DNA of 64,000 bases from a virus, in IMG/VR virus record IMGVR_UViG_3300019760_000001, positions 43,714-107,713 of that record; one strand, given 5' to 3'. How positions within the stretch are numbered: position 1 is the first letter of the stretch; the number at the start of each line of letters is the position of its first letter. A model generated the notes under the pieces. That model did no database searches. It saw only the letters and a list, made by a program, of their open reading frames with translations, and was not told where the DNA came from. The position numbers and the translations under genes are program-made. Below are positions 1-64,000 of this stretch, piece by piece.

Positions 1-585
1 CGGTGCGTCAAACACATGGAACTCAAGTAAACCCGACTCAGGTTTTGGCTTCTTCACGTAACTGGTGATCTTCTGTAAGGAAGTACCGTGTACATAAAGT
101 TCACCATTCAATGCGTCAGTGCCAAGGTCTGACATCAGCTTGCGAACTGATTGTTCAATGTGTGGTATGCGAGGATACTCCTCTCCACCACGACTGAGTA
201 AAGTAAGTTCGGTGCCAAGACGTTCCTCTGCGTTAACACCATTCAACTTGCGTGACACGTAACAAGGGAACTTGACCTTCGACTTGTGTTTCCAATAATC
301 GTTGACCTTCATTGGTGTTTTGGTTGATTGTTCGCCAGATGGGTCGGTAGTGTAACCAGACTTCATCTTCTTTGCGTGCTTCGACTTGGCCTCCAGTACA
401 GCTTGTTCGGCTGCAGTAGTTTCGTTTGATCTGCCAATGTTCTTCCCAAAAGACTCAGTGCGGTACTCGACTAACTTGCCGCCAACTTGACCTTGGGTTG
501 CGATAACAAAAGCTCCATCAGTCGTCACAGACCATTGCTGGACTTTGCCGTTAGAGGGGCTGAGTTTGTATAGTGTGCTAAGCAT
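1..585 (-). CDS. ATP-dependent DNA ligase, N-terminal part (cut by window edge)
   Basis: The frame opens at an ATG at 585 behind AAGGAG and stays open to base 1, 195 codons, so the C-terminal part lies outside the window. Residues 1-80 resemble a WGR-like domain (GGK, KNIGRSNETT, EQA), which often precedes phage ligase cores. RKLNGV at 112-117 aligns with the nucleotidyl-lysine motif K-x-D-G, with Lys113 as the predicted AMP acceptor and Asn where Asp is usual. NGELY at 160-164 matches the next ligase motif. The expected role is nick sealing in replication and repair. The start overlaps the folA stop by 8 bp. Confidence 0.8.
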   Translation of the reverse strand, partial: MLSTLYKLSPSNGKVQQWSVTTDGAFVIATQGQVGGKLVEYRTESFGKNIGRSNETTAAEQAVLEAKSKHAKKMKSGYTTDPSGEQSTKTPMKVNDYWKHKSKVKFPCYVSRKLNGVNAEERLGTELTLLSRGGEEYPRIPHIEQSVRKLMSDLGTDALNGELYVHGTSLQKITSYVKKPKPESGLLEFHVFDAP

Positions 586-1081
586 GTTTGCTCCTTGTGT
601 ATTTGCGATAAGTCCAACTAGGACCGCCATCAGTAAATGGATGCGAGATGTCCGGTCTGGTATACACTGGCATACCACCGTCAGTCCACTCGTCACCGAT
701 TTCCGGGAAGAATGTGTCAGCTTCACCAGTCCAATTCATGTGTGAAATATGAAGTTCATCAGCTAAAGGTAGAGCTTGCTCATAGATTGAGGCTCCACCG
801 ATGATGAATACTTCGTCAGAAGGAGTACCTAACAAGGCATCCTCAATGGAGTGTACACGATTAACTCGGTTATCGTAAATTGGTTTAGATGATACGACAT
901 AGTGAGGTCTACCAGGTAAAATACCGGGTAATGACTCGAATGTCTTACGTCCCATGATGATTGGTTTGCCTAAAGTCAGTTGCTTGAAGTGCTCCAAGTC
1001 AGACTCCGACTTCCACAGTAGTTGGTTGTTTAGACCGATTTCGTTGTTCTTGCCGATTGCTGCAATAATTGATATTTTCAT
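578..1081 (-). CDS. folA: Dihydrofolate reductase
   Basis: The 167-residue product has the usual DHFR length. The N-terminal strand reads ISIIAAIGKNNEIG. The central segment GKPIIMGRKTFESLPG is the NADPH-binding block, and the C-terminal half has EVFIIGGASIYEQAL followed by HISHMNWTGEADTFFP. It reduces dihydrofolate to tetrahydrofolate, regenerating the cofactor that ThyA (1754-2605) oxidises, so the two act as a dTMP pair. The start overlaps the stop of the upstream 99-residue gene (ATGA type). Confidence 0.95.
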   Translation of the reverse strand: MKISIIAAIGKNNEIGLNNQLLWKSESDLEHFKQLTLGKPIIMGRKTFESLPGILPGRPHYVVSSKPIYDNRVNRVHSIEDALLGTPSDEVFIIGGASIYEQALPLADELHISHMNWTGEADTFFPEIGDEWTDGGMPVYTRPDISHPFTDGGPSWTYRKYTRSKHA

Positions 1082-1377
1082 AAGAAATGTCTCCTAAGCT
1101 TTCCGCAAATAGCAGAATCCATACCAGATCCAAAGTTATACGTCAAAAACTCAGAAAGTTCTATATATTCTTCGTCTTTCCAGCCGGCTTGTAGAACACT
1201 ATAAATAGCGTCTCTAAACCAAAGAGATTGAGAATCAACGTCTATTGCTATTAGGTCGCCATAACAATCACCCTGCGTAAAATTACATTTTGAGTTTTTT
1301 AGCTTAATTGGAATAGTGTATCCTCCGTATTCTTCATCAGGCTTTATTTGTTCTTTTAAGTCAATTATAAATTTCAT
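1078..1377 (-). CDS. Hypothetical protein, 99 aa
   Basis: This gene is inserted between folA and the 1.4 kb intergenic region, with 4 bp overlaps on both sides. The product has no family I recognise. It has a hydrophobic N-terminal strand (MKFIIDL) and an acidic-aromatic middle. Its start codon overlaps the stop of a 14-codon frame (1374-1418) whose peptide looks like the first residues of folA, so it may have entered between folA and its original leader. Confidence 0.65.
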   Translation of the reverse strand: MKFIIDLKEQIKPDEEYGGYTIPIKLKNSKCNFTQGDCYGDLIAIDVDSQSLWFRDAIYSVLQAGWKDEEYIELSEFLTYNFGSGMDSAICGKLRRHFL

Positions 1378-1418
1378 ACTACTTCCTGTCCTATTGTTGA
1401 GATTATGTTAATTTTCAT
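1374..1418 (-). CDS. 14-codon ORF resembling the folA N-terminus
   Basis: An ATG at 1418 behind AAGGGG opens a 14-codon frame, MKINIISTIGQEVV, ending in a TGA that overlaps the next start. Its first ten residues closely match the start of the DHFR downstream (MKISIIAAIG). It could be a leader peptide or a relic of folA left by insertion of the 1078-1377 gene. Translation is unproven. Confidence 0.35.
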   Translation of the reverse strand: MKINIISTIGQEVV

Positions 1419-1506
1419 TAGAGCCCCTTTTTTTTATCGGTAAGAATTCATTACATTGTGATGCATGATCGTTAGCCGGTTCTATTTGACCACTTTTATC
1501 GTTCGT
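1419..1506. other. Intergenic region, no gene seen
   Basis: This short gap contains an A/T tract (1428-1438) on the 5' side of the 14-codon ORF. I see no tRNA or clear promoter. It probably holds the start signal for the folA group, but I cannot define one. Confidence 0.4.
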
Positions 1507-1743
1507 TCAAGGGTAATAAGTACCTCCATGACCGCTAGTACTAACACAGACTAACCATACACAGTTAATACACAGTCGTTTGTTATTACTCATACCGCCA
1601 TCCCCCACTTTGATTGCTGGAGTAACCAGTATAGGGAATTCTCTCTGTTTAGGTAAAAGTTTACCATACATCTTCGGAGGAGGTGATCCGTCAGAAGTAC
1701 AGTACTTCTTAGGTATCCTCAACTGTTCGATTGGTTGTGCCAT
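1507..1743 (-). CDS. Hypothetical protein, 78 aa
   Basis: I chose the ATG at 1743 because AAGGGG sits 5 nt upstream and a longer frame would run 62 bp into thyA. The protein is rich in Pro and Lys in the first half and ends with a CINC pair and Gly-rich tail. No family is recognised. It lies just downstream of thyA. Confidence 0.5.
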   Translation of the reverse strand: MAQPIEQLRIPKKYCTSDGSPPPKMYGKLLPKQREFPILVTPAIKVGDGGMSNNKRLCINCVWLVCVSTSGHGGTYYP

Positions 1744-1753
1744 AGTTACCCCT

Positions 1754-2605
1754 TTATACCGCAAATGAGTATTTGATTGGTTCATGGCACTCGTACCCTT
1801 CGACATGAAAGTCATCCATAGTTACCCAAGTCTCCAAGTCCTCTAGTGACTTGATGTCAGGGTTAATATGTAACTTAGGTAATGGAAATGGTTCACGTTT
1901 AAGTTGTACATCACGCATAAGTTCCAGTTGGTCCTCGTAGATGTGTGCGTTCACTATCTTGTGATAAGCTTTACCAGGTTTGTGTCCAGTAATCTGTGCT
2001 ACAATAGCCAGAAAGAAGAATACCTGTACCTGGTTAAAGTTCAGTCCAAGTGGCACGTCGCAACTACGTTGATAGCTAGTTAAGTGAAGTGTATCACCGA
2101 CTAGTGAAAACGTATGTGTGTGCATGCAAGGTCGTAAACAACCAATGTCAAATTCCCCAGGGTTGTAGAAAGTAACTATCTCCCCACGATCATCAATACC
2201 ATTAGACAGGTTAGTAATTACTTTACGTAATTGGTCCAAAGTAGATCCATCAGGCTTACGCCAAGACCTAGCTTGAATGCCATACACTCGTCCCATATCG
2301 TCAGTACCAAGCCGAGCTGGGTTGTTAAGCCAGTCGAGGTTCAGGTTTGCGTTAGCGTCCCATGTCTTGGTACCAAGTTTACGGAAGTCCGCTGCATTAG
2401 AGTAGCCTCGGATGTACCCAAGAAACTCTGCAATAGCTGACTTGAAGTAAGACTTACGAGTAGTTAGTAGTGGGAACTTGTTACTCCCGACATCATATTC
2501 AAGATCTGCGTTTATTAGCGTAAGGCATCGTTTGCCAGTACGTTCGTTATCAACCCAAGTACCATCAGAGATAATTCGGTTACACAAGTCGAGATATTGC
2601 TTCAC
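1754..2605 (-). CDS. thyA: Thymidylate synthase
   Basis: ThyA methylates dUMP to dTMP using methylene-tetrahydrofolate. The catalytic Cys lies in [11 protein letters not shown], followed by [15 protein letters not shown]; the Asn of LGLNFN indicates dUMP rather than dCMP as substrate. The C-terminus ends PIKYSFAV, close to the family pattern. I place the start at a GTG at 2605, giving [11 protein letters not shown], because it overlaps the stop of a 28-residue ORF as GTGA; a TTG four codons upstream is the alternative. The protein is 283 aa, a normal length. Confidence 0.93.
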
Positions 2606-2688
2606 GACACTAACCAAACGATTGATACAGCTGAAGCCGAAATAACTGCTGTTGCTGCGTAAATGTTGTCAAATAAATTAACTATCAT
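2602..2688 (-). CDS. Small hydrophobic protein, 28 aa
   Basis: An ATG at 2688 behind AAGGA starts [18 protein letters not shown] and the frame ends in a single hydrophobic helix. It overlaps the upstream gene by 11 bp and thyA by 4 bp, the tight packing expected of a translated gene. It is probably a one-pass membrane peptide. No function can be assigned. Confidence 0.5.
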
Positions 2689-3109
2689 GTTGTTCCTTTA
2701 CATCGATTTGACGAATAAGCTCATCGATGATGTGCTTGCATTTGGTTAAGTCCTGCTTACGTGAGTCCCGTGTGTTAGTACGAATAATACGCTTAATAAC
2801 ATCACATTCCATGTAATTTAGGTCAGGGTTGCCTAAGAAGATGGTCCAAGGTTGGATTAACTTGCTAGAATAATCAGATTGCCCCACATGAGTGCCTCTC
2901 ACGTCAGATGGGATAAGCCCTAAGTAGTTGAGCTGATCATACAATGAAGTTGGGATTTCCGACATAGAAACAGTTGGCTCAGCTGCTATTTGGCTCGGAT
3001 GAACGTAGTGCAAAAAAGGCGTAACCTCGACTAGTTCGGTGTGCTCGGCATGGTATGCAGTTGCTGCATGACCGGTTAGTTGTGTTCCGTTGTGGTCAAT
3101 TACTGTCAT
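2678..3109 (-). CDS. Possible DUF3310-like phage protein, 143 aa
   Basis: Residues about 80-135 contain SSKLIQPWTIF, ECDVIKRIIRT and a Lys-rich helix ending HIIDELIRQ. This order resembles the DUF3310 pattern (H/D-Y, I-Q-P, IK-x-hxR, DL-x-KA) found beside phage nucleotide-metabolism genes. The match is by eye and loose. The N-terminal 75 residues are not recognised. Confidence 0.5.
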   Translation of the reverse strand: MTVIDHNGTQLTGHAATAYHAEHTELVEVTPFLHYVHPSQIAAEPTVSMSEIPTSLYDQLNYLGLIPSDVRGTHVGQSDYSSKLIQPWTIFLGNPDLNYMECDVIKRIIRTNTRDSRKQDLTKCKHIIDELIRQIDVKEQHDS

Positions 3110-3315
3110 TTAAGCTCCTTAAGTACGTCTTGGTTATGTTTGATTGCTTTGTGTACCTTCGCAATCCTGTCCTCATCTCTGCTGTCCATTGGCTCCTCAT
3201 ACAACTCGGCTATCAGATCTTTAGCAAGTTCATGCTTAAGAGTGATTGCTTCGAAGTAGTTGAGTTGCATAAGACGTTCAGGTTCGATACCATACAAATA
3301 AAATGTAGTTGTCAC
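3106..3315 (-). CDS. Hypothetical protein, 69 aa, coupled to nrdB
   Basis: A GTG at 3315 overlaps the nrdB stop as GTGA and has GGGAG 8 nt upstream, so I prefer it to an ATG five codons earlier. The product starts MTTTFYLYGIEPERL and is helical and charged (EELYEEPMDSRDEDR is typical of its middle). No family is recognised. Translational coupling suggests co-expression with ribonucleotide reductase. Confidence 0.65.
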   Translation of the reverse strand: MTTTFYLYGIEPERLMQLNYFEAITLKHELAKDLIAELYEEPMDSRDEDRIAKVHKAIKHNQDVLKELK

Positions 3316-4436
3316 AGCATAGACTCCCATTCCTCATTCGAGATGTCAGTGTCGACGATACCAAGTAAATAATTACCAGATGTCTTCTCTTTCTGAGCAG
3401 TTTGTATGTTCGATGGTTTGCTGTACTTACTAGCCCAAATACATGGGTTAGGCAGCTTCTCTACGATTGGCGGTTGCTGTACAGACATCATAACTGAGTG
3501 TAAGTTAGAAGTTACGAATTGCTTCATAATTGCTTCATTAACACCCATTAGTCGTGCATTGTCTCTGAATAGGTGGTCAATCCACATGTAATCAGCTTCA
3601 ATAGCATCTCTGTACAGTTGGTCAATCTCATCAGAACACTCAACAAAGATGTAGGCCCACTCAGGGTCTTTACGTAATCGATTAAGTAAATTAACCGACA
3701 TAGCGTAATGCCCAGCTTCGTCCTGTGCAATTTTGCTAATAATGTCAGCAGTAACTGAGTAAAGTCCGTTTTCCTTGAAAGCAAAGCTAGTAAGGAATGA
3801 AGACTTGAACAGAACTGCTTCCAGAATGTTGAGTGCAAATAATGACATAACGATTGACTTCATGTGCTTCGCTTTGTCGTAGCCAACGTTGATTAACTCA
3901 CCATTGTCATCAAACTCTGTGCTAAGGATCATCTTACAGTTCCATCGAACAGTATCTTCGAAACAATCCAGTACCGATTTAGCTCGATCCTGGATTGCCG
4001 GGTTGATCATGATATCGTCAAAGATTGCCTTTGCGTCAACTGGTAAACCCTTCAGGATGTCTGCATAAGACTGTGAGTGAATGTTGTTCTCGAAGAAAGC
4101 ATGTTGATACCACCAAGACTCCAGTTGAGGATTAGTAGTGATTGGTATAAATACTTCAGCTACTGTCCTTGCTGCTACTGAGTCGAGCGTAGTTTGGAAT
4201 TTAAGATTCTCCATAAATAAGTTATTCAGTACAGTCCCACAAGCTAAGTGATCCTTACCGTCCTTCTTTGGACTGAAGTCACCTGAGAACCATAGTTTAC
4301 CGATGGCATCTGCTGTGTTTTTGCTGATTGTTGGTTCGATTGATAAATCAAGTCGTGATATGTTCCTACCGGCACCAAGAAACAGTGGCTGATTAGTGAA
4401 GTCGATTGGTTCGTTGTTGAATAAGTGATTACTCAT
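3312..4436 (-). CDS. nrdB: Ribonucleotide reductase class I, beta subunit
   Basis: The 374-residue length is typical of R2. Metal-site helices are visible: LDSVAAR near residue 85, FFENNIHSQSY at 114-124 containing the predicted radical Tyr124, FALNILEAVLF near 200 and QDEAGH near 240. In the second helix the Glu is four residues before His, not three as in the E. coli E-T-I-H pattern, because of a one-residue insertion. The C-terminal tail EEWESML resembles the alpha-binding tail. With NrdA it reduces NDPs to dNDPs. Confidence 0.93.
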   Translation of the reverse strand: MSNHLFNNEPIDFTNQPLFLGAGRNISRLDLSIEPTISKNTADAIGKLWFSGDFSPKKDGKDHLACGTVLNNLFMENLKFQTTLDSVAARTVAEVFIPITTNPQLESWWYQHAFFENNIHSQSYADILKGLPVDAKAIFDDIMINPAIQDRAKSVLDCFEDTVRWNCKMILSTEFDDNGELINVGYDKAKHMKSIVMSLFALNILEAVLFKSSFLTSFAFKENGLYSVTADIISKIAQDEAGHYAMSVNLLNRLRKDPEWAYIFVECSDEIDQLYRDAIEADYMWIDHLFRDNARLMGVNEAIMKQFVTSNLHSVMMSVQQPPIVEKLPNPCIWASKYSKPSNIQTAQKEKTSGNYLLGIVDTDISNEEWESML

Positions 4437-4596
4437 CGTTTGCTCCTATAATGTGCTGGTATTCATAATTATAGAACTCGCTAACACAGACAGGTTCTCC
4501 TGAATTGGTATAGTCGAAATCCTGTATATAGTAGTTGTATTCTCTAATTAGCCTACATAGATCCTCGTAGTCTAAATCATCTTCATAGTCCATCAT
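4429..4596 (-). CDS. Hypothetical acidic protein, 55 aa, between nrdA and nrdB
   Basis: I start at the ATG at 4596, which overlaps the nrdA stop (ATGA); AGGAGG lies 9 nt upstream. The product is very acidic and Tyr-rich (MMDYEDDLDYEDL at its start). Class I operons often carry a small protein such as NrdH here, but this one lacks a CxxC glutaredoxin motif, so it is not NrdH. Function unknown. Confidence 0.65.
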   Translation of the reverse strand: MMDYEDDLDYEDLCRLIREYNYYIQDFDYTNSGEPVCVSEFYNYEYQHIIGANDE

Positions 4597-6809
4597 ACTG
4601 AACATCCTCCTGATCCACAAGCGTCTGTGGTTAATTCTACCTCATCAGGTAGTTTGGTATTCTGGTAGTATCTACCTTTCACACCATAGTACTTAGCTAA
4701 CATCAAGTCAGATACAACTGCTTTGGCTTTCACTTTTCCGTTATGCCACTCAGGGTTGTAAAAAGTGTTTGCTGAGATTCCTTTGTCCATCCACTTCTGT
4801 GTAACAGCTACGTTCTTCAAGAATCTAGTGTTAATATCAGAAGTGTCATAGACAAAATCGTACTTATCAGCCAACCTAATACAATCCGGTGCAAATTGCT
4901 TGTAGTTAGTACCAGCTTTGTCCTTGATTGTCAATAAGTTCCTAATAGGCTCAAGACCAGTTGTTTGGTTCGATGGACCCGCAGATGTTTCTGCAGGAGG
5001 TACCATAGATAGACCACAATTGTACATACCGTGAATTAAGATTTGGTTTTCAAGCCAGTCCCAGTCACAATACGGCACTGAAGTACATAGTTCGTCGACA
5101 GTACGCTTGTACCTAGATAAAGGTAAAAGCTTATCGTGGAACTCGAAACCAGGTGCAGCACCAAGTTCAGATGCCAGTTCCATAGAAGCAACATGCAGAC
5201 CGAATGAAAAATGCTCCATCCACTCGTTATGTGCCTCAAGTGCAGCTGATTGACCGTATCGTAGGCCCTGATTAGCTAACCAAAATGCGTGATTCGATAG
5301 TCCGATACCAATATCCCTATACATAGCAACAAATGCGTTTGCTTGAGATGTTGGGTGGACTTGTCTTGTCATGATGTGCGATTGTGCCCTAACCAATAGA
5401 TTAGTCACATGAGGTAATCTGTCGATTCCTACAGTTCCCTGGTTAACATTACCAAGTACACATACACCAATATCAGGTGAATCAGGCTTAGCTGGGTCCA
5501 GTGGCTCAACACCAGTCATGTATTCGATACATATGTTAGCCATAGTAATAGGCCTAGTGATGTTCGAGTTTGAGTTCATTTCATCCACATTAAGTACATA
5601 ATAAGACGATGTTTCCGTAGATTCGACAGCAAGTATCCTGTTAAGGAGCTCTCTAGCATCAATCTGCGATGAGTGTAGTCCCTGTGCTTCCAATGACTCG
5701 TAGTACTCAGTAAATGCTCTCACATCATCCGAGTAGAAGTAATCAAGCAGTTTAGGTGCGTTTCTAACTGAAAATAGTGAGATTGGCTTGTTCTGCTTAG
5801 CTCTATCGTACACAAGTTGGTTTAGCTTAATACCATAAGATAGGTCGTTAATTCGATCCTCAACAGGCATACGAGGGGACTTCAGTGCGAAGATTTGCTC
5901 GATTTCTGGGTCGAAGAAGTTAACATAACCAGTGGCTGAACCTCTCCTACCGTTCTGTGATGCTTTTTGAATAGTTGAGTCAATTGACTTAAGAATTGGT
6001 AATTTACCTGAATGGGCAATTCTCCCTTTCTTCACATTGTCCCCAATAGAAGCAACATCCGCAATATCTATACCAACTCCAGCAGATGCTACAGTGTGAC
6101 CAAGCAGTGCTTTGTCGGCTTCTTGCCAAGATGGGATATTGTCACCCATTCTGAATATGATACAAGATGCATAGTCAGTGTTGTCAGTTCGAAGTGCTCT
6201 CATTTCCGGTGAAGGTAGTGTGATGTCGAAGTTAGACAATGCTTCGTAGAAATCAATGATATACTTCATTGGTGTAACGTGATAATCCCTAAATATGTCT
6301 ATAGCAATTGCCATGAACATAAACTGAGGTGTTTCATACTTACACACTCCATATCCGTTAATTAGTGCATCTAGCCCAGAACTAGTGAATGTAAAGTCCC
6401 TAGAATGGTCAATAACCTTCTCCAGTTCGTCATAATCCACATAATCTGCTCTAGGCAGAATGTTCTGTGAATAATGACCTGCATCAACTCTGGCTTGTAT
6501 GAAATCGGCAAGTGATTGAGGCTCAACTGAGTTGAAAACTCGTTTGTACAGTCGTTGTAACTTGAGGTTTCTGGCTACTTGGTCGTAGTTCGGGTTTCTC
6601 AAGTCTGCTAAATCGTCACATGTTTTGATAAATATGTCAGTGATGTAGCTAGTCTCAATTCCATCGAAGAAATGCAACTTCGACTGAACTTCAACCTCCG
6701 ACTGTGATACACCAGGGACACCTTCCATAGACCACTCAAGACTTGCTGAAGCTTTTGCTAGATCCAATGGTTCGGTAGTTCCGTCATGCTTAACTACATT
6801 AATACTCAC
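4593..6809 (-). CDS. nrdA: Ribonucleotide reductase class I, alpha subunit
   Basis: The 738-residue product has an N-terminal ATP-cone-like region (VVKHDGTTEPLD). The first redox Cys is in TDYASCIIF. The catalytic loop reads NICIEYM, giving the Asn-x-Cys-x-Glu set, and GVCVLGN supplies the partner Cys. PPAETSAGPSNQTTGLEP is the substrate-phosphate loop. The tail ends CGSGGCSV, a CxxxxC pair for re-reduction by thioredoxin. It supplies deoxynucleotides for phage DNA synthesis together with the adjacent nrdB. Confidence 0.95.
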   Translation of the reverse strand: MSINVVKHDGTTEPLDLAKASASLEWSMEGVPGVSQSEVEVQSKLHFFDGIETSYITDIFIKTCDDLADLRNPNYDQVARNLKLQRLYKRVFNSVEPQSLADFIQARVDAGHYSQNILPRADYVDYDELEKVIDHSRDFTFTSSGLDALINGYGVCKYETPQFMFMAIAIDIFRDYHVTPMKYIIDFYEALSNFDITLPSPEMRALRTDNTDYASCIIFRMGDNIPSWQEADKALLGHTVASAGVGIDIADVASIGDNVKKGRIAHSGKLPILKSIDSTIQKASQNGRRGSATGYVNFFDPEIEQIFALKSPRMPVEDRINDLSYGIKLNQLVYDRAKQNKPISLFSVRNAPKLLDYFYSDDVRAFTEYYESLEAQGLHSSQIDARELLNRILAVESTETSSYYVLNVDEMNSNSNITRPITMANICIEYMTGVEPLDPAKPDSPDIGVCVLGNVNQGTVGIDRLPHVTNLLVRAQSHIMTRQVHPTSQANAFVAMYRDIGIGLSNHAFWLANQGLRYGQSAALEAHNEWMEHFSFGLHVASMELASELGAAPGFEFHDKLLPLSRYKRTVDELCTSVPYCDWDWLENQILIHGMYNCGLSMVPPAETSAGPSNQTTGLEPIRNLLTIKDKAGTNYKQFAPDCIRLADKYDFVYDTSDINTRFLKNVAVTQKWMDKGISANTFYNPEWHNGKVKAKAVVSDLMLAKYYGVKGRYYQNTKLPDEVELTTDACGSGGCSV

Positions 6810-6810
6810 T

Positions 6811-7083
6811 TTACTTAACCGCTTTTTTCAGCTTCGACCCAGCTTTAAACTTCGGTGAAACTGTTTCAGCAATTTGGATTTTGTCACCAGTTGATGGGTT
6901 GATACCTTCTCTAGCAGCTCTTACACCAGTTGAGAATGTACCAAAACCGATAAACTGAACTGAGTCACCAGAAGCTAATGCATCTGTAATTGTACTTAAT
7001 ACCGCTTCAACTGCAGCCGCAGCGTCTTTTTTAGTCATTGTGTTCTTGTCCGCAACTTGTGCGATAAATTGTTGTTTGTTCAT
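6811..7083 (-). CDS. HU/IHF-family DNA-binding protein
   Basis: The 90-residue length and layout match HU: an N-terminal MNKQQFIAQVA helix, KKDAAAAVEAV dimer helix, GFGTFSTGVRAAREGINP around the beta-arm, and KFKAGSKLKKAV at the C-terminus. It should bend and compact DNA as a dimer. The gene has its own AAAGGA site and a probable promoter upstream and ends 1 bp before nrdA. Confidence 0.93.
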   Translation of the reverse strand: MNKQQFIAQVADKNTMTKKDAAAAVEAVLSTITDALASGDSVQFIGFGTFSTGVRAAREGINPSTGDKIQIAETVSPKFKAGSKLKKAVK

Positions 7084-7113
7084 ATTTGTTTCCTTTAAAA
7101 TTAATTGGTTGAG

Positions 7114-7142
7114 ATTATAGCTTACAAAAGCTTAATCCGAAA
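7114..7142 (-). promoter_or_regulatory. Probable promoter for the HU/nrdA group
   Basis: The minus strand reads TATAAT at 7119-7114, with TTTCGG 17 nt upstream as a weak -35. It sits 31 nt before the HU start. The -10 is a perfect consensus but the -35 is poor. Confidence 0.45.
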
Positions 7143-7221
7143 GAAGGACTTACATCAACTTAAATCCATTAAACTTACTTTGTGGTTACACATGGTAGAG
7201 GTTGAAGTCGAATGCCAGATA

Positions 7222-7473
7222 TTAAGTCACTTTGATAAATGGTTTATCAGTTGGATTACTACGTAAAATACCGACTGTTAAGTCCATAAACTTGTCTGGT
7301 CCCAACTCCTTTAGTTCATAGGATTGTCTGTAATAGATGCGAATACTCTCGTGGCTCATAAGTTCACACCACGAATCGTAGTCCATAGTAAGCACGGAAG
7401 GTTTGTGATTAGGCCCATGAGAGCAGTAAAACTCTTGCTCCAATTGGCGGATTGTGTTGATTATATCAGGCAC
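7222..7473 (-). CDS. Hypothetical protein, 83 aa
   Basis: The product contains a His/Tyr-rich first half (FYCSHGPNHKPSV) and a C-terminal SNPTDKPFIKVT. No family is recognised. It overlaps the upstream gene by 8 bp, so it belongs to the same run of small genes between the helicase and HU. Confidence 0.7.
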   Translation of the reverse strand: MPDIINTIRQLEQEFYCSHGPNHKPSVLTMDYDSWCELMSHESIRIYYRQSYELKELGPDKFMDLTVGILRSNPTDKPFIKVT

Positions 7474-7657
7474 GGTACTGTCCTATTACAAGATTACCAT
7501 TATTGATAGTCACCATAGCAATCCTAGTCGGTTTGTGTGAATAGACAAACATTCGCACATCCTCTTTAGTTTGTGCTAATCTGATAGCCTCTTGTTCAGA
7601 CACTTTTCCATAAATTTGGGGGAATGGATGGTCTTTATATGTTATGTTAATTTGCAT
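7466..7657 (-). CDS. Hypothetical protein, 63 aa
   Basis: This small, mixed alpha/beta-looking protein starts MQINITYKDHPFPQIYG and has AAGGAG a few bases upstream. It overlaps the next gene by 8 bp. No recognised motif. Confidence 0.7.
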   Translation of the reverse strand: MQINITYKDHPFPQIYGKVSEQEAIRLAQTKEDVRMFVYSHKPTRIAMVTINNGNLVIGQYRA

Positions 7658-7666
7658 TTAATCTCC

Positions 7667-7756
7667 TTAACTTGTTATGTGCTGCAAAAATATTGCGCCA
7701 ATAGCTGCTGCAACTCCTGCCCAAAATAGGTAAGGTTGGTGCTTAATCGGTATCAT
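7667..7756 (-). CDS. Small membrane protein, 29 aa
   Basis: An ATG at 7756 behind GGAGGAG opens a 29-codon frame with one hydrophobic helix (YLFWAGVAAAIGAIFL). It overlaps the helicase stop by 14 bp and is followed by the AAGGAG of the next gene. A single-pass inner-membrane peptide is the likely product. Confidence 0.55.
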   Translation of the reverse strand: MIPIKHQPYLFWAGVAAAIGAIFLQHITS

Positions 7757-9236
7757 TTGCTCCTCCTTGGTATAAAAAATCAGCATTTTTTAATGTTGCA
7801 GTATGTCTAGTTACTGCTACATATGCAATCATCAATGACTCACGTTCGGTTGCTGTTAATGTGTGGTTGCCAGTTCGTAGCAATGCTAGAGTATCGTCAA
7901 TAGACTTGCCAATACCATCATCAAGTTCGACGTGGGTAAATGTTCCGCCCTTGGCTGTGTGTACTGTCATCAAGCTGAGATTGGCTGAAGACTTCTTGTG
8001 AGCTTCTGCTGCTTCCCTTGCTGCGATTAGTGCATCCGTATCCTTACACTGCAACACCAGTTTAACTGCTTGCTCGATAGTTGAGTTACCTTTGTGTAGA
8101 CCCAACAACATAGTGTACTTGTTCTTGTACAGTCGCTTGAGTTTGTGGCTAGAATGCCAGTTGTCGACGTCCTTCTGCAAGTCCATCAATTCAGGCGATT
8201 TCTGGTTATACCCAGGTTTAAGATACAGAATACCAAGAGGTAATTTGAACATCTGGTCGACTTTCGTTGTGCTAGATAGCTTGTACGGAGTTCCGCACTT
8301 GTTCAGTTCCATCATCTTGGCAATCAACTCGGAGTTAGTACGGGTTAAATATGCGTAAGACGGATTAGTTGGTTCAGGTGAGTCGAAACCCTCGAATACC
8401 ATATCCGGTGCAAAAGTTGAGTTAGTGAAGTTCTGGATTAGTTTGGCATCAGCTACATTCACACGAAAGGACTTGGTTAACTGAAGAGTTGTGCCCTGAC
8501 CTGCGTAGTACTCGAATGCATTGATACACCCCATCCATCCGAAAATAGACTGAAACTCATCACCAACAACAACCTTCAGTTTGGCCGGGTAGTTGTCGAA
8601 TATGTCGAGAGTGATTGGAGTAAGATCCTGGGCTTCGTCAACAGCTAACACATCAACCTCGTCGAGTTGAAGGTTGCCATTCATCAGTTTACGATGGAAT
8701 ACCTTCAGATAGAAATCGTGTGTGCAAGGCATAGTACCCTTCAGCATGTGATTCATATACAGTCGTGCATAGTGAACCATGTCAGTAGATGGTCGTTCCG
8801 TTCGTGGAAAGTCATTGATAAACTGACCAAGTTCCAAGAATCGAGACGAAGTAAACTGATTAATCAGCTGAAACACGTTGTAATCAATCCCAAATGGTCG
8901 TTTGATAGACTTGGGAACATCGTGGTAAGACAAATAGCCCTTACGTGAGACATTCATATTAGAAGTACGGATGGTATGTGCATAAGCAAGTTGGTGAATG
9001 GTTGATACAACTGCATTAGTACCGAATGCTGTACGTGCTTCCTCACTAGCTGCTCGACCAAAAATTAAATATTTAAACTCCTTGCCTGGATGTGACAGTT
9101 GAAGTTGCTTAGCTGCTTCGGTTAGGGTTGTAGTCTTCGATGCTCCGGCAACTGCTTGTACTTTGAGTAAAGTATCAGTTGGGTTGGAGATGAAGTCAAC
9201 AATCGCTTGCTGCTCGTTGGTTAACTTATAACTCAT
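7743..9236 (-). CDS. UvrD/Rep-type superfamily 1 DNA helicase
   Basis: The 497-residue product has the SF1 motifs in order: Q-motif region TNEQQAIVDF, Walker A AGASKTTTL, motif II AVDEAQDL, motif III GDEFQSIFGWMG, a late VHTAKGGTFTHVELDD and YVAVTRHTATL (motif VI). Ser replaces Gly in the Walker A loop (GASKT), a variant seen in phage members. It should unwind DNA 3' to 5' during replication or recombination. The start has a strong overlap with the small gene upstream. Confidence 0.9.
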   Translation of the reverse strand: MSYKLTNEQQAIVDFISNPTDTLLKVQAVAGASKTTTLTEAAKQLQLSHPGKEFKYLIFGRAASEEARTAFGTNAVVSTIHQLAYAHTIRTSNMNVSRKGYLSYHDVPKSIKRPFGIDYNVFQLINQFTSSRFLELGQFINDFPRTERPSTDMVHYARLYMNHMLKGTMPCTHDFYLKVFHRKLMNGNLQLDEVDVLAVDEAQDLTPITLDIFDNYPAKLKVVVGDEFQSIFGWMGCINAFEYYAGQGTTLQLTKSFRVNVADAKLIQNFTNSTFAPDMVFEGFDSPEPTNPSYAYLTRTNSELIAKMMELNKCGTPYKLSSTTKVDQMFKLPLGILYLKPGYNQKSPELMDLQKDVDNWHSSHKLKRLYKNKYTMLLGLHKGNSTIEQAVKLVLQCKDTDALIAAREAAEAHKKSSANLSLMTVHTAKGGTFTHVELDDGIGKSIDDTLALLRTGNHTLTATERESLMIAYVAVTRHTATLKNADFLYQGGANDTD

Positions 9237-9384
9237 CAGGCAAGGATTCTATGTAGGTAATGAGTTTGGCTATGCTAATTTGTAAGGACTCCCATTCCTT
9301 AACGCTGTTTGTATCCCACTCATCAGGATGAGACACATCCCAAATTAGGTAAGATAGTTCCTGTAATGCTTCTTGTTTGTTCAT
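9226..9384 (-). CDS. Hypothetical protein, 52 aa
   Basis: I use the ATG at 9384 (MNKQEALQELS) because AAAGGA lies 6 nt upstream; a longer frame has no ribosome site. The product is acidic and helical with Trp residues. It overlaps the helicase start by 11 bp. Unknown function. Confidence 0.6.
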   Translation of the reverse strand: MNKQEALQELSYLIWDVSHPDEWDTNSVKEWESLQISIAKLITYIESLPDEL

Positions 9385-9398
9385 GTATATTCCTTTAA

Positions 9399-9599
9399 TT
9401 AGTTTCCGGCATGCCATTCGGTCCAGTAAACATACCCTGCTTCGTAGTCAAGTTCGTGTTGTTGTTCGGTATAGCCGTCGACATACAGACACTCGTCCGA
9501 GCAAGCGTAACCTTCGCCATCGCCCCAACAATAACCTTCTGTCATCTCTGATCCACAGTTGTCACAGATTCGGATGCCGTTGTCTGGTTCGTAACTCAT
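9399..9599 (-). CDS. Small zinc-ribbon-like protein, 66 aa
   Basis: CDNCGSEM near residue 12 and CSDECL near residue 33 form two Cys pairs that could bind one zinc, with an acidic aromatic tail. Such mini zinc ribbons are common in phage accessory genes, but no named family is evident. Confidence 0.65.
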   Translation of the reverse strand: MSYEPDNGIRICDNCGSEMTEGYCWGDGEGYACSDECLYVDGYTEQQHELDYEAGYVYWTEWHAGN

Positions 9600-9898
9600 A
9601 ACCTAGGCTCCAATATGTACTGACCAGACGCAAGTTTGGCTCTAGTGTCAGCAGCACATTGTCCGTTGAGGAATTGGTTAAGGTACTTCATAGTAGTCCT
9701 AGAATAATCCCAATCAGCTCCAAGGTAAACCTTCCCAGGTTCGTCGTGTGGAATGAAGGCTATATTCGATTGGTAAGAACGAAACATTCTGCCGTGAGCT
9801 GAGTGGATGATGAACTGATTAGGTACTGCATTACCACTAGCTGACACCATAGATTGGATTGATATACCAATCTTGAGCTGTTTGTTAATTGCTTTCAT
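9596..9898 (-). CDS. Conserved phage-type protein, 100 aa
   Basis: The middle reads FRSYQSNIAFI, GKVYLGADWDYSRTTMKYL and a C-terminal helix. The pattern of an IAF strand, a W-D-Y-S-x-T-T turn and a following Lys-Tyr-Leu helix is one I associate with small uncharacterised phage proteins. No enzymatic motif is visible. It overlaps both neighbours by 1-4 bp. Confidence 0.65.
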   Translation of the reverse strand: MKAINKQLKIGISIQSMVSASGNAVPNQFIIHSAHGRMFRSYQSNIAFIPHDEPGKVYLGADWDYSRTTMKYLNQFLNGQCAADTRAKLASGQYILEPRL

Positions 9899-10266
9899 TA
9901 GTTAGTCCTAAAATAGTAATAGTAGTTATCTGATTCCTCAGAACCGTCGTAAGAACTGAAATGTTCTCCGTAGTCAGTGTCCTTCGCCATCTGCTTCCAG
10001 TCAATATATCGCATAAGCCATTCAGACCCTTCACCAAGTTGGTAACAGTCTGTGATTAGATCCTCCAGAGAATCCTCTAGGATATCGTCAATCCAGTACT
10101 CAGAGATAATTCTGTACTCGTAGCCATTATTTGGTAGTTCGATATAGAATTCCTTACTCTCGTACTTGTCCTCAATATGCTCGTCAAGTTCTTTCAGTTC
10201 AGACAATGAAAAGGGCTCATCAGTAAAGTTACAGATTGTTTGGATAATAGATTTGTTAGTTAGCAT
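9898..10266 (-). CDS. Hypothetical acidic protein, 122 aa
   Basis: The start at 10266 is chosen because AGGAGG lies 7 nt upstream; the longer frame begins inside the previous gene. The protein is strongly acidic with many Tyr (SDNYYYYFRTN at the end). No family is recognised. Confidence 0.65.
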   Translation of the reverse strand: MLTNKSIIQTICNFTDEPFSLSELKELDEHIEDKYESKEFYIELPNNGYEYRIISEYWIDDILEDSLEDLITDCYQLGEGSEWLMRYIDWKQMAKDTDYGEHFSSYDGSEESDNYYYYFRTN

Positions 10267-10396
10267 GGTAAACCTCCTGTGGATTAATTGTGTAGAACTT
10301 AACATAGCCGTCGTGTACTTCGGCATGTGCTAGCTCGAGATAAGATTGGTAAACCCAATCAGGTACTTCGTGTTCGTAAATAATTAAATAGTTCAT
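10256..10396 (-). CDS. Small protein, 46 aa
   Basis: The ATG at 10396 overlaps the previous stop as ATGA, with GAGGAG upstream. The product reads MNYLIIYEHEVPDWVY at its start and runs to a stop 11 bp inside the next gene, so the frame is held open between two real genes. Unknown function. Confidence 0.55.
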   Translation of the reverse strand: MNYLIIYEHEVPDWVYQSYLELAHAEVHDGYVKFYTINPQEVYHAN

Positions 10397-10623
10397 GCGC
10401 AAAACTCCTCTTGGTCAATAGTAAAACCAAAGTCCTGTATGGCTTTGGCAACAGTTCGTGGGATTACATAGCAACCATCCATATCAGTAACAACGTCGTG
10501 TTCCATTTCGAAACTACCTCCGTCGTCCTCACCATAATCATCGTGTTCGAAGTAGCCGTACTGAGCTTCAGTGTCGATTGACAACCAGTATGGACCGGCT
10601 TGTATTTGTTTGTCATATTGCAT
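10393..10623 (-). CDS. Hypothetical acidic protein, 76 aa
   Basis: The protein is acidic and Asp/Gly-rich in its centre (HDDYGEDDGGSFE). It overlaps the stop of the upstream gene by 1 bp. Its charge could suggest DNA mimicry, but that is speculation. Confidence 0.65.
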   Translation of the reverse strand: MQYDKQIQAGPYWLSIDTEAQYGYFEHDDYGEDDGGSFEMEHDVVTDMDGCYVIPRTVAKAIQDFGFTIDQEEFCA

Positions 10624-10907
10624 TAAGAGTCCTCACTAAGAACATGAGAGTATTCGTCCCACATTGCCTCTATTAATGTATTGGCCATGTCTGGGGCTGT
10701 TTCTTCGGCTTCTGCTTGTGAGTAATTCTGGTACTCTACAAGGTCGTCAATAACTTGCGCAAGAAAAGCCTCATCATTAATAATCTCCCAGTCTGGTACT
10801 AATTTGTAACCACTACGATTGAGGGTAGTGAGAATGTCCGCTACCTGTAAGATATTTTGCTGTTCGATTTGTTTGTCAATAAAGTCTTGTGTTGGTTGTA
10901 AGTTCAT
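10623..10907 (-). CDS. Hypothetical protein, 94 aa, with MWDEYS motif
   Basis: The acidic helical protein ends EAMWDEYSHVLSEDS. The same C-terminal pattern occurs in the neighbouring 63-residue protein (MWDEFSFILSE), so the two are probably distant paralogues. There is a ribosome site (AAGGAAC) upstream. No known family. Confidence 0.65.
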   Translation of the reverse strand: MNLQPTQDFIDKQIEQQNILQVADILTTLNRSGYKLVPDWEIINDEAFLAQVIDDLVEYQNYSQAEAEETAPDMANTLIEAMWDEYSHVLSEDS

Positions 10908-10969
10908 GTGTGTTCCTTGTTGGTTGGGATTGATTAACAGGGCCTAAAAAGGATAATAAATAGGCTCTG

Positions 10970-10991
10970 CTAACCAATCGAAATTGGTTAG
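10970..10991. repeat. Perfect 9-bp hairpin with CGAA loop
   Basis: CTAACCAAT and ATTGGTTAG flank CGAA (UUCG on the minus transcript). It lies just after the 63-residue gene and has no clear U-run, so it is a transcript-end or processing hairpin rather than a textbook terminator. Confidence 0.5.
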
Positions 10992-10995
10992 TTGG

Positions 10996-11187
10996 TTAGT
11001 CGTTATACTCGTCTGGAGCTCCGACTGTTTCGCTTAGGATGAAACTAAACTCGTCCCACATTTGTGAGAAAAGTTTGTCCTTGTGTTGCTCCCAAGCATT
11101 GAATGCTTGAACTTCGTCAAAGTCGTGATTGGCTGTAAGATCTTCGATAAAACACTCTTCGATTGCCATAGTTTCGTACCTAGACAT
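10996..11187 (-). CDS. Hypothetical protein, 63 aa, paralogue of the 94-aa neighbour
   Basis: The start codon overlaps the previous stop (TAATG). The C-terminal MWDEFSFILSETV matches MWDEYSHVLSEDS of the gene at 10623-10907. The rest is acidic and helical. Unknown function. Confidence 0.65.
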   Translation of the reverse strand: MSRYETMAIEECFIEDLTANHDFDEVQAFNAWEQHKDKLFSQMWDEFSFILSETVGAPDEYND

Positions 11188-11561
11188 TACTCTGCAGGAT
11201 CGTCGATTGGTGCTTCAGCATCCTGTTCGTTAACTGGTTCCTCTACAGGAATGTCCAAGTCACTAGGAGACTGCTCGTCTACACCAGGCTTGCTTGCTCT
11301 CACAACAGGCACTTTCAGTGTAACGTTTGCTGTACCGTCCTCGTTGATTTCTGATAAAGTAACGTTAGTAAAGTCTGGGAACTGCGGGAACTTACCAGAT
11401 AAGAATGGTTGCAGCACTCTTCTGATTGCTGAATTGTCCTCTGCTGCTAATGCCTCAGTTACGATAGTTAAAAGCTCTTGCTTACCTAGTGTGATGTCGA
11501 TTTGTGATTTGATGATTTCCAATTGAATTGCCTTGTTAAGATATTGATTAGGGTTAGTCAT
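11187..11561 (-). CDS. Hypothetical protein, 124 aa, acidic tail
   Basis: The N-terminal 70 residues look helical (LNKAIQLEIIKSQIDITLG); the last 40 are Pro/Glu/Asp-rich and probably disordered. It is next to the putative SSB and could be a partner, but only position suggests this. Confidence 0.65.
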   Translation of the reverse strand: MTNPNQYLNKAIQLEIIKSQIDITLGKQELLTIVTEALAAEDNSAIRRVLQPFLSGKFPQFPDFTNVTLSEINEDGTANVTLKVPVVRASKPGVDEQSPSDLDIPVEEPVNEQDAEAPIDDPAE

Positions 11562-11754
11562 TGCTGACTGCCAGTGTTTTGTCGAATGCGATTAGGTCTT
11601 TTCTAAGCTGTACCGACGTATCGTCAAGTAACTTAGAACACTGCCTAACAGTAACTGATGAGTCTTTGCTCACAGCTACCCTAAGAGCAGCTATAGCACC
11701 CAACTCCGCGACGAGTAGTTGTTCCCTCTCGTCAAGGATTGCTGGTAGGTTCAT
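11554..11754 (-). CDS. Hypothetical helical protein, 66 aa
   Basis: The frame encodes a single amphipathic helical protein (REQLLVAELGAIAALRVAV). It begins 2 bp after the putative SSB and overlaps the next gene by 8 bp. No recognised family. Confidence 0.65.
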   Translation of the reverse strand: MNLPAILDEREQLLVAELGAIAALRVAVSKDSSVTVRQCSKLLDDTSVQLRKDLIAFDKTLAVSND

Positions 11755-11755
11755 C

Positions 11756-12556
11756 CTAGAATTCCGGCTCGTTGTCTGCTACTGTGTTAGTTGCTGATGC
11801 TGACTCAACTGCTGGAGCTTGGCCACCAGATGCGATTACCTTAAGCTCACTGATACAAGCTGCTTTTGACTTGTCTGAGAACTTGATACCGTAACCAATA
11901 TCAGCGTACTGTGCCGCTGGTTGCTTAGCTAACTTCACGATAGCGTGGATTGCTGATGGTTCAGTTTTCCCTGCGTCTGCTTCAACTTGTGATAAACCAG
12001 TTGCAGTGAATAAGTGAGACATAGACACCTTTTGGTTTCTGTATACTTTCTTCGGGTCTTTCTTGTCAGCAGTAATTTCGTAGCTAGTAACAATAGTTAA
12101 CTCTCTACCAATTAAGTCATTCCAGATTGGTGCAACAATAGTCTTACCGAATGCAGTAACATTTCCATCAGTAATTGTTCCGGCTGCTTCCTCAAGTGTT
12201 GTACCAACGATCTTACATAGGTTCTTAACGATACCCATAGTCTTTAAGTTATCATATCTGTCACCTTTGTTATTCAATTGTGTTTGTACACCATTAACTG
12301 AGTACATACCAGCTTGAACAGCTCCGTCCTTCTCTGTAACCTCAGAAGTTAAGTATCCAGTCCATTCAACAGTCTTTCCTTGTGCGTCTTCGAATGTTAC
12401 GTTAAAGTTTGGTTGACCCTCGTAGTCACCCTCGTAAGCTGAAACGATCTTCACTTTGTGGTCCCCATCTGAGTTGATTCTTGTTCCTACAACTCCAATT
12501 TTTTTCTTCTCTGCGTCTCCCATATTTGAGTACGCTTTAGCAATGAATGATGCCAT
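11756..12556 (-). CDS. Putative single-stranded DNA-binding protein
   Basis: No SSB motif is certain. Three things support the call: an N-terminal region rich in beta strands (VKIVSAYEGDYEGQPNFNV, TVEWTGYLT), an acidic disordered tail ending DNEPEF like the SSB partner-binding tip, and position beside a Sak4-like ATPase and a primase, where phage SSBs usually sit. The 266 residues fit phage SSBs. It would coat ssDNA and recruit helicase or recombinase. Confidence 0.55.
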   Translation of the reverse strand: MASFIAKAYSNMGDAEKKKIGVVGTRINSDGDHKVKIVSAYEGDYEGQPNFNVTFEDAQGKTVEWTGYLTSEVTEKDGAVQAGMYSVNGVQTQLNNKGDRYDNLKTMGIVKNLCKIVGTTLEEAAGTITDGNVTAFGKTIVAPIWNDLIGRELTIVTSYEITADKKDPKKVYRNQKVSMSHLFTATGLSQVEADAGKTEPSAIHAIVKLAKQPAAQYADIGYGIKFSDKSKAACISELKVIASGGQAPAVESASATNTVADNEPEF

Positions 12557-12658
12557 AATTATAATTCCTTAATGTGATATTCCCCACAATGTGGTTCAGT
12601 TGTTGCTATTAGCACTAATAAATTTGTGTTAAGTCAGCCGTCGTTGGCGTGCAGTGTG
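12557..12658. other. Intergenic region with short hairpin
   Basis: CCACA and TGTGG form a small hairpin at 12588-12598 in the leader of the putative SSB gene. I see no other feature. Confidence 0.35.
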
Positions 12659-12922
12659 TTAATCCCGCAATAAATTGGTAATAAACTCAATATCGGCCTC
12701 AGTACCGACCTTGAGAAAGTGTGTGAACCGTTTGGCAACTGAGTCGCCAAGTTCGGCAAAGTCGTCACCAAGAATGTCCACATCAGACTCCAGTGAGTCA
12801 AACAACAGCTCAAACTCGGCCCTAGTAAATGGTTTACCAGTCGATTTGTTGTGGATGTAGCCTGGCTTGGGCTGAAATTCCTTCAACAGTTGCCTGATTT
12901 GCTTACCAGTTAAAGTTGACAT
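12659..12922 (-). CDS. Hypothetical protein, 87 aa
   Basis: The product starts MSTLTGKQIRQLLKEFQPK and is helical. It abuts the ATPase gene (1 bp overlap), which suggests a partner in replication or recombination. Not recognised. Confidence 0.65.
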   Translation of the reverse strand: MSTLTGKQIRQLLKEFQPKPGYIHNKSTGKPFTRAEFELLFDSLESDVDILGDDFAELGDSVAKRFTHFLKVGTEADIEFITNLLRD

Positions 12923-13821
12923 TACGACTCCTTTGGTACCAGTTCGCCATCGACAACTACCTTCAGACCGGCAAATATCTGTTCCAAGTCGTCAAGTGAA
13001 GTTCTGGCAAAGCTAAATTTACCGTCAACTACCTTCGTTCTCGATGTGTCCAGTGAGCTGTCGTTGTCACACTCGAATACTCTGCTTGCATCCTCAGTAA
13101 CGTGTGCAAATACGATTGTGTTGTAGTGTGTTTCCACGTTGTTTTTCATAATACCACCCTTAACAGCGATAACTTGCTTAGGTGTAGTTGCGTACTGTGC
13201 AGCTGGGATGAAGTCATGGTGCGCCATAACGTATGTGTACTTGTAACCAAAGATAGTTGCTTCCTTGATTGCTTGTAAAATCCTCTGATGAGCAACACCG
13301 TAGTTAGCCCATACTTCCCTTCCGTCGAAGTTATGGTTAGCCCATGCTTCACAGAAGTCCGTCATTGCAGTTAATGTGTCTGTCACTAGTCTGTCAACAT
13401 CGTTGTTGAAAGTCAGTTCCAGGATAACAGCAACAACCTTGTCGATTGCTTCGATATCGTCGATGAAGAATGATTGTGCCTTCAGCTTCTTCAGTTCCTT
13501 CACTTGTGCTCTCAATCTTGGTAGAGCTGGGTGTTTAGCATCCTCTGCTGCTAGTTCCTTACCTTTGGCAGTAAGTAGAGTAATTTGCTTGTCAAGGTTC
13601 TCAGAAGTTGATGCTGCTTGATACAGGCTGTGGAACTCAGTCTCCGAACCGTCTCCGATTGGCTTAAGATCCCAGTTCAGTACTACAGTCCTAGCCTTGT
13701 CGGCTGGGTCCATAGACTCAACTGCGAATGATTTTCCACTAGAATTCGACCCGACTAATAAAAGGGGGAAGTGACTAGTATACTGCTTGGCTTGTGTGAT
13801 TGTTAATTCACTTAGATTCAT
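12922..13821 (-). CDS. Sak4-like RecA-fold ATPase
   Basis: The 299-residue protein has Walker A GSNSSGKSF near residue 24, then VVLNWDLKPIG where such ATPases place the nucleotide-bound strand, and a Walker B-like RLVTDTLTAM near 145. A later FGYKYTYVMAHHD segment fits the core. Phage proteins of this type are single-strand annealing or RecA-like recombinases that work with the phage SSB, which lies two genes away. Confidence 0.75.
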   Translation of the reverse strand: MNLSELTITQAKQYTSHFPLLLVGSNSSGKSFAVESMDPADKARTVVLNWDLKPIGDGSETEFHSLYQAASTSENLDKQITLLTAKGKELAAEDAKHPALPRLRAQVKELKKLKAQSFFIDDIEAIDKVVAVILELTFNNDVDRLVTDTLTAMTDFCEAWANHNFDGREVWANYGVAHQRILQAIKEATIFGYKYTYVMAHHDFIPAAQYATTPKQVIAVKGGIMKNNVETHYNTIVFAHVTEDASRVFECDNDSSLDTSRTKVVDGKFSFARTSLDDLEQIFAGLKVVVDGELVPKES

Positions 13822-14603
13822 GTTTGTCCTTTGTGTTTGAATTTGCTGAGAACTCGGCGATTTACGTCATACTCAGATTTAGGGGTAAGAAACATGCGAT
13901 TGACTGCATGCACACCAGTTGCGATTTGCTCGAACGTACAACCAGATTCACGTAACTTGAAGGCTACACTGAATAAGGACTTGGTACGTTTGCCAGGCAA
14001 TGCGTTGCGGTATGAGCTGAACTCGGCTTCGAAGTTGTCCAGTAGTTCCTGGGGGTTCATACTGGAATAGTCAACTTGCTCGTCCTCGACCATATAGTCA
14101 TCAACAGACAATGAATTGCCAGTAAAATGAGTAAGAACAGTCGAGCCTGAGTAGCTGAACATAAAGCCACCTGCCTTGACAGATGCACCAACGTCCATGT
14201 CCGTGACCAGTCCGTTAGACGCGATTCCACGAACAACTCGTCGATACTCCAGGTCGGTAACTTGCTTATCCAGTGGGAATAAGATACGGTACTTGTGCAT
14301 GTTGGTTGGGTCAGAAGTAGTTGCCACGATGTGGGTTAGTTCCTCGGCCAGTAGCTCAGCATGCCGTTCCGTAATCGATACTGTGGTTGTGTCCACATCC
14401 AGCACTACAAAGTTGGTAGTACTACAAATGTTCTCCGTACCACGCTTGTATCCGAGGAATGAAAACGGTGAGTAGATATAATCGTTCCGCAAGAGCTTGG
14501 GTAAATCACTGAAGTGACGTTCTACATACCGGTTGAAATGCGTTTGGTATTCCCTATCCTCCTTGGTAAACCCAGGGACGTGACGGATTGATAGACGGAT
14601 CAT
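13818..14603 (-). CDS. Archaeo-eukaryotic-type primase with PriCT-like C-terminus
   Basis: VVLDVDTT (residues ~66-73) gives the catalytic DxD, and HKYRILFPL supplies the later conserved His. This order fits AEP/prim-pol enzymes. Residues ~210-255, with FSVAFKLRESGCTFEQIATG and a following N-x-x-P-x-x-E pattern, resemble the PriCT-1 domain that follows many phage and plasmid primases. It overlaps the ATPase by 4 bp and precedes the DUF3987 gene, a common primase-helicase arrangement. Confidence 0.7.
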   Translation of the reverse strand: MIRLSIRHVPGFTKEDREYQTHFNRYVERHFSDLPKLLRNDYIYSPFSFLGYKRGTENICSTTNFVVLDVDTTTVSITERHAELLAEELTHIVATTSDPTNMHKYRILFPLDKQVTDLEYRRVVRGIASNGLVTDMDVGASVKAGGFMFSYSGSTVLTHFTGNSLSVDDYMVEDEQVDYSSMNPQELLDNFEAEFSSYRNALPGKRTKSLFSVAFKLRESGCTFEQIATGVHAVNRMFLTPKSEYDVNRRVLSKFKHKGQT

Positions 14604-14604
14604 G

Positions 14605-16272
14605 CTAAATAGATTGAAATGGTTCGATTACAAATTCAGTAATCACCGCTGATGGGATTGACTCAATAAGGCTTGAGTTAATGTTGTTGACAACGTCAGT
14701 AGCACGTTCAGTTGGCACATAATGACAAGCCATATCGTAATACAATCCTGCCATCAGTAATAGTGGATTGTCAGATGCATCAAGCATGTCGACAATATCG
14801 CCTCGATGGGCTAGGATGTCATCTTTTAAATACTTATCAACAATGTTCTTTGCTGGCTTCGTCTTCGACTTAACAGTTAGCAATGGTACATCAGACCCAC
14901 TTGCGTAATTACCGACAATACCAGACACATCAAACAACTTCGCATCAGGTTGATGAGTAAGTTGAACAGAATCGTTCACCCCGTGGTAAATAGACTCCGC
15001 TTCGTGTAATTCTGGTAAGGCTTTCAACATCATCTGCTCGGCAACTGATAAACAAACAAACTTGTACTCAGACTTGCTAATAACCGTGTTCAACGGAATA
15101 ACCAAGTTGAATGAGTGGTTGTTATTCGGTTCTACTGTGCTGATAAAGTGCTGTGTATCGGCTAAGTATGTGTTCACTTGCTGCATAGACAGAAATGAAT
15201 CAGTAACAGACAGGCAGATGAATTTGGTAGTATCATCAACAAATGGATTGAATGATGATAACTTGCTAGTCAACTTGCCAAGAGACTCGGCTGGACGATT
15301 TTCGTGAATCGCATGGATTGGTCGTTCGTCAGAGAAAGTTGAGATTGCTCTGAATGAATAATCACCGGATACCGTATTAGTAACAACTGGAATAAACACA
15401 AATGCGTTGTCCTTGTCGTTGTATGAAACAGTTGCTGTACCAGCTAAACGTGAGTTAACAGGCTTAAGAAATCCCTCAAGGGCTGCCTTGTTCACTTGCC
15501 GAGTAGTTATGTATCCACGAGTGATTGCTTCGTCAATTGGTAAAATATTGTCGAAAAAACCTTGCTCCCAATCGTTGATGAACAGCTCATAGTCTTTGAG
15601 TTCCAGAGTTGCTGCAAAACGTTTAAGATGCTCCGCAGTGTAGTCACAGAAGTAAATTGCTGCGATTAGTGTTTGCTTGTCAATAGTTCGTTTGTTCTGT
15701 GCCATTGCCCAAGTTGCTGCGATCCTGCCCATCTTGAACGCTCTACCTGCCATCTCGATACCTTCCACAGATTCACCATCCTTCAACAGAAGTAATTCGC
15801 TCAGTGTGTTGGTATATGACTTGTAGTCGTCGTATACAATTGCTGCATCCTCGTCGAACATGATTTGTCCGTCGTCCATAATTGACTTGATAGCAGTTAA
15901 CATAAGTTCGTCGATTGATAGAGTAAGTTCCCTAACATTCTGCCTAGCTTCGGCTTGTCGAGTACGGTTCTCTGCAGGAGTTCCTGGGATTACCTTGTTC
16001 TCAAACTCTTCTTTAGCATTAGAGAAAACAACAGTAATTCTACGAGCTAATGAAGTAGTTAACATTGGTACCAGCAACTTACGAACGTTACCATCTGCTT
16101 GGTAGAATGGAGTTGGTGAACTAATACCAAGTAAATTAGTATAAGCGTTATCAACTGCTTCTTCCTTCGACTCCAGGCCCTTGAACTCCGGTGCAACAGA
16201 CTGCCCCATATCGAAAAGAACTGAGAAAAGCTCAAGAACTTCCATGATAGTGGAGTTAGACTGGATTGCCAT
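14605..16272 (-). CDS. DUF3987-type replication ATPase/helicase, exon 2
   Basis: This frame continues the protein encoded by 17471-18088 after removal of a group I intron. Joined, exon 1 ends IFSSELG and exon 2 reads on MAIQSNSTIMEVLELF. LLGISSPTPFYQADGN and LARRITVVFSN are typical of the ATPase core of DUF3987 proteins. Alone, the frame has a start-like ATGATG but no ribosome site. The spliced product is about 761 residues. Confidence 0.8.
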   Translation of the reverse strand: MAIQSNSTIMEVLELFSVLFDMGQSVAPEFKGLESKEEAVDNAYTNLLGISSPTPFYQADGNVRKLLVPMLTTSLARRITVVFSNAKEEFENKVIPGTPAENRTRQAEARQNVRELTLSIDELMLTAIKSIMDDGQIMFDEDAAIVYDDYKSYTNTLSELLLLKDGESVEGIEMAGRAFKMGRIAATWAMAQNKRTIDKQTLIAAIYFCDYTAEHLKRFAATLELKDYELFINDWEQGFFDNILPIDEAITRGYITTRQVNKAALEGFLKPVNSRLAGTATVSYNDKDNAFVFIPVVTNTVSGDYSFRAISTFSDERPIHAIHENRPAESLGKLTSKLSSFNPFVDDTTKFICLSVTDSFLSMQQVNTYLADTQHFISTVEPNNNHSFNLVIPLNTVISKSEYKFVCLSVAEQMMLKALPELHEAESIYHGVNDSVQLTHQPDAKLFDVSGIVGNYASGSDVPLLTVKSKTKPAKNIVDKYLKDDILAHRGDIVDMLDASDNPLLLMAGLYYDMACHYVPTERATDVVNNINSSLIESIPSAVITEFVIEPFQSI

Positions 16273-17470
16273 CATTTATATTCAAGTAAGGCGTTACACT
16301 TACTCCGAGCTTTTAACTCGCTTACAGTCTCCTGTAAGATTAGAACATATCTTAAACTAAATTATTTATTTTTACAAATTTTACATTTTCTCATAGGCCG
16401 TCCTATAAGACTAGATTTCTTTTTATCAGTAGTATCACCACATAAAGTACATTGACAAGTTAAGACTTGTACTTCATCGTCGAAGTAGTAATCCAGTATA
16501 TGCCAGTGATCCTTATATGTGCCTTTGAGTTTCTCCAATGTCCTAACTGAACGTTCTCTTCCAGCTTGTTTAGTCCTACAACTTAAACAACCTTCAGATT
16601 TACCAGAGATTAATTGATTTTTATCAACTACTGAATCCGTTCCACACCCTGTACAAGTTACATTCATATTAAATCTGAACATTCCTTGCGTCCCAATCTC
16701 TTCACGTCCGTGAAATCCTGTGACTTCCCATAAACCAAATGTACGACCAGTTAACTCTGCTACTTGTTCAGCGATTTCTGCTTGAACTTTAGCATTTGCT
16801 GCTTGTCCGCCTTTAGACTGAGACTCAAATAGCCTACCCTGTAATTGAGCATGTACGAGGTTCTCTGAATAGGTACACCACTCGATATTGTTAACTGAGT
16901 TGTTAGACCCGTTATTGTCAATATGGTTTACGCACGGTTTGTTAGTTGGGTTGTCTATGAAGTGTGATGCTACAAGTCGGTGGACTAAGAATCTCTCGAT
17001 TCTGCCATTGTCTTGTAATGTCACCCTAAGATAGGTTGTTTGCGGTTGGATAGACTTTGCCAGTGTTAAATAGATCTTACTACGTTTAGAGTAAACTCTA
17101 CCTTTACTGGTAATTGAGTATAATTCCTCAAAGCCTTTGATATCTTTATGTATTTCTTCCATTATGTTCTCCTATTATGTTTAATAACATTATAGCAGAA
17201 AATATTTATTTGTAACTTAAATAAGTTAGTTTATTCCTATTTCTTCCTCATTTTATAACTAGAGGTTCTACTCCCTGACGGGATGTTCGTTGAACGTTCA
17301 TCGGTAAATTAATACTACGATGCTTCGCTGCTGATTTTCTCTATCGTACACATTTTCAGGGTTCGTTACCTACTTTCGTGGTAATATCCTAGTGTACGCC
17401 TAACAAGACGTTCCAGACAATTAAAGAATTTTGCTACATACTCTCACGAGTACGAGGGGCTGGTTAGTTA
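16273..17470 (-). mobile_element. Group I intron carrying an HNH endonuclease
   Basis: About 1.2 kb separates two parts of one ATPase frame, and exon 1 is closed by a TAA right at the proposed 5' splice site. Exon 1 ends GGGT, which can pair with GCCC 10 nt into the intron, leaving a terminal U-G pair as required for P1. GTTCAACGA near 17290 resembles a group I core element. The 3' G could be 16273 or 16270, both in frame. The insertion falls at the SSELG motif beside the ATP site. Confidence 0.8.
16362..17162 (-). CDS. HNH homing endonuclease with NUMOD4 (intron-encoded)
   Basis: The 266-residue protein begins with a NUMOD4-like segment (IKGFEELYSITSKGRVYS) and an HNH core (VHRLVASHF, CVNHIDNNGSNNSVNNIEW). 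The C-terminal half has four CxxC pairs (CTGC, CLSC, CTLC, CKIC), likely DNA-binding zinc ribbons. It has its own AGGAG site. It should cut intronless alleles and spread the intron. Confidence 0.92.
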   Translation of the reverse strand: MEEIHKDIKGFEELYSITSKGRVYSKRSKIYLTLAKSIQPQTTYLRVTLQDNGRIERFLVHRLVASHFIDNPTNKPCVNHIDNNGSNNSVNNIEWCTYSENLVHAQLQGRLFESQSKGGQAANAKVQAEIAEQVAELTGRTFGLWEVTGFHGREEIGTQGMFRFNMNVTCTGCGTDSVVDKNQLISGKSEGCLSCRTKQAGRERSVRTLEKLKGTYKDHWHILDYYFDDEVQVLTCQCTLCGDTTDKKKSSLIGRPMRKCKICKNK

Positions 17471-18088
17471 ACCCAATTCCGAGCTGAAGATTGACTTAGT
17501 ACCAAATTGAGACTTCGCCATTCGGTTCATCGATGAAGTAAGTCCGCCACGAGTTGAGGCAAGACTGGTAATAGCCATCTCCAACTTCGGTACTTCGTCC
17601 TTGAAGTCCTCGATAGTCACTGTGCTCTCGTCAAACTCAGGGTTAGCTGCCTTCATCGCTTTGCAGTAAGATAGTTTGGCTTTCTCCTCGGCTTCGTCAC
17701 GTTGCATAGAGTTGATTAGCTCAAGTGCTGATGCAGTTGCCTTCGATAAAGCTTGGTAAGTTGAGTCCTTACCAGAACCAGACTTACTGATTACCATTCC
17801 ATATGTGTTGATACCAATAACATCGTCCGAATAAATTGGGTCGTTGATTACTGGTCGACACTGTCCAAATAAATGGCTAAGAACGAAATTGGCTACACTC
17901 AGTGCAGACACGTTCGAGAATGATGGTGATTTGCTAGTAGCTAACTTGATCATGTCCTGCATGATTGATGGTAGACCAGATGTGTCAAATTGACGCATGT
18001 TACGGTTCTGTAAAAAACCTAGTTCGGCTTCGTACTGGTTAACAAGGTGCTGAAGGTCGGTTGCTATTTTTGATTCAATATTGCTCAT
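17471..18088 (-). CDS. DUF3987-type replication ATPase/helicase, exon 1
   Basis: The 206 codons contain the N-terminal adaptor region, Walker A ISKSGSGKDST (about 128-138) and end at KSIFSSELG, where the second acidic motif of the ATPase would start. The frame is cut by the group I intron immediately after GGT. Known members act with an AEP primase, encoded two genes away, as replicative helicase or loader. Confidence 0.8.
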
Positions 18089-18099
18089 GTATATCCTTT

Positions 18100-18690
18100 C
18101 TATGAGCTACAATTACCGCCTACTACCCAATACATTTCTGCTTTGCTAGTGGATCGGATGTGTTGTAGATTAGTGGTTGCTCTTTCGAGCTTCTTGTGTG
18201 CTGACTTCAGTCGAGTATGATCAGTTGGTGAACATAGCTTGTTACCACAAACCGGACAGTTCAATGAGTTGATGAAGTTAGTTGCAATTGCTGATGTACA
18301 ACTCTTACAAGTTCTACGTGTTGCTTTAACGTTACGCATAGAATTGATAATTGATTGCTCAAGCTTTGGTATGCTGTCTCTAGCTTCAAAGAACTGTGAT
18401 TCAGCTGCCTTGAGTTTATTTGATTCACCTGTACTTGGTTCCGATATGACAACCTTACAGGCCCAAAGAGGACCCCATTTGTCATTGTGACAATAAATTT
18501 GATCATTTGCTTCATCCAGGGAAGTAAATACTTGATCTAAGTAGATAATTCCTTGATCTTTTGACGCCCATGTACCAGAGTACTCACAACCATACTCATT
18601 AGCCATTTGTTCAGTGTCACGAGTAACTTGCTCCTCGAGTTCCTGCTTTGTGCAGTACTTGTAATGATTTGATAAAAATTCTGCTCCCAT
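18100..18690 (-). CDS. Hypothetical zinc-ribbon protein, 196 aa
   Basis: CKSCTSAI (~128) and CPVCGNKLC (~145) form a zinc ribbon between helical segments. The N-terminal half (YGCEYSGTWASKDQGI, DKWGPLWACKV) is not recognised. Possible DNA- or protein-binding accessory factor. Confidence 0.65.
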   Translation of the reverse strand: MGAEFLSNHYKYCTKQELEEQVTRDTEQMANEYGCEYSGTWASKDQGIIYLDQVFTSLDEANDQIYCHNDKWGPLWACKVVISEPSTGESNKLKAAESQFFEARDSIPKLEQSIINSMRNVKATRRTCKSCTSAIATNFINSLNCPVCGNKLCSPTDHTRLKSAHKKLERATTNLQHIRSTSKAEMYWVVGGNCSS

Positions 18691-18691
18691 A

Positions 18692-18835
18692 TTATGCTCC
18701 TATAATTAATTTGATAATGTCATAAGTTACTACAATTCCAGTAACGTCAACAATAACTGTGCCAATGTAAATACCTGTCCATTCAAAAGTAGGTTTGGCT
18801 TGAGATTCGCACCAGATTGTGAATGCTGTGATCAT
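18692..18835 (-). CDS. Small membrane protein, 47 aa
   Basis: The ATG at 18835 overlaps the preceding stop as ATGA. One hydrophobic helix (GIYIGTVIVDVTGIVVTY) follows a short polar N-terminus. The stop lies 2 bp before the next gene. Likely single-pass membrane protein. Confidence 0.55.
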   Translation of the reverse strand: MITAFTIWCESQAKPTFEWTGIYIGTVIVDVTGIVVTYDIIKLIIGA

Positions 18836-19227
18836 AATTGTTTCCTAATCCACTCACATGCTGCGAATACTGCTTCTGGTTCTGAATCTGCAAAGAAGTT
18901 CTTCGCTACTTCTGGCTCACCACAAGACACGCAATTTTCCTCATTAGAGTAAACTGAGTAACTTGCACAAGCCCCAGAAACACGGTCGATTAACAAGTTA
19001 GAGTTAATGAAGGCGTCATTATCCAATGCCCATACCTTACACGTATGGGCTAATTCATGTATAGGCATAAATCTAGTCTCTTTATTGCCGTACAAATAAC
19101 TATATGATACTCCAAGTTGATAATTTTCAAAAGTAATACTATTTCTTATCTCACATTTAACTTCATCAAAACATAGTATTGTAATAGGACTTCCTAAAAC
19201 CTCACTCAATAGCTCTTTACTAATCAT
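18832..19227 (-). CDS. Hypothetical protein, 131 aa
   Basis: The C-terminus FADSEPEAVFAACEWI follows a pattern seen at the end of many small phage proteins of unknown role. CVSCGEPE is a possible metal pair. It overlaps the next gene by 8 bp. Confidence 0.65.
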   Translation of the reverse strand: MISKELLSEVLGSPITILCFDEVKCEIRNSITFENYQLGVSYSYLYGNKETRFMPIHELAHTCKVWALDNDAFINSNLLIDRVSGACASYSVYSNEENCVSCGEPEVAKNFFADSEPEAVFAACEWIRKQL

Positions 19228-19660
19228 CTGATTTCACCATCTGCTTAGCTTTCATTGAATACAGTCCTTTCTTGACAATGCCAGTTCGGTATCGTTTGAG
19301 TTCGGCTTGTGACTTAAAGAAGTTATCATACAAAAATGTGCTCGCAAGTTGTTCCGTATACTCATAAACTACTCGGTCAGCGTCTTTGATAGTTGCTGGT
19401 CGGTGGTAATGAACTAATGAGTTAAACATAGTAACAAAGTCAGTGATAGACCTAGGTGCTAATACCTCGTCGTTGACCATGATTGGTGAATCAAGTCTGG
19501 CATGTTCGAAACTGCCTTCCCTCAGCTTACGTTCGGCTTCCTCCAGCTTCTTCGTCAGTTGCTCGTTAGTCTCGCGTAAGATTGCGTCCGGTTCAGTTTG
19601 GACAGCACGTAACTCGTCGTATTGTGCTTGTGTTAGTGGGTAAATTGGTTCTATTTCCAT
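19220..19660 (-). CDS. Hypothetical coiled-coil protein, 146 aa
   Basis: The start at 19660 has AGGAG 7 nt upstream; an earlier start lies inside the upstream gene. Residues 25-55 (ETNEQLTKKLEEAERKLRE) form a coiled coil. The rest is helical and basic at the C-terminus. Unknown. Confidence 0.65.
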   Translation of the reverse strand: MEIEPIYPLTQAQYDELRAVQTEPDAILRETNEQLTKKLEEAERKLREGSFEHARLDSPIMVNDEVLAPRSITDFVTMFNSLVHYHRPATIKDADRVVYEYTEQLASTFLYDNFFKSQAELKRYRTGIVKKGLYSMKAKQMVKSDD

Positions 19661-19670
19661 TTGTATGCTC

Positions 19671-20387
19671 CTAGTAGTGTAAAAGTTCCTCATAATCCAG
19701 AGTACAGTTGTTTAAGAACATAGAATAAACTAAGTCCTCGATATCCCACTTATATGGGTCGGACATCATGTCCATCGCTTTACAGTCCTGTTGGTCGACT
19801 TTGTAAGTTGTTCTACCAGATTTGTGCACAGTTAAACTGTATTTACATTCGTAAGTTGATTTGTAAGTATCTTTGTCGAAGTACACATCAACCCATTCGT
19901 AGCTTGGGTTGTCATTCGGCTCAACAATGAAAGTAAACACTTCGTCAAGTCCTATGTACTCCCTGTAATAGTCAAGGTCAGGTGAATCACCACAACCACA
20001 ATGGTCAGATGTGTCCGCTGCTTCCAGTAATTTACCTTGCAGTGCATTCAATGATACCACTTTGTCGATAGGTGATAAGATTTGGTTAATACTGTCCTCA
20101 ATTTGCTGCTTTGACTCAACTCTAACAACTTGCTTCAGTTTGTTAGTTAAGATTTCAGTTAAGAACTTGTTAGTCCCTTCCATTCCAAGGTCAGATGTGT
20201 TGAAAGACAATTGGTTCTTTACAACATCCTCAATCTGTGTCTTTAAGTTACCATTCCATCTGAAGGCTTCCTTGACAGCTTCGTTCACGCAAGATTCGGC
20301 TTGTTCGTTAATGTACTGCTTAAGCTTGTCGCTCTGCATGTACTCCTCAGTTGATTGTACTAATAGTGTGTTAATTGTTTCGTTCAT
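19671..20387 (-). CDS. Hypothetical protein, 238 aa
   Basis: The N-terminal 120 residues are helical; HCGCGDSPD (~129) is a possible metal site; the C-terminal half contains YEWVDVYFDKDTYKS and looks beta-rich. No family recognised. Confidence 0.65.
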   Translation of the reverse strand: MNETINTLLVQSTEEYMQSDKLKQYINEQAESCVNEAVKEAFRWNGNLKTQIEDVVKNQLSFNTSDLGMEGTNKFLTEILTNKLKQVVRVESKQQIEDSINQILSPIDKVVSLNALQGKLLEAADTSDHCGCGDSPDLDYYREYIGLDEVFTFIVEPNDNPSYEWVDVYFDKDTYKSTYECKYSLTVHKSGRTTYKVDQQDCKAMDMMSDPYKWDIEDLVYSMFLNNCTLDYEELLHY

Positions 20388-20395
20388 GTATGTTC

Positions 20396-20725
20396 CTAAT
20401 AATGTTCTTCAGACGAATCGCCTGGGTTTGGTGTAGGTTTGTTAAAAGTTGATTGACAAACAGCTGATTTGGTTGTACGATAGTAATCAAAACAACCTCC
20501 ATTCGTAGGTAAATCAGCTGTCATTTGCTGTCCTTCTGAATCAAAATATACTAACACTCCCATGAATCCTGTATCAAGTGCATAATAAGGATGTTTAACT
20601 ATGTGGTGATATTGCGCAGAAGAAAGAACTGCATTGTTATAATGAATTCCATCAGCGTCGATAAAGTCTGCCAGTAACGTGAGTTCACGCCAAGGCTTGA
20701 GTCGTAGTTCGTAATCGTAAGTCAT
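20396..20725 (-). CDS. Hypothetical protein, 109 aa
   Basis: This aromatic-rich, beta-looking protein (LTLLADFIDADGIHY, MGVLVYFDSEGQQM) has a Ser/Pro-rich tail. It overlaps the neighbour at 20722. Unknown. Confidence 0.65.
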   Translation of the reverse strand: MTYDYELRLKPWRELTLLADFIDADGIHYNNAVLSSAQYHHIVKHPYYALDTGFMGVLVYFDSEGQQMTADLPTNGGCFDYYRTTKSAVCQSTFNKPTPNPGDSSEEHY

Positions 20726-20979
20726 TTGTTATCCTTTGATTGGTTAATTAACATACACAAAGCTAACTCTGCTTCTGGTATGCTATCTTTGTTTGTGACT
20801 GAAATCGTATGTTCGTTATAATCCAGATGATAAGTAGGACAAAATGCGTACCATGTGACAGAAGTTGACAGTTTAACTATTTCTCCATCAAGAGTACGAA
20901 ACATTCCAGTACCTGTAATTGGTAAATTAAAGTCGCAATAAACTCTGCCTAGTGAGGGCGTAATATCGTTAACGTGCAT
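20722..20979 (-). CDS. Hypothetical protein, 85 aa
   Basis: The product (MHVNDITPSLGRVYCDFN at the start) is small and beta-rich. It resembles its neighbour in length and composition but I see no clear paralogy. Confidence 0.65.
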   Translation of the reverse strand: MHVNDITPSLGRVYCDFNLPITGTGMFRTLDGEIVKLSTSVTWYAFCPTYHLDYNEHTISVTNKDSIPEAELALCMLINQSKDNK

Positions 20980-21088
20980 GTGTTATCCTTTGTAATAAAT
21001 ACACTGCAACCATCCGAAAATGGCTGTGTCTATCTAAGTTCAGCTAGTTTGTGCTGGTAATTGCCTCAATCGAGGCGTTGTTGCTCAG
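20980..21088. other. Intergenic region with two hairpins
   Basis: On the minus strand GCCTC-GATT-GAGGC forms a hairpin just after polA. A second hairpin, AGCCAT-UUUCGG-AUGGUU, lies in the leader of the next gene. They probably end or process the polymerase transcript, although no U-run follows. Confidence 0.4.
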
Positions 21089-23746
21089 CTAAAAAGTAGC
21101 TAAGACTTGATTAATATGTTCAATAGAACATTCGTTTGGTAGTTCCACACATTTATCATACGATGGGCCAATATCCACATTAGACTCAAGAGTTACTTCC
21201 TGGTCAATAAGAAAATCCGGTACCATACACTCAATAAGGTTGTCATTATACCACTTAATAATAGCTGGGTCCTGTCGTACATATGCTGTAATAGAATCGT
21301 GTATAGTTGAGTAGATAAAAATATCATGCTCATACCCAGCCGACTTAATTCGTTCCTTGATAAGGTACAGTCCAATGAGAGTTAATATAGACCAGAATTG
21401 ATATCCTGCATTCGTAACAGTACGTATATCCTTCTGGGGATTGCTAGAGTAAATTCGCGCACCCAGACCAAGATGTAAGTACCCTTGTTTTACAACAGTA
21501 GGTAACACATAATCCTCACGGTAATTGGTAGTACCTAAAAACGTCTCATAATGGAACTTATCAAAGATACTCTGTGCAACAGCTAGACTACAACCCAAAT
21601 CTTTCGAGAGTTTGGGAGGATACCCACCATACTCAAGAAGGTAATTGGGAGACTTAGCAGCTGAACGTAGTTTGTCGGCAGACTTGTGTTCCTTCCTGAA
21701 CGCATTGAAGAACTTGTTGAACTCCAGAGTTTGTTCCACAGGACGACCAAGTAACTCCTCTACTTCCGGTTGGAAGAAAGAAGCTGCGTTAAGACAGTGA
21801 AGATCCAAACCATCGTTAAAGATAGCCACTTTGTTTGGGTCATGTGTAATACACGCCCCAATTACTCCCTCAAGACCTGCATAATCCGACGTAGCAATAA
21901 TAAATCCGTCAGGAGCAACAACTGCTCGCTTGGTGATTCCTGGTTGTGTTACCATTGACGCACCAAAACCAGACAGAGGTTCATCTGAAATAACAGATTT
22001 ATCAACCTTCCCAACAGCTCCAGAAATACGGTAAGATTTGGTACCAGGACACTTCATTGATTGATAACAAAAACCATCTTTGCTGCTATGTTCGTAGGCA
22101 GGGATGTACTGTGAAAGTAAATTCTTAGTAGCTGCAATTTCCAAGACTTGCTGAATCACCTCTTTCGCGGTTTGGTTAGACGTTGTTTTCACAATGGACT
22201 CAAGTACTTCCTTACTGAAAGATTCCTCCTTCTTCGGAGTAAGTACATCAGACTCAAGGCCCAAAGACTTCCATAATCCACGCATTTGCTGTGACGCATT
22301 TGGATTAATTACAGTTTGCTTAGGGTCAAGATACTGCTCAGGATTATCAAGCTTATGTTGCAACTTGGTTTGGTTCAGGGTACGATGACTCTTCATGAGA
22401 ATTTGCATACGTGAGTTAGTAGGCAAGCTATCCGACTTATCAAGAATTGCTTGAACTAGTGGGTCAGGTGCTTCTTCCTCCTTCAAGTACTGCTTAATAT
22501 CAACAATCTTCCAGGAATCACGAGATTCGCCAGTTAGTTTGTTCATCACAAACGTACGATCAGCTGGTGTGTGTTTATATACACGAACAGGCCAGTTACG
22601 CTTCTGCTCCAGTAAAGGTTCAGTTAACTTGGTAATTAGTTGTGCTTTGACTGTTGCCATATACTCCATAACAGCTGGGAAATTCTGCAGCTTATCAAAT
22701 GCGGGCTCCTTCTGATCCAATGCCTCCTGCTTAATCTCCTCAACAATACCCATATCAATAGGCATTGGTGTTTCCAATAGTTCAATATTTGTACGGATAA
22801 GAGGCTTCAGTACGTTCTCATAGAAGAAACGTGGGGATTCCTCATGGTACCTTGGTTCAGGAATTGGTAATAAGTCCCCAATATCCACTGATTCAAACTC
22901 AGGATCGATTCGTGAAAACTTGTTCCACAAATGGATTGTAGCGGTTGTATCTACCCCTGCGTAGTAAATAAGAGGTAAGTTGTACTTCGTTACATCAGGA
23001 TTAGAGCCGACATATACTAGGTTGGGATTGTCATAGTCAGTAGAGTCTTCATAAAGTTCAAAAGAGGTTTTTGCTGAAGCCCAATCACCTAATAATCCGC
23101 CAGCTAAAGCTTTCAAGCTAAATAAAGGCTGCTTGGCGTTGTTCATATATGCTTGAGCAATTAGTTGAGTATCCTCGTAGTTCTTGATGAACTTACTAGT
23201 AGCTCGATAAATTGGTCTCATATCGAAAGCAAGATTATGGCAAACCACAGATTGCTCAGTAGTTATAAGAAAATCAAAGATTAGCGCACGAATAACTGGA
23301 GAGTCAATAAGCACAATAGAGTTCCCTTTGGGGATACTAAATGAGTGCATAGTAATGTCACCAATGTCCTTGATTGCTAGACCACGAGTTTCTGTATCGT
23401 AAGCAAAAGTGCTTGGTAACTTAGCCAGCCAGCGTTGGGCTACTTCTACTTCATCAGTGTACCAAACTTTTGGTGTGATGAAATGAGATGCTACAATATC
23501 ACCAACATCAGATACAGTTGCCATGTCGTCAATTCGTCGAACGTTGTCAGTTGATTTGAATTGCCAGTAATCCGTAACAACCGTACCGACTAAATGGTCA
23601 ATCAAGTACTTGCCGTCATCACGTGGTAACGAGCCGACCATGATGATGTTCAAGTCAGTTGGTTCAAGATCAAACTCCGACTTGATGTACTGGTTAATTG
23701 ATTGGGTGTATCCTGGAATAAATTCAGTGAGCAGTAAATTAATCAT
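21089..23746 (-). CDS. Family A DNA polymerase
   Basis: The 885-residue product has a proofreading domain starting FAYDTETRGLA (~113), giving the ExoI D-x-E, with CHNLAFDMR (~169) as ExoII. Motif A is TSDYAGLEGVI, motif B includes RSAAKSPNYLLEYGG with its Arg and Lys, and motif C is TIHDSITAY. The HDS of motif C replaces the usual HDE; the Asp is kept. It is the expected phage replicative polymerase. Confidence 0.92.
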   Translation of the reverse strand: MINLLLTEFIPGYTQSINQYIKSEFDLEPTDLNIIMVGSLPRDDGKYLIDHLVGTVVTDYWQFKSTDNVRRIDDMATVSDVGDIVASHFITPKVWYTDEVEVAQRWLAKLPSTFAYDTETRGLAIKDIGDITMHSFSIPKGNSIVLIDSPVIRALIFDFLITTEQSVVCHNLAFDMRPIYRATSKFIKNYEDTQLIAQAYMNNAKQPLFSLKALAGGLLGDWASAKTSFELYEDSTDYDNPNLVYVGSNPDVTKYNLPLIYYAGVDTTATIHLWNKFSRIDPEFESVDIGDLLPIPEPRYHEESPRFFYENVLKPLIRTNIELLETPMPIDMGIVEEIKQEALDQKEPAFDKLQNFPAVMEYMATVKAQLITKLTEPLLEQKRNWPVRVYKHTPADRTFVMNKLTGESRDSWKIVDIKQYLKEEEAPDPLVQAILDKSDSLPTNSRMQILMKSHRTLNQTKLQHKLDNPEQYLDPKQTVINPNASQQMRGLWKSLGLESDVLTPKKEESFSKEVLESIVKTTSNQTAKEVIQQVLEIAATKNLLSQYIPAYEHSSKDGFCYQSMKCPGTKSYRISGAVGKVDKSVISDEPLSGFGASMVTQPGITKRAVVAPDGFIIATSDYAGLEGVIGACITHDPNKVAIFNDGLDLHCLNAASFFQPEVEELLGRPVEQTLEFNKFFNAFRKEHKSADKLRSAAKSPNYLLEYGGYPPKLSKDLGCSLAVAQSIFDKFHYETFLGTTNYREDYVLPTVVKQGYLHLGLGARIYSSNPQKDIRTVTNAGYQFWSILTLIGLYLIKERIKSAGYEHDIFIYSTIHDSITAYVRQDPAIIKWYNDNLIECMVPDFLIDQEVTLESNVDIGPSYDKCVELPNECSIEHINQVLATF

Positions 23747-23892
23747 GATTGCTCCAATATGTATGTATCTAGTTTAGTTAATACACTGACTAAATTATCA
23801 CGCTCAGATTGGTGTATTGTTAACTCCAGACGTTCCAAGATCTCCGCCCTGTAAATGATTGCTTGAGTTAGTGGGTCGTGTATACTGTCCAT
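23743..23892 (-). CDS. Small helical protein, 49 aa
   Basis: An ATG at 23892 behind AAAAGGAG opens MDSIHDPLTQAIIYRAEIL and ends in a TGA overlapping the polymerase ATG (ATGA). Such coupling implies co-translation with the polymerase. Charged helical protein, unknown role. Confidence 0.6.
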   Translation of the reverse strand: MDSIHDPLTQAIIYRAEILERLELTIHQSERDNLVSVLTKLDTYILEQS

Positions 23893-23894
23893 AA

Positions 23895-24056
23895 TTACTC
23901 CTTTTGTGAGATTGTTTGTTCCACCAAAGGCAGACGAATATTTGCTAAATCAATATCATATTGGTTAATTGAATTGGCTATAACCCATGTCAGCTCCCTG
24001 CGTTCGTGGTAAAGTTGCTGTAGTGTGGCTGACTGGACTTGCTTTCGGTAAGTCAT
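23895..24056 (-). CDS. Small protein, 53 aa
   Basis: The ATG overlaps the previous stop (TAATG) and the frame ends in AAGGAGTAA, which is also the ribosome site of the next gene. It encodes a charged helical protein (MTYRKQVQSATLQQLYHE). Confidence 0.6.
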   Translation of the reverse strand: MTYRKQVQSATLQQLYHERRELTWVIANSINQYDIDLANIRLPLVEQTISQKE

Positions 24057-24403
24057 TATTCGTAAACTGTGATAGTCTTCTCTTTAGGTGTAACTTCCTT
24101 GATTGTATCCTCGATATAGTCAAAGTCACAACCGTTGTACGAGTAGTAAGACCACTCAGCTTTGAAGAACTTGTCCCCGATTCTGATAACAGAATAACAG
24201 TACTCGCCTTCGCCTTCTTCACATACCATAATTTTGTGGTTAATTTCATCAAATAGGTTTTTTCTGAAATTTCTTTCAGCATCCCAATCACTACTAGGAG
24301 TCTCTAGTTCGTAATCTGTGTCGAATAAAGCAATAACTGCACCACTATAGCCAGCTGCTTCGCATTTATCTACTATCTCTTGTATTTCTATTGGTAAACT
24401 CAT
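24056..24403 (-). CDS. Hypothetical acidic protein, 115 aa
   Basis: The protein is Glu/Tyr-rich with a possible CEEGEGEYC segment. It overlaps both neighbours by 1 bp. No family recognised. Confidence 0.65.
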   Translation of the reverse strand: MSLPIEIQEIVDKCEAAGYSGAVIALFDTDYELETPSSDWDAERNFRKNLFDEINHKIMVCEEGEGEYCYSVIRIGDKFFKAEWSYYSYNGCDFDYIEDTIKEVTPKEKTITVYE

Positions 24404-25176
24404 TAATAATCCTTTGTTGCCTCTAGGGCATATTCAAAATATTCGTACTCAGGTTTAGTAAAGTACTCAATGTTCATTACTATGAACTCAGTAGCCCATC
24501 CCTTGGTTAATGACGTGATTGTTTTCCTGAGAGCCATAAAATAAGCTTGTACCCAGGACCATTTGCCTTTAACATTCGGGTTGACTAACCATCGTTCGAT
24601 AGCAATCACCGTGATCTCCTCTCTGAACATACTAACTTGCTGCTCGAAGTCCATAGAATTGAACTTGTCCTTGTCAATAAGAACATCAGCTCCGTCGACT
24701 AGGCACTGCTTGTAAACAGGCTCGGCAGGGTGAGATACCTGTTCATGTAGCCAATCGTGGTCAAACACGTAAGGCACATTGTCAGTAAAGAAATCCTGTT
24801 TGGGCTTGCTAAGTGACAGAAACGACTTATCATCAAGTTCAGTTGTCCAGAACTCCACAAGAGCTTGGTACAGATTTGGGATTAGTTTGCAGCCGTGCTG
24901 CTTCAGACTGAGTAAATCAAGCTTGTGCTTATCCCAATTTGGATTATCCCAACCTAAGTGAGAACACTTAATAGTGTACAAGCTGTCCAGTGAAGCGATT
25001 AGTCGGCCGTTGACGTACCTTCCATCAACCATCATCAAGATATTACGAGGCAGATACTTGTAGTCGTAACCAAGTTGCTTGGTGAACGGTTTATCGGTCC
25101 AGATGTCAATGTCGTTCGGTTTACGTGAATTTGGTAAATGGTGGTTAAGTGCTGTACTCCCGACTAAAATTTGCAT
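24403..25176 (-). CDS. Nucleotidyltransferase-fold protein, 257 aa
   Basis: The N-terminus LVGSTALNHHLP followed by KPNDIDIWTDKPF gives the G-S-x(n)-D-h-D signature of the nucleotidyltransferase fold. KHKLDLLSLK and HDWLHEQVSHP follow. Substrate unknown. Several tailed phages carry such proteins beside replication genes. A second, unrelated-length copy of the fold is at 29894-30922. Confidence 0.65.
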   Translation of the reverse strand: MQILVGSTALNHHLPNSRKPNDIDIWTDKPFTKQLGYDYKYLPRNILMMVDGRYVNGRLIASLDSLYTIKCSHLGWDNPNWDKHKLDLLSLKQHGCKLIPNLYQALVEFWTTELDDKSFLSLSKPKQDFFTDNVPYVFDHDWLHEQVSHPAEPVYKQCLVDGADVLIDKDKFNSMDFEQQVSMFREEITVIAIERWLVNPNVKGKWSWVQAYFMALRKTITSLTKGWATEFIVMNIEYFTKPEYEYFEYALEATKDY

Positions 25177-25763
25177 TACTCAATTCCTTGTTCAGACAGT
25201 TTGTCCAAGAGTGTGCGGATTTGTGAATCACCAAGAGCCAACTTGAAGAAATTGTCCTTGCACTGATTGTACACACGAACACCATTCATGACAGATTGGT
25301 AATTCCCCTCGTAGCCCATACACTCGATGAACTCCTCTTCGTTAAACTCCAGGGGTATTAGAGCGTCCTGTAACACACAACGAAGTGCGAATAGGTTCTC
25401 CTCATCAGTCATGGTTAACCTGAGTTTGCTGAGACCGCTAAAGAAAGTTGTAAATCGTGGCTCCGTAACATCAATATAATAACCTCTGCCATTAGCTAAC
25501 TTGAGTGAGAACTTATCCTCATCCCTGTCCTTTAGAATACATGCCTTGTCCTTGATAATGTCGTTCAATATCCAGTTGTGGTCATTAGATGAGTAAAACA
25601 CTTTGCCCTTCAGTTTCTTGTAGTGTTGTGCAAGCCAGTGAGGACTTTGTGAGTACTCGAATGAATGACCATTAACAATAACTGAAAACTTCGCTACTAC
25701 CGCATAGTCATTTGGCGCGACACACAAAAACTTGCTGTCTACGGTTAATCCTTCAAATTCCAT
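25176..25763 (-). CDS. Hypothetical protein, 195 aa
   Basis: The protein has mixed composition with HSFEYSQSPHWLAQHYKKL and a helical C-terminus. It overlaps the methyltransferase gene by 11 bp. Not recognised. Confidence 0.65.
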   Translation of the reverse strand: MEFEGLTVDSKFLCVAPNDYAVVAKFSVIVNGHSFEYSQSPHWLAQHYKKLKGKVFYSSNDHNWILNDIIKDKACILKDRDEDKFSLKLANGRGYYIDVTEPRFTTFFSGLSKLRLTMTDEENLFALRCVLQDALIPLEFNEEEFIECMGYEGNYQSVMNGVRVYNQCKDNFFKLALGDSQIRTLLDKLSEQGIE

Positions 25764-26622
25764 ACTGTCTTGCCTTTGGTAAAATAAACTCTTCTATACT
25801 TTTAGGAGATATGTCAAAAGTGTGTATTCTTCTACCTGCGTTTAAGACAGCAGATAACATTTCTCCTGAACCTCCAAAAGGGTCTAGTACAAGGTCCTTA
25901 AGCTTTGTTGATTTTTCTATTATATTGTCAAGTAATTCTCTTGGCTTTTGTGTAGGGTATCCTCCTGAAACAGGTAATGGAGGTCTTTGTATTCTAAAAT
26001 CCAGATTCTCTTGAGATATGCTAGAAATACCTTTTTTATTATATGCTTTTATTAACTCTGGTGGCATTTTATATTTTCCCATGTTACATACTTTTCCTGC
26101 TTTTGTTAGCTTTGTATAAGAGCCTTCTGCTACACATTTAAGTTCAGTACTATCAAACGCTTCTAAATACTTCATTGCTTTTTTGATTGATGACTTTCCT
26201 CCGGCAATCATCATGTAAACTAAAGAGTCCTCGTTCCGTAATAGCTTAGTAGCGTAATGCAGAAACTCTTTAAATGTCTCAGGCTCAATAAGATTATAGT
26301 TAGCAAGATTTCTGTTGCCCCCTTTTTGTCCTCCTAAATTATAAGGAATGTCCAAAAAAATCAAGTCATACTTTATGTTTGTGTTGCATATTTGTGGAAC
26401 TATACTAAGAGCATTTCCTTCTATGATAACCGCATCAATATCGTCTCCTGCTAATATGTACTTCCCTCTAGCAATTCTAATAAGTTGTCTGGATTTAGTG
26501 GCTTCGTTTACTCTTCCTCTGATTGTTGTTTCTGCTGTTTCACTGAAAGTTCTATACAGCTCTGAAAGACTTGTACTTTCTCTGCCTGTCATATAATTCA
26601 ATATTTTGTCTACTAATCTCAT
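25753..26622 (-). CDS. DNA N6-adenine methyltransferase (beta type)
   Basis: Motif IV reads LDIPYNLGG (DIPY in place of DPPY) before the SAM motif I VLDPFGGSG, the beta-class order, and PTQKP lies between them. Residues 1-55 look like a winged helix. It should methylate adenine in phage DNA, probably against host restriction. The gene is visibly more AT-rich than its neighbours, which suggests recent acquisition. Confidence 0.85.
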   Translation of the reverse strand: MRLVDKILNYMTGRESTSLSELYRTFSETAETTIRGRVNEATKSRQLIRIARGKYILAGDDIDAVIIEGNALSIVPQICNTNIKYDLIFLDIPYNLGGQKGGNRNLANYNLIEPETFKEFLHYATKLLRNEDSLVYMMIAGGKSSIKKAMKYLEAFDSTELKCVAEGSYTKLTKAGKVCNMGKYKMPPELIKAYNKKGISSISQENLDFRIQRPPLPVSGGYPTQKPRELLDNIIEKSTKLKDLVLDPFGGSGEMLSAVLNAGRRIHTFDISPKSIEEFILPKARQYGI

Positions 26623-26720
26623 AATTACTCCTTTATTATCAACTCACTAAAGCACATAACTTCCTCGACAATTTGCCTGGTGTGGTGTGTGCTTCATCAG
26701 CTGATTGTTTGCACTAGTTT

Positions 26721-26747
26721 TATATGACTGTAAACTAGTAAATTATT
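26721..26747. repeat. 8-bp inverted repeat after the methyltransferase leader
   Basis: ACTAGTTT and AAACTAGT flank an 11-nt loop in the gene-poor stretch 5' of the methyltransferase gene. It may be a terminator for the tRNA-like transcript, but no U-run follows. Confidence 0.35.
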
Positions 26748-26880
26748 TCACTCTTTTCGAGGTAGCCATAGGTACTCTCTTGTATAGCTCTAGTACCTTA
26801 CCGAGCATTGTGCGCCGCCACTCAGTGATTCTGCAGATCAACGGTTTAAGGCACGTCCAGTAGTTGATGTTGAATTCCAT
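26743..26880 (-). CDS. Small basic ORF, 45 aa
   Basis: MEFNINYWTCLKPLICRI opens a 45-codon frame that looks protein-like (Trp, basic C-terminus). There is no good ribosome site. The same frame extends upstream through DGRAYHFRYTVL to a TGA two codons after an earlier ATG, so it may be the rest of a damaged gene. Confidence 0.35.
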   Translation of the reverse strand: MEFNINYWTCLKPLICRITEWRRTMLGKVLELYKRVPMATSKRVK

Positions 26881-26937
26881 CAGTACTGTATATCGAAAGT
26901 GATAAGCTCGGCCGTCTCAGGTCATATAAACTTACTA

Positions 26938-27005
26938 CAACAACCAACGTACTGGTTTCGAGCCAGAGGGCTGCAATCCTACACCTGTAGGCTAGTTGGT
27001 TGTTG
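26938..27005 (-). tRNA. tRNA-like element with 11-bp closing stem
   Basis: CAACAACCAAC and GTTGGTTGTTG pair perfectly over 11 bp. Inside lie a T-arm-like CTGG-CTCGAAA-CCAG and a 5-bp hairpin CCTAC-AGGT-GTAGG, but no separate D arm. It could be a truncated tRNA or another structured RNA. Confidence 0.4.
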
Positions 27006-27012
27006 CGTAAAT

Positions 27013-27162
27013 TTACTGTTTGCGTAGAAGTACAAATCCAATTGGATAAGACCCTACTTGTTCGTGATAGTTCCCTTGCTCTTTAAGGCTGCGGATGATT
27101 CTATCAATTCCCCATTCCTGCTCTTCACTTGTCTATTTATATACCGCCTCTTTCATGAGCAT
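27013..27162 (-). pseudogene. Short ORF interrupted by an in-frame TAG
   Basis: The frame starts MLMKEAVYK, meets TAG at codon 10, then reads TSEEQEWGIDRIIRSLKEQ and on to FVLLRKQ and a TAA. The second part looks like a real protein end and has no start of its own. Either it is a decayed gene or the amber codon is read through; other genes here do use TAG as stop. Confidence 0.35.
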
Positions 27163-27176
27163 GTTGCGGTGTAAGG

Positions 27177-27255
27177 TGGACATTCCAAGAGTTGAACTTG
27201 TGGCCTCCTGTTATTTCATGCTAGTGCAGGCGCTCTACCACTGAGCTAAATGTCC
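27177..27255 (-). tRNA. tRNA gene with oversized anticodon loop
   Basis: GGACATT/AATGTCC form a perfect acceptor stem, GCTC-AGTGGTA-GAGC is a canonical D arm and TTCAACT the T loop. The anticodon arm starts CCTGC and ends ACAGG but encloses about 14 nt instead of 7, so no anticodon can be assigned. The variable loop AGGCC is normal. Confidence 0.6.
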
Positions 27256-27311
27256 ATAAACCCTCCGACTAAATTGCATTAGTCTGTTTACCTAGCTTGG
27301 AAAGGGTTAAG

Positions 27312-27382
27312 TGAAGCATCCAGGAATCGAACCTGGGTACACTGATTTTAATGTTGTGGTCCTACCACTAGACGAATGCTTC
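27312..27382 (-). tRNA. tRNA gene with unpaired anticodon stem
   Basis: GAAGCAT/ATGCTTC is the acceptor stem, GTC-TAGTGGTAG-GAC the D arm and CCAGG-TTCGATT-CCTGG a perfect T arm. Spacing is normal for a 17-nt anticodon arm, but the expected stems (ACAAC and TCAGT) pair at only two positions. By position the loop would be ATTAAAA with anticodon TAA; this is unreliable. Confidence 0.6.
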
Positions 27383-27559
27383 ATAAAAGCGTATCCACAA
27401 AACATAGTGCAATGTGGTAGAGGCTTGTTGTTTAATCAGTAAAGTATCGGCTATTAACCACTAAACTGAAGCTCGGCACGTCTGCCTTGTTGACAAGCTC
27501 AAGGACTTACACCTTGAGACACTACAGTTTAGGGCCTTGAACCCCTCCACAACCCCTAA

Positions 27560-27648
27560 TGTGTGTCATCGGAATTGAACCGACTCCCTGTAGTTACAGC
27601 CGTAAAGATTGCTTCGGCTTGGTATGTGTCTTTGTGAACCATTCACAC
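27560..27648 (-). tRNA. Possible tRNA, 89 nt
   Basis: GTCGG-TTCAATT-CCGAT is a T arm followed by GACACAC, which pairs with GTGTG at the 5' end over only five positions. AGCCG and CGGCT pair as an anticodon-like stem around a 12-nt loop. The D arm is not convincing. Confidence 0.4.
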
Positions 27649-27707
27649 TGCCCAGTTAAGGACAGTACGAGACTCTAACTCGTTTATTCCACCACTTGTC
27701 AAGTTAG

Positions 27708-27788
27708 TTAGATGTCTCCACCGTCAGTGATAGGAGAGTCATTGTTCTCCCAACGACATTCGGCACCAGTCATAGGACTTCCGCCCAT
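27708..27788 (-). CDS. Small ORF, 26 aa
   Basis: An ATG at 27788 behind AAAGGGG and AGGTGG opens a 26-codon frame (MGGSPMTGAECRWENNDSP). The ribosome site is the only support. Confidence 0.35.
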   Translation of the reverse strand: MGGSPMTGAECRWENNDSPITDGGDI

Positions 27789-27802
27789 TCCACCTACCCC
27801 TT

Positions 27803-27871
27803 TCACGATTCCATTCCTGAAACCACGCCGCAGATTACTCCGCATCCGATTTTGCTTCCTCTGAAATTCAT
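27803..27871 (-). CDS. Small ORF, 22 aa
   Basis: An ATG at 27871 with AAGGAG 5 nt upstream opens MNFRGSKIGCGVICGVVSG. It lies just downstream of the 195-residue gene. It is Gly-rich and may be a membrane peptide or a leader for the tRNA-like region. Confidence 0.4.
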   Translation of the reverse strand: MNFRGSKIGCGVICGVVSGMES

Positions 27872-27927
27872 CAAAGACTCCTTAAAGTTGTTTGTGGCTG
27901 TGATCATTTAACCTAGGCACCACTAAA

Positions 27928-28515
27928 TTATTGAAGATGAACTGGTAGTTCACCGATGAAAGGCTGACAGTAATCCCATCTTGTCGGTCCTTTAGTTATA
28001 TATTGACCGCAAGTAGACTTGAGTTGTCCAATGACTGCAGTCGTTGAACCAGTATTCCAAAACCAACACCATTCCCCAGGTTGGGGTTCCCAAAGTTCGT
28101 AATCAGGACCATAAGGACATGTGTCGTCTTTGCACTGAAATACATAGTCATCAGGATGACGAACCCAAGTACCAACTGTAAAAGTTTGGTGTTCTGTCTT
28201 GATACGGTATTGCAAATCAGGACTAAAAGCAAAGGAAGGATTGGTATAATTCAAGTCATCCCAAATCTCTGTGTCCCACTTCCACTTATCGTAAAACTGC
28301 AATTGTTTCCCTTCAGCCAAGGCTTTTCTGAAAGTGGAATATTCATCATCCAATACGTAAATAGTATCAAACGCTTCCCAATCAGTATGGGAAGTAACGG
28401 ATTTCCAAGTAAGTGTCCTATCAGACATAGAGGTTGGGTAGCCCATTAAAACTGGTTGCTCGTTGACCCAGTTAGTAAATTCGTTAATGTATTTGGCCAC
28501 AGTTGATTTTCGCAT
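27928..28515 (-). CDS. Conserved phage-type protein, 195 aa
   Basis: The protein holds PDLQYRIKTEHQ in the middle and WEPQPGEWCWFWN near the end, a combination I associate with uncharacterised phage proteins. No catalytic motif visible. It is expressed just after the PD-(D/E)XK nuclease gene. Confidence 0.7.
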   Translation of the reverse strand: MRKSTVAKYINEFTNWVNEQPVLMGYPTSMSDRTLTWKSVTSHTDWEAFDTIYVLDDEYSTFRKALAEGKQLQFYDKWKWDTEIWDDLNYTNPSFAFSPDLQYRIKTEHQTFTVGTWVRHPDDYVFQCKDDTCPYGPDYELWEPQPGEWCWFWNTGSTTAVIGQLKSTCGQYITKGPTRWDYCQPFIGELPVHLQ

Positions 28516-28524
28516 GTAAAACTC

Positions 28525-29496
28525 CTATATTTGGTCACATATGCTGTGACTGAATGAGCAATACTCACACAGAATGTGTCTGCTCTCCTCGATATTTTCG
28601 ACATCGCCAGGTTTACCCTTAGTCATGACAAACTGCCTGAACTCAGCACCGTTGTCAAATTTCGACCCGCGAACAGTTGCTAGTTTACCAGTTTTTCCCA
28701 TTCGTTGCAGTTTGTAACTAGGCGGACGAGTTCCTCGTTCGTTCGGTGTACAGTCAGGGTAAGTTCCGGCTGCTAAGTGCTGTTGCATCAGTTTGATACG
28801 CTCAATTAAGTACTGGTGAATCTCTTCAACAGGGAATAGGGGGAACTTCATCTCTGAGTAAGTTGGGAAATCATCCTGGAACGAGCTAGACGTTAAGTTG
28901 AACAAGATAGAGCCATAAGGCTTAGTAACTAATTCTTGGTTCAAGTATCTGTACATAGACATCTGCATTGTGTATTTGGCGTAGTTTGGGAATTGCTCGT
29001 ACATCTCCTGGATAGATAGACCAGGTTGAACTGCATCCTTGTCCTGCATAAGTAACTTGTACGCAAAACTAGATATGTTCTTCAGATCCTTGATTTCTCC
29101 ATCAGGTGTGACAATATCGAATTTACCAGATACAGTAACACCAAGGATAGTCGTCTCCGACCGTACTTCCTGCGTATACCCACCAACAGAATTTAAGGCT
29201 TCTTCCATGCCTGTGTGTAAGATAGTACCAATTGCTGATTTGCTAATAGACATAATGTCCATAGAATCAGTAGTAACCGGGTGAGTTATCTTGTACAGTA
29301 GCTTACGCATTGGTCCGATAATATCAGACACAGATATGTTGGTTGCTGTAGTTGGTTTGCCGTCGTACTGAGTTGAGGCCCATGCGAACATGAGACTAAG
29401 CTCCCTAGGTACGTTGGAGTTGTTGGTAAATGACTTACCGTTGATTGTGATTAAGTTAGCTTGCTGTGCAGTGGCTACATCAGTTAAGTGTGACAT
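28525..29496 (-). CDS. PD-(D/E)XK (Cas4/RecB-like) nuclease
   Basis: I start at 29496, where AAGGAGTAAT precedes ATG and the previous gene ends 1 bp earlier. VSGKFDIVTPDGEIKDLKNIS (split as VSGKFD and IKDLKN) supplies the D and D-x-K of the nuclease core, preceded by GTILHTGMEEAL. The C-terminus CEYCSFSHSIC could hold a metal cluster as in Cas4-type exonucleases. A recombination exonuclease partner of the Sak4/SSB set is likely. Confidence 0.75.
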   Translation of the reverse strand: MSHLTDVATAQQANLITINGKSFTNNSNVPRELSLMFAWASTQYDGKPTTATNISVSDIIGPMRKLLYKITHPVTTDSMDIMSISKSAIGTILHTGMEEALNSVGGYTQEVRSETTILGVTVSGKFDIVTPDGEIKDLKNISSFAYKLLMQDKDAVQPGLSIQEMYEQFPNYAKYTMQMSMYRYLNQELVTKPYGSILFNLTSSSFQDDFPTYSEMKFPLFPVEEIHQYLIERIKLMQQHLAAGTYPDCTPNERGTRPPSYKLQRMGKTGKLATVRGSKFDNGAEFRQFVMTKGKPGDVENIEESRHILCEYCSFSHSICDQI

Positions 29497-29497
29497 A

Positions 29498-29884
29498 TTA
29501 CTCCTTAATGAATAGACGGTCAGTTGAAACAACTTGACCATCTGATAAATGAACTCCATCAGCTGCGATAGAGTCGACAATTACTTCAGTTTGCTCGTCA
29601 AGCCAGAAAGTTTGTCCAAGTGCGTTGATACAAATGGCTTTGACTGGGATAAACTGAGGCTGACACAGTTTGTGTGCTTCTTCGATTATTCTGTCCATAG
29701 TTGGCCATGCTCGTTTATCAACATTGTGTGATAAACCATACATATTTTTGTCTTTCTCTAAATGGCAAAGCACTAAAAACTTACTCTTACATTGATAAGT
29801 TAAGTTCAACACAACAGGCAGGCCAGTTGCTGCTAATCGACGGTTGATGATGAGCAGTTGCTCGAAATGTTTGATGTGATTCAT
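29498..29884 (-). CDS. Hypothetical protein, 128 aa
   Basis: The helical N-terminus precedes a beta-rich end (ALGQTFWLDEQTEVIVDS). Located between the nuclease and the nucleotidyltransferase genes. Not recognised. Confidence 0.65.
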   Translation of the reverse strand: MNHIKHFEQLLIINRRLAATGLPVVLNLTYQCKSKFLVLCHLEKDKNMYGLSHNVDKRAWPTMDRIIEEAHKLCQPQFIPVKAICINALGQTFWLDEQTEVIVDSIAADGVHLSDGQVVSTDRLFIKE

Positions 29885-29893
29885 TATTTATCC

Positions 29894-30922
29894 TTAATTG
29901 AATATTCTGTCAATAACAGTAGTTACGTAGTCTCCGGTTAAATCAATTGATTTCCCAGATTCTATTTGCTTTCTAACTTGTCTAATAAACTGCATGAAGT
30001 AAATAGAGTCTACCCCAGTTAATTGATCCTCAAGCACATAAATATTGTTAAGGTCAAGCTTGTTAATTTGCATAGCCATTTTCAAATATTGGCCTGCGTT
30101 GATATGATACCCTCGTTTAATGAACTTTCTTGTACGGATCATACTTGCTATTGGATACTTGCTGCCTCTATATACTAGTACTTTGTTCATTAGTGCTTCA
30201 AGCACTTCAGCATCAGCAACTACTTTTTTATTAGTCGAATGCCAGTAACCTGTACAGTGTACAAAATCATAGTTAGAGTGGATTTCTTCCGGGTCTCCAT
30301 AAAAACGAACAACTATCTGAATCTTATCCGATAATGTAATTGCATTTGCACTAATAAATATAGGTCTGTATTTGTTTTTTGGTTGTTCGTTATTGCTTTG
30401 AGTTCTTTCAACATATTCTTCAACGTCATAATCCACTTCATCAGCTGTGTTATCTTCTGCAATACCATCAGAGTTTATAATTATCTTAACTTGGTCTGGT
30501 GCTGTATTAAGTAACATACCACTAGGCCCATAAGACAAATGCCTACCTTCCTCAGCATTCCACTCCATAGCAGGCTCATACTGAACTGGGTCATAACCAT
30601 GAGCAAATGAACTAATACATTTATCCCCTGATTTCCATGCGGCGATATCCTCCCCATCCAGTACCCAAGCCGGTGTGCTATTACTTGGCTGCGATTTGTT
30701 AAACTGCTCACAATAATAGTTAGCTAAACGAATAAGAACTTGTTTATTTGATATATAAATATCATAATCATTAACTTGTTCATTTAAGAACATTGAAGCT
30801 ATAGCTCCTCCAGTTACAATTATATTTGATTTAAGATCATTACGTAATTCTGTGTCAGTAATTGAGTTTAACCATTCGTTAGTTTTTGTTGTCAGGTTTC
30901 TTGATATTGATTTTTTTGTCAT
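29894..30922 (-). CDS. Nucleotidyltransferase-fold protein, 342 aa
   Basis: VTGGAIASMFLNEQVNDYDIYI (in two parts, TGGAIAS and NDYDIYI) is the G-G-x(n)-D-h-D signature of poly(A)-polymerase-like nucleotidyltransferases. A second segment near 270 (SMIRTRKFIKRGYHINAG) is basic. Substrate unknown. It overlaps the SF2 helicase gene by 1 bp. Confidence 0.65.
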   Translation of the reverse strand: MTKKSISRNLTTKTNEWLNSITDTELRNDLKSNIIVTGGAIASMFLNEQVNDYDIYISNKQVLIRLANYYCEQFNKSQPSNSTPAWVLDGEDIAAWKSGDKCISSFAHGYDPVQYEPAMEWNAEEGRHLSYGPSGMLLNTAPDQVKIIINSDGIAEDNTADEVDYDVEEYVERTQSNNEQPKNKYRPIFISANAITLSDKIQIVVRFYGDPEEIHSNYDFVHCTGYWHSTNKKVVADAEVLEALMNKVLVYRGSKYPIASMIRTRKFIKRGYHINAGQYLKMAMQINKLDLNNIYVLEDQLTGVDSIYFMQFIRQVRKQIESGKSIDLTGDYVTTVIDRIFN

Positions 30923-32736
30923 TAATTGTCCTTTGGTTCAATTTTTTTGAAACACTTGATTAAAGCGGCTCGTGATAAGTCACTTGAGTTCAGTGTGTTC
31001 ATAATTTGTTTAGCGTTCTGGCTCGTGATGTTCTTCATCTGGTAATACGCATAGCCCTTACGGATTGAAAAATGCTCACAAATGTGCTCCAACTTCGACC
31101 GGATTAGCTTCTTGATCAGTCCTGTGTTCGACTCAGACTCCCAATTAACTAGGGGTAGAGCGTAGTTCAGTTCAGTATCAACAACAACGTTCGGTAACTT
31201 AGACTTGGCGTTAGACAAAATAGTAAACGGCTGGTCGTTAAAGTATTTGAGACAGTGCTCGTACAGCTCAGTTGAGTTGGTGAACATCTTGAACGAGTAA
31301 GTCGGCTTGTTAAGATCGTCGAGGATTGCTAGTGCTTTACCGTGCTCTTGGGAGTACAAGATAGTAACACAATTGCTCGGCACTTCGTCTTGGTACATAG
31401 TAATCATCTGCGATGGTTCGGTGAGAGTTGCTACGTCGTAATACGATACACAACCACACTTACACTTGGACCACTTACGTAAAACACCAACACTCGGCTC
31501 GGTTGACTTGAAAGACATGTTGAAAACCGGCACAGTTTCTCCACAAGGTTCGCCCGAGCTGATGGTGAAGTTGCTAACATATGGGTTGTCGATTAGTGAG
31601 TATGGTAGTTGACCATCACAAGTCGACATAGGCGGTTCAGATACACAAGATGCTTCACAAAAGAACCTCTCCATAGGATTCTTCAGCTTCGCACACTGTT
31701 CACGACAGGTTGGCTTTTCCTTACGCCAATCGTTGAAGAATGGGTTAATACGAGATAAAGTACCAGAGTAATCGTAAACAGTTGCTTGTTTGTTGCCGTT
31801 GAGCGTAGATGCACGCCAGACAGATTGCAAGAACAGCGAAGTCACACGAGTTGGTGTGAGGTACAATATAGTATCAGTAGTCGGTGAATCATACCCAATC
31901 GTAAGCATACGAACATTGATGATAATACCATTAGTACAGTCCTCGTACCAGTTCGTGACAACTTCCAATTGAGACTTGCTCAGCTTGGAGTGAATAACAC
32001 GTACATTGGCTGGATCTGCGAATGCATCAAACACCTTCATCGCTGTGTGGATTGAGTTAACGTACAGAATACACTTGTGCTCAGTAGCCCAGTTGAGTTG
32101 GTTCGCATCAGCTACCAATTGGTCAACAACAGCAGACTTGTCCAGAACACGTTCAATGTCCGTGTCGATGTACTCACCATTCCGTACACCAATAGATGAT
32201 TCGTCTGCCAGTAGATTGTACCGAGAGATGAACCGAGTTGGTGCAAGATAACCGTCAGATAGCATCTGCTTCATGCTAGTGAATTCCAGTATGTTGTCGA
32301 TCGAATCATCTAAGAACCGGCCATTAGGCTTGAGTGGTGTACCAGTCATAAACAATCGAGTACAAGATAAGCTGCGAATTTCCTTCACTAACTTGGTGTC
32401 GTACCGCATATGTGCTTCGTCAATAGCAACTAAATCGTAGCTAGACAGATCTATTGACCTTCTCTGAAAGGTTTGAAATGTCGCAAGTTGAATATGTTTG
32501 TTATCGTCGTGGTGTTTACCGGTTAGAATAAACGTATGGTCGTCGAAGTAGTCCGCTAACTGGAGCACTATATTGCGCATCCCCACTAGAATTAATACAC
32601 GTTTACCAGTGAAGTAACGCTCAATAATTCGCTCCAAAATATAGGATTTGCCTGAACGCATGGTTGAGATCATCAGGTTGGATTGGTTAAGTTGAATACC
32701 ATCAACATATTGGGTTTGGTAAGGCCGTTCTTGCAT
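30922..32736 (-). CDS. Superfamily 2 DEAD/DEAH-box helicase
   Basis: Motifs appear in order: STMRSGKSY (Walker A), VAIDEAHMRY (DEAH), FMTGTPL (motif III), then SVWRASTLNG (motif VI). CREQCAKL, CEASC and CKCGC in the second half may bind zinc. The 604-residue size and layout resemble UvsW/RadD-type helicases used for branch migration and repair. Confidence 0.85.
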   Translation of the reverse strand: MQERPYQTQYVDGIQLNQSNLMISTMRSGKSYILERIIERYFTGKRVLILVGMRNIVLQLADYFDDHTFILTGKHHDDNKHIQLATFQTFQRRSIDLSSYDLVAIDEAHMRYDTKLVKEIRSLSCTRLFMTGTPLKPNGRFLDDSIDNILEFTSMKQMLSDGYLAPTRFISRYNLLADESSIGVRNGEYIDTDIERVLDKSAVVDQLVADANQLNWATEHKCILYVNSIHTAMKVFDAFADPANVRVIHSKLSKSQLEVVTNWYEDCTNGIIINVRMLTIGYDSPTTDTILYLTPTRVTSLFLQSVWRASTLNGNKQATVYDYSGTLSRINPFFNDWRKEKPTCREQCAKLKNPMERFFCEASCVSEPPMSTCDGQLPYSLIDNPYVSNFTISSGEPCGETVPVFNMSFKSTEPSVGVLRKWSKCKCGCVSYYDVATLTEPSQMITMYQDEVPSNCVTILYSQEHGKALAILDDLNKPTYSFKMFTNSTELYEHCLKYFNDQPFTILSNAKSKLPNVVVDTELNYALPLVNWESESNTGLIKKLIRSKLEHICEHFSIRKGYAYYQMKNITSQNAKQIMNTLNSSDLSRAALIKCFKKIEPKDN

Positions 32737-32737
32737 A

Positions 32738-32989
32738 CTACTTCCCTTCGTACCAGTTAGTAAACCGGTTAATTAGATTAGTTGGCCAAATCCAAGTAAA
32801 TAAATAAAAGCCTCCTACCAATACTACCATTAAAGGCCACATAATAGACATACCAAACGCAGCTCCAAATGGAGTTGGTTTCATATTAGGTCCAGACCAA
32901 CCTGTGATAATCCTGTCTGTTGTGTTAAAATACTTGATAGCAACAATTGACAGCACGAAACCGGCACAGTAAATAATAAAATAGATCAT
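32738..32989 (-). CDS. Membrane protein, 83 aa, two helices
   Basis: Hydrophobic stretches at residues 1-19 and 43-68 separated by a polar loop predict two membrane passes with a basic C-terminal tail. It ends 2 bp before the helicase gene. No family recognised. Confidence 0.7.
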   Translation of the reverse strand: MIYFIIYCAGFVLSIVAIKYFNTTDRIITGWSGPNMKPTPFGAAFGMSIMWPLMVVLVGGFYLFTWIWPTNLINRFTNWYEGK

Positions 32990-33038
32990 AAATTCTCCTT
33001 AATACTTGATAAGACCTACTGAGTAGGCCCTACAAATG

Positions 33039-33209
33039 TTAGTCACCAATCAAATTGATTTGGTTAATAGTAAAGCTGTACTCCGTACCCTTGGCGTTCA
33101 AGTCAGCAACGTGTGCGTAAGCCTTCGACTCAGAGAAGAAGGTAAGGATGGGTTGTGCAGTGCCAGCAGGTGTGAACTGTGTAACTAGGTAAATTGGTGT
33201 GATTGTCAT
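33039..33209 (-). CDS. Small protein, 56 aa
   Basis: The ATG at 33209 overlaps the upstream TGA (ATGA). The product reads MTITPIYLVTQFTPAGTA and looks like one beta-rich domain. A short hairpin CCTAC-TGA-GTAGG follows at 33016-33028. Confidence 0.55.
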   Translation of the reverse strand: MTITPIYLVTQFTPAGTAQPILTFFSESKAYAHVADLNAKGTEYSFTINQINLIGD

Positions 33210-33448
33210 TTCGCACTCTCGAATTGGTTGCAGCCGTCAGTTGGTTCAATCATAGACTGAACGCAAAAAGAATTTGGGTTATTACAGTATTGCCTACCTC
33301 CAAAGTCACAATTACCACAAACTCGTGATTCGATGTCGTCGTAGACGTCGTCAAGTATATACTCAGCTTGGTTTATGACGTCATACTTGTCTAGGAATGG
33401 ATCGTCTACTGCTTCAGCCAATTTGTCGTGTGCTTGTTGTCTGTTCAT
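33206..33448 (-). CDS. Cys-rich protein, 80 aa
   Basis: CGNCDFGG, CNNPNSFC and CNQF supply five Cys in a zinc-knuckle-like spacing after an acidic helical N-terminus. Similar short Cys-rich phage proteins are of unknown function. Confidence 0.65.
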   Translation of the reverse strand: MNRQQAHDKLAEAVDDPFLDKYDVINQAEYILDDVYDDIESRVCGNCDFGGRQYCNNPNSFCVQSMIEPTDGCNQFESAK

Positions 33449-33457
33449 GTTAGTTCC

Positions 33458-33655
33458 TTAGTCCATTACAAAATGGGTTGGTTGTGTAGCAGTAAAGTCG
33501 ATTCGTTCGTCCAGTACTGAGTTAGGCAATATATGATCAATTTCCGTAACAGGATAACAGTCACCAAGATAATCCTCGTAAATGAAGGCTACTGGTAGAT
33601 CCCCATTGAATTCTACTAGTGTTTCAAGTTCGTTAATTAATTCAGATGCCAGCAT
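33458..33655 (-). CDS. Hypothetical protein, 65 aa
   Basis: MLASELINELETL resembles the start of a common small phage protein family (helix followed by a beta hairpin). No function known to me. Confidence 0.6.
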   Translation of the reverse strand: MLASELINELETLVEFNGDLPVAFIYEDYLGDCYPVTEIDHILPNSVLDERIDFTATQPTHFVMD

Positions 33656-33656
33656 G

Positions 33657-34199
33657 TTAGTTCCTTAAGTGATTGGTTAGTTGTTCGACAGTTGGGTTAG
33701 GTATGATACCATCCTTGGTAGCAATGGCTAACTTCCCTGCAAATAGCGGATCGCTGATTAAAGCAATTTGTCCGTTAATGATGAAATAATCCTCGACAGG
33801 AGGGCAGATAAACTTAGGCTCAGGCGTTGGTTCTGTTACGATTGAGTCAATACGATTAGAGTACAGATTGCCAAGAGATGGAAATTCCGCTAACTTCATA
33901 TTCAGTTGGTACTTATATGGTAACTTACCAGCGTAAGAAATTTGGTTAGTTGCTACCTTGATGATAAAACCAGAAGCAATAAGTTTGGGAACAATACGCT
34001 CAATAGAACGTACAGAAACTCCAGTAAGCTTGCTGAGTTCAGAGTAGCTGAGTAGTTCCGTGGTATACTGGTAATACCCAACACACTTACGTGCGATAGC
34101 CATGTACACCAAATGGTCGTTACCTTGTAATTTACCAAAACTCCATAAAAGAAGTTTACCTAATGCTTGCCATCCATTGGCTGTTGTTGATTCACTCAT
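33657..34199 (-). CDS. Winged-helix Rep-like protein, 180 aa
   Basis: Residues ~45-85 hold LLSYSELSKLTGVSVRSIER and KLIASGFIIKV, a winged helix of the type in phage O-like and plasmid Rep proteins. The C-terminal half is not recognised. The gene is preceded by a pseudoknot leader with a CGAAAGA start motif and an iteron-like array about 200 bp upstream, so it may be an initiator that binds those repeats. Confidence 0.6.
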   Translation of the reverse strand: MSESTTANGWQALGKLLLWSFGKLQGNDHLVYMAIARKCVGYYQYTTELLSYSELSKLTGVSVRSIERIVPKLIASGFIIKVATNQISYAGKLPYKYQLNMKLAEFPSLGNLYSNRIDSIVTEPTPEPKFICPPVEDYFIINGQIALISDPLFAGKLAIATKDGIIPNPTVEQLTNHLRN

Positions 34200-34203
34200 G
34201 TGA

Positions 34204-34327
34204 TCTTTCGGATTAATAAAATTTAAGTGAGAGTAAAAAAGAATGTCCAGTTCCGTTCCTCTGATAGCACTTAATAAACAACAGGAGAAACTGGTACTGG
34301 ACGAACCGGGCTACTGCTGTTTATTAA
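34204..34327 (-). promoter_or_regulatory. Pseudoknot leader A with CGAAAGA start motif
   Basis: On the minus transcript a 14-bp stem (34314-34327 with 34271-34284, one mismatch) encloses a loop segment at 34296-34302 that pairs with 34245-34251 further down, giving an H-type pseudoknot. An AT-rich stretch and CGAAAGA (34210-34204) lead to the ATG at 34199. Three related leaders occur at 37.4, 60.9 and 62.9 kb. Confidence 0.7.
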
Positions 34328-34412
34328 AAGCTACTAAGAGATTATACTGGGTAAGCACTTAAAGATAGATTAATACTGAGAGATATAAGTAAAAGTAATA
34401 GTTCGCTAAAAA

Positions 34413-34489
34413 CCGACAAAAGTGTGGAATATAGTACCGACAAAATAGCAGGTTATACACCGACAGATTGGCGGAAATTAATGCCGACA
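34413..34489. repeat. Iteron-like array, four CCGACA repeats at 23-24 bp
   Basis: CCGACA begins at 34413, 34437, 34460 and 34484. Each unit starts ACCGACAAAA or GCCGACAAA and continues with a related sequence (two share GGTTATAC). Spacing of 23-24 bp is the range of plasmid and phage iterons bound by a Rep protein. AT-rich DNA and hairpins follow. This is my best candidate for a replication origin, or an operator for the adjacent wHTH protein. Confidence 0.55.
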
Positions 34490-34668
34490 AACATACGGTT
34501 ATACGCGGTTTATCTATTAAAGGGAATATCTAGTAAAGATATTCATCTTAATAAAGATAAAGATCAGTCGCACCAACTGCTAAGGCTTGGGAGCCTACAC
34601 ATATGGTGCTGAAATTGCGAGAGTTGGAGGAGGTTTGACGAATTACTGCAAACAATAGTAAGGCTCAA
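34490..34668. other. AT-rich segment and hairpins next to the iterons
   Basis: No gene is convincing. GAATATC and GATATTC (34524-34544) form a 7-bp inverted repeat, and GCACCA/TGGTGC encloses AGGCT-tggg-AGCCT at 34570-34609. These are the kinds of secondary elements found beside iteron origins. Confidence 0.45.
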
Positions 34669-35199
34669 CTAGTTCTGTTCCTCACCATACCATTCTTCGT
34701 AGTCATCATCAGAACCATACTTCGTAGTTAAGGCCCATCTAATTGAAGCTTCCTCAGAATCAAGCTGTCCGACAGACATATCGTCGAACTTACCTTCGCC
34801 ATTAGTGAATGTTAGAACTCCACAGTTGTACCCAATATCTTCATCAGCAAAAGTTGCTGTGAAAGTATGGTCAGGATGAACAATTGATAAGTGCTTAATA
34901 ATAGCCTCTGGACAAGACCAAGCTGTATCGAACTGTACTTCTGTATCAGAGATAATAATATCGTAGCAATTCCACTTAGTTCCCCAGTTCTTCAGTCTCC
35001 AAGTGTACCAGTTGTCTGCTCCGTACTTGGTAATAAGCTCCTCGTTAGGTTCACAAGGAGAAGTAGTTCCCTCAAGCCCAGACGGCATAGGAATGATTAA
35101 ATTAAAATCAAACTCAGATTCCGATGATTGGTACTTAGGTAAAATTGTACCCGCTTCTGGTCCGCTAATAGTTAGTGTAGTTGTAATATTGTTTGGCAT
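34669..35199 (-). CDS. DUF1281 / Api92-like protein, 176 aa
   Basis: MPNNITTTLTISG, FDFNLIIPMP, NWYTWRLKNWGTKWN and FDTAWSCPEAI occur in the order typical of the DUF1281/Api92-like family found in phages and plasmids. The C-terminal ferredoxin-like part has lower identity. Function unknown. Confidence 0.8.
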   Translation of the reverse strand: MPNNITTTLTISGPEAGTILPKYQSSESEFDFNLIIPMPSGLEGTTSPCEPNEELITKYGADNWYTWRLKNWGTKWNCYDIIISDTEVQFDTAWSCPEAIIKHLSIVHPDHTFTATFADEDIGYNCGVLTFTNGEGKFDDMSVGQLDSEEASIRWALTTKYGSDDDYEEWYGEEQN

Positions 35200-35208
35200 G
35201 AAATGCTC

Positions 35209-35700
35209 CTATAAATAAAAATATGGTTCAACCGCAGTCAGTACATCATCCCTAGGCGTACCTATAGGGAAGTAAAGAAATGGTTCAGCTAATGTGCTTG
35301 GCAATGAATCAGTTAGTTGCTGGAAACGCTCCTGTCGATAGTGAAGTTCTGTATGATCAGCAACCAGTTGGAAGCCAGTCATTAAGTCGTTGACCAGATA
35401 GTAAGTGTGACCAAGAGATACAAGAATATGTTCAATGTCCTTTTGGTCCTCAGATTGAACACCTTTGCCGTTGGGGTGTTTCCACTCCAAGTGAAGGCTA
35501 ATAGCATTTGGTAAATACACCAATATGTCAGGTATGCCATTGACCATACCGTCTGCTTTGGCTTGGTTAATAATCTGTGCCTTGACCTTTGGTGAACCAG
35601 GCAAAGTAATCCCGTTCAATGACAGACTCACTAGGCAATCTGGGTACAGAAAGTTAAACAATGAGATCCAAGTACGTTGTAGCTGGGCTTCGCTAGTCAT
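35209..35700 (-). CDS. VRR-NUC-type nuclease, 163 aa
   Basis: I start at 35700, directly after the upstream stop. GIPDILVYL, HLEWKHPNGKG, SEDQKDIEHILVSLGH and YLVND match the VRR-NUC core (GxPD, E-x-K, QxxW-like helix). The E is Glu-Trp-Lys, giving an E-x-K active site. VRR-NUC enzymes act on branched DNA; several phages encode stand-alone copies. Confidence 0.75.
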   Translation of the reverse strand: MTSEAQLQRTWISLFNFLYPDCLVSLSLNGITLPGSPKVKAQIINQAKADGMVNGIPDILVYLPNAISLHLEWKHPNGKGVQSEDQKDIEHILVSLGHTYYLVNDLMTGFQLVADHTELHYRQERFQQLTDSLPSTLAEPFLYFPIGTPRDDVLTAVEPYFYL

Positions 35701-35701
35701 G

Positions 35702-36235
35702 CTACCAACTACTACAATATTCGTACTCTGCGTTAGGGTCGAGTTCTGCAATCGACTTGATTGTGTACTCCAAGTCCTCAACAAACCACTCATCGATATG
35801 TGAAGAGCCAAAGAAGAAACCAGAAGTTGGTACTATTGGTAAATCTTCAAGATCAACATCATAAACTTGAATAGTTTTCGTTAGTTGACCTTCGGATGAA
35901 CTCCAACCTGCATCAACTACTTTGTCAATTATCGGGCATTCACTTAAGAAGTCAAGTGTTTCCTGACACAATTTGCTAAGAGACTCCAATTGCTTGAAGG
36001 AAACCCAGTGAGGCATACATTCATCAACACCATCCTGCACTTCAGAAATAAACCAATTGTGGATTGCGTTCGCTTTCCGCCAGTAGATTGCTTCTTCCTC
36101 GATATAAGTTAGCTTCGACAAATCAACTGCTAATGGCTTACCATCTTTTAATATGTTAATTGATCCTGTTATTTTGTTGTGCTCGTAGTTGCCACCCACG
36201 TAAATTTTCTTTGTTAGGTACATATCTAGTCCCAT
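35702..36235 (-). CDS. Conserved phage protein, 177 aa
   Basis: MGLDMYLTKKIYVGG, YWRKANAIHNWFISEVQDG and ECMPHWVS is a combination found in many uncharacterised phage proteins. It contains several Trp and Cys but no catalytic motif I can name. Confidence 0.75.
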   Translation of the reverse strand: MGLDMYLTKKIYVGGNYEHNKITGSINILKDGKPLAVDLSKLTYIEEEAIYWRKANAIHNWFISEVQDGVDECMPHWVSFKQLESLSKLCQETLDFLSECPIIDKVVDAGWSSSEGQLTKTIQVYDVDLEDLPIVPTSGFFFGSSHIDEWFVEDLEYTIKSIAELDPNAEYEYCSSW

Positions 36236-36237
36236 AA

Positions 36238-37383
36238 TTAATCTCCTTCTCTACTAAATAATTCCATATCCTTGAACTTCTCATAAGCTAGGTTAAGGAT
36301 ATTCGTTTTGAATAATTCTGTATTACCTGACTTCAATAAGTCAGGACCTGTATACTTATGGTCAATGAATTCTCTAAGAATTCGCTGTTCCTCATTGTAA
36401 GCATCTTTTCCGGACTTATAATGGATTTGATGTAAGACTCTGATATTACTCATATCAAGCCCGAATCTCTCTTTAATTGTCCGGTTTGTTATACCGATCT
36501 TATACGCTTCTCCGTTATTGATTGAAAGATAATATAGTACAGCTGATTTAGCCCCATCAAACCCCGTTTTCGTACAGGAAGAGCAGCCTCTACCTGATAG
36601 GTGATCGGAGGCTATTTGTTCAAAATCACCATGCGTTGAGCAAGTGATTATCACTTTACTTTTCGCATTTGTGTATATTGTATTTGAGTAATAGTACTTA
36701 TTATTATGTACTTTTTGTGATTCTTTGATAAAGTCTTTCGTGGTTTTATTCCTACCTAGACATCTAGGGCAACCAGACCCAACCAAATGACTACTAGGAG
36801 TTTGTTCAAAGTCTCCATGTATTGGACAGGTTATTTTTACATTGTCTCTTGCAGTTGTGTACTCGACGTTTGTATAAGTGTAAGTATTATTATGCACTGC
36901 TTTTGCTTGTAGTATAAATTCTTGAGTACTGGATTTTTTAGCTTGGCTACTCTTTGCAATGCCACACTTTCTGCACCCAACACCTTTTAGGTGATTTGTA
37001 GGTACTTGCTTAAAATCCCCGTGGATTGGGCAAGTAATGATCACAGGTTCATGTGCAGAGTGATAAGAAATATTAGAGTAGGTGTAAAAATCATTATGTA
37101 CTTCAACGGCCTCCGCAATAAAACTGAAAACTGATTTACGTAAACGATTTCCTACAGCCTCGTTTTTACATCTACTACACCCAGAACTTTTAAGGTGTCC
37201 TTCAGCTCTTTGCTTATAAGTAAAATTATGTATTTTACACGTAATCGTAATAGGATTTTTAGCACCTGTGTACACAGCCTCACTATAATCACATTTATCA
37301 TCATACAGACCAATTAGCTTCTTTTTAAAATTTTTATAAGCCTGTATAGATCTAGGATTGGTAATACCTGGATGTAATTTCAT
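36238..37383 (-). CDS. GIY-YIG endonuclease with four repeated DNA-binding modules
   Basis: Residues ~1-280 contain four copies of a module with the pattern Y-x-Y-(S/T)...(I/V)-T-C-x-(T/I)-H-G-D-F...H-L-x-G-x-G-C-x-x-C, a DUF723-like zinc module. SAVLYYLSINNGEAYKIGIT (~283-302) is a T5orf172-type GIY-YIG core. The modules probably read the target. It is a freestanding homing-type nuclease. Its first module resembles the start of the HNH protein at 61007. It carries pseudoknot leader B. Confidence 0.8.
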   Translation of the reverse strand: MKLHPGITNPRSIQAYKNFKKKLIGLYDDKCDYSEAVYTGAKNPITITCKIHNFTYKQRAEGHLKSSGCSRCKNEAVGNRLRKSVFSFIAEAVEVHNDFYTYSNISYHSAHEPVIITCPIHGDFKQVPTNHLKGVGCRKCGIAKSSQAKKSSTQEFILQAKAVHNNTYTYTNVEYTTARDNVKITCPIHGDFEQTPSSHLVGSGCPRCLGRNKTTKDFIKESQKVHNNKYYYSNTIYTNAKSKVIITCSTHGDFEQIASDHLSGRGCSSCTKTGFDGAKSAVLYYLSINNGEAYKIGITNRTIKERFGLDMSNIRVLHQIHYKSGKDAYNEEQRILREFIDHKYTGPDLLKSGNTELFKTNILNLAYEKFKDMELFSREGD

Positions 37384-37388
37384 TTCGT

Positions 37389-37507
37389 TCTTTCGACAGC
37401 ATTAAATTTAAGGAGAGGATAAGAATTGTCACGTTTTTATACTCTATAGAGCCCTAATAAAGAGTATTAACAGAACGTGACTGAAACTGCTTAATACTCT
37501 TTATTAG
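37389..37507 (-). promoter_or_regulatory. Pseudoknot leader B with CGAAAGA start motif
   Basis: A perfect 17-bp stem (37454-37470 with 37491-37507) has a 20-nt loop. Loop bases 37474-37481 pair perfectly with 37428-37435 outside, completing an H-type pseudoknot on the minus transcript. CTTAAATTTA and CGAAAGA (37395-37389) lead to the ATG of the GIY-YIG gene. It aligns with leader A. Confidence 0.75.
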
Positions 37508-37537
37508 AAATCTATCTTAATTATACCTAAGAAAGTC

Positions 37538-37720
37538 TTAGATATCTATTAATTGGTCTCTGTATATATCTGTAAAATAGTCTGTTGCCTCCGAAGTGTA
37601 CTCCTCGTATGCATCGTTCAGGTACTCAACTTCGTCATCGATTAAGCCGAGTTGTAAGGCGTCGTGTAGTTTAGTAAATCCTTGTACTTCACAGAATGTG
37701 TCATAGTCTAATACTGTCAT
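37538..37720 (-). CDS. Hypothetical protein, 60 aa
   Basis: Acidic helical product (LDYDTFCEVQGFTKLHD). Its start overlaps the stop of the 55-residue gene upstream as ATGA. Not recognised. Confidence 0.6.
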   Translation of the reverse strand: MTVLDYDTFCEVQGFTKLHDALQLGLIDDEVEYLNDAYEEYTSEATDYFTDIYRDQLIDI

Positions 37721-37884
37721 TTGTCTCTCCCTAAAATTAAAATTAAATCATCCTTGCTATAAGATGAAACTGTTGTGTCAAAGTAAAGGTGTACTCTGTT
37801 AGCTGATAGTTTGACTTCCGTAGGTGTCTGCTGTATTGCTTTTGCAATTGTATCTAAGTAAACAGGGTTTGTTAGAGTAATCAT
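37717..37884 (-). CDS. Small protein, 55 aa
   Basis: MITLTNPVYLDTIAKAIQQ begins 3 bp past the upstream stop and the frame closes inside the next start codon (ATGA). It looks like a single alpha/beta domain. The end of the frame includes GGGAGAG, the ribosome site of its neighbour. Confidence 0.55.
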   Translation of the reverse strand: MITLTNPVYLDTIAKAIQQTPTEVKLSANRVHLYFDTTVSSYSKDDLILILGRDK

Positions 37885-37887
37885 CCG

Positions 37888-38415
37888 TTAATCCTTTCGT
37901 TCATAGACACCCTCTCCGTTAGAGAAAGTGCCAACTTTGTTATAATCTCCGATATTTGCGTCCATCCATTTGCCTACATAGTCAGCCATACGAGCGGCTA
38001 GATTCAGCTTACCTGCTTCGCTAGAGTAAAAGTCGTCCTTAGCACGCATAGATACAGATACTAAACCACAATATTCACTGACTCCTAGCTCTATTAATTC
38101 GTTCTCCAAGAAGATGCGATCCTCGTTACCCTCCCAACGGTCGCAAGTGCCCAATGAAGGGTACTTGGTAGTGAATTGGTCGATAATAGATTCCATGAAC
38201 CAATCCCAGTCGCAATGTGACTCGTTGTACACATCCGCATACTCAAGTTCAACTCCACAACAATGCGTTTGTTCAACAGGCTGGTCATCCTGGTAAGGCT
38301 CGTAGTAGTGTTCGTTACATTCGTCACAAACCGCCACTGACTCCATTCCCATCCAAGATACGTCGTAGTAACAAACTGTGTGTGTATTTGATAGGTAGCT
38401 TACTGAACGACCCAT
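37888..38415 (-). CDS. Conserved phage-type protein, 175 aa
   Basis: MGRSVSYLSNTH starts a pattern seen in phage proteins of unknown function. CDECNEHYYEPYQ and CCGVELEY supply Cys pairs that could bind zinc. The rest is acidic. Confidence 0.65.
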   Translation of the reverse strand: MGRSVSYLSNTHTVCYYDVSWMGMESVAVCDECNEHYYEPYQDDQPVEQTHCCGVELEYADVYNESHCDWDWFMESIIDQFTTKYPSLGTCDRWEGNEDRIFLENELIELGVSEYCGLVSVSMRAKDDFYSSEAGKLNLAARMADYVGKWMDANIGDYNKVGTFSNGEGVYERKD

Positions 38416-38416
38416 G

Positions 38417-38602
38417 TTATAATTCCAATGAGTTGATTAGTGATTCGTCAACGTCCCATAGAGTTGCGTCCCTGTAATCAACAGTAAGAATCCTACCAGA
38501 TGGTAGTACTATGTTCACATACTCACCAGGTTCGATGTGTACGTCAACGCTGATTGTGTTTGGTGACTTGATTTGTTCGTTTGTTCCGTCGATTATCTTC
38601 AT
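38417..38602 (-). CDS. Hypothetical protein, 61 aa
   Basis: Small beta-rich protein (TISVDVHIEPGEYVNIVLP). Ribosome site AAAGGA upstream. Unknown function. Confidence 0.65.
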   Translation of the reverse strand: MKIIDGTNEQIKSPNTISVDVHIEPGEYVNIVLPSGRILTVDYRDATLWDVDESLINSLEL

Positions 38603-38621
38603 GTTATGTCCTTTGTAATAA

Positions 38622-38650
38622 ACTCAGTACAACACCCGAAGGTGCTGAGT
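38622..38650. terminator. Hairpin with UUCG loop after the membrane cluster
   Basis: ACTCAG/CTGAGT and CACC/GGTG enclose CGAA (UUCG on the minus transcript). It lies downstream of the 74-residue membrane gene. There is no U-run, so it may be a transcript end only with other factors. Confidence 0.45.
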
Positions 38651-38654
38651 GGAT

Positions 38655-38879
38655 TTACTTAGCTGTAAAGTAGTCGTCTCGAAAGAATGATCCGTTCATC
38701 AGGTTGTATTTAGATGTTATGATAGAACCAACACCTAGTAGTAGTACTACCAGGTTTGTGATAGGTATGTAACATAACCACGCAAGATGTGCTACAGGTT
38801 TAGAATCAAGTTGTAAAGCTATTTGCCAAACCCTAAGTGATAACAGTACAGATATCACATACAGGATAAAATACGCCAT
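38655..38879 (-). CDS. Membrane protein, 74 aa, two helices
   Basis: Hydrophobic segments at 1-22 and 33-56 with a short polar loop between. It overlaps the SPFH gene stop by 1 bp and is translated with it. Probably an inner-membrane partner of the SPFH lipoprotein. Confidence 0.7.
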   Translation of the reverse strand: MAYFILYVISVLLSLRVWQIALQLDSKPVAHLAWLCYIPITNLVVLLLGVGSIITSKYNLMNGSFFRDDYFTAK

Positions 38880-39775
38880 TACTTACTCGTATTTGCTATA
38901 ACTGGTATATTACCATTCATAACAGTTGCTGGAAGTGATCCGTTCCATCTCTCAGCCTCAGCAAGTCTAACATCAAGTTCTTTGTCTTGTAGTTCAAGTT
39001 TTCTAAGTGTGATAAGTTGAGGAGTAATTCCTTTAGCAGTCATAGCGTTGTAGTCTCTAATTCTCTTAGCTTCTAACATCTTAATTCTATAATCTGCTTC
39101 TGCTAACTCTTCTTGACCTTTTTTCCTAGTAAGTTCAATTTGAGTCTGTGCTTGTTGAGTAGTAATCTCCATTCTTCTCTTGTTTGCTGCTTCTATTGCT
39201 GCTGTAACAGATTTAGGGTACTCAATAGCCCCAATAGTGACATCTGATATATCCATAGGGATGTTTTGTAACTTAGGAAGTAAAGCTTGGTAGAGCTCAA
39301 CGGTAATTCTTTCGTAGTTGACATTAACTTCGTCTACGTTGTACTTAGATATGACTGCTCTGGCTGTGTTCATTACGATCATCTTACCGTATACATTGTA
39401 CACTTCTCTAGTAGTGATTCTATCATCATCCATTTTCATGTCATTGAAAATAGCATCAAGTCTCTTCTTGTCAGTAGTATTTCTACCTCTAAATACAACT
39501 TCAAACTTAAGTTTTAACTTGTCTTTTAGAAGTACTTCTATTGGTTCGTTAAATTTCTCCGTAGTAGTCTCTACGAATATTAATTTCTCTTTCTTTCTAT
39601 TAGAAGTAAAAAACCCGTTGTCAATGTTAACAACGCCTGGAGGATAAACCTCTGGTTGGAACCCTGTCGGTCCAAGTACTTTAGCAACTGTTCCTTGCTC
39701 GACTTGTACATTACATCCAGTAAGTAGAAGTAATGCTACAGCACTTGCTGCTACTGTTTTAAATAATCTTTTCAT
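38879..39775 (-). CDS. SPFH/prohibitin-like lipoprotein, 298 aa
   Basis: A lipoprotein signal ends LLLLTGC, so Cys21 would be lipidated. Residues ~30-190 (VEQGTVAKVLGPTGFQPEV, YPKSVTAAIEAANKRR) follow the SPFH/band-7 layout, and an Ala/Gln/Glu-rich coiled coil follows. SPFH proteins form membrane scaffolds. The gene sits in a block with three small membrane proteins, suggesting a membrane complex, perhaps against superinfection. Confidence 0.75.
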   Translation of the reverse strand: MKRLFKTVAASAVALLLLTGCNVQVEQGTVAKVLGPTGFQPEVYPPGVVNIDNGFFTSNRKKEKLIFVETTTEKFNEPIEVLLKDKLKLKFEVVFRGRNTTDKKRLDAIFNDMKMDDDRITTREVYNVYGKMIVMNTARAVISKYNVDEVNVNYERITVELYQALLPKLQNIPMDISDVTIGAIEYPKSVTAAIEAANKRRMEITTQQAQTQIELTRKKGQEELAEADYRIKMLEAKRIRDYNAMTAKGITPQLITLRKLELQDKELDVRLAEAERWNGSLPATVMNGNIPVIANTSK

Positions 39776-40077
39776 TTAAGCTCCTCTTTGCTTATTGATT
39801 GAACTGCATTAACAGATTGCTTAAAGCTATCGTCCACTTGTTTGGGTGGAAGTACTTTCGAAGTAGCTATAGCTCTATCTGCTTGGTAGTTCACCGTGTT
39901 TGTTGTTGGGTTCATCTTAATTGGCATCATCCAGGAAAATATAAAAAGTATTAGTAGAATAATGTTCCATACTCTAGATTGTAACTTGTACTTCCATACT
40001 GCCCTGTAGGTAGCACCTACAGTTACCAAGAACAATCCGAGTTTAACTAACCAAAACCATTGGTAGGACAATTCCAT
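39772..40077 (-). CDS. Membrane protein, 101 aa
   Basis: Two hydrophobic segments at 7-25 and 35-55, then a soluble tail of about 45 residues (TVNYQADRAIATSKVLPP). Overlaps the SPFH gene by 4 bp. Confidence 0.7.
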   Translation of the reverse strand: MELSYQWFWLVKLGLFLVTVGATYRAVWKYKLQSRVWNIILLILFIFSWMMPIKMNPTTNTVNYQADRAIATSKVLPPKQVDDSFKQSVNAVQSISKEELK

Positions 40078-40081
40078 GTGA

Positions 40082-40267
40082 CTAGCCTACTAAACTGTAG
40101 TAAGATTTAATAATGAAGTCGTACGGAAATGTGGCTGGAGCAAAGTATGCCCAAGCACACACTACAGGGATCAGTGAACTTGTCAGTACGTACCCATTAG
40201 TCAAAATACCTATAACTGGATGGACAGGCTCATTTCTGAACTTGTTTACATCGTAATTTGCATCCAT
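40082..40267 (-). CDS. Membrane protein, 61 aa
   Basis: A hydrophobic stretch (VIGILTNGYVLTSSLIPVVC) suggests one or two membrane passes. It is the first of the membrane cluster, starting at the stop of the 431-residue gene. Confidence 0.65.
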   Translation of the reverse strand: MDANYDVNKFRNEPVHPVIGILTNGYVLTSSLIPVVCAWAYFAPATFPYDFIIKSYYSLVG

Positions 40268-41562
40268 TACTTAGCTGCTTCGAATTGGTGTTTGATTTTT
40301 GTTGACTTACCAACTGTGTATGGTGTCATTTTTGCATTTGGGTGTTCAGCAATCATATTTACTAAATGTGCTTGTGCATCAGCTGTTGCCGACTTACCTG
40401 TGAATCTCTTCAACTCGATTTCAACTCCATCAGCTGTGTGGTAAAGTGCCATTACTGAAGGCTTAAGTTTGAAGTCAGACTTTGGTTTACTTACTTTAGT
40501 CCCTGTTTCGATTGTTTCGCCGTTTACTTTGATTTCGATATTTGTGTTCATTGTTTGTTCCTTAGTGATTGTCGGTTCTGATGTTTCTGTTGTTGCCATA
40601 ACAGCACTGATTGGAGTGAAATCTTTTAGGAATTGCCCTAAACTTAAGCATCTATCCCCGTTAAAGTGAACGTCATTAGGGAATAATCCATTATGTTCTA
40701 CTATTGTCACTTGTTCTTGGTATGCATTACGATTCCATAATGAACCTATCAATGGTCGTGTTTGTTCCTCACTCACTGAATCCTTTGTGTTAGATATTTC
40801 TGCATCACCTGTATAAAGTTCCCAAGCTATCCCTAAATACCACGGGCTATTATTTGTATTTGACACCCAGATTTTGTTACCATCTACTTTAGTAATAGTT
40901 TCAATAGATCCTGCATCTAGGTCTCCTATACCCACATGCCTTCTAGCTATTACTCTATCACCTACTTTTGCTTTGTTCATTATTTGTTCCTTTTTTGATA
41001 GTCTTAGTTCATCTTCTGCAACCCACCAGTAATCTGATTTGTCCTGTATGTAAACAGCAATAGAATCAGGATTATCAACTTGCATTATTTCTAGTTCTTT
41101 GTTATTACCTGCAAATAAACTTGATGTTGTGTCAACTATATCACCTTCTCTGAATTTACACTGTTGTTCCGGTTCGGCTTGTTGAATTATTAAGAAACTC
41201 TCTAATTGTCCTTGAGATAAGTGATTTGAACCTATATACACTCCATTCGCTACATCTACTTCAGTAACAGTTATTAAGCTCCCGGTTAAAAATACTCCTG
41301 TGGCCTCTAAACAGTATAATTGAGAACCTATTGATGCTTCAGATCCTGGTTTGGTGTCAATAACTTTGAAATGTTTAAAGTACCTCATCCCCGCACCATC
41401 ATCATTTACTAGGTATATTCCAGGACTGCTACCAGATTTAGTAAATCTCTTTACTATGTTTATAGAGCCTACGTCTAAATTGGCGCCCTCTTGTGTGCTA
41501 ATTCGTTCAACTATATCTCCGGCTATTGGTGTATATGTGGAAGGCTTGTATTTGTAATTCAT
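40267..41562 (-). CDS. Tandem SH3-like-domain protein with two internal in-frame starts, 431 aa
   Basis: At least four repeats follow the pattern G-D-x-V...G-S-I/L, each about 60 residues, like KOW/SH3-type beta barrels (AGDIVERISTQ, REGDIVDTTSS, KVGDRVIARRHVG). Two in-frame ATGs have AAGGAACAA 3-4 nt upstream: one at 40981 (MNKAKVGDRV) and one at 40552 (MNTNIEIKV). So the frame probably gives a full protein and two shorter C-terminal ones, or is a fusion of three genes. Unknown role. Confidence 0.65.
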   Translation of the reverse strand: MNYKYKPSTYTPIAGDIVERISTQEGANLDVGSINIVKRFTKSGSSPGIYLVNDDGAGMRYFKHFKVIDTKPGSEASIGSQLYCLEATGVFLTGSLITVTEVDVANGVYIGSNHLSQGQLESFLIIQQAEPEQQCKFREGDIVDTTSSLFAGNNKELEIMQVDNPDSIAVYIQDKSDYWWVAEDELRLSKKEQIMNKAKVGDRVIARRHVGIGDLDAGSIETITKVDGNKIWVSNTNNSPWYLGIAWELYTGDAEISNTKDSVSEEQTRPLIGSLWNRNAYQEQVTIVEHNGLFPNDVHFNGDRCLSLGQFLKDFTPISAVMATTETSEPTITKEQTMNTNIEIKVNGETIETGTKVSKPKSDFKLKPSVMALYHTADGVEIELKRFTGKSATADAQAHLVNMIAEHPNAKMTPYTVGKSTKIKHQFEAAK

Positions 41563-41753
41563 TAAATTCCTTTCGTTTAAATTAAGTATAAAGGACTTCT
41601 CCTACGTACTATAATGTTCTACGAGCAAAGAAAATGCTGTGGTAAATAAAGTAGAACACTAACTACATAGTGTAGGTCAGCGATGCTCTGTTTGCGTTGA
41701 TGGCAGGTGAGAGATTCCTAACTGATTTGCGATAAGCTGTTCTGTTTCACTTC
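41563..41753. other. Leader region with nested hairpins
   Basis: TGTTCTAC and GTAGAACA pair at 41615-41658, and CTACA-tag-TGTAG follows at 41663-41675. The stretch is the leader of the 431-residue gene. I see no gene or clear promoter in it. Confidence 0.4.
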
Positions 41754-42146
41754 CTACGCATACTGAGTAACACGTAGTTGCTCAATTAGTTCATATGCTT
41801 GTTTGAGTTCGTCCTTCAGAAGGTTCGACTCAGATTGGTACTGCTCTGCAATACGGATAGTTGCACGTAAAATTGACTTAGAATTAACTAGATCAGTCCT
41901 GCATGAGTTGTAGGCTGAACTAACACAATCCCTAGCAATTCGTTGCTTGAGCAAGGTTGAGTTCAGTGCACGTTCCTTCGCAAGGTCGAATCGAACTGAC
42001 TTGAGTTCAGCAATAAGCTTGGGAATAGCACGATTACGTTGAGCTACATGCTCGTACGACTGTCGTGCTTTGTCTATATCAGACTGCATAGAGTTATACT
42101 CAGCGCCAGACATACGTACGTCTGCATTTGGATGAAGTAGTTCCAT
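41754..42146 (-). CDS. Coiled-coil protein, 130 aa
   Basis: After about 35 residues the protein is a long coiled coil (heptads such as LIAELKSVRFDLAKERALN). No signal peptide. Unknown function. Confidence 0.65.
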   Translation of the reverse strand: MELLHPNADVRMSGAEYNSMQSDIDKARQSYEHVAQRNRAIPKLIAELKSVRFDLAKERALNSTLLKQRIARDCVSSAYNSCRTDLVNSKSILRATIRIAEQYQSESNLLKDELKQAYELIEQLRVTQYA

Positions 42147-42147
42147 A

Positions 42148-42303
42148 CTAGCCCTCCCTAAGAAATTGATTTGGGTAGTCTACTAGTATCGCATATACTA
42201 AAGCAAATCCCCAAAAAGTTGGTGTGAATATTGTGTGTCCAATAGCACTTAGTATAGGACCATAAATAAAAGATGGTATGATTATTAGTAATAATAAATT
42301 CAT
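42148..42303 (-). CDS. Small membrane protein, 51 aa
   Basis: Two hydrophobic segments (LLLLIIIPSFIYGPIL and FWGFALVYAILVDY). AAAGGAG lies upstream. The start overlaps the previous stop (ATGA). Confidence 0.55.
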   Translation of the reverse strand: MNLLLLIIIPSFIYGPILSAIGHTIFTPTFWGFALVYAILVDYPNQFLREG

Positions 42304-42470
42304 GACGAGTGCTCCTTTGCATATTCAATAGCAAACTGAAGTTCGGCTATGATAAGCTCACAAGATTGTTGGTAATAATCACAACAAGACCCATCACGTT
42401 GAGTCTCCCAGTGTTCGATACGGATTAGCAACCAAGGCAGGCTTGGTGGTACTGATGTGTTAGATGGCAT
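42300..42470 (-). CDS. Small protein, 56 aa
   Basis: MPSNTSVPPSLPWLLIRIE begins the frame, which ends in AAGGAGCACTCGTCATGA, where the ribosome site and start of the next gene are embedded. Helical C-terminus with a Cys pair. Unknown. Confidence 0.55.
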   Translation of the reverse strand: MPSNTSVPPSLPWLLIRIEHWETQRDGSCCDYYQQSCELIIAELQFAIEYAKEHSS

Positions 42471-42479
42471 TGCTTGTCC

Positions 42480-42656
42480 TTATGAAGATTTGGTTACGTG
42501 GTCGTATAATTCACCGCAATGTTCGCATTGAAGAGTTCGCACAAACTTGTAATTGTTTGACATAGCAGCAATTTCTTTCCATTTATGATTACATGGTTTT
42601 GGTTGCTTAGGTAATTCCCAAGTACCAATAAAAATTAATCGTAGTAATCTATACAT
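42480..42656 (-). CDS. Small zinc-binding-like protein, 58 aa
   Basis: CNHKWKEI and CEHCGELYDH supply a C-x-H and CxxC set that could coordinate zinc. The N-terminus is basic-hydrophobic. It has AGGAG upstream of the ATG at 42656. Confidence 0.55.
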   Translation of the reverse strand: MYRLLRLIFIGTWELPKQPKPCNHKWKEIAAMSNNYKFVRTLQCEHCGELYDHVTKSS

Positions 42657-42657
42657 A

Positions 42658-42840
42658 TTAAGCTCCTATTTGAGTTCGTAAATTGGCAATCCTTACTTCA
42701 ATGTAAGCTTGCAACGTTGTGTGTTCGTCAATTACTGACTGAGGTAAATCAGTAGAATCCTTAAGTGCGTCTGTAGAATGTTGCCAGTGCACACGTAGGG
42801 CTTTGATTTCTTCTGTTGGTGATAAATTGGTTGTTAGCAT
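42658..42840 (-). CDS. Hypothetical protein, 60 aa
   Basis: The start at 42840 has AAAGGA 5 nt upstream; the longer frame lies inside its neighbour. Helical product (LSPTEEIKALRVHWQ). Unknown. Confidence 0.55.
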   Translation of the reverse strand: MLTTNLSPTEEIKALRVHWQHSTDALKDSTDLPQSVIDEHTTLQAYIEVRIANLRTQIGA

Positions 42841-42841
42841 A

Positions 42842-43117
42842 TTATTCCTTTGTGTGCCCATAATCTTCAGGCTGAACGCCACATAGATTATAAGAATGTT
42901 TGATTGTGTTCCAGTGCCCTGATTCAATTAGGTCTGCTTTGCCATTGTTGTGATCTGTATCGATGAAGATAAGATCAGAGACCTTAGTAGTAAACTGCTT
43001 ACAAGTTCGTGTGGTAGCTAGAGTAGCGACAGTACCGTTTATTTTTAGTAAAACGAACCTCATAGCTTTACTAGATTGCCAAGTTGTGTGGTAGTTGCAC
43101 CCTTCGACTAGTCTCAT
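42842..43117 (-). CDS. Hypothetical protein, 91 aa
   Basis: A Cys/His-containing protein (VEGCNYHTTWQSS) downstream of the muramidase gene. Not recognised. Confidence 0.6.
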   Translation of the reverse strand: MRLVEGCNYHTTWQSSKAMRFVLLKINGTVATLATTRTCKQFTTKVSDLIFIDTDHNNGKADLIESGHWNTIKHSYNLCGVQPEDYGHTKE

Positions 43118-43118
43118 G

Positions 43119-43565
43119 TTAATACCCTTTCTTCATTAGTTTCACTAGTTCTCTTGAGCGATTACCAGATTGTTTGAACCAAAGGCTATCCTGCATAGAA
43201 TTGCCTGCTGCTCTATAATATCCTTGTTTGATACGCCAAATTGTGTGTTTGAACTGCATAAGTCCAGTATAGCCAAGTTGGTAAGCCATTGATAAAAGTA
43301 CATATTGACGAGTTGGGTTAAGTTTATTGTACCACTCGTGTTGTTGTAACTGTGCTTGGCGCATCGATAAACGATGAACTAGTAGCAAATGAGCTTCGGC
43401 CTTTGTGATGTACGATAGGTTGGTACCGTACCCAACTGAGTAATGATTGCCGTCTACGTAAGGTTTGTGTCTAAAACCTTCGTGTTGTTTGACCTCTGTT
43501 ACGATTGAGTCGAAGTCAAGTGCGTATAGATTAATAGCTAGTAGTAAAAGTAGTAGTTGTTTCAT
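43119..43565 (-). CDS. T4-lysozyme-type muramidase (endolysin), exported
   Basis: A hydrophobic N-terminal segment MKQLLLLLLAINLYA suggests secretion or a signal-anchor. HEGFRHKPYVDGNH and YSVGYGTNLSY carry the Glu, Asp and Thr of the GH24 active site, spaced as in T4 lysozyme. The 148 residues fit. It should cut peptidoglycan at lysis and may be held at the membrane until depolarisation. A holin is not identified nearby, though small membrane genes are close. Confidence 0.85.
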   Translation of the reverse strand: MKQLLLLLLAINLYALDFDSIVTEVKQHEGFRHKPYVDGNHYSVGYGTNLSYITKAEAHLLLVHRLSMRQAQLQQHEWYNKLNPTRQYVLLSMAYQLGYTGLMQFKHTIWRIKQGYYRAAGNSMQDSLWFKQSGNRSRELVKLMKKGY

Positions 43566-43577
43566 GTTAGTCCTTTG

Positions 43578-43709
43578 TCAACCTCTTCGTATTTGCTTAA
43601 GGCCTGGTGACCCACCTTCGTAGAATTTAGGTTTAAGTTTGCCCTTGTTCTTTCTTATAAGTTTATTGACTTTATTTATATCAGAGTATGTTACTTTTTT
43701 ACTTGTCAT
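43578..43709 (-). CDS. Small basic protein, 43 aa
   Basis: An ATG at 43709 with TAAGGA upstream opens MTSKKVTYSDINKVNKLIR and continues basic to RRG. It lies upstream of the muramidase. Possibly nucleic-acid binding by charge alone. Confidence 0.45.
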   Translation of the reverse strand: MTSKKVTYSDINKVNKLIRKNKGKLKPKFYEGGSPGLKQIRRG

Positions 43710-43718
43710 AGTTAATCC

Positions 43719-43775
43719 TTAGAGGTATTTGTTAATGGTTTTAAACCATGATTCTGACGTAGGTTTGTCATCCAT
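43719..43775 (-). CDS. Very small ORF, 18 aa
   Basis: AAAGGA precedes the ATG at 43775, giving MDDKPTSESWFKTINKYL. Only the ribosome site supports it. Confidence 0.25.
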   Translation of the reverse strand: MDDKPTSESWFKTINKYL

Positions 43776-43918
43776 ATTAGTCCTTTATTAGTTACTTCAT
43801 AAATAAACAACTCAGTAGTTGCTTAGTAATGAGGTGTTGGAGCCGAGCAGAAGGTCCCTCCCTTCCAGTTGCGCTGTGTACTATAGCATGCGGTACATAC
43901 TCGGCATATAAAAGTGTG

Positions 43919-43989
43919 TGGACGTTGTCGGAATTGAACCGACCTACAGGAGCGACCTGCCACATTCAGACCAGATTGGGTAAACGTCC
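43919..43989 (-). tRNA. tRNA-like gene with defective anticodon arm
   Basis: GGACGTT/AACGTCC acceptor stem and GTCGG-TTCAATT-CCGAC T arm are perfect. The middle is 39 nt, one short of normal. CAGG/CCTG is the only helix in the anticodon region and leaves a 5-nt loop, so no anticodon is assigned. Confidence 0.55.
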
Positions 43990-43998
43990 GTATAAAAT

Positions 43999-44118
43999 TG
44001 GTGAAAGAGGTAGGATTTCAACCTACGTGGTTGTGTAAAGAACCGTCGAGTGATGTTACATATACACTCACACATTGCAGAATAGCTTGCTAACTACTCC
44101 CTACTCTGTCACTCTTTC
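43999..44118 (-). tRNA. Long tRNA-like gene ending in ACCA
   Basis: GAAAGAG/CTCTTTC acceptor stem, GTAGG-TTGAAAT-CCTAC T arm and a genome-encoded CCA are present. The middle is about 85 nt and includes a 5-bp stem GAGTG/CACTC with a 12-nt loop and a further GGTT/AACC arm. It may be a class II tRNA with an expansion or an interrupted tRNA. Confidence 0.5.
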
Positions 44119-44214
44119 ATATAAAAGCTCCATGTTGCACGTTACATGGACCGTCGAGAATGGTTGCGTACTCAACTCCCAAGGAGTATAACGATTGTAC
44201 GACTGTAGTAGGTT

Positions 44215-44294
44215 GCGTATACTTTCAAGGATTCGAACCTTGCGACCCGGGCTGTTACCCCCAGAGCTACACCCTGCAGACTTATCTATATACG
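44215..44294 (-). tRNA. Possible degenerate tRNA
   Basis: CAAGG-TTCGAAT-CCTTG is a good T arm. CGTATAT and GTATACG could form an acceptor stem but leave three extra bases next to the T arm. A D-like segment GTAGCTC is followed by too little sequence for an anticodon arm. Confidence 0.35.
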
Positions 44295-44326
44295 GCTAGT
44301 TAAACAGACTTGCTTCCAAGACTGAG

Positions 44327-44375
44327 TGGTGCTGGGCACAGGCCTCGATCCTGTATTGTTACCCACTTCCACAGC
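44327..44375 (-). tRNA. tRNA 3'-half-like element ending in CCA
   Basis: ACAGG-ATCGAGG-CCTGT resembles a T arm, followed by GCCCAGC and ACCA as in a tRNA 3' end. The 5' half that would pair is only partly matched (GCTGTGG), and there is no space for D and anticodon arms. Confidence 0.3.
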
Positions 44376-44426
44376 ATAAATAAAGTTGGTACATTCACAC
44401 CTGTACCGATAATACTGACCAGGTTG

Positions 44427-44536
44427 TGCAGTATCCTGGGCTCGAACCAGGGACCTAACTCTCTTGCACCTCTTAATTAGAGGGTGTTCTCCAGACAATT
44501 ACTTGGAAAGTGCTCTACCAACTGAGCTAATACTGC
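44427..44536 (-). tRNA. tRNA gene with expanded anticodon/variable region
   Basis: GCAGTAT/ATACTGC acceptor stem, GCTC-AGTTGGTA-GAGC D arm and CCTGG-TTCGAGC-CCAGG T arm are all canonical. The segment from position 26 to the T arm is about 60 nt instead of 22. CTTTC can pair with GAGAG near the end, leaving a 42-nt insertion in the loop, or TTTCC with GGAGA leaving a 12-nt loop and a long variable arm. Confidence 0.6.
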
Positions 44537-44539
44537 ATA

Positions 44540-44876
44540 CGGGTGGAATCTAGTTAGTTTACAGGAGTCGTTCCAATTCTCCTCTGACAAGACCAGACTC
44601 AGTTTACCAACACTTCTGCAGGATCTCCCGTAGCATGCGATGACATTGACATCACTGGTTGTACCCTCTGTAGCGAGTGGCTTACCTAGCAAGGCGCCAA
44701 TAGCACACGGAACAGGTTGTTTCTGCTCCAGCAATGACCTCACGTTGTTTCGCCTCTATGTCTTTCAATAGTTAGGTAAGATTACAGGTTCCATCGATTA
44801 TGATGTCGTTTAACACTACTCCACCACTAATTCCATCGCGTACGGGTGGTTAGAAGTCTGTGCCTGTTTGGTTACT
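44540..44876. other. Gene-poor stretch with short inverted repeats
   Basis: I see no convincing gene. CCACC and GGTGG (near 44821-44850) and other short inverted repeats suggest structured leader RNA for the tRNA cluster. Confidence 0.35.
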
Positions 44877-45086
44877 TTAGTAATTGGTGATAGATAGTAC
44901 TACACCGTGGCTATTTCCCATGTCTGCAGCTACTACAACCGTATCTACACCGTTTGTTATCGTGTAGACATGGTCTCCTACTACATCAAACCTTAAGTCA
45001 GGCTTACTACCATTTATGTGTAATGCATTTGTTGTTAACTCAGCATCAGTGAATTTGCCGTTTACTTCTAGACTTTCTAATATCAT
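44877..45086 (-). CDS. Hypothetical protein, 69 aa
   Basis: The start at 45086 is chosen for the AAAGGAG 6 nt upstream. Beta-rich product (NGKFTDAELTTNALHINGS). Unknown. Confidence 0.6.
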   Translation of the reverse strand: MILESLEVNGKFTDAELTTNALHINGSKPDLRFDVVGDHVYTITNGVDTVVVAADMGNSHGVVLSITNY

Positions 45087-45122
45087 CACTTCTCCTTTAT
45101 AAATGTTTGGTATTGTTTCCAA

Positions 45123-45221
45123 TTAGTCAAACCAATTAGCTTCGCATCTCCAACAAGTTAGATCACCTGTTGAATTGTACTGTTTACATTTCTTACAAAC
45201 GTATCCTTGATTTGCCATCAT
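45123..45221 (-). CDS. Small zinc ribbon, 32 aa
   Basis: CKKCKQYNSTGDLTCWRCE contains two CxxC pairs, enough for a single zinc ribbon. The start overlaps the 395-residue gene stop (ATGATG). Confidence 0.55.
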   Translation of the reverse strand: MMANQGYVCKKCKQYNSTGDLTCWRCEANWFD

Positions 45222-46405
45222 TTCTCCTTTATGAAGGCTTGATACTGCTCCCAAACGAATGGCATGTGTTGTAGTGCTTCTAGTGCTATTGGTTCTACTT
45301 TACTAGAATGTATGCAGCCTCCACCTGCTGTGTGAAACAAGTCTTTGTCTGCATTATAGAAGTATATCATAGAAGCGTCGTCTGCAAAGTGTACCCATAC
45401 AGGTTGTCCGTGGTAAAAACCTCGTTCAGAGTCGTAAGGAATGTCAGTCCAATAGTCTGAAGAAAGCACAGGAATTTCCTGTAAGTTCTCAGGATCTCCT
45501 ATGAAATCGCTATTAGCTAACAGCATCCATGTGCCTGATAACTCGCTATCTATTCTTAGTACATCACCAGCTTCGTTCTTCTTAAATAGAGGGTACTCAG
45601 GTACGATTGGTGTGAGGTTGTACATCGTGTTACACTCCCCTTGCCAGATCCTACCAGTATCTTTGTTCCAGAACTGTGCTCTAGGATGTTTCATCTTACC
45701 TTCTAAGAAGTACCCAAGGAGGTATGTCTGGTTATAGAATTCAACCATTTCACCTGTAAGGTGTCCAGGAAAGTCAGCAGTGAACCCGTAGTCATTGAAG
45801 TTGTTTATAGTATTTTCTTGCATAGTAACATCCCTGCTATTATCGCTGTGATTATCTCCAGTATATGAATAGTTGTTGGCTTCATCTTCAGTCTCCTTTG
45901 GGCAATATACCCAGTTTTGTATTGATTCGTTCCATTCGACTTTATTCATGTCTTCTTCTATAACTGCATATGTTTTAGAGTATTGTTCGCTATTTTGTCC
46001 ATTAGGGAATATAACATAGTATTCCTCACTTTTAGCGTAGTTAAAGTCAAATAACGACCCTGGGTTCTTTGCTATAGAATAAAGTATTTGATAATGTACG
46101 TTAGTAGCTTCACAGTAGCAGTTCTTCAGTGACCCTGGAATTGCAAGGTATTCCCATTCCTCTTCATAACCTTCAATAAAGTCTGTTATAATCTCTGGTG
46201 CTGTTTGAGGGCAAACGTAAACCTCACAACCGTCCAAGTAAGCATCTAGGATGTGTCTGTGCTTTTTGTGGATTAGTTGATAGCCCCATTGAGGATTCCA
46301 TTTCGGGTCTTCGTGTATTGACCAATCAGTGTCACCAAACTTATTTTCTAGTAAACAAATATGATTACCTTGCTCGTACAGTTCTTTCTTTTGTTGTAAT
46401 GTCAT
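45218..46405 (-). CDS. Hypothetical protein, 395 aa
   Basis: A large acidic, aromatic protein with no motif I recognise. A DNSRDVTMQENTI segment near residue 190 may be a linker between two domains. The C-terminal half repeats hydrophobic/aromatic strands (TWMLLANSDFIGDPEN). It follows the HD hydrolase gene. Confidence 0.65.
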   Translation of the reverse strand: MTLQQKKELYEQGNHICLLENKFGDTDWSIHEDPKWNPQWGYQLIHKKHRHILDAYLDGCEVYVCPQTAPEIITDFIEGYEEEWEYLAIPGSLKNCYCEATNVHYQILYSIAKNPGSLFDFNYAKSEEYYVIFPNGQNSEQYSKTYAVIEEDMNKVEWNESIQNWVYCPKETEDEANNYSYTGDNHSDNSRDVTMQENTINNFNDYGFTADFPGHLTGEMVEFYNQTYLLGYFLEGKMKHPRAQFWNKDTGRIWQGECNTMYNLTPIVPEYPLFKKNEAGDVLRIDSELSGTWMLLANSDFIGDPENLQEIPVLSSDYWTDIPYDSERGFYHGQPVWVHFADDASMIYFYNADKDLFHTAGGGCIHSSKVEPIALEALQHMPFVWEQYQAFIKEK

Positions 46406-46406
46406 G

Positions 46407-46994
46407 TTAATCCTTTAATAAGATTGGTAGAGAGACAGTTAAGTACCGCTCTTTTTGCTTGTCAGTACCAGTAGATAAGTTATTGCAATTGTCAGCAATC
46501 TTGACAGCAATGGGGTCTGCTCGACCTGAGTCCTTGATACGTCTGATATTCTCTCTGTACGTAAGGTTTGGGTCTTTAGTAAGCAACTCTAAGTCTATGT
46601 ACAGATCATGAGAAATCGCGTACTGTTCTTTGTCGGGCATAACTATGTAGCATTTTTTTGTTACCATGCAATTAGTAAGCTCATAGGCAGTATCCTCAAT
46701 TACATCATGTAAGAGTGCAAGGATCTTACGGTACTCTGTATTCATCATAGCAGCCACTGCTTGAGGATGAGTATGGTAAGGCTCTTCCATAAACCACTCT
46801 TCTGCACCTTCAGACCATGAAAATCTGTGATGATTAATAGTATATACATCAACGTCATAGTCATCTTCTTCTGACAATGAGTCTAGTTTGTCTGAAAATA
46901 GGATTCTATCAGTTTTATTCATCCCTCTAGGTCTACGCCATTGGTTTTCGTGAGCTAGTGTACACAGTTCGTTTGCTTGTTGTAGTGTTATCAT
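46407..46994 (-). CDS. RelA/SpoT-type HD hydrolase, 195 aa
   Basis: AHENQWRRPRG, PQAVAAMM, ILALLHDVIEDT and KIADNCNNLS are the four signatures of the HD hydrolase domain of RelA/SpoT and small alarmone hydrolases; the HD pair is in LLHDVIEDT. There is no synthetase domain. It may hydrolyse (p)ppGpp or a related nucleotide and so blunt the host stringent response or a nucleotide-based defence. A structured leader precedes it. Confidence 0.75.
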   Translation of the reverse strand: MITLQQANELCTLAHENQWRRPRGMNKTDRILFSDKLDSLSEEDDYDVDVYTINHHRFSWSEGAEEWFMEEPYHTHPQAVAAMMNTEYRKILALLHDVIEDTAYELTNCMVTKKCYIVMPDKEQYAISHDLYIDLELLTKDPNLTYRENIRRIKDSGRADPIAVKIADNCNNLSTGTDKQKERYLTVSLPILLKD

Positions 46995-47017
46995 ATTAGT
47001 CCTTTAAATTAATTTAT

Positions 47018-47161
47018 TCTTCTATAACTATATGTGTGTCGAGCTTGGTGTTTGTATGCGTAGGCAGGGACAGCGTTTCTTAAGACAAAGGTAAGCTCTC
47101 CTTTTATTGTAATGAAACACACATAGTTATAGAAGAGGTTGATGATAGTTCCTCTTCTATA
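47018..47161 (-). promoter_or_regulatory. Three-arm switch-like leader of the HD hydrolase gene
   Basis: In transcript order the arms are 47161-47151, 47138-47117 and 47039-47018. Arm 2 pairs with arm 1 over 11 bp or with arm 3 over 13 + 7 bp with a 2-nt bulge, so the helices exclude each other. Arm 3 ends 24 nt before the start codon. This is the layout of an attenuator or riboswitch. Confidence 0.6.
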
Positions 47162-47318
47162 GTTTGCAGTAAATAGTTTTTTTTTTGATTTCTTAAGTAG
47201 TACAACAAATGTAGAAAACAATTGTTCCAATAGTACTAAGATAATCGCTTTTTGTGTAGGAAGACATAACCTATTTGCTCTCTGACCCTGGGCTGGGAGT
47301 GAATAGTTCACTTGAGAA

Positions 47319-47457
47319 TTGCTTATGTTGTTATCGATCGTTTAACTAGTATTAATCACCGGCTGGTAAACATATAATGAGGTCATGACTCCTCGGTATG
47401 GCTAGACCATATAACTAACATGCCGTTACTCACTGTTGTTAGCACCAGTATAAGCAA
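47319..47457 (-). ncRNA. Cloverleaf-like structured RNA
   Basis: TTGCTTAT and ATAAGCAA close a 139-nt segment. Inside are CTGGT/ACCAG and three hairpins: TAACA/TGTTA, TATGG-CTAGA-CCATA, and GAGG/CCTC. It lacks a T loop of the tRNA type. It lies between a terminator and the switch leader, so it may be a separate ncRNA or the 5' part of the leader. Confidence 0.45.
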
Positions 47458-47462
47458 CTCAC

Positions 47463-47490
47463 AAGTAAACTAGCACGAAGCTAGTTACTT
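47463..47490 (-). terminator. Rho-independent-type hairpin after the 237-residue gene
   Basis: On the minus transcript AAGTAACTAGC and GCTAGTTTACTT pair around UUCGU, starting at the last codon. The stem is 11 bp with one bulge. The U-run is short. Confidence 0.55.
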
Positions 47491-48195
47491 AACAATCTTG
47501 ATTTGTTTACCAAGTGCTTTACACACTTCTTCCATTGTCATCTCTGTTGACTCTTCTCTTTCCCATATAATATCAAGGTCTTGAAGATGGTAGTAAGATC
47601 TATTGTGTTGAGGCTGATAAATTTTTACGATATCATAGTCTGTGTCCCCATCTTTATCTTCGAGATTTTTATTATAATTCTCTAATGAACCCCAAAGGTT
47701 TGTACCTGATAGTATGTCTCCGTTTTGTGTGTCAAGTAGAACTAAGGCTTTATTGCCGTTTCTATTTTCTACTACCATTCCTGTTTCTAAATCTGATTTT
47801 GTCCTTTGTATTCCTTTTACTTCGCCTGTACTGGCGTAATGTTTAGCAGCTTCTTCAGTAAGAAATACTAACCTGTCATTGTATGTTTGATAAACTACTC
47901 CCTCATCCGATAACGAACAACGGTGAAATTTATCGCCAAATTGGTATCTACTTGCTGTAGTAGTTACCCAAAGAGATGGAAATGCAGATCGACGAAGATC
48001 AATTACACCGGTTTTATGATTACAGTCTGGTAGTTCTGACACACTTCCAGCAACTGGTAAATGCAATCCTTCGTAACCATATGTTGGACTAGCTATATAA
48101 TACGGTTGACCTGCGTTAACAGTCTCTACAGTAGCTTGGTGTTTGTATCTTCTTGGCTTGTTTGTGTACTCTTTACGTTTTTGTATAGGTTCCAT
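47485..48195 (-). CDS. Hypothetical protein, 236 aa
   Basis: A segment KSDLETGMVVENRNGNKALVL, DILSGTN, IIWERE resembles a repeated phage domain that begins DLKTGMVVE. The N-terminus is basic. The ATG at 48195 is preferred to a TTG one codon before. Possibly an RNA- or peptide-binding accessory protein. Confidence 0.6.
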   Translation of the reverse strand: MEPIQKRKEYTNKPRRYKHQATVETVNAGQPYYIASPTYGYEGLHLPVAGSVSELPDCNHKTGVIDLRRSAFPSLWVTTTASRYQFGDKFHRCSLSDEGVVYQTYNDRLVFLTEEAAKHYASTGEVKGIQRTKSDLETGMVVENRNGNKALVLLDTQNGDILSGTNLWGSLENYNKNLEDKDGDTDYDIVKIYQPQHNRSYYHLQDLDIIWEREESTEMTMEEVCKALGKQIKIVK

Positions 48196-48204
48196 CAAAA
48201 ATCC

Positions 48205-49224
48205 TTACAGTTTGTTTGTTACTTTCTTCAACTTCATTAGTTGTGTACTAATTGGTTGAGAGAATTCTGTGTCCTCTGGTAAGAAGTACATACCATCATG
48301 TTGAATTACTTCTGTTGTTTGGTCGTGGAGTGACATAAGCTCGTTAGACAATAAGATAGTCTCTCCGTTACGTGAGATAACTATACAACTGTCTTCGATT
48401 CGCAAGAACTCATCAGTTTCATATACACAATCAAATGTTGCTTGCATAACATGTTCAACTTCTTTAACAAATGCTCCAGGAACAGTAAGACCGTCTACAA
48501 CGTATCTAAGAGGATCTTGTAACTTTACTGCGGTTTGTTCTGTGTTGTTAAGGATAGTGAACACATCTCTAGTAATGATACCAGAGTCAGTAGCAATTGA
48601 TTTAACATCAGGGTACTGAGTAAATGCTCTTGTACACTTTGGTAATTTGATATGAATGTTAACATCAACTTTACTAACAAGTATTTGCTCTTCTTTTGGT
48701 GGCTCTGCTGTGATAATGTCATCCCAAGCAAATCCTTCAATAACTAGATTAGCTAGGTAAGGTTTGATAATACCTGCTTGTTCGTGTGTACCAACATCCC
48801 TTTTGATTGTGATATGGTCAGAACCAATCTCCACCTCGTCGTTATCAAGTGCCATGTTTTGCACTGACTCAATAGTTGCTGTTGTTACTTTGATGTACTC
48901 CATTCTGATATAGATGTTGTTAGTTCGTTTGTTTACTTTAATGTGTTTTGGTTGCATGATTATTTCCTGTTCGTGTGTTAATTTTGTTATGTTCTTTAGG
49001 GCTTTCTTTCGTCCGTACCAATATACATCAGCGTAGAAGTAGATTGGCTCTGAATTACCACCGCCGTATTTGTTCAGTATCTTTCTGGCTTTACCAAGCT
49101 CCTTATCGGACAATGGTTTAGTCCAGCAGTGGTCCCGAAATAAATTTGAATCTGATTGGATGATGTCCTCAAGGATTAGTCGACGGTCTTTGTCAATTCC
49201 TGATACTATTGCTTTGAATAGCAT
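48205..49224 (-). CDS. Hypothetical protein, 339 aa
   Basis: A mixed alpha/beta protein without a recognised domain. An in-frame ATG at 48957 (MQPKHIKV) has CAGGAA upstream, so a shorter product is possible, as in the 431-residue gene. Unknown function. Confidence 0.65.
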   Translation of the reverse strand: MLFKAIVSGIDKDRRLILEDIIQSDSNLFRDHCWTKPLSDKELGKARKILNKYGGGNSEPIYFYADVYWYGRKKALKNITKLTHEQEIIMQPKHIKVNKRTNNIYIRMEYIKVTTATIESVQNMALDNDEVEIGSDHITIKRDVGTHEQAGIIKPYLANLVIEGFAWDDIITAEPPKEEQILVSKVDVNIHIKLPKCTRAFTQYPDVKSIATDSGIITRDVFTILNNTEQTAVKLQDPLRYVVDGLTVPGAFVKEVEHVMQATFDCVYETDEFLRIEDSCIVISRNGETILLSNELMSLHDQTTEVIQHDGMYFLPEDTEFSQPISTQLMKLKKVTNKL

Positions 49225-49225
49225 G

Positions 49226-49453
49226 TCACTTGATGTAGCCGCGTTTTTCAGCTATGTCATACAATGTACTAAATAACGTATTGTCTATAGTACCTGTGAT
49301 AGAAACTTCTTTTGAAAAACTACCATACCCGAATTCTCTTGGGTTTGTGTTGGTGGCTCCATAGAGACGTTTAAGCTCCTCTGCTGATTCGATAGTTATC
49401 TTCAACTCAATTGGTTGAAATTCTGGTTGTTGATTTGTGTGTTCTACTTTCAT
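49226..49453 (-). CDS. Hypothetical protein, 75 aa
   Basis: I start at 49453 (MKVEHTNQQ), where GGGAG lies 5 nt upstream; the longer frame overlaps the next gene. Beta-rich product. Unknown. Confidence 0.6.
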   Translation of the reverse strand: MKVEHTNQQPEFQPIELKITIESAEELKRLYGATNTNPREFGYGSFSKEVSITGTIDNTLFSTLYDIAEKRGYIK

Positions 49454-49454
49454 G

Positions 49455-49652
49455 CTATCTCCCGTAATTATGTACTGTTTCATCAAGTGAGTACAGGCTG
49501 TTAAATGCGTGTTTGGGTCCAGTATGCTCAACATGGTTAGTAGGACATTTCACTGGATTTGGGTGTGGATGGTAAACTGGTTCAGCTGCGTGCTTGACAG
49601 TTACCGTACCGCCTTGTGCAAAATACTTTGCTAGTAGTTGTTTATCACTCAT
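49455..49652 (-). CDS. Hypothetical protein, 65 aa
   Basis: His/Pro-rich protein (KHAAEPVYHPHPNPVKCP). AAAGGA upstream. Unknown. Confidence 0.6.
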   Translation of the reverse strand: MSDKQLLAKYFAQGGTVTVKHAAEPVYHPHPNPVKCPTNHVEHTGPKHAFNSLYSLDETVHNYGR

Positions 49653-49701
49653 TTGTTATCCTTTCGATTGACACCAAGAACCCTATTGGGTTCGAAGGGT
49701 T

Positions 49702-49824
49702 TTATGTGAAGGTGGAGACTAAATAACATAGGCCTATGTAAAACCCTAGAGTTATAGTCCATGCTATTTTTCCACACCACTTGGAATAAGCTTTCTGCTT
49801 GTTCAGGTCCTTAAATACGTACAC
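49702..49824 (-). CDS. Small membrane protein, 40 aa
   Basis: A GTG at 49824 opens a 40-codon frame with one hydrophobic helix (IAWTITLGFYIGLCYLV) after a basic start. The ribosome site (AAAGAA) is weak. A hairpin AACCC-TATT-GGGTT follows at 49688-49701. Confidence 0.45.
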   Translation of the reverse strand: MYVFKDLNKQKAYSKWCGKIAWTITLGFYIGLCYLVSTFT

Positions 49825-49833
49825 GGTAATTCT

Positions 49834-50553
49834 TTACCATAATCTGTCAAGTACTTCTTTTGAGAGTACGTTTTTATATAGCTCCTGGAGAGCCACTACT
49901 TGCGCTTGTCTGGCTTGTTTATATGCGTCTACCGCATCTTCGACTTCTTCGAAAACACCTAAGTTTTTTCCTTTTCCGTCTATCTTAATGCTGGCTCTCC
50001 ACTTAAGTCCGTTTCTTGTTCTACTAACCCCTATGTAACCGCTAGTGTTAGCTGTTTGCTTATTAGTAAGAAAAGAGTTTAACCTCTTCGGTATAAACAC
50101 GCACGTACTTGGCGAATAGGCCTTACCCTCATCGGATAAAATATCTTTGTCTATTTCAAATCCTTCTATATAATTCTCATAGAACCATTTGGCAAACACT
50201 TGGTAGTTATGCCACTCTTCACACATAGTAACCTTGCTATAAGTTGGCTGTCTTTCGTGGAACTTAGGGCAGTAAACTCTCTGTAGGATCCTTGCCCAAG
50301 TCTCATAGCACTTTAGGCTATTCTTCTTCAAATAGGTACCCACCCCAATAAAGCCTTTCCCGTAGGTAGCAGGGTGTAATGGATACCCTACCTGACCTCT
50401 TTTAATGTCTCCATAATTGACTTCTTTAGTCCATGTACCTATTTGGATAACGACTTTACTACCATTACTACCAGCAGCTATGATTGTTGCTTCATATCCT
50501 TCATTAGTAGTGAATACTTCCCCTATCTTACTAGTTGCTCGGTTATTTCCCAT
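49834..50553 (-). CDS. AP2-domain putative homing endonuclease, 239 aa
   Basis: YLKKNSLKCYETWARILQR, YCPKFHERQP and CEEWHNYQVF are the conserved block of AP2-HNH homing-type proteins, and SGYIGVSRTRNGLKWRASI with LGVFEEVEDAVDAY is the AP2 DNA-binding domain. The HNH signature is degenerate here, so catalysis may use the KxxH-like block. A 42-residue RHH-like gene is translationally coupled upstream. Confidence 0.75.
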   Translation of the reverse strand: MGNNRATSKIGEVFTTNEGYEATIIAAGSNGSKVVIQIGTWTKEVNYGDIKRGQVGYPLHPATYGKGFIGVGTYLKKNSLKCYETWARILQRVYCPKFHERQPTYSKVTMCEEWHNYQVFAKWFYENYIEGFEIDKDILSDEGKAYSPSTCVFIPKRLNSFLTNKQTANTSGYIGVSRTRNGLKWRASIKIDGKGKNLGVFEEVEDAVDAYKQARQAQVVALQELYKNVLSKEVLDRLW

Positions 50554-50681
50554 TATAGTTTCTCACTCGCGAGGTGCTCTAAGACTTTTTTCATAAGTCC
50601 TATCATAGTCATACCACGTTCTTCTGCTGCTGATTTAAACTGTTTACTTTGTTCTTCTAAAACTCTAATTGATTTGTACAT
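50553..50681 (-). CDS. Ribbon-helix-helix-like small protein, 42 aa
   Basis: AAAAGGAG precedes the ATG at 50681 and the stop overlaps the next ATG (TAATG). The product MYKSIRVLEEQSKQFKSAA continues EERGMTMIGLMKKVLEHL, the beta strand-helix-helix of Arc/CopG-type repressors. It may repress itself and the coupled AP2 endonuclease. Confidence 0.65.
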   Translation of the reverse strand: MYKSIRVLEEQSKQFKSAAEERGMTMIGLMKKVLEHLASEKL

Positions 50682-50733
50682 TAGTACTCCTTTTGTTTAT
50701 GTTGTAGTATTGTAACATAAATGTAACATATTG

Positions 50734-51279
50734 TCAAGAGATTCTCTTAATTGAGATAAGAAAACCTACTGGATTTTGTGAATATGGTTGGTCTGGGTAC
50801 TGGCTGTCGTGCCAATAGTTAGGCCTATACTCACTCACTTTAATACCAGATTCTGGGTGAGGGTACTGTTTCACTGGGAATAGCCCTAGCTCTGACCAGT
50901 AAACTATATCTTGCACATGCTTCACTTCCACATCAGTTGCTGTGAACTTAATAGAACAGCTATTTGGCATATAATCTACGGTTCCAATAAATTGTCCATT
51001 ACTTCCACAAAGTTGACAAGCTTGTCCCATATTACAATCACCAGGACACTCAGTTTGTTCCTGCACAAAGTACTGTTCGTTTGGTTGTAGTGGAGAGAAT
51101 ACTTCTACACCACTAACCCAGTGACCTATGTGCTCAGGATTTTCCCAAGTAAAGTCGTGTCCTAAGTCATCTGAATTGCTGTATTGGTCCAATGCCAAGT
51201 TTGATAAAGGAAACCAAAATTTGGTTGCTCCGTTGTTCAGTGCTTCTATTTGTTGTTCGTTAAGTTGGATTGGGTTCAT
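50734..51279 (-). CDS. ASCH/PUA-like phage protein, 181 aa
   Basis: The pattern PLQPNEQYFVQEQ, VEVKHVQDIVYW and YSQNPVGFLISIKRI resembles phage proteins with a PUA-like fold (often annotated as morphogenesis-related). CPGDCNMGQACQLCG is a Cys cluster inserted in the middle. RNA or modified-base binding is a guess. Confidence 0.55.
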   Translation of the reverse strand: MNPIQLNEQQIEALNNGATKFWFPLSNLALDQYSNSDDLGHDFTWENPEHIGHWVSGVEVFSPLQPNEQYFVQEQTECPGDCNMGQACQLCGSNGQFIGTVDYMPNSCSIKFTATDVEVKHVQDIVYWSELGLFPVKQYPHPESGIKVSEYRPNYWHDSQYPDQPYSQNPVGFLISIKRIS

Positions 51280-51280
51280 A

Positions 51281-51478
51281 TTAGTCCTTTATGTTATAAG
51301 ATTTATAGTCATGGTAATAATAGGCTAACATAAGTAGCGTAAATACAACAAGTAACCAAGACAGCAGTGGAGTAACAATTAATTGCCATACGTTAGAGTT
51401 CCAGTATTGGTCCTCATGACAGTTGAGTAGAGCCATAAGCACAAATGCTACCGCATAGCCATATAAGTAAATTTCCAT
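51281..51478 (-). CDS. Membrane protein, 65 aa
   Basis: Two hydrophobic segments at 1-18 and 33-53 flank a short polar loop. Unknown function. Confidence 0.65.
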   Translation of the reverse strand: MEIYLYGYAVAFVLMALLNCHEDQYWNSNVWQLIVTPLLSWLLVVFTLLMLAYYYHDYKSYNIKD

Positions 51479-51561
51479 GTTTAATCCTTTGTTTTTGACA
51501 GGCCTTCATTGTAGAAGAGTTGAAGGTTTTTGACCTTTTGTTTATTGAAGTTTCACGGAAT

Positions 51562-52050
51562 TTATTTGAGACACTCAATCGGATATTTAGTCACTCTATC
51601 GCACCCTAATTTGTCGTGTATTTTCTGGTGGCATGAACGGCAGACGATTCGAAGATCTTCCACTGATTCGTTACCAAGAGTAAGATAGTGTGTATGATGA
51701 CAATTGAGTCGATGCGTACTACCACAACCAGGTACTTCACACTGATTATTGGCAATAACCATTCGTTGAGAACGAAGGTCATACCAAAAGTCACTAAGTA
51801 AGTGTTCTGCTTTCTGTTCCGGAGACATAAATTGATCACTCCACCTAAGTTCAGTAGGTATCGTGTATGTTTGCTTGGGTTCGGGTTCAGGCTCGACTGG
51901 TTTGGTTGTTTCAGTAGGCTTGTTAAAGCCCCCAAATATTGGTTCGTTGCTTGATTGGTAGTACTTCTTCCTCGTTCGTTTGGGTCTGTTGGTGTACTCC
52001 ACAAACTGATACAGTAGAAAGATAACTACTATAGTAATAATATAATCCAT
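51562..52050 (-). CDS. Membrane-anchored HNH endonuclease, 162 aa
   Basis: The start at 52050 has AAAGGA 7 nt upstream. One N-terminal transmembrane segment (IITIVVIFLLYQFVEYT) is followed by a Pro/Glu linker and a C-terminal HNH: CEVPGCGSTHRLNCHHTHYL and CRSCHQKIH. A membrane-anchored HNH is unusual; it may act at DNA entry or in superinfection exclusion. Confidence 0.75.
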   Translation of the reverse strand: MDYIITIVVIFLLYQFVEYTNRPKRTRKKYYQSSNEPIFGGFNKPTETTKPVEPEPEPKQTYTIPTELRWSDQFMSPEQKAEHLLSDFWYDLRSQRMVIANNQCEVPGCGSTHRLNCHHTHYLTLGNESVEDLRIVCRSCHQKIHDKLGCDRVTKYPIECLK

Positions 52051-52155
52051 TAAATATTCCTTTGCTTGCTTAATCAACAAGAAAAAAGAAAGCACTCTGC
52101 AAGAGAACACCCTGTTAAGGGACCTCCGGTAGGATAAAGAAAAAAAAAGAACAAA

Positions 52156-52434
52156 CTAAGATAGCTTGCTCAATTGAATGTTCTGTAGTGTACGTTTCTC
52201 TACACCAGTATGTACGCATGGGTACACTTTCTCATCTGCTTCCAGATAAACTGGATGAGACTTGTTGTTGTTAAATCGTTTAGACTGAAGTAGCTTGTGT
52301 AGCTCATCAGTAAGCTCTACATGTGCATGGTCTCTGTATGGACCGTCTTCTGTTTGTAAGTCTCTGAGTAGTACTTTAGGAGATGATGTATGTACATCTC
52401 TCAAGTTCCTGCTTATTATTGCTGTTATTAGCAT
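52156..52434 (-). CDS. Hypothetical protein, 92 aa
   Basis: Charged mixed protein (SSPKVLLRDLQTEDGPYRD). Located just downstream of the RNA polymerase gene. Unknown. Confidence 0.6.
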   Translation of the reverse strand: MLITAIISRNLRDVHTSSPKVLLRDLQTEDGPYRDHAHVELTDELHKLLQSKRFNNNKSHPVYLEADEKVYPCVHTGVEKRTLQNIQLSKLS

Positions 52435-52464
52435 GTTATTTCCTTTGTATTAAGTTATAATGGG

Positions 52465-54165
52465 TTACATTATGTTGTTGTTTACTACGATTGGCAGTTC
52501 ACGGTTAGGTAGAGTCCAGTTATTGTCTCTGCTGATTCCTGTTGTTCGTTCGATTGTTTGTAGTTGTCTCTCTGCATAGCCCTCAAGGATTGCTAATGCT
52601 TCGAATGTTAGTTCAACTACTAATGCTTTGATGCTTGGTTGACCATAGAAGTTATCAAGTGTTGTCTTGATTTCTATACCCATCTCAAGTAAGTTAGAGT
52701 AGATATAATGTTCAGTAAATGCATCTGCTGAGTGTAGGATAGATACTGCTAGTCCTCTGTGTTTCTGTGTACCAATTGCTGGATTGAAAGGCATAGTTGA
52801 GTCAACAGTACTACCATCTTCCATAGGCACTCTACACTTGATTGAGTACGGATACCATACTGCGTTAACACCATCAGGTCTAGTTAGGATTACTTCAGTA
52901 ATACCAGATTCTGCTAGTTTCATACCGTACTGAGACATCATGTGGATGTAGTTGTAAGACTCGCCGAAGATTGAGTTAACCATGTCTTTATGTTCAGGTT
53001 TAACTCGTCCACCGTGGTTAGGCCCTTGCATTACTGCTTTAGCATCATCACGTTCCATACCTAAGTGGTTTGCAACAGCTTGGTGTGTGTCGAACTTAGT
53101 GTCACTGCCAAGTAAGTTAGTTGCTTCTAAGAACTTAGCATCACCAAATTGGTTAGCTGCGTTTATACCACCAGAGTTAGTAAAGTCATAAGACACGCAA
53201 GATGTTGTGTAGTTACCCTCGTTTTGGATGATATTTTGGTCAACATCAATGATATGTAGTAGTTTACCAAGTTCCTTGTGACTAATACCAAAGTCAACTA
53301 TTTTCCCAGCTTGGTATTCTTCTAAGTCTGCTAGTGCTTCGATTACTTTGTCCATTGCACTATTCACAAGATGGTCATATCGTTTAGCACCAAATTCCTC
53401 TCTAAGGTATTGTTTAGCAAGCCCCACTTCAGTAGTATCTACTAACCAAGGTTTAGCAGGCTCGATTAACCATTTCTCGAAGCTATCACCATATTCGTAA
53501 GCAAAGCCATATCTGTTAAGTGGGTAGTTACGACTGTTGCTGTCTAGTTTACGATAGTTAGTGTATGTTTGACCAAGTTTACATTTAGTCCAGTACGCTA
53601 CTTCAGTAAGTCTGTCAAAGTAATTAACATCATCAACATTTACTTTAGTATCTTCGTAAAGCAGTACTGCATAAAGGTCAACGAACATTGGTTGAATGTC
53701 TTTAACCATTAGCTCAACACTTGCCTTCTCTTCAAGTAAAGAAGTAGAGTTGTTGTTGAATTTTCTACCAGAACCTTTAAGTATTGCATGATCCTGATAT
53801 CCTGTTGGTTCGTTATACCAAGACTTGTTAAATGCTTTAGGCTCCTGCTCTCCAACTATAGAAGTAACAGGATGGCACACAAGTTCTCCATCAGATGACA
53901 TAGATACTTTGTTAGTAGTTACAGTATCGAAGTCAAGGTCTTTAGCTACAGTGTTTATACGGATAAGTAGCGCTTTTTTGAAGTTGTAAGTTCCGTTGTT
54001 GATTGATCTGATTGCTTTAGTATTAAGCAACATCTCACATACTCTACCAACTAGCATAGACAGTGTGTCGCCAGTAGTTACAGTAGATTCAAGTAGTTCA
54101 GCTATTTTGCTGTCTGTTAGTTGATTGAGTCGATTAAGTTCAGTTGATAGTATTTTAGGATACAT
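52465..54165 (-). CDS. Single-subunit T7/N4-type RNA polymerase, 566 aa
   Basis: LDSNSRNYPLNRYGFAYEYG matches the DxxGR block followed by the P-x-G segment. YDFTNSGGINAA is a divergent motif A (Asp followed by T-x-S-G-G). AKAVMQGPNHGG is a motif B-like segment with Arg/Lys near it and LHSADAFTEHY is motif C (H-S-x-D-A), as in N4-type enzymes. At 566 aa it is shorter than T7 RNAP. It should transcribe a phage gene class from its own promoter. Confidence 0.75.
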   Translation of the reverse strand: MYPKILSTELNRLNQLTDSKIAELLESTVTTGDTLSMLVGRVCEMLLNTKAIRSINNGTYNFKKALLIRINTVAKDLDFDTVTTNKVSMSSDGELVCHPVTSIVGEQEPKAFNKSWYNEPTGYQDHAILKGSGRKFNNNSTSLLEEKASVELMVKDIQPMFVDLYAVLLYEDTKVNVDDVNYFDRLTEVAYWTKCKLGQTYTNYRKLDSNSRNYPLNRYGFAYEYGDSFEKWLIEPAKPWLVDTTEVGLAKQYLREEFGAKRYDHLVNSAMDKVIEALADLEEYQAGKIVDFGISHKELGKLLHIIDVDQNIIQNEGNYTTSCVSYDFTNSGGINAANQFGDAKFLEATNLLGSDTKFDTHQAVANHLGMERDDAKAVMQGPNHGGRVKPEHKDMVNSIFGESYNYIHMMSQYGMKLAESGITEVILTRPDGVNAVWYPYSIKCRVPMEDGSTVDSTMPFNPAIGTQKHRGLAVSILHSADAFTEHYIYSNLLEMGIEIKTTLDNFYGQPSIKALVVELTFEALAILEGYAERQLQTIERTTGISRDNNWTLPNRELPIVVNNNIM

Positions 54166-54205
54166 ATTTTGCCTTTATATTAAATTTGGGTTGGTTGGGA
54201 TTAAA

Positions 54206-54223
54206 GTAAGGCCGAAGCCCTAC
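54206..54223 (-). terminator. 7-bp UUCG hairpin before the RNA polymerase gene
   Basis: GTAGGGC-UUCG-GCCTTAC on the minus transcript with one G-U pair lies between the 279-residue gene and the polymerase gene. The following UUUAAU is a weak U-run. Confidence 0.5.
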
Positions 54224-54224
54224 T

Positions 54225-55064
54225 CTACGCGAATGACATACTAAGTAGTTTGTCTTTGTTATTATCTTTCAAAGCGCAGATGCCTTTGATTGCTTTAGTT
54301 ACTGCCAGAGTTAATGCTCTATCAGGGATTGGTAATGCACCAACGGCTATCTGCTCTTTGTAGCTTCTGAAAGCCGATTCAAGAATTAATACATCAAGAC
54401 TAGCTGTTGTATCTGCCATTATATCTGCCATGAACAAGTAGTTCTTTGACTCAGTTTTAACATCAGAGTTAAGGTAGTTGTACACTGATAAGTTACCATC
54501 AGTTGTGTGTAAAGCTGAACCTTTGTCCTCTTTAGTTAATGCTAATGCATTTGCTAGTCTAGCTGTTAATACATCTGCTCTAACATCATCGAAGTTAGCT
54601 GTTAATAATTGTTTCAGTTCATCAAGTAAGTCAAGCTTAACTTTCAGTCCTGTAGTCATGTTAGTAACTTGTGCTGTTATCTCACTACCAAGGTCTGCGA
54701 ACAGTACGTTAGTAAGTTGCACTACAGTCATTGCTGAGTAGTCTACTGGTACTGAAGGCTCAACTGGAGCAGGTATTTCAATTGCAGTTACACCTGTTAC
54801 TAATTCTGATTCTACTGCTTGGGCAAAGTCAAAGCTAATAGCGTCGAATAGTACTGTTGCATCAAGGCCAGTAATGTCCTCTGCACCAGTGTATGCTGCT
54901 AGTAAGTCTTTACAAGTAGTTGGTGCTATAGTGTACTGTTGTTCACTGATGTTTGTGTAGATTTTTCTTAGTAATAAAGCTAAGTCTTTGTCTGTCTTTC
55001 TTAGTACTTTAAGTGCTTTATTTACTGCCGCTGCTGATGTTGTTTTGTTAATAATTGTGTTCAT
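54225..55064 (-). CDS. Hypothetical helical protein, 279 aa
   Basis: A mostly helical, Leu/Ala-rich protein with a proline-rich hinge near residue 100 (APVEPSVPVDY). It is expressed just upstream of the RNA polymerase. Its size is close to the N4 RNAP1 subunit but I see no T-x-x-G-R motif, so I do not assign it as a polymerase subunit. Confidence 0.6.
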   Translation of the reverse strand: MNTIINKTTSAAAVNKALKVLRKTDKDLALLLRKIYTNISEQQYTIAPTTCKDLLAAYTGAEDITGLDATVLFDAISFDFAQAVESELVTGVTAIEIPAPVEPSVPVDYSAMTVVQLTNVLFADLGSEITAQVTNMTTGLKVKLDLLDELKQLLTANFDDVRADVLTARLANALALTKEDKGSALHTTDGNLSVYNYLNSDVKTESKNYLFMADIMADTTASLDVLILESAFRSYKEQIAVGALPIPDRALTLAVTKAIKGICALKDNNKDKLLSMSFA

Positions 55065-55135
55065 GTTTATCCTTTATGAGTTGTGGTTCTGACTGATACA
55101 ATCCAGTCATAGAAGTAGTGAATACCAAACAGTTA

Positions 55136-55438
55136 TTAGGCTGTTTGTTGTGGTTGAGCGTGGATATGAGAGTCTGGTAGCATTAATGCTATTTGCTCGT
55201 CACTATAGTCCAGTTCTCGTAACCTGTCTACCGCTGTGTTAGTAGTTGTTGCTAAGTCTACTACTGAGTCAACTAAGTCACCTTTACAGTCGTTGTTGAA
55301 CTGCTTCGCTACACCTGCAATTGCTTGCATAGACTCATCTACTGTGTTGAGTGTTGAACCAATTACTGATTCGGTTGAGTTGAGAGTAGTTTGTGCTAAT
55401 GCACCTACTGATTTGAATATGCCTGTTTTTCTTGCCAT
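55136..55438 (-). CDS. Helical protein, 100 aa, paralogue of the 94-aa protein at 58.2 kb
   Basis: MARKTGIFKSVGALAQTTLN aligns with MRRASIFQSTKQVAQTTAS of the gene at 58169-58453, and both continue as long Ala/Val/Asp helices. The two genes share length and start motif, so they are paralogues. Unknown function. Confidence 0.65.
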   Translation of the reverse strand: MARKTGIFKSVGALAQTTLNSTESVIGSTLNTVDESMQAIAGVAKQFNNDCKGDLVDSVVDLATTTNTAVDRLRELDYSDEQIALMLPDSHIHAQPQQTA

Positions 55439-55516
55439 TTGTTTGCCTTTATGTTGAGTTGGTTGTTAATGAAATTAATCACATAAACAAATAAAATACA
55501 AGGAGTTAATCATGTA

Positions 55517-55639
55517 CTATTTGATTGGTTGAGACAAGTCAATGCCTGCTATGAACTCCTCTGCTGGAGTGGGAGTTTCTGCTATGTCTGCCAGTAAGGC
55601 TCGACATATGTTGAAGTTTGCTAGTTGATACTGGTTCAT
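55517..55639 (-). CDS. Small protein, 40 aa
   Basis: MNQYQLANFNICRALLADI begins in overlap with the upstream stop (ATGA). Acidic C-terminus. Unknown. Confidence 0.5.
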   Translation of the reverse strand: MNQYQLANFNICRALLADIAETPTPAEEFIAGIDLSQPIK

Positions 55640-55704
55640 TTGTCATCTCCGAAGAATTGGTTAGTTGATTGTTTACGCCATTTTGCTAAGATTATGTCTT
55701 TCAT
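55636..55704 (-). CDS. Very small ORF, 22 aa
   Basis: MKDIILAKWRKQSTNQFF starts behind AAGGA and overlaps the next gene's ATG as ATGA. Basic. Translation likely by coupling, function unknown. Confidence 0.45.
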   Translation of the reverse strand: MKDIILAKWRKQSTNQFFGDDK

Positions 55705-55714
55705 TATCAAGTCC

Positions 55715-55882
55715 TTATCTGTTGTTGTATGACCACATATTGAAGCCACTTGTTGGTTTACTGAACATGTTAGTTACAGTAGTTGATGATTTGCTATAGT
55801 TGTGTTTGTTGTTGGTACTCAGTACTTCGGCTAACACATAAGTTGCACATAGTAGTGCTAGTAGAATTGCTATTTGTTTCAT
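55715..55882 (-). CDS. Exported small protein, 55 aa
   Basis: An N-terminal signal (MKQIAILLALLCATYVLAE, cut after Ala) precedes a short polar mature part. AAAGGA upstream. Periplasmic or envelope peptide. Confidence 0.55.
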   Translation of the reverse strand: MKQIAILLALLCATYVLAEVLSTNNKHNYSKSSTTVTNMFSKPTSGFNMWSYNNR

Positions 55883-55934
55883 GTTAAATCCTTTATGTTA
55901 ATTTGTACAGGCACTTAAGCCTGGGTCGAGACGA

Positions 55935-56150
55935 CTAAATTCCTATTAATACTGGGAAATCATCATGTCTAGGTTTTATAGGGCTTGGTAACCAAATCAT
56001 ATCTGGTTGAGGTCCTTTACCTAATGATTTCAGTTCTCTAACTGCTTCTAGAATGTAGTACCATTGGTCTGTACAGTCTACCTCTATTATATCTTCATCG
56101 TAGTATTTACCTGTTTGTTTGAATGTTGTTATCTTTATTTCTATTGTCAT
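55935..56150 (-). CDS. Conserved phage-type protein, 71 aa
   Basis: FKQTGKYYDEDIIEVDC and AVRELKSLGKGPQPDM are typical of small proteins of unknown function in phages. Beta-rich N-terminus. Confidence 0.65.
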   Translation of the reverse strand: MTIEIKITTFKQTGKYYDEDIIEVDCTDQWYYILEAVRELKSLGKGPQPDMIWLPSPIKPRHDDFPVLIGI

Positions 56151-56437
56151 TTTTATGTCCTTTCATAGGCACGTACTTGAACTTGGGCCAAGACGGTGTT
56201 TTTAATTGGTTAATACTTTTACAGTTTGGTTATTATAAGTATTGTAGTAGTGTTGTAGTAAATAGAGTGTGTATGTGGCATAGTGCAAGTTTGGTGTTGC
56301 TCAAACATTGCAATTTGTCATGTTTTGTTGTGGAATGCTGCACAAATGCAATGCTGTAGACCGTAAAACCACCCCACAAACCCACACAATCCTCTATAGA
56401 GTTATGGTTGTGTAGAAAGTATACAGTTGGTTGGTTA
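56151..56437. other. Gene-poor region upstream of 56150
   Basis: No gene seen. A TATAAT (minus strand, near 56239) has only a weak -35. ACACAA/TTGTGT enclose a CTCTATAGAG palindrome near 56380-56416. Probably leader and terminator DNA. Confidence 0.4.
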
Positions 56438-56650
56438 TTAATACTCTAAGCATGGGCAAGTAGGTAAGTCCATTGGGTCTTCCCACTCGACACCGCAGTT
56501 AGGGCAGATAAATCCTTGTCCACGATTGGGTTGAAAGTCTGGTTTCTCATCTGGTAGGCTATCTAACCACTCATCCTCTAAATCATAGAGCATGTCTCTT
56601 GTATCCTGTTTATTTACTTCTTGCCAAAAGGCTTTGTCTGATTCAGTCAT
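56438..56650 (-). CDS. Acidic zinc-ribbon protein, 70 aa
   Basis: CPNCGVEW and CPCLEY at the C-terminus give a ribbon of two Cys pairs. The N-terminal 45 residues are acidic. First gene of the minus block. Confidence 0.65.
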   Translation of the reverse strand: MTESDKAFWQEVNKQDTRDMLYDLEDEWLDSLPDEKPDFQPNRGQGFICPNCGVEWEDPMDLPTCPCLEY

Positions 56651-57000
56651 TAGTTGTCCTTTAGTTAAATTATTTACCTAAACACATAAAGTATCGGATT
56701 AAAGAGTTTTTGCAAATACAATCCAACCAGGTGAAATGAACCATACTGTCCAATTGAATAGAGTGAAATTAATAAAACCTATTATTCGACCTAAACCCCA
56801 CAACTAAAGGAAAAACATACTAAAAAAATCCACAGTTGCGCTATTAGTATATAGGATGTATAGAGGATTAGTAAATAGATAAATTAGGTCACTGTCTGAC
56901 TCAAAAATAGGTCAATGACCGATTTATTAGCCCAAAACCCCGCTGTTTTTCCCTTAACTAAAGGCTTTAAGACGAGTTTTGCTCTTATTTGCTAACGCTC
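56651..57000. other. Divergent regulatory region
   Basis: Between the first minus gene and the plus operon lie a possible minus promoter (TTGCAA...TACTTT near 56690) and repeats described separately. No gene is evident. Confidence 0.4.
56885..56920. repeat. Direct repeats TAGGTCA (23 bp apart) with palindrome
   Basis: TAGGTCA occurs at 56885 and 56908. The second copy is part of GGTCAATGACC. A related inverted copy (CGACCTA) is at 56787. They lie 80-115 bp upstream of the ParB-like promoter and may be an operator or partition-like site for that protein. Confidence 0.45.
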
Positions 57001-57029
57001 TTGACATAATCAGTCAACTATGGTATACT
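57001..57029 (+). promoter_or_regulatory. Near-consensus sigma70 promoter of the plus operon
   Basis: TTGACA (57001-57006), a 17-bp spacer and TATACT (57024-57029) precede the ParB-like start by about 31 bp. It should be recognised by host RNA polymerase early after infection. Confidence 0.8.
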
Positions 57030-57059
57030 ACTGACAGATTACACACAAAGGATAACACA

Positions 57060-57770
57060 ATGGAAATATTAGAAACAGAGAGTTTGGTGCTACACCCAGA
57101 GGCATTAGCAACACCACGAATGAACGTAGAACAGTTTGAAGCACTGAAAGACCACATAGACAAACACGGTCAGTTAGAACCAGTTACAACATACAGAGGG
57201 AAGATAGTTGATGGTAGACACAGATGGTTGGTACTCCAAGAACTTGGGATTGGTACTATTAAAGCAGTTAAGATGGCAAATAATAGTACACTACAACAAA
57301 TTAAGGATGTAGTAATTGGGAAAGAAACAAGAAGACATGAAACTGCTAGTCAATTGGCAATTAGAGCATACAAGCATATCCTCGGAAGCACAGACAAGAT
57401 AAGCCAAGCCGAAGCAGCTAAGATGTTTGGGGCAAATGTTAAGAGAATAAGCGAAGCAAAGAAGATAGCAGTAACATACAATAGACCAGATATACTAGAG
57501 TTGTTGTTTGATGGAGAGAAATTCAACACAGGAACAACTGATATACCATTTTTGACTGATTCACTTGGTACTATACTAAGATGGTTAGCAGATAATTGGA
57601 CTATAAAGAACTCGGAAGTACAGATTGGGTTAGAGCCAAGGACTGAGTTAACAGAAACAGAGCAGCTGATAGTTAATAAGTTCCTTGCAGTACTGAAGAA
57701 AGAGTCTGAGATAGTTAGGACTGAGGTAATAAAGGTTGGTTATGCCATGCTGAAGGAAGGAAACGAATAA
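57060..57770 (+). CDS. ParB/Srx-domain protein, 236 aa
   Basis: I start at 57060, where AAAGGA lies 9 nt upstream and just after the promoter. GQLEPVTTYRGKIVDGRHRW (residues ~36-55) is the ParB-like nuclease/CTPase core with its GR-x-R-like turn. ISQAEAAKMFGANVKRISEA (~113) is a helix-turn-helix. It may bind the TAGGTCA repeats upstream. Partition or transcription control is possible. Confidence 0.75.
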   Translation: MEILETESLVLHPEALATPRMNVEQFEALKDHIDKHGQLEPVTTYRGKIVDGRHRWLVLQELGIGTIKAVKMANNSTLQQIKDVVIGKETRRHETASQLAIRAYKHILGSTDKISQAEAAKMFGANVKRISEAKKIAVTYNRPDILELLFDGEKFNTGTTDIPFLTDSLGTILRWLADNWTIKNSEVQIGLEPRTELTETEQLIVNKFLAVLKKESEIVRTEVIKVGYAMLKEGNE

Positions 57771-57779
57771 AGAAAAAAG

Positions 57780-57809
57780 AATAACCAAAACCCGAAGGTT
57801 AAGGTTATT
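57780..57809. terminator. Bidirectional rho-independent terminator
   Basis: AATAACC-AA-AACC and GGTT-AA-GGTTATT enclose CGAA. On the minus strand the stem is followed by ATTCTTTTTTCT, a good U-run. It separates the convergent ParB-like gene and the minus pocket. Confidence 0.8.
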
Positions 57810-57855
57810 TGAAGAATAGCTGTTTGCTATCTTCGTCGTATTGCTCATCAAACAT
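57805..57855 (-). CDS. Very small ORF, 16 aa
   Basis: GGAGG precedes the ATG at 57855, giving MFDEQYDEDSKQLFFK. It ends inside the terminator. Support is only the ribosome site. Confidence 0.3.
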   Translation of the reverse strand: MFDEQYDEDSKQLFFK

Positions 57856-57856
57856 G

Positions 57857-58144
57857 TTACACCTCCGCAGTAAGTTGAGCTAATAAGTCAATATCGTCAA
57901 CACCATTCATTGATGGAGCTAATAGGTCCTCTGCGTAGAAGTACACAGCATTTGTTATACCATAGATTTCATCAGTTGAGAAGATTTGGTTAAGCTGAGT
58001 ACCAGATACTGAGAAGTTAGCTATCTTAGCAACACGAACTGAGTTAGGACGTTTCAACATAGTAGCCAATGCGTCTTTAGAAGCTTTGTCAAGAGTTGAA
58101 GTCATTTTGTTTATGATTAGTTGTTGTTTGTTTGTTAATTCCAT
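57857..58144 (-). CDS. Hypothetical protein, 95 aa
   Basis: Helical product (KQQLIINKMTSTLDKASKD). Paired with the 94-residue gene upstream. Unknown. Confidence 0.6.
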   Translation of the reverse strand: MELTNKQQLIINKMTSTLDKASKDALATMLKRPNSVRVAKIANFSVSGTQLNQIFSTDEIYGITNAVYFYAEDLLAPSMNGVDDIDLLAQLTAEV

Positions 58145-58168
58145 TATATATCCTTTATATTAAGTTGT

Positions 58169-58453
58169 TTAAGCTATTGCGCTTAGTAAGTTTGCTTTTA
58201 GTTGTGCTTTCACATCATCAGGTATGTCCATCTTATCAATAGCAGTTTGTTGAGCATATGCTTCAGCAGTAATGTTAGCTACATCCATAACAGATTGTAC
58301 CTTAGCTTCTTTGATATCAGTACCGTCTTCGATACTGTTAAGCTCACGAGTTACTTTGATTTGGTCAACAACTAAGCCAGCTGTTTCTTCTATGATTGAC
58401 GCAGTTGTTTGCGCTACTTGTTTGGTTGATTGAAAGATAGATGCTCTTCGCAT
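58169..58453 (-). CDS. Helical protein, 94 aa, paralogue of the 100-aa protein at 55.1 kb
   Basis: MRRASIFQSTKQVAQTTAS matches the start of the gene at 55136-55438. Ala-rich helices throughout. The copy lies in a separate minus pocket beyond the plus promoter, so one copy was moved or duplicated. Confidence 0.6.
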   Translation of the reverse strand: MRRASIFQSTKQVAQTTASIIEETAGLVVDQIKVTRELNSIEDGTDIKEAKVQSVMDVANITAEAYAQQTAIDKMDIPDDVKAQLKANLLSAIA

Positions 58454-58616
58454 AATAAATCCTTAGATTAAGCTATGTCTATGACACGCCTAAGCAAGTA
58501 AAGTAAACGGTTCAGGGAAGTACATGAATTGAATGGCAGGTGAAATCAATGGGGGGGCCGTCTGGTTGTATGTCGGTAAAAGTGATATTAGTACCTCCCT
58601 CCCCGAAAATTTAAAA

Positions 58617-58712
58617 ATGACACACGTCTTACTGATAATCGTTATCAATACCATACTTATCATCTATATTATCCTACTAATAAACAATGGAGTTATCAAA
58701 TCAGTAGTATAG
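58617..58712 (+). CDS. Small hydrophobic ORF, 31 aa
   Basis: The frame MTHVLLIIVINTILIIYII is one transmembrane helix with a basic end. There is no good ribosome site, so the call is weak. Confidence 0.3.
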   Translation: MTHVLLIIVINTILIIYIILLINNGVIKSVV

Positions 58713-58880
58713 GGTATAAAAGACCGGCTGAGCGGAGGGTTAAGAGCGTGCCTATGAGAACTTGGTAATACCAAAATCACCTGCTCGGTTGAGGTTGAGG
58801 TAAGGCCTAGACAAGTTGGTAAATACCCGATCCTATAAAATTTCCGGAAATAATTCAGTAGAAGTTAAGTATATTGAGAG

Positions 58881-58886
58881 TATACT
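58881..58886 (+). promoter_or_regulatory. TATACT -10 element with shared downstream box
   Basis: TATACTGTTAGTAACAAAGG is followed by AATAAGCATG. Nearly the same string, TATACTGATATTAACAAAGG, is at 62039. No -35 is visible, so an activator or other polymerase may be needed. Confidence 0.5.
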
Positions 58887-58907
58887 GTTAGTAACAAAGG
58901 AATAAGC

Positions 58908-59084
58908 ATGAAAGAACAACTAGAACAAATTATAATAACTACTGAATATCAGTTAGAGTGCGCACTACAAGAACTGGCAAAAGCTGATGACTACATGGTG
59001 CCCACAAAAACGTATGAGTTGAGAGTAGCTGAGACAAAAGGTGAACTAAAAGCACTAAGAATGGTACATGGGATGTTAGGATGA
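58908..59084 (+). CDS. Small helical protein, 58 aa
   Basis: AAAGGA precedes the ATG at 58908. MKEQLEQIIITTEYQLECA is the start of a helical, charged protein. It overlaps the RHH-like gene as ATGA. Confidence 0.6.
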   Translation: MKEQLEQIIITTEYQLECALQELAKADDYMVPTKTYELRVAETKGELKALRMVHGMLG

Positions 59085-59224
59085 ACAGAGATAAAACAAT
59101 AATGATCAGACTGACACAAGATGAGAAAAAGAAGATTGAGAAGGCAGCAGACAGTACACCAACAGCCGTGTGGGCCAGGCAAAAGCTGCTAGATATAGTA
59201 AAAACACAGACAGGAGATAAATAA
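59081..59224 (+). CDS. Ribbon-helix-helix-like protein, 47 aa
   Basis: IMIRLTQDEKKKIEKAADST followed by AVWARQKLLDIV matches the RHH (MobC/CopG-like) pattern: a basic beta strand then two helices. Coupled to both neighbours. Likely early regulator. Confidence 0.6.
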   Translation: MNRDKTIMIRLTQDEKKKIEKAADSTPTAVWARQKLLDIVKTQTGDK

Positions 59225-59703
59225 TGATAGAAGTACACTATATGAAAAAAGACGAAGTGAAAATCACAGTAGCCTCTGATAGTATAAATAGACTATCGTG
59301 TATGGTACACGAAGATGCTAAACCAATAACAGCTGATGGAGTTAACGTACCCCAAATTCAGTACAAGACTGAGGAAATAGACATCAGGGAGTACAGACTT
59401 GGGAAACACAAGTTCTACATAGCAGCAAGAAATGGTACGGAGTGGTACACGATAGTAGCAAAACTAGCAACTGAAGTTGGTGAGTACAGCGAAGCAATAC
59501 AAGCTGGTATTGACATGATCAGGTATTCAGAAAAACAGCCTGCATTTGTTGTCGTGTCTAGCTACGTACTAGACAAACTCCTGAGCATCGCTGACAGAGG
59601 TCAATATCAACCTGCGTACATGAGTGAGAATGGTGTAGATACATATATGAACGTGCCAATTGCTGTGGTTAGCACAGATAAAATAATAGTAAAGGTTGTG
59701 TGA
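59224..59703 (+). CDS. Hypothetical protein, 159 aa
   Basis: Beta-rich product (IDIREYRLGKHKFYIAARNG) with a helical middle. The start overlaps the previous stop (TAATG). Unknown. Confidence 0.65.
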   Translation: MIEVHYMKKDEVKITVASDSINRLSCMVHEDAKPITADGVNVPQIQYKTEEIDIREYRLGKHKFYIAARNGTEWYTIVAKLATEVGEYSEAIQAGIDMIRYSEKQPAFVVVSSYVLDKLLSIADRGQYQPAYMSENGVDTYMNVPIAVVSTDKIIVKVV

Positions 59704-59885
59704 TGCCTTGGACATGTACAAAAGAGATGAGATGGTTGGAAACAGATGATAGTACTCAGGTATTAAGTAGCAATGGAGACCTTGTTGGTATGTACCCAGC
59801 AACAAAGCAAGTACTACAACAAAAATGGGTAAGCAACACAGGCGAAGTTAAATGGCTAGATGTGCCGACAGTAAAGGAGCAGTAA
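59703..59885 (+). CDS. Hypothetical protein, 60 aa
   Basis: I prefer the ATG at 59703 over a GTG at 59700. Trp-rich small protein (MPWTCTKEMRWLE). Unknown. Confidence 0.6.
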   Translation: MPWTCTKEMRWLETDDSTQVLSSNGDLVGMYPATKQVLQQKWVSNTGEVKWLDVPTVKEQ

Positions 59886-60157
59886 TGACTAAAGAAAATT
59901 ACGCACAAGCAAAATACATCCAAGAGAGGATTGATAAAGTAGAGACACGTAACGAATTGTACGACAACCACATAGCAGGAATAGCCGACTTCAAGTGGCA
60001 CGTTGAGGTAGTTGAGGATCGCTACAGTGGAGTTAAGACAGAAAAGATACGAGACGACGTGATATCCGACTACGAGATTACCAAGTTGATGGAGTACCTG
60101 GATGAGATCAGGGAACAAGAACTAGAAGAACTATATAACAAATTCGAGGAGATATGA
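59885..60157 (+). CDS. Hypothetical helical protein, 90 aa
   Basis: The start at 59885 overlaps the previous stop (TAATG) behind AAGGAG. Acidic helical C-terminus (KLMEYLDEIREQELEELYN). Unknown. Confidence 0.65.
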   Translation: MTKENYAQAKYIQERIDKVETRNELYDNHIAGIADFKWHVEVVEDRYSGVKTEKIRDDVISDYEITKLMEYLDEIREQELEELYNKFEEI

Positions 60158-60471
60158 TGAATTACTACGGAATAAACAAGAAAATAGAAGTACAAAGAAC
60201 AGACTGGGTTGGCCCAAAAGCAAGAATAGAGCAAAAGAAAGCTGATGCGCTGCTAGATGAGATTGTGGAACACACGATCGATGCAACTTGTACTGGTGGA
60301 AGAATGGGGCCGCCGTACGACAGGCTGGTGAAAGACTTGTTTAGTAAATACACCAATCTGGGATTTGAGTGTACTGCTCAACAAGGAGATTATTACTCAA
60401 TGTCACTTACACTAAAAGGCACACATCGCGCAATGATAGAGCAATTTGGGGAAGGGTACGATGGCTGCTAA
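60154..60471 (+). CDS. Hypothetical protein, 105 aa
   Basis: Starts in overlap with its neighbour behind GAGGAG. The C-terminal YGRMGPP-like region and a FECTAQQGDYYSMSLTLKG sheet are not a known family. Confidence 0.6.
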   Translation: MMNYYGINKKIEVQRTDWVGPKARIEQKKADALLDEIVEHTIDATCTGGRMGPPYDRLVKDLFSKYTNLGFECTAQQGDYYSMSLTLKGTHRAMIEQFGEGYDGC

Positions 60472-60853
60472 GCGTAAGAAGAAACAAGGACCAAAGCAAA
60501 ATGGTTGGGTGTACGTGATCAAGATTTGGTTAAAAGGGGAAGTCCTATTAAAAATTGGCACTACTAATAGAAACCCAAATACACGAGCGATTGAGATTGC
60601 GACTCAATGCCTAGAGCTGTTTGGGGAGATACCGAGAATGCGAGTGGTTGGTAGTAAACAAGTCCGTGAGAATTATGCAGTGGAGAAGGAACTACTTGAC
60701 AGAACAGCAAAATACACATTTGTCCCGGATGAGAGGTTGCACGGCTACTCAGAGTTTAGGCGTATGGGTGAAGTTGACTTACTAAAAGAGTTCACGAATT
60801 GTGTAAATAAAGCTTACCCAGCAGTGAAACCACCTGAATTAATCTGTATGTAA
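60461..60853 (+). CDS. GIY-YIG (T5orf172-type) protein, 130 aa
   Basis: I start at 60461 (GGAAGGG upstream). NGWVYVIKIWLKGEVLLKIG and TTNRNPNTRAIEI give the GIY-YIG variant core with its Lys-Ile-Gly-x-Thr and Arg. The C-terminus is short and has no extra DNA-binding module. It may be a nuclease or a derived protein. Confidence 0.65.
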   Translation: MAAKRKKKQGPKQNGWVYVIKIWLKGEVLLKIGTTNRNPNTRAIEIATQCLELFGEIPRMRVVGSKQVRENYAVEKELLDRTAKYTFVPDERLHGYSEFRRMGEVDLLKEFTNCVNKAYPAVKPPELICM

Positions 60854-60859
60854 GCCAAT

Positions 60860-60888
60860 ACTTTGTATAATTAAGGTACAAAGTTTTT
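60860..60888 (+). terminator. Rho-independent terminator
   Basis: ACTTTGTA and TACAAAGT form an 8-bp stem with a 9-nt loop, followed by TTTTT. It ends the early operon just after the GIY-YIG gene. Confidence 0.8.
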
Positions 60889-60890
60889 AA

Positions 60891-60997
60891 TAAAGAGGTC
60901 AATCTTGGCGGACTCACCTCTTTAGTAAGTACTTGATAAGAAGTCCGCCAACTCTTCTGAACACTATCAAACTTAAAAATTAACCTATGGCGAAAGA
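60891..60997 (+). promoter_or_regulatory. Pseudoknot leader D with CGAAAGA start motif
   Basis: TAAAGAGGT (60891-60899) pairs with ACCTCTTTA (60916-60924), and TTGGCGGACT (60905-60914) with AGTCCGCCAA (60942-60951). The two stems are interleaved with loops of 5, 1 and 17 nt, a textbook H-type pseudoknot. An AT-rich stretch and CGAAAGA (60991) precede the HNH start. Confidence 0.8.
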
Positions 60998-61006
60998 AAC
61001 ATAATA

Positions 61007-62038
61007 ATGAAATTACACTCAACTGTAACGAACAAAGTATCTATAAAGACATACAATAAACTGCCTAGCAGGATAGCTCAAATCCACGGAGATAAATACG
61101 ACTACTCTCTATTTACATTTAAGGGGGTTAAAGACTCTAGTACACTTCGATGTAATACAGGTAGACACCCTGATTGGGAAACTAGTATGGACAAGCATCT
61201 AAATGGAAAGCTAGGTTGTCCCTTATGTGCGCTAGAGAAGAAAATCAAACCTACTGCAAAGCTCTATGTCGAATACCAGAGAAGGTTAGGACTTGGTATA
61301 CTAAATGCTGTGCACACCTACTGCAAGTTTAAGAAGCCGCCTGCACTTTTATTAATAGGTAAACTTAATAAAAGGTTGAAAAATGAGGCAACAAAGAAAC
61401 AACAACGAAAAGAAGTTAAGAGGTTATCAGATAAGAAATATAGAGAGAATAATAAAGAACGACTAGCCGCAAAAAATAAAGCGTGGAGAAATAAAGACAT
61501 TGAAGCTTATAGAAAGTCGGAGAGGGAACGGAGGAGTAACCGATCGGCGGAAGAGGTAGAACGACAACGACTAGCTAGACAAGAGTATAATAAGGCAAAC
61601 TCCGCTAAAGTCAAACAAGCTAAGAGAGAGTCTAGATTGAGACACATTGAGAAAGCTAAAGCTACTTGTAAACGTTACAGAGAGTCTGCTAAAGGCCAGG
61701 CAATTGCTAAAGAAGCTAGAGCAAAGTACACAAGTAAGAAAAAAGAAGTCAGTGACGGAACAGTAACAGGTCCGGCATTGAAAGCATTAATGGAGGATCA
61801 AAGGCACCGCTGTAAGTACTGTGATAATGTATTGACTTACTTAAAGCCCAAGTATATACACTTAGATCACGTATTTCCTATCAGTAAAGGAGGCTTACAC
61901 ACAATAAACAATGTAGTTTGGAGTTGTGCTTCATGCAACTTGAGTAAAAGCTCAAGTACTGACTACAGCTTCCATCCTAACCAACAGACAGCGGCTAAAG
62001 ACTATGTGACAGTTCAGCCAACGTTAATAGAGATGTGA
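61007..62038 (+). CDS. HNH endonuclease with DUF723-like N-terminus, 343 aa
   Basis: Residues 1-75 (MKLHSTVTNKVSIKTYNK, HLNGKLGCPLCA) match the first module of the GIY-YIG protein at 36238-37383, which has four copies. A long basic coiled coil follows (residues ~110-240). The C-terminus has HRCKYCDNVL, IHLDHVFPISKGGLHTINN and CASCNLSKS, an HNH with zinc Cys. A freestanding homing-type nuclease with its own terminator and pseudoknot leader. Confidence 0.85.
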   Translation: MKLHSTVTNKVSIKTYNKLPSRIAQIHGDKYDYSLFTFKGVKDSSTLRCNTGRHPDWETSMDKHLNGKLGCPLCALEKKIKPTAKLYVEYQRRLGLGILNAVHTYCKFKKPPALLLIGKLNKRLKNEATKKQQRKEVKRLSDKKYRENNKERLAAKNKAWRNKDIEAYRKSERERRSNRSAEEVERQRLARQEYNKANSAKVKQAKRESRLRHIEKAKATCKRYRESAKGQAIAKEARAKYTSKKKEVSDGTVTGPALKALMEDQRHRCKYCDNVLTYLKPKYIHLDHVFPISKGGLHTINNVVWSCASCNLSKSSSTDYSFHPNQQTAAKDYVTVQPTLIEM

Positions 62039-62044
62039 TATACT
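62039..62044 (+). promoter_or_regulatory. TATACT -10 element with shared downstream box
   Basis: TATACTGATATTAACAAAGG followed by AATAACATG repeats the arrangement at 58881 but overlaps the end of the HNH gene. No clear -35. Confidence 0.45.
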
Positions 62045-62064
62045 GATATTAACAAAGGAATAAC

Positions 62065-62211
62065 ATGATAGAAATAGAAGAGATAGTAGACGAAGTAGTG
62101 GACTTGGTAGATAACAAGTTGAATGAAAGAGGTATTGACTTGGTAACAGACGAAGCAGACGAACTGCGTGAGTGTGTGCAGATGATACTGGAAGTAAGAG
62201 AAGGGCTATGA
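62065..62211 (+). CDS. Small acidic protein, 48 aa
   Basis: AAAGGA precedes the ATG. MIEIEEIVDEVVDLVDNKL is an acidic amphipathic helix protein. It overlaps the next gene (ATGA). Confidence 0.6.
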   Translation: MIEIEEIVDEVVDLVDNKLNERGIDLVTDEADELRECVQMILEVREGL

Positions 62212-62333
62212 GAAAATCAAAACAACAGACAATGTACCGACGTAAGAAAAGTAAAGTAAAAGCAGATAAGTCGCAAATAAAACCAACAACACCAGGATTG
62301 GTAGAATGGTTGTTAGGTAAATTACGTGGATAG
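62208..62333 (+). CDS. Small basic protein, 41 aa
   Basis: MRKSKQQTMYRRKKSKVK is highly basic, then a hydrophobic end (GLVEWLLGKLRG). Charge and size suggest nucleic-acid or membrane binding. Coupled to both neighbours. Confidence 0.55.
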   Translation: MRKSKQQTMYRRKKSKVKADKSQIKPTTPGLVEWLLGKLRG

Positions 62334-62721
62334 ACTGGGTAATTCCTTCTGGACGGAAAATGAAGTCACAGATTTCAACAAACAGGACATAACACCAGAC
62401 AAGCCAAAGTGGAATGTAGAGCCGACACAAAAGAGTATGGCAACATACACACTCCACAAGGATGGTAAGTTCACAGGCACGATGCTGATACTAGCAGTTG
62501 ATAGTCAGATCGACACATACGAAGCACTGAATACCGAATGGGTTGAAACTGGATTGGTAGTGCAGCTTGGTGAATGTGGAGACCCGACATACGGCTGGGA
62601 GAAGAAGATTGAGGCGCTACAAATCGTACTAGAGCGATACAAATACACACCAAAATTCAATAATGTGCTTGGTTGTGATTGCATATACCGATACGAACAA
62701 TGGATCGAGAACTTGTTGTAA
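62326..62721 (+). CDS. Hypothetical protein, 131 aa
   Basis: The start is a GTG overlapping the previous gene by 8 bp. A central DGKFTGTMLILAVDSQID sheet and a Cys pair (LGCDCIYRY). Unknown. Confidence 0.6.
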   Translation: MDRLGNSFWTENEVTDFNKQDITPDKPKWNVEPTQKSMATYTLHKDGKFTGTMLILAVDSQIDTYEALNTEWVETGLVVQLGECGDPTYGWEKKIEALQIVLERYKYTPKFNNVLGCDCIYRYEQWIENLL

Positions 62722-62908
62722 ACCTATTAATAATATAGTAATATTAGAGTTGTGGAGACAAAAAGGCCAACTAAGCCGATGGCCACTGGGATTCGGGCTA
62801 GTTGATAATTTCCTAGACAGGAAATAAACATAATAAATAGATCAGGTAAATTGCCTACACAAGAAACAAAATACCAACCAGTTAAGCTTCCATTAATGTG
62901 GGTTGGTG
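62722..62908. other. Structured non-coding region
   Basis: CAACTA(A)GCC pairs with GGCTAGTTG (62768-62804) and ATTTCCT-AGAC-AGGAAAT is a 7-bp hairpin at 62808-62825. No gene is seen. It forms the far leader of the wHTH gene at 63072. Confidence 0.45.
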
Positions 62909-62914
62909 TATACT
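62909..62914 (+). promoter_or_regulatory. TATACT -10 element before the wHTH gene
   Basis: GTTGGTGTATACTAACAAC lies about 19 bp before the first strand of the pseudoknot. No matching -35 at 16-18 bp. Confidence 0.4.
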
Positions 62915-62932
62915 AACAACATAGAAAGATTC

Positions 62933-63067
62933 CTGACGAGCGTCCTAGTTCATCTGGAATATCCACCAAAATAAAATGGTCGGGTGTTCGTCAGAGATCT
63001 TCATTGAAGAGTGCAGATGAATTAGGACGCAACTGACACTCAAACTCAACTAAATTATTCCGAAAGA
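62933..63067 (+). promoter_or_regulatory. Pseudoknot leader C with CGAAAGA start motif
   Basis: CTGACGA (62933-62939) pairs with TCGTCAG (62988-62994), and a 17-bp stem (62940-62956 with 63014-63030, one mismatch) is interleaved with it. Two small hairpins fill the loops. CGAAAGA (63061-63067) is 4 nt before the ATG at 63072. Confidence 0.75.
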
Positions 63068-63071
63068 GACT

Positions 63072-63905
63072 ATGCAAGTTAATACAAATGCAACAATACA
63101 CGGTGACGTACTACGTCAAGAGCAAGTAGGACATACACAAAACAACAAGAATGGGACTGTGGTAAGATACACAGAGACCACAACTACACTGGTAAGACAG
63201 AATAGAGCAAAGACAGGTAACATGAAAAGACTAGGACCAGCAGTAATGACAATGATGCTAAACGTAGCAGGAGATACACACAAGAGTACAGCACTAGGAA
63301 AACTAATAGCTGAGACAAGAGGTGGAAAGACTGGTAATATCGCGTACGATAGTAAGGGCAAACCACTAAACAAATCAATAGCAGAATGGTTAGGGTGCTC
63401 GGCTCCCGTAGCAAGTAAAGTACTAAAGTGGTTAATCGAATCAGGCATGGTTGTGAAGATTGGTAAATACAAGCTAATGACTAACCCATACGAGATACTA
63501 CCAAATCAACTAGGAAGTGATGCTGTGGCTCAATTGCAGGCACATTGGGACGATAACCCTACTGAAGTAATAGAATGGCTGGAGAAGGAAGATATAGACC
63601 AAATAACAAGAGAACACACAGACTTGCTAGTAGAAAGTAGAAAAGAGCAAATAGTGCTAGAGAAACAAGCAACAGCTGAAGCAAATAAACAAGACCAACA
63701 TGCGTACGAGAACATACACCTAGCAACACCAATACTAGAGATAATGCTGAAGAAACACGAACTACAGGACATAACACCAAGTCACCTGCGGCACTACATC
63801 AACAAGACTGGTAAGATGGACGGAGTACTGACACTACATACGGATAGACCAACACAGAAGTTACTAATGGACTACACAATCCAACAAAACAGTCAACTTC
63901 AGTAA
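63072..63905 (+). CDS. Winged-helix replication-type protein (RepL-like), 277 aa
   Basis: Residues ~50-145 contain MKRLGPAVMTMMLN, NKSIAEWLGCSAPVASKVLK and KLMTNPYEILP, a winged helix followed by an N-P motif like the RepL plasmid initiators. The C-terminal 130 residues are helical and not recognised. It carries pseudoknot leader C, like the wHTH gene at 33657. Replication initiation or its control is plausible. Confidence 0.6.
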   Translation: MQVNTNATIHGDVLRQEQVGHTQNNKNGTVVRYTETTTTLVRQNRAKTGNMKRLGPAVMTMMLNVAGDTHKSTALGKLIAETRGGKTGNIAYDSKGKPLNKSIAEWLGCSAPVASKVLKWLIESGMVVKIGKYKLMTNPYEILPNQLGSDAVAQLQAHWDDNPTEVIEWLEKEDIDQITREHTDLLVESRKEQIVLEKQATAEANKQDQHAYENIHLATPILEIMLKKHELQDITPSHLRHYINKTGKMDGVLTLHTDRPTQKLLMDYTIQQNSQLQ

Positions 63906-63980
63906 AACACAAGCCAATGTGACCTATAATGTAGTCAGGTAGTTAAGATAGACTGCCTGAAACTACAATAAAGGGCCAAT
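63906..63980. other. Intergenic region with TATAAT and hairpin
   Basis: TATAAT near 63922 without a good -35 is followed by a stem GTAGTCAGG/CCTGAAACTAC. It is the leader of the next, cut-off gene. Confidence 0.4.
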
Positions 63981-64000
63981 ATGGAATTAGAACTAACATT
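63981..64000 (+). CDS. Start of a gene cut by the window edge
   Basis: An ATG at 63981 behind AAAGGG begins MELELT. Too little remains to identify it. Confidence 0.5.

Follow-up and report, generated by a model that had tools for sequence, protein, structure and literature searches.

Interlocked-pseudoknot leaders form a candidate family of cis-acting translational elements on phage mRNAs

Four genes of a virus of bacteria follow leaders that belong to a family of 17, the other 13 coming from 11 further viral contigs. In the shared order, helix A lies at or near the predicted 5' end of the mRNA, helix B is interleaved with A, and helix C is interleaved with B and reuses the end of the 3' strand of A; CUUAAAU, usually GAAAGA, and then the AUG follow 3' of helix C. 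In our reading, which we consider evenly balanced between right and wrong, these elements are 5'-terminal leaders that act in cis on the translation of phage mRNAs and make up a new family, probably switching by strand exchange between A and C. What computation established is that the helices exist and persist across divergent sequences, together with their position, spacing and spread. The window, meaning the whole stretch analysed, comprises 64,000 nt (positions 43,714 to 107,713 of IMG/VR record IMGVR_UViG_3300019760_000001), with leaders W1 and W2 on the minus strand and W3 and W4 on the plus strand. An initial annotation had described each as an H-type pseudoknot. All four sets of coordinates were confirmed, and the two interleaved stems are present in W1 to W4 (matched by 0/300 dinucleotide shuffles under a rule that allows trimming), but the fold is not a single pseudoknot: it consists of at least two that interlock, and helix C and the wider family had been overlooked. 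The features of the window leaders are as follows.

34341-34346, minus strand: W1 -10-like TATAAT (-10 scan)
34314-34325, minus strand: W1 helix A 5' strand, pairing with 34273-34284 (curated pairing; shuffles)
34296-34302, minus strand: W1 helix B 5' strand, pairing with 34245-34251 (curated pairing; shuffles)
34273-34284, minus strand: W1 helix A 3' strand (curated pairing)
34268-34274, minus strand: W1 helix C 5' strand TTAAGTG, pairing with CACTTAA at 34223-34229 and overlapping the end of the A 3' strand (curated pairing; swap test)
34245-34251, minus strand: W1 helix B 3' strand (curated pairing)
34223-34229, minus strand: W1 helix C 3' strand (curated pairing; swap test)
34204-34209, minus strand: W1 GAAAGA (motif search)
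33657-34199, minus strand: gene behind W1, HTH_36, replication-initiation O-like (Pfam; PHROGs)
37520-37525, minus strand: W2 -10-like TATAAT (-10 scan)
37491-37505, minus strand: W2 helix A 5' strand, pairing with 37456-37470 (curated pairing; shuffles)
37474-37481, minus strand: W2 helix B 5' strand, pairing with 37428-37435 (curated pairing; shuffles)
37456-37470, minus strand: W2 helix A 3' strand (curated pairing)
37452-37457, minus strand: W2 helix C 5' strand TTAGGG, pairing with CCTTAA at 37408-37413, one G-U (curated pairing)
37428-37435, minus strand: W2 helix B 3' strand (curated pairing)
37408-37413, minus strand: W2 helix C 3' strand (curated pairing)
37389-37394, minus strand: W2 GAAAGA (motif search)
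36238-37383, minus strand: gene behind W2, DUF723 / phrog_681 endonuclease (Pfam; PHROGs)
60866-60871, plus strand: W3 -10-like TATAAT (-10 scan)
60891-60899, plus strand: W3 helix A 5' strand, pairing with 60916-60924 (curated pairing; shuffles)
60907-60914, plus strand: W3 helix B 5' strand, pairing with 60942-60949 (curated pairing; shuffles)
60916-60924, plus strand: W3 helix A 3' strand (curated pairing)
60926-60930, plus strand: W3 helix C 5' strand TAAGT, pairing with ACTTA at 60971-60975; lowest C score of 13 swap-tested
60942-60949, plus strand: W3 helix B 3' strand (curated pairing)
60971-60975, plus strand: W3 helix C 3' strand (curated pairing)
60992-60997, plus strand: W3 GAAAGA (motif search)
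61007-62038, plus strand: gene behind W3, HNH endonuclease with an N-terminus resembling that of the W2 gene (Pfam; protein comparison)
62909-62914, plus strand: W4 -10-like TATACT (-10 scan)
62933-62939, plus strand: W4 helix A 5' strand, pairing with 62988-62994 (shuffles)
62940-62956, plus strand: W4 helix B 5' strand, 17 bp, pairing with 63014-63030 (shuffles)
62988-62994, plus strand: W4 helix A 3' strand; its last 5 nt, GTCAG, possibly form helix C with 63033-63037 (tentative)
63014-63030, plus strand: W4 helix B 3' strand
63033-63037, plus strand: W4 tentative helix C 3' strand CTGAC, with no chance test behind it
63062-63067, plus strand: W4 GAAAGA (motif search)
63072-63905, plus strand: gene behind W4, 277 aa, no family at E<=0.001, weakly similar to DnaD/Rep profiles

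The curated stems measure 12 and 7 bp in W1 (the first extendable to 15), 15 and 8 bp in W2, 9 and 8 bp in W3 (the second extendable to 10), and 7 and 17 bp in W4. When both strands of the 64 kb were scanned and ranked by energy, the strongest independent sense-strand sites were W2 (-39.5), W3 (-37.2) and W1 (-33.3), and the best site outside the four leader regions reached -31.4; the rule used could not score the annotated W4 stem pair, and the value of -42.7 obtained for W4 under earlier rules reflects its 17-bp stem with a different 5' partner. With those earlier rules, 0/1000 and 0/500 shuffles reached the real value for the four window leaders. Because they scored a pair other than A+B in several members (including W4, L116, L149, L135 and L157) and could not score L086 in the first two shuffle tests, we ran the trimming-allowed test, which excluded the curated-pair energies with mismatches (L135, L194, L288). 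Here the chosen pair was the annotated one in W4 (-45.6) and A+B in W1 to W3; A+B was the best pair in 16/17 leaders, a different stem pair outscoring it in L135. No shuffle of 300 reached the best pair in 15/17 leaders, one did so for L005 and two for L157; in the 1000-shuffle test, L135 was reached by 1, L005 by 3 and L157 by 6.

Several comparisons bear on conservation of this fold. First, stem sequences change freely while pairing is retained: 99% of A+B cells are paired, both partners changed in 6/20 A+B pairs, of which 5 belong to A, and 0/500 shuffles reach the covariation score of the A+B alignment. Second, helix C passed a strand-swap test (0/20,000 permutations, regions of 13 leaders), and the strand order A5-B5-A3/C5-B3-C3 occurs in 13/13 curated members, W4 being excluded from both counts. 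Helix C is weak in W3 and only tentative in W4, and is nearly invariant in a five-member alignment, where 219/500 shuffles reach its score and the alignment is thus uninformative about it. Covariation of A in homologues and the swap result for C fit the RNA-level selection proposed for these leaders. Third, the gap from C to the AUG is 22-25 nt in 13/17 leaders; measured from a common anchor, the spacing was met by 7/8 members versus 30/112 motif-only sites (p = 0.001). Fourth, non-Watson-Crick pairs make up 27/103 pairs in the part of A shared with C versus 8/125 in its inner part (p = 4e-5), a statistic for which the helices were selected by complementarity and the tentative W4 helix C was included. 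Finally, one U-G pair is retained in 5/5 members of the type II alignment; it would be A-C on the other strand, which favours the mRNA strand.

Upstream, a TATAAT or TATACT box is present in 10/16 scored leaders, the mean best -10 score exceeds that of 499/500 shuffles, and in 13/16 scored members the best -10-like box stands 4-25 nt upstream of helix A, although some boxes are weak. This placement, together with stem sequences that are free to vary as long as pairing persists, would also suit a fold that merely shields the mRNA against 5'-end-dependent decay and does not act as a specific switch of translation. We think such a stabiliser quite unlikely, as it leaves unexplained helix C and its near-constant distance from the AUG, the weak U-G pairs where A overlaps C, and the recurrent tail. 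That tail, AUU(A)UUGU...GAAAGA, recurs in many members; like the AUG it follows helix C on the 3' side and is not part of A, B or C. CGAAAGA, once proposed as the diagnostic start motif, occurs 13 times in the window and cannot be the essence of the family, because member L288b lacks GAAAGA, and with it part of the tail. A Shine-Dalgarno-like 4-mer, found in 36/52 scored window ORFs, is missing from all four leader genes as had been claimed, but the argument is weak because 12/48 other ORFs lack it equally. No Shine-Dalgarno site is evident inside the fold, so simple sequestration does not apply.

The initial annotation had recommended a covariance model, a wider search and a look for covarying pairs; these recovered window leaders and covariation in A. 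Model R1, built from five non-window leaders and no window sequences, matched W1 (5e-4), W2 (0.006) and W4 (0.008) in 835 kb but did not recover W3. Over the whole phage record, the four leaders found by model R2 were W1 to W4. R2 also recovered L087b and L288b, both absent from its alignment; their B stems, which lie outside the model, are perfect (13 and 8 bp), and helix C of L087b pairs perfectly with a different sequence. W3 (0.11) and L164 (0.22) were found weakly, and L277, a motif-only site, also matched (E 0.52). Accidental stems in AT-rich phage leaders, or biased retrieval, could be suspected: 10/13 non-window members were found with motifs from earlier leaders, window-derived motifs among them, and the covariance models include those motifs. 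A structure-only A-B-C descriptor matched real and reversed sequence alike (58 versus 57 at -45 in 2.36 Mb), so it was not used for membership claims and the case for the family rests on motif and structure jointly. The shuffles, swap test, covariation and out-of-alignment matches contradict such an origin, as does a score gap between members (9/34 sites at -28.6 or better) and the other 25 (-24.2 or worse); we regard it as hardly tenable. Of the 10 loci returned by two stricter motif scans of viral contigs, 5 were known members and the other 5 (L204-L208) lacked the fold. Among 24 motif matches that one strict pattern found in bacterial and archaeal genomes, none was strongly folded (best pair -26.1), and R2 had no match at E<=0.05 in 8 whole records of named phages or at E<=1 in 5 named-phage loci with homologous genes.

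The genes downstream encode endonucleases, initiator-like proteins, AntA antirepressors and unknowns; 6/17 are endonuclease-like, and no function could be assigned to 7/17 of the proteins. The claim that all four window genes encode DNA-acting proteins, two of them DUF723-type, had to be narrowed: a DNA-acting role is not known for every downstream gene. Gene 1 has an HTH_36 domain (Pfam), only gene 2 matches DUF723, and gene 3 encodes an HNH protein that has about 75 residues at its N-terminus in common with gene 2 (31%). Gene 4 matched nothing in Pfam or PHROGs at E<=0.001; its weak hits were to an unknown family (0.0065) and to DnaD-like (0.031) and replication initiation (0.1) profiles, and the AlphaFold model of its protein, with a mean pLDDT of 39, added no information. 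Protein searches found no homologues outside the phage for gene 4 (viral contigs) or gene 1 (viral contigs and named phages). A self-contained element with a promoter-like box, sitting before unrelated, frequently mobile genes in phages whose gene content mostly overlaps little, might instead act as DNA, taking genes with it as a site of recombination or integration or as a hairpin origin. The chance of this seems slim: the element lies between the promoter-like box and the AUG, keeps its C-to-AUG spacing and conserves a U-G wobble that is sensible only on the mRNA strand, and no such leader was found at the related endonucleases L006-L008.

Returning to a translational leader, we propose the following mechanism, in which the transcription start, the effect on translation and the switch are inferred, without expression, probing or transcript-start data. 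Each leader would have its own promoter, with a transcript beginning at or just before helix A; the mRNA 5' end would then fold into interlocked pseudoknots, A with B and then B with C. Helix C ends some 23 nt before the AUG, where the footprint of an initiating ribosome has its edge. An A/U-rich stretch follows and then the start region, which in the window genes lacks a Shine-Dalgarno-like 4-mer. The nucleotides at the outer 3' end of A are largely those of the C 5' strand, and the other strand of C resembles the 5' strand of A with Watson-Crick partners mostly replacing its U-G wobbles, so C should be able to displace outer A. This exchange would set the usability of the ribosome landing site and may confine dangerous products (endonucleases, replication initiators, antirepressors) to particular times or conditions, in a proposal that specifies neither the trigger nor the sign of the switch (C as the on or the off state). 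The earlier suggestion of an undescribed translational control element, or one travelling with mobile genes, fits recurrence across mostly unrelated phages, although translational control is inferred from position. More tentatively, and with doubt prevailing over the combined proposal, promoter and 5'-terminal double-pseudoknot switch may form a transferable cassette that moves between unrelated phages, places any gene behind it (endonuclease, initiator, antirepressor or small unknown) under one common control, and senses a signal common to hosts or to phage infection. If translational control is confirmed, a double-pseudoknot leader family in phages with little else in common, with a proposed A/C strand exchange built into its fold, would provide a second, much broader case; it is relevant to how phages keep endonucleases, replication initiators and antirepressors in check, and the leader could serve as a compact control part in synthetic biology.

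No named riboswitch or ribozyme had been recognised by eye, and no relevant Rfam 15 family emerged at the gathering score, where the window gave two tRNAs only and 10 member loci one tRNA (L288 and L294 lay outside the scan). At E<=10, everything matched in the two leader stretches was sub-threshold and of microRNA, snoRNA, CRISPR-repeat or plant-virus type; the microRNA models covering W2 at E 0.03 and W4 at E 0.19 fell far below the gathering score and were taken as hairpin likeness. STAXI, which Rfam includes, was absent from the Rfam matches reported; it is a tandem-repeated pseudoknot, whereas these leaders occur once per gene. A leader pseudoknot also controls translation of the replication initiator repZ of IncI/L-type plasmids, but the gene set here is wider.

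The nearest analogue is the T4 gene 32 pseudoknot operator, of which this family is not a member. In that operator a leader pseudoknot precedes an unstructured A/U-rich sequence containing UUAA(A) before the start codon (PMC3014915), and T4 and RB69 operators diverge in sequence with similar structures (PMC535899). By sequence comparison our leaders have the same layout. A phage or host nucleic-acid-binding protein might nucleate on the pseudoknot, spread over the A/U-rich tail and repress a regulon. The shared layout, the four leader genes in one phage, the recurrent tail and a Sak4-like ssDNA-annealing protein match (window 12922-13821, E 1e-7) speak for such an operator. We nevertheless judge it unlikely, if worth keeping in mind: an incomplete search with PHROGs of 38 distinct window proteins gave no SSB match, the carriers mostly share few genes and each would need a cognate or host protein, and L288b lacks part of the tail. 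Moreover, the gene 32 operator is described as one pseudoknot that autoregulates an SSB gene, with no helix C mentioned; here C overlaps A, and the several unrelated downstream genes fall, where families were found, into endonuclease, HTH or AntA, none shown to be an SSB.

RNA structure also regulates translation of T4-type homing endonuclease genes, where hairpins sequester the ribosome-binding site of I-TevI, mobE and segB and the seg43 hairpin leaves it unsequestered (PMC2988022). Our leaders likewise place structure at the start of phage endonuclease genes. Unlike those hairpins, most of which hide the site, these are interlocked pseudoknots whose three helices do not include the start region, and they also precede initiator-like, AntA and unassigned genes.

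Cleavage by a self-cleaving ribozyme of pistol-like topology, with a helix, a pseudoknot into its loop and a third helix across the pseudoknot, would shorten the leader. Phages do carry self-cleaving RNAs, and the compact double pseudoknot here has the strand order of pistol (helix, pseudoknot, third helix). We hold this to be very doubtful: no ribozyme family was among the Rfam matches of the window, the two leader stretches or the 10 member loci, and relative to pistol the helices are longer, the loops variable and the recurring residues elsewhere. Compared by eye, the conserved loops of pistol differ, and an HDV-like reading lacks the catalytic-C joining region. A helix between a UUUC-type segment after the A 5' strand and GAAAGA, seen by eye, was dropped as inconsistent across members. 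The unpaired residues that recur are mainly found in the 3' tail, half of them missing from L288b. Loops differ widely in length (up to 11 nt for A5-B5, 0-65 nt for B5-A3), and many members carry hairpins within them.

The window leaders belong to a family of 17 that are most likely translational leaders, each a fold at the 5′ end of its message; their helices, strand order, spacing and spread are observed, and their transcription start, effect on translation and switching are inferred. In 13 members plus L294, L288 and L288b (L-numbers denote leaders or loci in other viral contigs; a and b, two copies in one contig), the strands run A5′, B5′, A3′/C5′, B3′, C3′, tail and AUG, where A, B and C are interleaved helices of 7–17, 7–17 and 5–8 bp and the tail is everything between C3′ and the start codon. 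W4, one of the four window leaders (W1 and W2, minus strand; W3 and W4, plus strand), matches this order with a tentative helix C. C5′ overlapped the 3′ end of helix A by 2–9 nt in 14 of 15 members, and in W3 lay 1 nt beyond it. Many members have a hairpin between C5′ and B3′; taken alone, this stretch had a negative folding energy in 10/15 (−1 kcal/mol or lower in eight of these) and no fold in 5/15. Type II leaders (L116, L149, L135, L086, L157, L294) carry a second hairpin in the helix A loop. Tails are rich in A and U and frequently read AUU(A)UUGU...GAAAGA; L288b carries CUUAAAUUUAUUA and no GAAAGA. In L135 (~5640–5760, plus strand), ATAATGTT in the helix A loop pairs with AACATTGT in the tail over 8 bp, which may add a further long-range contact in this one member.

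The initial annotation, which described four pseudoknot leaders with two interleaved stems each and CGAAAGA before the ATG, proved correct about where they lie in this 107.7-kb phage record (window, 43714–107713). When both strands of the 64 kb were scanned and ranked by stacking energy, W2, W3 and W1 were the top three independent sense-strand sites, and the first non-leader site scored weaker. The initial scoring rules could not score the annotated stem pair of W4; once trimming of overlapping stems was permitted, the annotated pair was the best in each of W1–W4, and none of 300 dinucleotide shuffles of the upstream 175 nt reached it for any of the four.

The family was collected in five steps. 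First, among homologues of the gene behind W2 (L005–L008), only L005 had the fold. Second, the pattern CTTAAAT(6–14)CGAAAGA(2–9)ATG occurred at no fewer than 120 loci in viral contigs, and the 120 listed included eight members (L086, L087, L116, L135, L149, L157, L164, L194); among the 115 scorable sites, seven scored −30 or better, every one a member, versus 1.3% of 10,113 control positions, and six reached −33, versus 0.44%. Third, L087 (hereafter L087a) contained a second copy, L087b. Fourth, the pattern TAAGG(34–63)YCTTAAAT(7–16)CGAAAGA gave 34 loci, with both stems at −28.6 or better in nine, among them the newly found L288 and L294, and at −24.2 or worse in the remaining 25. Finally, we used two covariance models, R1 and R2. 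R1 was trained on five non-window leaders (L149, L135, L086, L294, L116) with helix A as its only structure; these leaders had been retrieved by window-derived motifs, which R1 contains. In 835 kb, it matched L157 (3e-6), L288 (8e-4) and L005 (0.04) outside the window and W1 (5e-4), W2 (0.006) and W4 (0.008) within it, did not recover W3, and gave only one further non-training match below 0.05, which lay antisense to one of the training leaders. R2, built from 12 members, matched L086, L288b (7.5e-4) and L087b (1e-3) outside its alignment and, weakly, W3 (0.11) and L164 (0.22). Over the whole phage record at E≤0.05, it found four copies, all inside the window, the weakest being W3 (0.011).

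Among 100 motif-scan loci without known members, R2 gave 11 matches at E≤1. L156 and L119, in which no interleaved stems were found, and one of two L161 matches, a repeat, were judged to be non-members. This verdict covers those three only, not L187, the second L161 match, L138, L163, L176, L092, L114 or L153; L187 and L156 had the same R2 score and length.

Helix C was evaluated by swapping strands among 13 members collected without reference to it (W4 excluded), comparing the best pairing between the A3′-end region and the region after B3′ for own and swapped partners. The mean was −9.4 for own versus −7.3 for swapped partners, and none of 20,000 permutations reached the own value. Swaps of curated strands from 15 members likewise gave 0/20,000 for each of A, B and C, but these strands had been picked for pairing. 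Within the alignment of type II leaders, 99% of the cells in A and B combined were paired, and no shuffle among 500 attained their joint covariation score; helix B itself was nearly invariant there, as was helix C, which was uninformative in that alignment alone (219/500 shuffles). Counting against helix C, it is weak in W3 and tentative in W4.

Helix C strands (5′/3′) in five leaders
L087a: TTAAGGG/CCCTTAA
L087b: TTATGAG/CTCATAA
W1: TTAAGTG/CACTTAA
L157: TTAAGATT/AATCTTAA
L149: TAAGGT/ACCTTA

In 13 of 17 leaders, 22–25 nt separated C3′ from the AUG, the exceptions being W3 (31), W4 (34), L164 (32) and L157 (17, or 23 when measured to the second ATG), and L288b kept 23 nt without GAAAGA. With a common anchor in the first scan, 22–25 nt was found in 7/8 members versus 30/112 motif-only sites. 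Judged from sequence, such near-constant spacing is what one would expect of a translation element. In 10/16 members, a TATAAT or TATACT box preceded helix A by 5–25 nt, and the mean best −10 score exceeded 499/500 shuffles (−35 boxes were not scored). The message would therefore start at or near helix A, an inference made without a mapped transcript start.

The C5′ nucleotides shared by helices A and C paired better in C. In register with A, they made 23 G-U pairs and 4 mismatches among 103 positions (16 members, including W4's tentative C), versus 3 G-U of 103 in C, and A's partner strand agreed with C3′ at 75/103 positions. Choosing helices by complementarity inflates the figure for C. The contrast between the shared part of A and its inner part, where 8/125 pairs were non-Watson-Crick, is less affected by this selection (p = 4e-5), with some shared parts extending past the stem as drawn. 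From these base-pairing patterns alone, we read C3′ as an invading strand that could displace the outer part of A. In the proposed mechanism, the leader RNA would fold at the mRNA 5′ end, helix C would border the initiating ribosome on its upstream side, and A/C exchange would be the moving part, its trigger and sign not known. Competing readings are a protein operator like that of gene 32, an mRNA stabiliser, a ribozyme, a DNA element and chance. The family would work like the gene 32 operator. It belongs to none of the families that could be tested, and in open-access literature on pseudoknot, homing endonuclease, repZ and antirepressor leaders and structured phage RNAs, no description of this leader was among the matches listed (PMC3014915, PMC2988022, PMC2864571, PMC535899).

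Genes behind the 17 leaders comprise six endonuclease-like, two replication-initiator-like, two AntA antirepressors and seven without assignment.

Genes behind the leaders
W2: endonuclease-like, DUF723/phrog_681
W3: endonuclease-like, HNH
L005: endonuclease-like, relative of the W2 gene
L087a: endonuclease-like, HNH below the Pfam cut-off
L194: endonuclease-like, GIY-YIG below the Pfam cut-off, truncated by contig end
L288b: endonuclease-like, NUMOD1, relative of the phage G7C HNH endonuclease
W1: replication-initiator-like
L157: replication-initiator-like, below cut-off yet similar to staphylococcal phage initiators
L288, L294: AntA antirepressors
W4, L164, L116, L149, L087b, L135, L086: no assignment

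The carriers are diverse. The window phage shares 15/79 ORFs with the L005 phage and 10/127 with the L135 phage, which are therefore distant relatives, and 0–3 with eight other carriers (L288 and L294 by part of the contig only; L086 excluded); pairs of carriers share 0–10. Among the top matches listed, its DNA polymerase most resembles Alteromonas phage polymerases (30–34% identity), and blastp matched its ORFs to 18/147 of AD45-P1 and 12/103 of R22Y. An R2 search did not find the element in its nearest named relatives. Because few ORFs are shared and these relatives lack the element, the leader is likely to have spread from one phage or gene context to another. None of five named homologues of downstream genes had it, and in G7C the intergenic gap is 1 nt. 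IMGVR_UViG_3300019761_000013 was identical to window 44589–64000 across the 19.4 kb compared (100%) and was thus counted as the same phage, not an independent member.

Endonuclease-related features of the window phage
16362–17162 (−): HNH gene
49834–50553 (−): HNH gene
36238–37383 (−): endonuclease
61007–62038 (+): endonuclease
60446–60853 (+, window): T5orf172/phrog_681 C-terminal piece just upstream of W3

No interleaved stems were found upstream of the two other HNH genes. The two endonucleases have ~75 N-terminal residues in common (31%) and identical first four residues, with different leader stems. The T5orf172/phrog_681 piece is perhaps a remnant of, or part split from, another endonuclease.

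Other interleaved stem pairs lie upstream of endonuclease-like ORFs. L029, L031 and L037 have a 7-bp and 24-bp pair at 1841–1940 (+), immediately 5′ of a DUF723-like endonuclease ORF; these stems are possibly a separate leader type, since R2 had no match in the L029 and L037 records (that of L031 was not included). R2 likewise had no match in the L039 record, where interleaved stems of 8 bp and 12 bp lie at 1453–1544 (+), upstream of an endonuclease-like ORF.

What the first reader, a model, noticed from the sequence alone, without database searches (positions are those of the whole stretch)
34413..34609. Iteron-like array, possible replication origin beside a Rep-like gene
Four CCGACA-led repeats at 23-24 bp spacing sit in 470 bp of non-coding DNA, next to an AT-rich segment, two inverted repeats and a winged-helix gene. 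This is the layout of iteron plasmid and some phage origins, unusual inside a long co-directional gene block.
Basis: partly seen in the sequence, partly recalled or inferred. Interest (0 to 1): 0.65.

Follow-up and report, generated by a model that had tools for sequence, protein, structure and literature searches.

The report
Iteron-type phage origin beside O-like initiator
A large tailed-phage genome carries four evenly spaced copies of a short DNA word next to a gene for an initiator-like DNA-binding protein; the layout, and the same word recurring beside similar initiator genes in unrelated viruses, suggest this is where the phage starts copying its DNA.

Summary
CCGACA lies at 34413, 34437, 34460 and 34484 (spacing 24/23/24) in a 469-bp gap. 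No other hexamer in the 107.7-kb genome does this; 0 of 60 simulated genomes did. A very AT-rich stretch (34509-34568) abuts unit 4; three strong inverted repeats flank the array.

The neighbouring gene (33657-34199, minus) is a winged-helix protein matching Pfam HTH_36 and PHROG 'replication initiation O-like'. Independent support: scanning IMG/VR for CCGACA arrays by DNA pattern alone, 15 of 120 loci (9 protein lineages) lay beside or inside an HTH_36 gene, against 2 of 99 (1 lineage) for a control hexamer. Those genes match replication-initiation families. One virus has 24-bp in-gene iterons (CCGACAAAAATGGCGG...) close to our unit 3 (CCGACAGATTGGCGG...).

Best reading: an iteron origin that works like lambda ori, with iterons upstream of the initiator gene instead of inside it. 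The phage carries an N4-type virion RNA polymerase. Distant polymerase kin lack the array, and three of five lack HTH_36, so the module looks lineage-specific. No binding or replication data exist; base skew gives no support. Ordinary as a mechanism; a new variant in genome context, position and partner genes.

The parts
34413..34436 (+). iteron unit 1, CCGACAAAAGTGTGGAATATAGTA
34437..34459 (+). iteron unit 2, CCGACAAAATAGCAGGTTATACA
34460..34483 (+). iteron unit 3, CCGACAGATTGGCGGAAATTAATG; best dyad, CCGACA-GAT-TGGCGG (5 of 6 arm pairs)
   Evidence: same arms as the iterons of L267
34484..34507 (+). iteron unit 4, CCGACAAACATACGGTTATACGCG
34509..34568 (.). AT-rich element flush with unit 4, candidate unwinding element; 34510-34560 is also an AT-rich inverted repeat
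   Evidence: 21.7% GC, lowest 0.3% of genome 60-mers; fold z -4.9
34570..34609 (.). G+C-richer hairpin (6+3+5 pairs, two 2x2 internal loops, 4-nt loop); possible single-strand priming signal or RNA processing site (inferred)
   Evidence: z -5.4; no Rfam match
34320..34412 (.). second AT-rich stretch on the initiator-gene side of the array
   Evidence: 90-bp window at 34320 has 26.7% GC, lowest 1%
34265..34333 (.). long inverted repeat between array and initiator gene; interleaves with a 10-bp repeat 34245-34254/34293-34302 followed on the minus strand by a T-run (34238-34243)
   Evidence: z -3.0
33657..34199 (-). 180-aa winged-helix protein, predicted O-like replication initiator
   Evidence: Pfam HTH_36 2.1e-6 (above cut-off), phrog_678 'replication initiation O-like' 1.3e-8, phrog_270 5.4e-4; AF2 winged helix, block-mean pLDDT mostly 80-95 over residues 11-80 apart from a loop at 41-50; nearest solved fold DnaD N-terminal domain, weak; recognition helix resembles that of L267
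30922..32736 (-). SF2 DNA helicase downstream of the initiator gene; candidate partner (inferred)
   Evidence: ResIII/Helicase_C and phrog_16 2.7e-46

Best explanation
The segment 34413-34568 is the core of a phage replication origin. The HTH_36/O-like protein encoded at 33657-34199 binds the four 23-24-bp iterons through their CCGACA core, probably as dimers on imperfect dyads (CCGACA-N3-4-TGNCGG). The nucleoprotein complex strains and opens the adjacent AT-rich element, and the phage's own helicase/primase and family-A DNA polymerase are recruited there. Shown from sequence: the array, its uniqueness, the AT-rich flank, the initiator-family match, and the recurrence of CCGACA arrays with replication-initiation HTH_36 genes in unrelated viruses. 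Inferred: binding, melting, helicase loading, and use as the main origin.
For: Array unique and not chance. Initiator-family matches. AT-rich element abuts unit 4, as the AT-rich tract flanks the four lambda iterons (PMC7466680). DNA-only scan of viral contigs: 15 of 120 CCGACA-array loci have HTH_36 within 500 bp, against 2 of 99 for CACGCA arrays (Fisher p 0.003; by lineage 9 against 1, p 0.02). Nine such proteins, one per lineage, all match PHROG replication-initiation, O-like or DnaD-like families. Tighter pattern CCGACARA x3: 14 hits; two are iterons inside HTH_36 genes (L088, L267), and the rest that I read are repeats in coding frames, one short contig end (L056) unclear. L267 iterons match our unit 3 in both dyad arms and in the 24-bp period, and its HTH resembles ours (33% over 40 residues, GVSVRSIER against GLSVRTIER). 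The same strand block also encodes polymerase, gp43-like primase, helicases and nuclease.
Against: No kin carry the array: AD45-P1, R22Y, PT11-V19, L270, L271 and the 11-kb fragment L022 lack even one correctly spaced CCGACA pair, and HTH_36 is absent from AD45-P1, L270 and L271, so those phages replicate by other means. No third-position GC-skew switch at 34.4 kb. The protein is only 180 aa with no recognisable helicase-loader domain. HTH_36 and winged helices also occur in transcription regulators; MarR folds score like DnaD. Dyad symmetry is clear only in unit 3 (summed p 0.017).
Confidence: 0.7

Rival explanations
1. The array is an operator: the winged-helix protein is a transcription regulator that binds the four sites about 210-310 bp upstream of its start codon and controls its own operon, with no role as an origin.
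For: HTH_36 and winged helices occur in regulators (MarR-like folds); the gene lies directly downstream; a long inverted repeat and T-run lie between array and gene.
Against: Matches are to replication-initiation families, not regulators; CCGACA arrays elsewhere lie mostly inside replication-initiation genes, as origins do; no sigma-70-like promoter overlaps the array; an AT-rich element abuts it.
Confidence: 0.15
2. The region is a cluster of phage promoters or RNA control elements: hairpin promoters for the virion RNA polymerase, or an attenuator leader, with CCGACA units as activator sites.
For: A virion-RNA-polymerase-like protein is encoded (phrog_2206 5.8e-44), and N4 vRNAP uses hairpin promoters (PMC4496689). 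The gap folds better than shuffles (z -5.1) with three strong hairpins.
Against: The hairpins have longer or interrupted stems and 4-5-nt loops, differ from each other and share no repeated sequence with other gaps. The array itself does not fold (z -0.7). Genome-wide the unit occurs only here.
Confidence: 0.08
3. The array is a centromere-like partition site bound by the winged-helix protein, as TubR and similar proteins bind tandem repeats.
For: TubR and a pNOB8 centromere-binding protein are among the weak fold matches.
Against: No partition ATPase or TubZ-like gene turned up among the window proteins scanned (not every ORF was scanned); sequence matches are to initiators.
Confidence: 0.03
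4. It is a chance cluster or the decayed remnant of an acquired replicon without function.
For: The module is absent from kin and the right halves of the units have diverged.
Against: Simulated genomes never give such an array; the cores and spacing are intact and the initiator ORF is open.
Confidence: 0.04

Closest known systems
Lambda-type ori with O initiator (lambda, Stx phages)
   Same: Four tandem iterons next to an AT-rich tract (PMC7466680); O-like winged-helix initiator; imperfect dyad iterons.
   Different: Here the iterons lie upstream of the initiator gene, not inside it; the protein is 180 aa and no P-type loader was seen among the proteins scanned; the phage has its own polymerase and primase.
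HTH_36 / O-like initiators with CCGACA iterons inside the gene (L267, L088, L043 and others found here)
   Same: CCGACA core, 23-24-bp period in several, right arm TGGCGG shared with L267, replication-initiation PHROG matches.
   Different: Proteins 12-21% identical to ours over the aligned part; L267 33% over 40 residues only; arrays mostly in-gene, except L064/L095, where as here the array is upstream of the gene.
PLE satellite ori with RepA (Vibrio cholerae)
   Same: Iterons in an intergenic region bound by the element's own initiator (PMC8263062).
   Different: [quoted passage not shown] RepA_N-type initiator; a satellite element.
Iteron plasmids (RepE, pi)
   Same: Direct-repeat array, AT-rich element, initiator gene next door.
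   Different: Our protein matches HTH_36, not Rep_3.
N4-type phages (Schitoviridae) and Alteromonas phage AD45-P1
   Same: Virion RNA polymerase, gp43-like primase, family-A polymerase; ribonucleotide reductase as in AD45-P1.
   Different: No HTH_36 gene or CCGACA array in AD45-P1; this genome is 107.7 kb and its vRNAP-like protein 2278 aa.

Membership tests
Lambda-type origin (O protein + ori) | initiator with O-like winged-helix DNA-binding domain | tested here: met
   phrog_678 O-like 1.3e-8, HTH_36 2.1e-6; modelled winged helix
Lambda-type origin (O protein + ori) | tandem array of about four iterons | tested here: met
   four units at 24/23/24 bp
Lambda-type origin (O protein + ori) | each iteron an interrupted dyad | tested here: inconclusive
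   unit 3 has 5/6 arm pairs, others 3-4/6; summed p 0.017
Lambda-type origin (O protein + ori) | AT-rich unwinding element beside the iterons | tested here: met
   34509-34568, 21.7% GC, lowest 0.3% of genome
Lambda-type origin (O protein + ori) | iterons inside the initiator gene | tested here: not met
   array about 210-310 bp upstream of the start codon at 34199
Lambda-type origin (O protein + ori) | P/DnaC-type helicase loader partner | tested here: inconclusive
   none seen among about 30 window proteins scanned; SF2 helicase and gp43-like primase present
Lambda-type origin (O protein + ori) | initiator binds iterons and the segment replicates | not testable with these tools
   needs gel shift and replication assay
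Iteron plasmid origin (Rep_3 initiators) | Rep_3 family initiator | tested here: not met
   Pfam scan gives HTH_36 only
Schitoviridae (N4-type phage), for the host genome | giant virion RNA polymerase of about 3,500 residues | tested here: inconclusive
   phrog_2206 5.8e-44 but only 2278 aa
N4 vRNAP hairpin promoter | short GC-rich hairpin (5-7 bp stem, 3-nt loop; size from my own knowledge) shared between early promoters | tested here: not met
   hairpins here have 4-5-nt loops, differ from one another and are not repeated in other gaps

The most novel reading that the evidence does not exclude
HTH_36/O-like initiators of unrelated phages share a CCGACA-core iteron recognition code, and a large phage with a virion RNA polymerase has captured such an initiator-plus-iteron module and uses it as its own origin, where its distant kin start replication in another way.
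Probability: 0.3. Interest if true: 0.65.

Novelty: new variant of a known kind. Interest (0 to 1): 0.48.

Why it matters
I found no mapped origin for N4-type phages in the papers I could search, so a compact sequence-defined candidate makes initiation in such a phage directly testable. The CCGACA link gives a DNA-level handle for predicting origins of uncultivated viruses with HTH_36/O-like genes. If real, the module's absence from kin would show that replication-initiation modules move into large phages that carry their own replication machinery.

Tried and rejected
Close relatives of the initiator by tblastn in phages and peptide patterns in viral contigs: none. Helicase-based search for kin: none in viral contigs. 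The nucleotidyltransferase-like gene 29894-30922 found only unrelated phages that share that gene. Polymerase-based search: one 72% relative of only 11 kb not covering this region (L022) and two large 34-35% relatives without the module. Rfam: nothing. Sigma-70 promoters and terminators at chance level. Third-position GC skew: no inflection at 34.4 kb. Single-sequence AF2 model too poor; a model with ten aligned HTH_36 proteins gave a good winged helix, but fold matches do not separate DnaD from MarR types. PDB sequence search: no meaningful hit. Arrays or repeats beside the short winged-helix genes of PT11-V19: none. Fifth CCGACA at 34769 rejected as off register and coding.

Full report
WHAT IS THERE. 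CCGACA occurs at 34413, 34437, 34460 and 34484 in the 469-bp gap between genes 34669-35199(-) and 33657-34199(-). It is the only 6-mer of the 107.7-kb record with four equally spaced same-strand copies, and 0 of 60 third-order Markov genomes had one. The units are CCGACAAAAGTGTGGAATATAGTA, CCGACAAAATAGCAGGTTATACA, CCGACAGATTGGCGGAAATTAATG and CCGACAAACATACGGTTATACGCG. Conserved are the CCGACA core and a GG 13-14 bases downstream. Unit 3 is nearly a dyad (CCGACA-GAT-TGGCGG); over all four units dyad symmetry is only suggestive (p 0.017). No other site in the genome scores near them.

FLANKS. The 60 bp abutting unit 4 (34509-34568) have 21.7% GC, in the lowest 0.3% of the genome, and a second AT-rich stretch lies on the gene side. 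Three inverted repeats fold far better than shuffles: 34265-34333, 34510-34560 and 34570-34609 (z -3.0, -4.9, -5.4), while the array does not fold (z -0.7). The repeat 34265-34333 interleaves with a second one (34245-34254/34293-34302) that is followed by a T-run on the minus strand. Their role is unknown; in an origin they could be priming or control elements (inference).

THE GENE. The 180-aa product of 33657-34199 matches HTH_36 (2.1e-6, above Pfam's cut-off) and phrog_678 'replication initiation O-like' (1.3e-8). With ten aligned HTH_36 proteins AlphaFold2 gives a winged helix in the N-terminal 85 residues, confident apart from a loop at 41-50. The closest solved fold is the DnaD N-terminal domain, but MarR regulators score about as well. 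Downstream on the same strand lie an SF2 helicase, a nucleotidyltransferase-like protein and an exonuclease; polymerase, gp43-like primase, UvrD-type helicase and ribonucleotide reductase lie further on.

THE PHAGE. The window is 43714-107713 of a 107,713-bp virus record whose ends share an exact 123-bp direct repeat, as a circular assembly of a complete genome would. It encodes a virion-RNA-polymerase-like protein (phrog_2206, 5.8e-44, 2278 aa). Its polymerase is closest to Alteromonas phages AD45-P1, R22Y and PT11-V19 at 30-34% and, in IMG/VR, to an 11-kb fragment at 72% and two 90-97-kb contigs at 34-35%. I therefore call it N4-like in its RNA polymerase and primase without assigning a family.

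INDEPENDENT TEST. Many hits are repeats inside coding frames. HTH_36 searches of the records and distances put the array within 500 bp of an HTH_36 domain in 15 of 120 loci, in 9 protein lineages. A control hexamer of the same base composition (CACGCA) gave 2 of 99 loci, one lineage; Fisher p 0.003 by locus, 0.02 by lineage. One control hexamer is a modest control, and the scan order is not random. The linked proteins match PHROG replication-initiation, O-like or DnaD-like families. In most the array lies inside the initiator gene as in lambda; in L064/L095 it is upstream of the gene, as here.

A tighter pattern (CCGACARA three times, true of all our units) gave 14 hits. Two, L088 and L267, are iterons within HTH_36 genes; nearly all the rest are repeats in coding frames, mostly Pro/Thr-rich (L056, near a contig end, is unclear). 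L267 has CCGACAAAAATGGCGGATCATGAC at 24-bp period, sharing both arms with our unit 3, and its helix-turn-helix resembles ours (33% over 40 residues). That viruses with CCGACA were found is by construction; that they fall on initiator genes is not.

MECHANISM. Best reading (0.7): the O-like protein binds the iterons, the AT-rich element opens, and phage replication proteins load. Lambda ori is the model: four iterons bound by O, next to an AT-rich tract needed for unwinding (PMC7466680). It is not filed as a lambda-type origin, because the iterons are not inside the initiator gene and no loader partner was found; it works like one. It is not a Rep_3 plasmid origin.

AGAINST. The array is absent from every distant relative searched and HTH_36 is absent from three of them, so the module is lineage-specific and could be an accessory origin or a regulator. 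Third-position GC skew shows no switch at 34.4 kb. Nothing shows binding or replication.

NOVELTY. Iteron origins are well known. New here are the setting (a large phage with a virion RNA polymerase), the intergenic position, and the recurring CCGACA core with HTH_36 initiators, which I found in no paper searched (five searches of an open-licence library, so not a proof of absence).

Noticed in passing
window 14605-18088 (HNH ORF 16362-17162): The primase gene is interrupted after residue 206: 17468-18088 and 14605-16275 align end to end with residues 3-209 and 210-765 of the single 767-aa ORF of relative L022 (59% and 53% identity). The 1.2-kb insert carries an HNH endonuclease ORF and weak, below-threshold group I intron matches on both sides (E 0.0065 and 0.04): probably a homing intron.
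   Followed up: partly
virus record G000:C1 1-123 and 107591-107713 (window 63878-64000): Exact 123-bp direct repeat at the two ends of the record, suggesting a complete circular assembly.
   Followed up: partly
L004 7836-14672 (G000:C1 27836-34672): 2278-aa virion-RNA-polymerase-like protein (phrog_2206), much shorter than the ~3,500 aa of N4; genome 107.7 kb.
   Followed up: partly
window 27175-27255 and around 27569 and 43928: ARAGORN calls a tRNA with an incomplete anticodon in an 827-bp gap; a T-arm-like word CGGTTCAATTCCGA occurs on the minus strand at 27569 and 43928, so there may be odd or decayed tRNA genes.
   Followed up: no
window 34238-34333: Two interleaved inverted repeats followed by a T-run upstream of the initiator gene: a possible attenuator or pseudoknot leader.
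   Followed up: partly
window 34510-34560 and 34570-34609: Two adjacent hairpins of similar build (stems broken by small internal loops, 4-5-nt loops), no Rfam match.
   Followed up: partly
window 29894-30922: phrog_4400 protein found at 36-41% identity in phages of very different hosts; annotated tRNA nucleotidyltransferase or poly(A) polymerase in some.
   Followed up: no
window 36238-37383: Zinc-finger endonuclease-like protein (DUF723, phrog_681) about 2 kb from the array, a possible homing endonuclease.
   Followed up: no
L043, L039, L070, L103, L127, L053, L088, L110, L267: In-gene iterons with CCGAC...GTCGG-type or related dyads inside HTH_36 replication-initiation genes of unrelated viruses.
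   Followed up: partly
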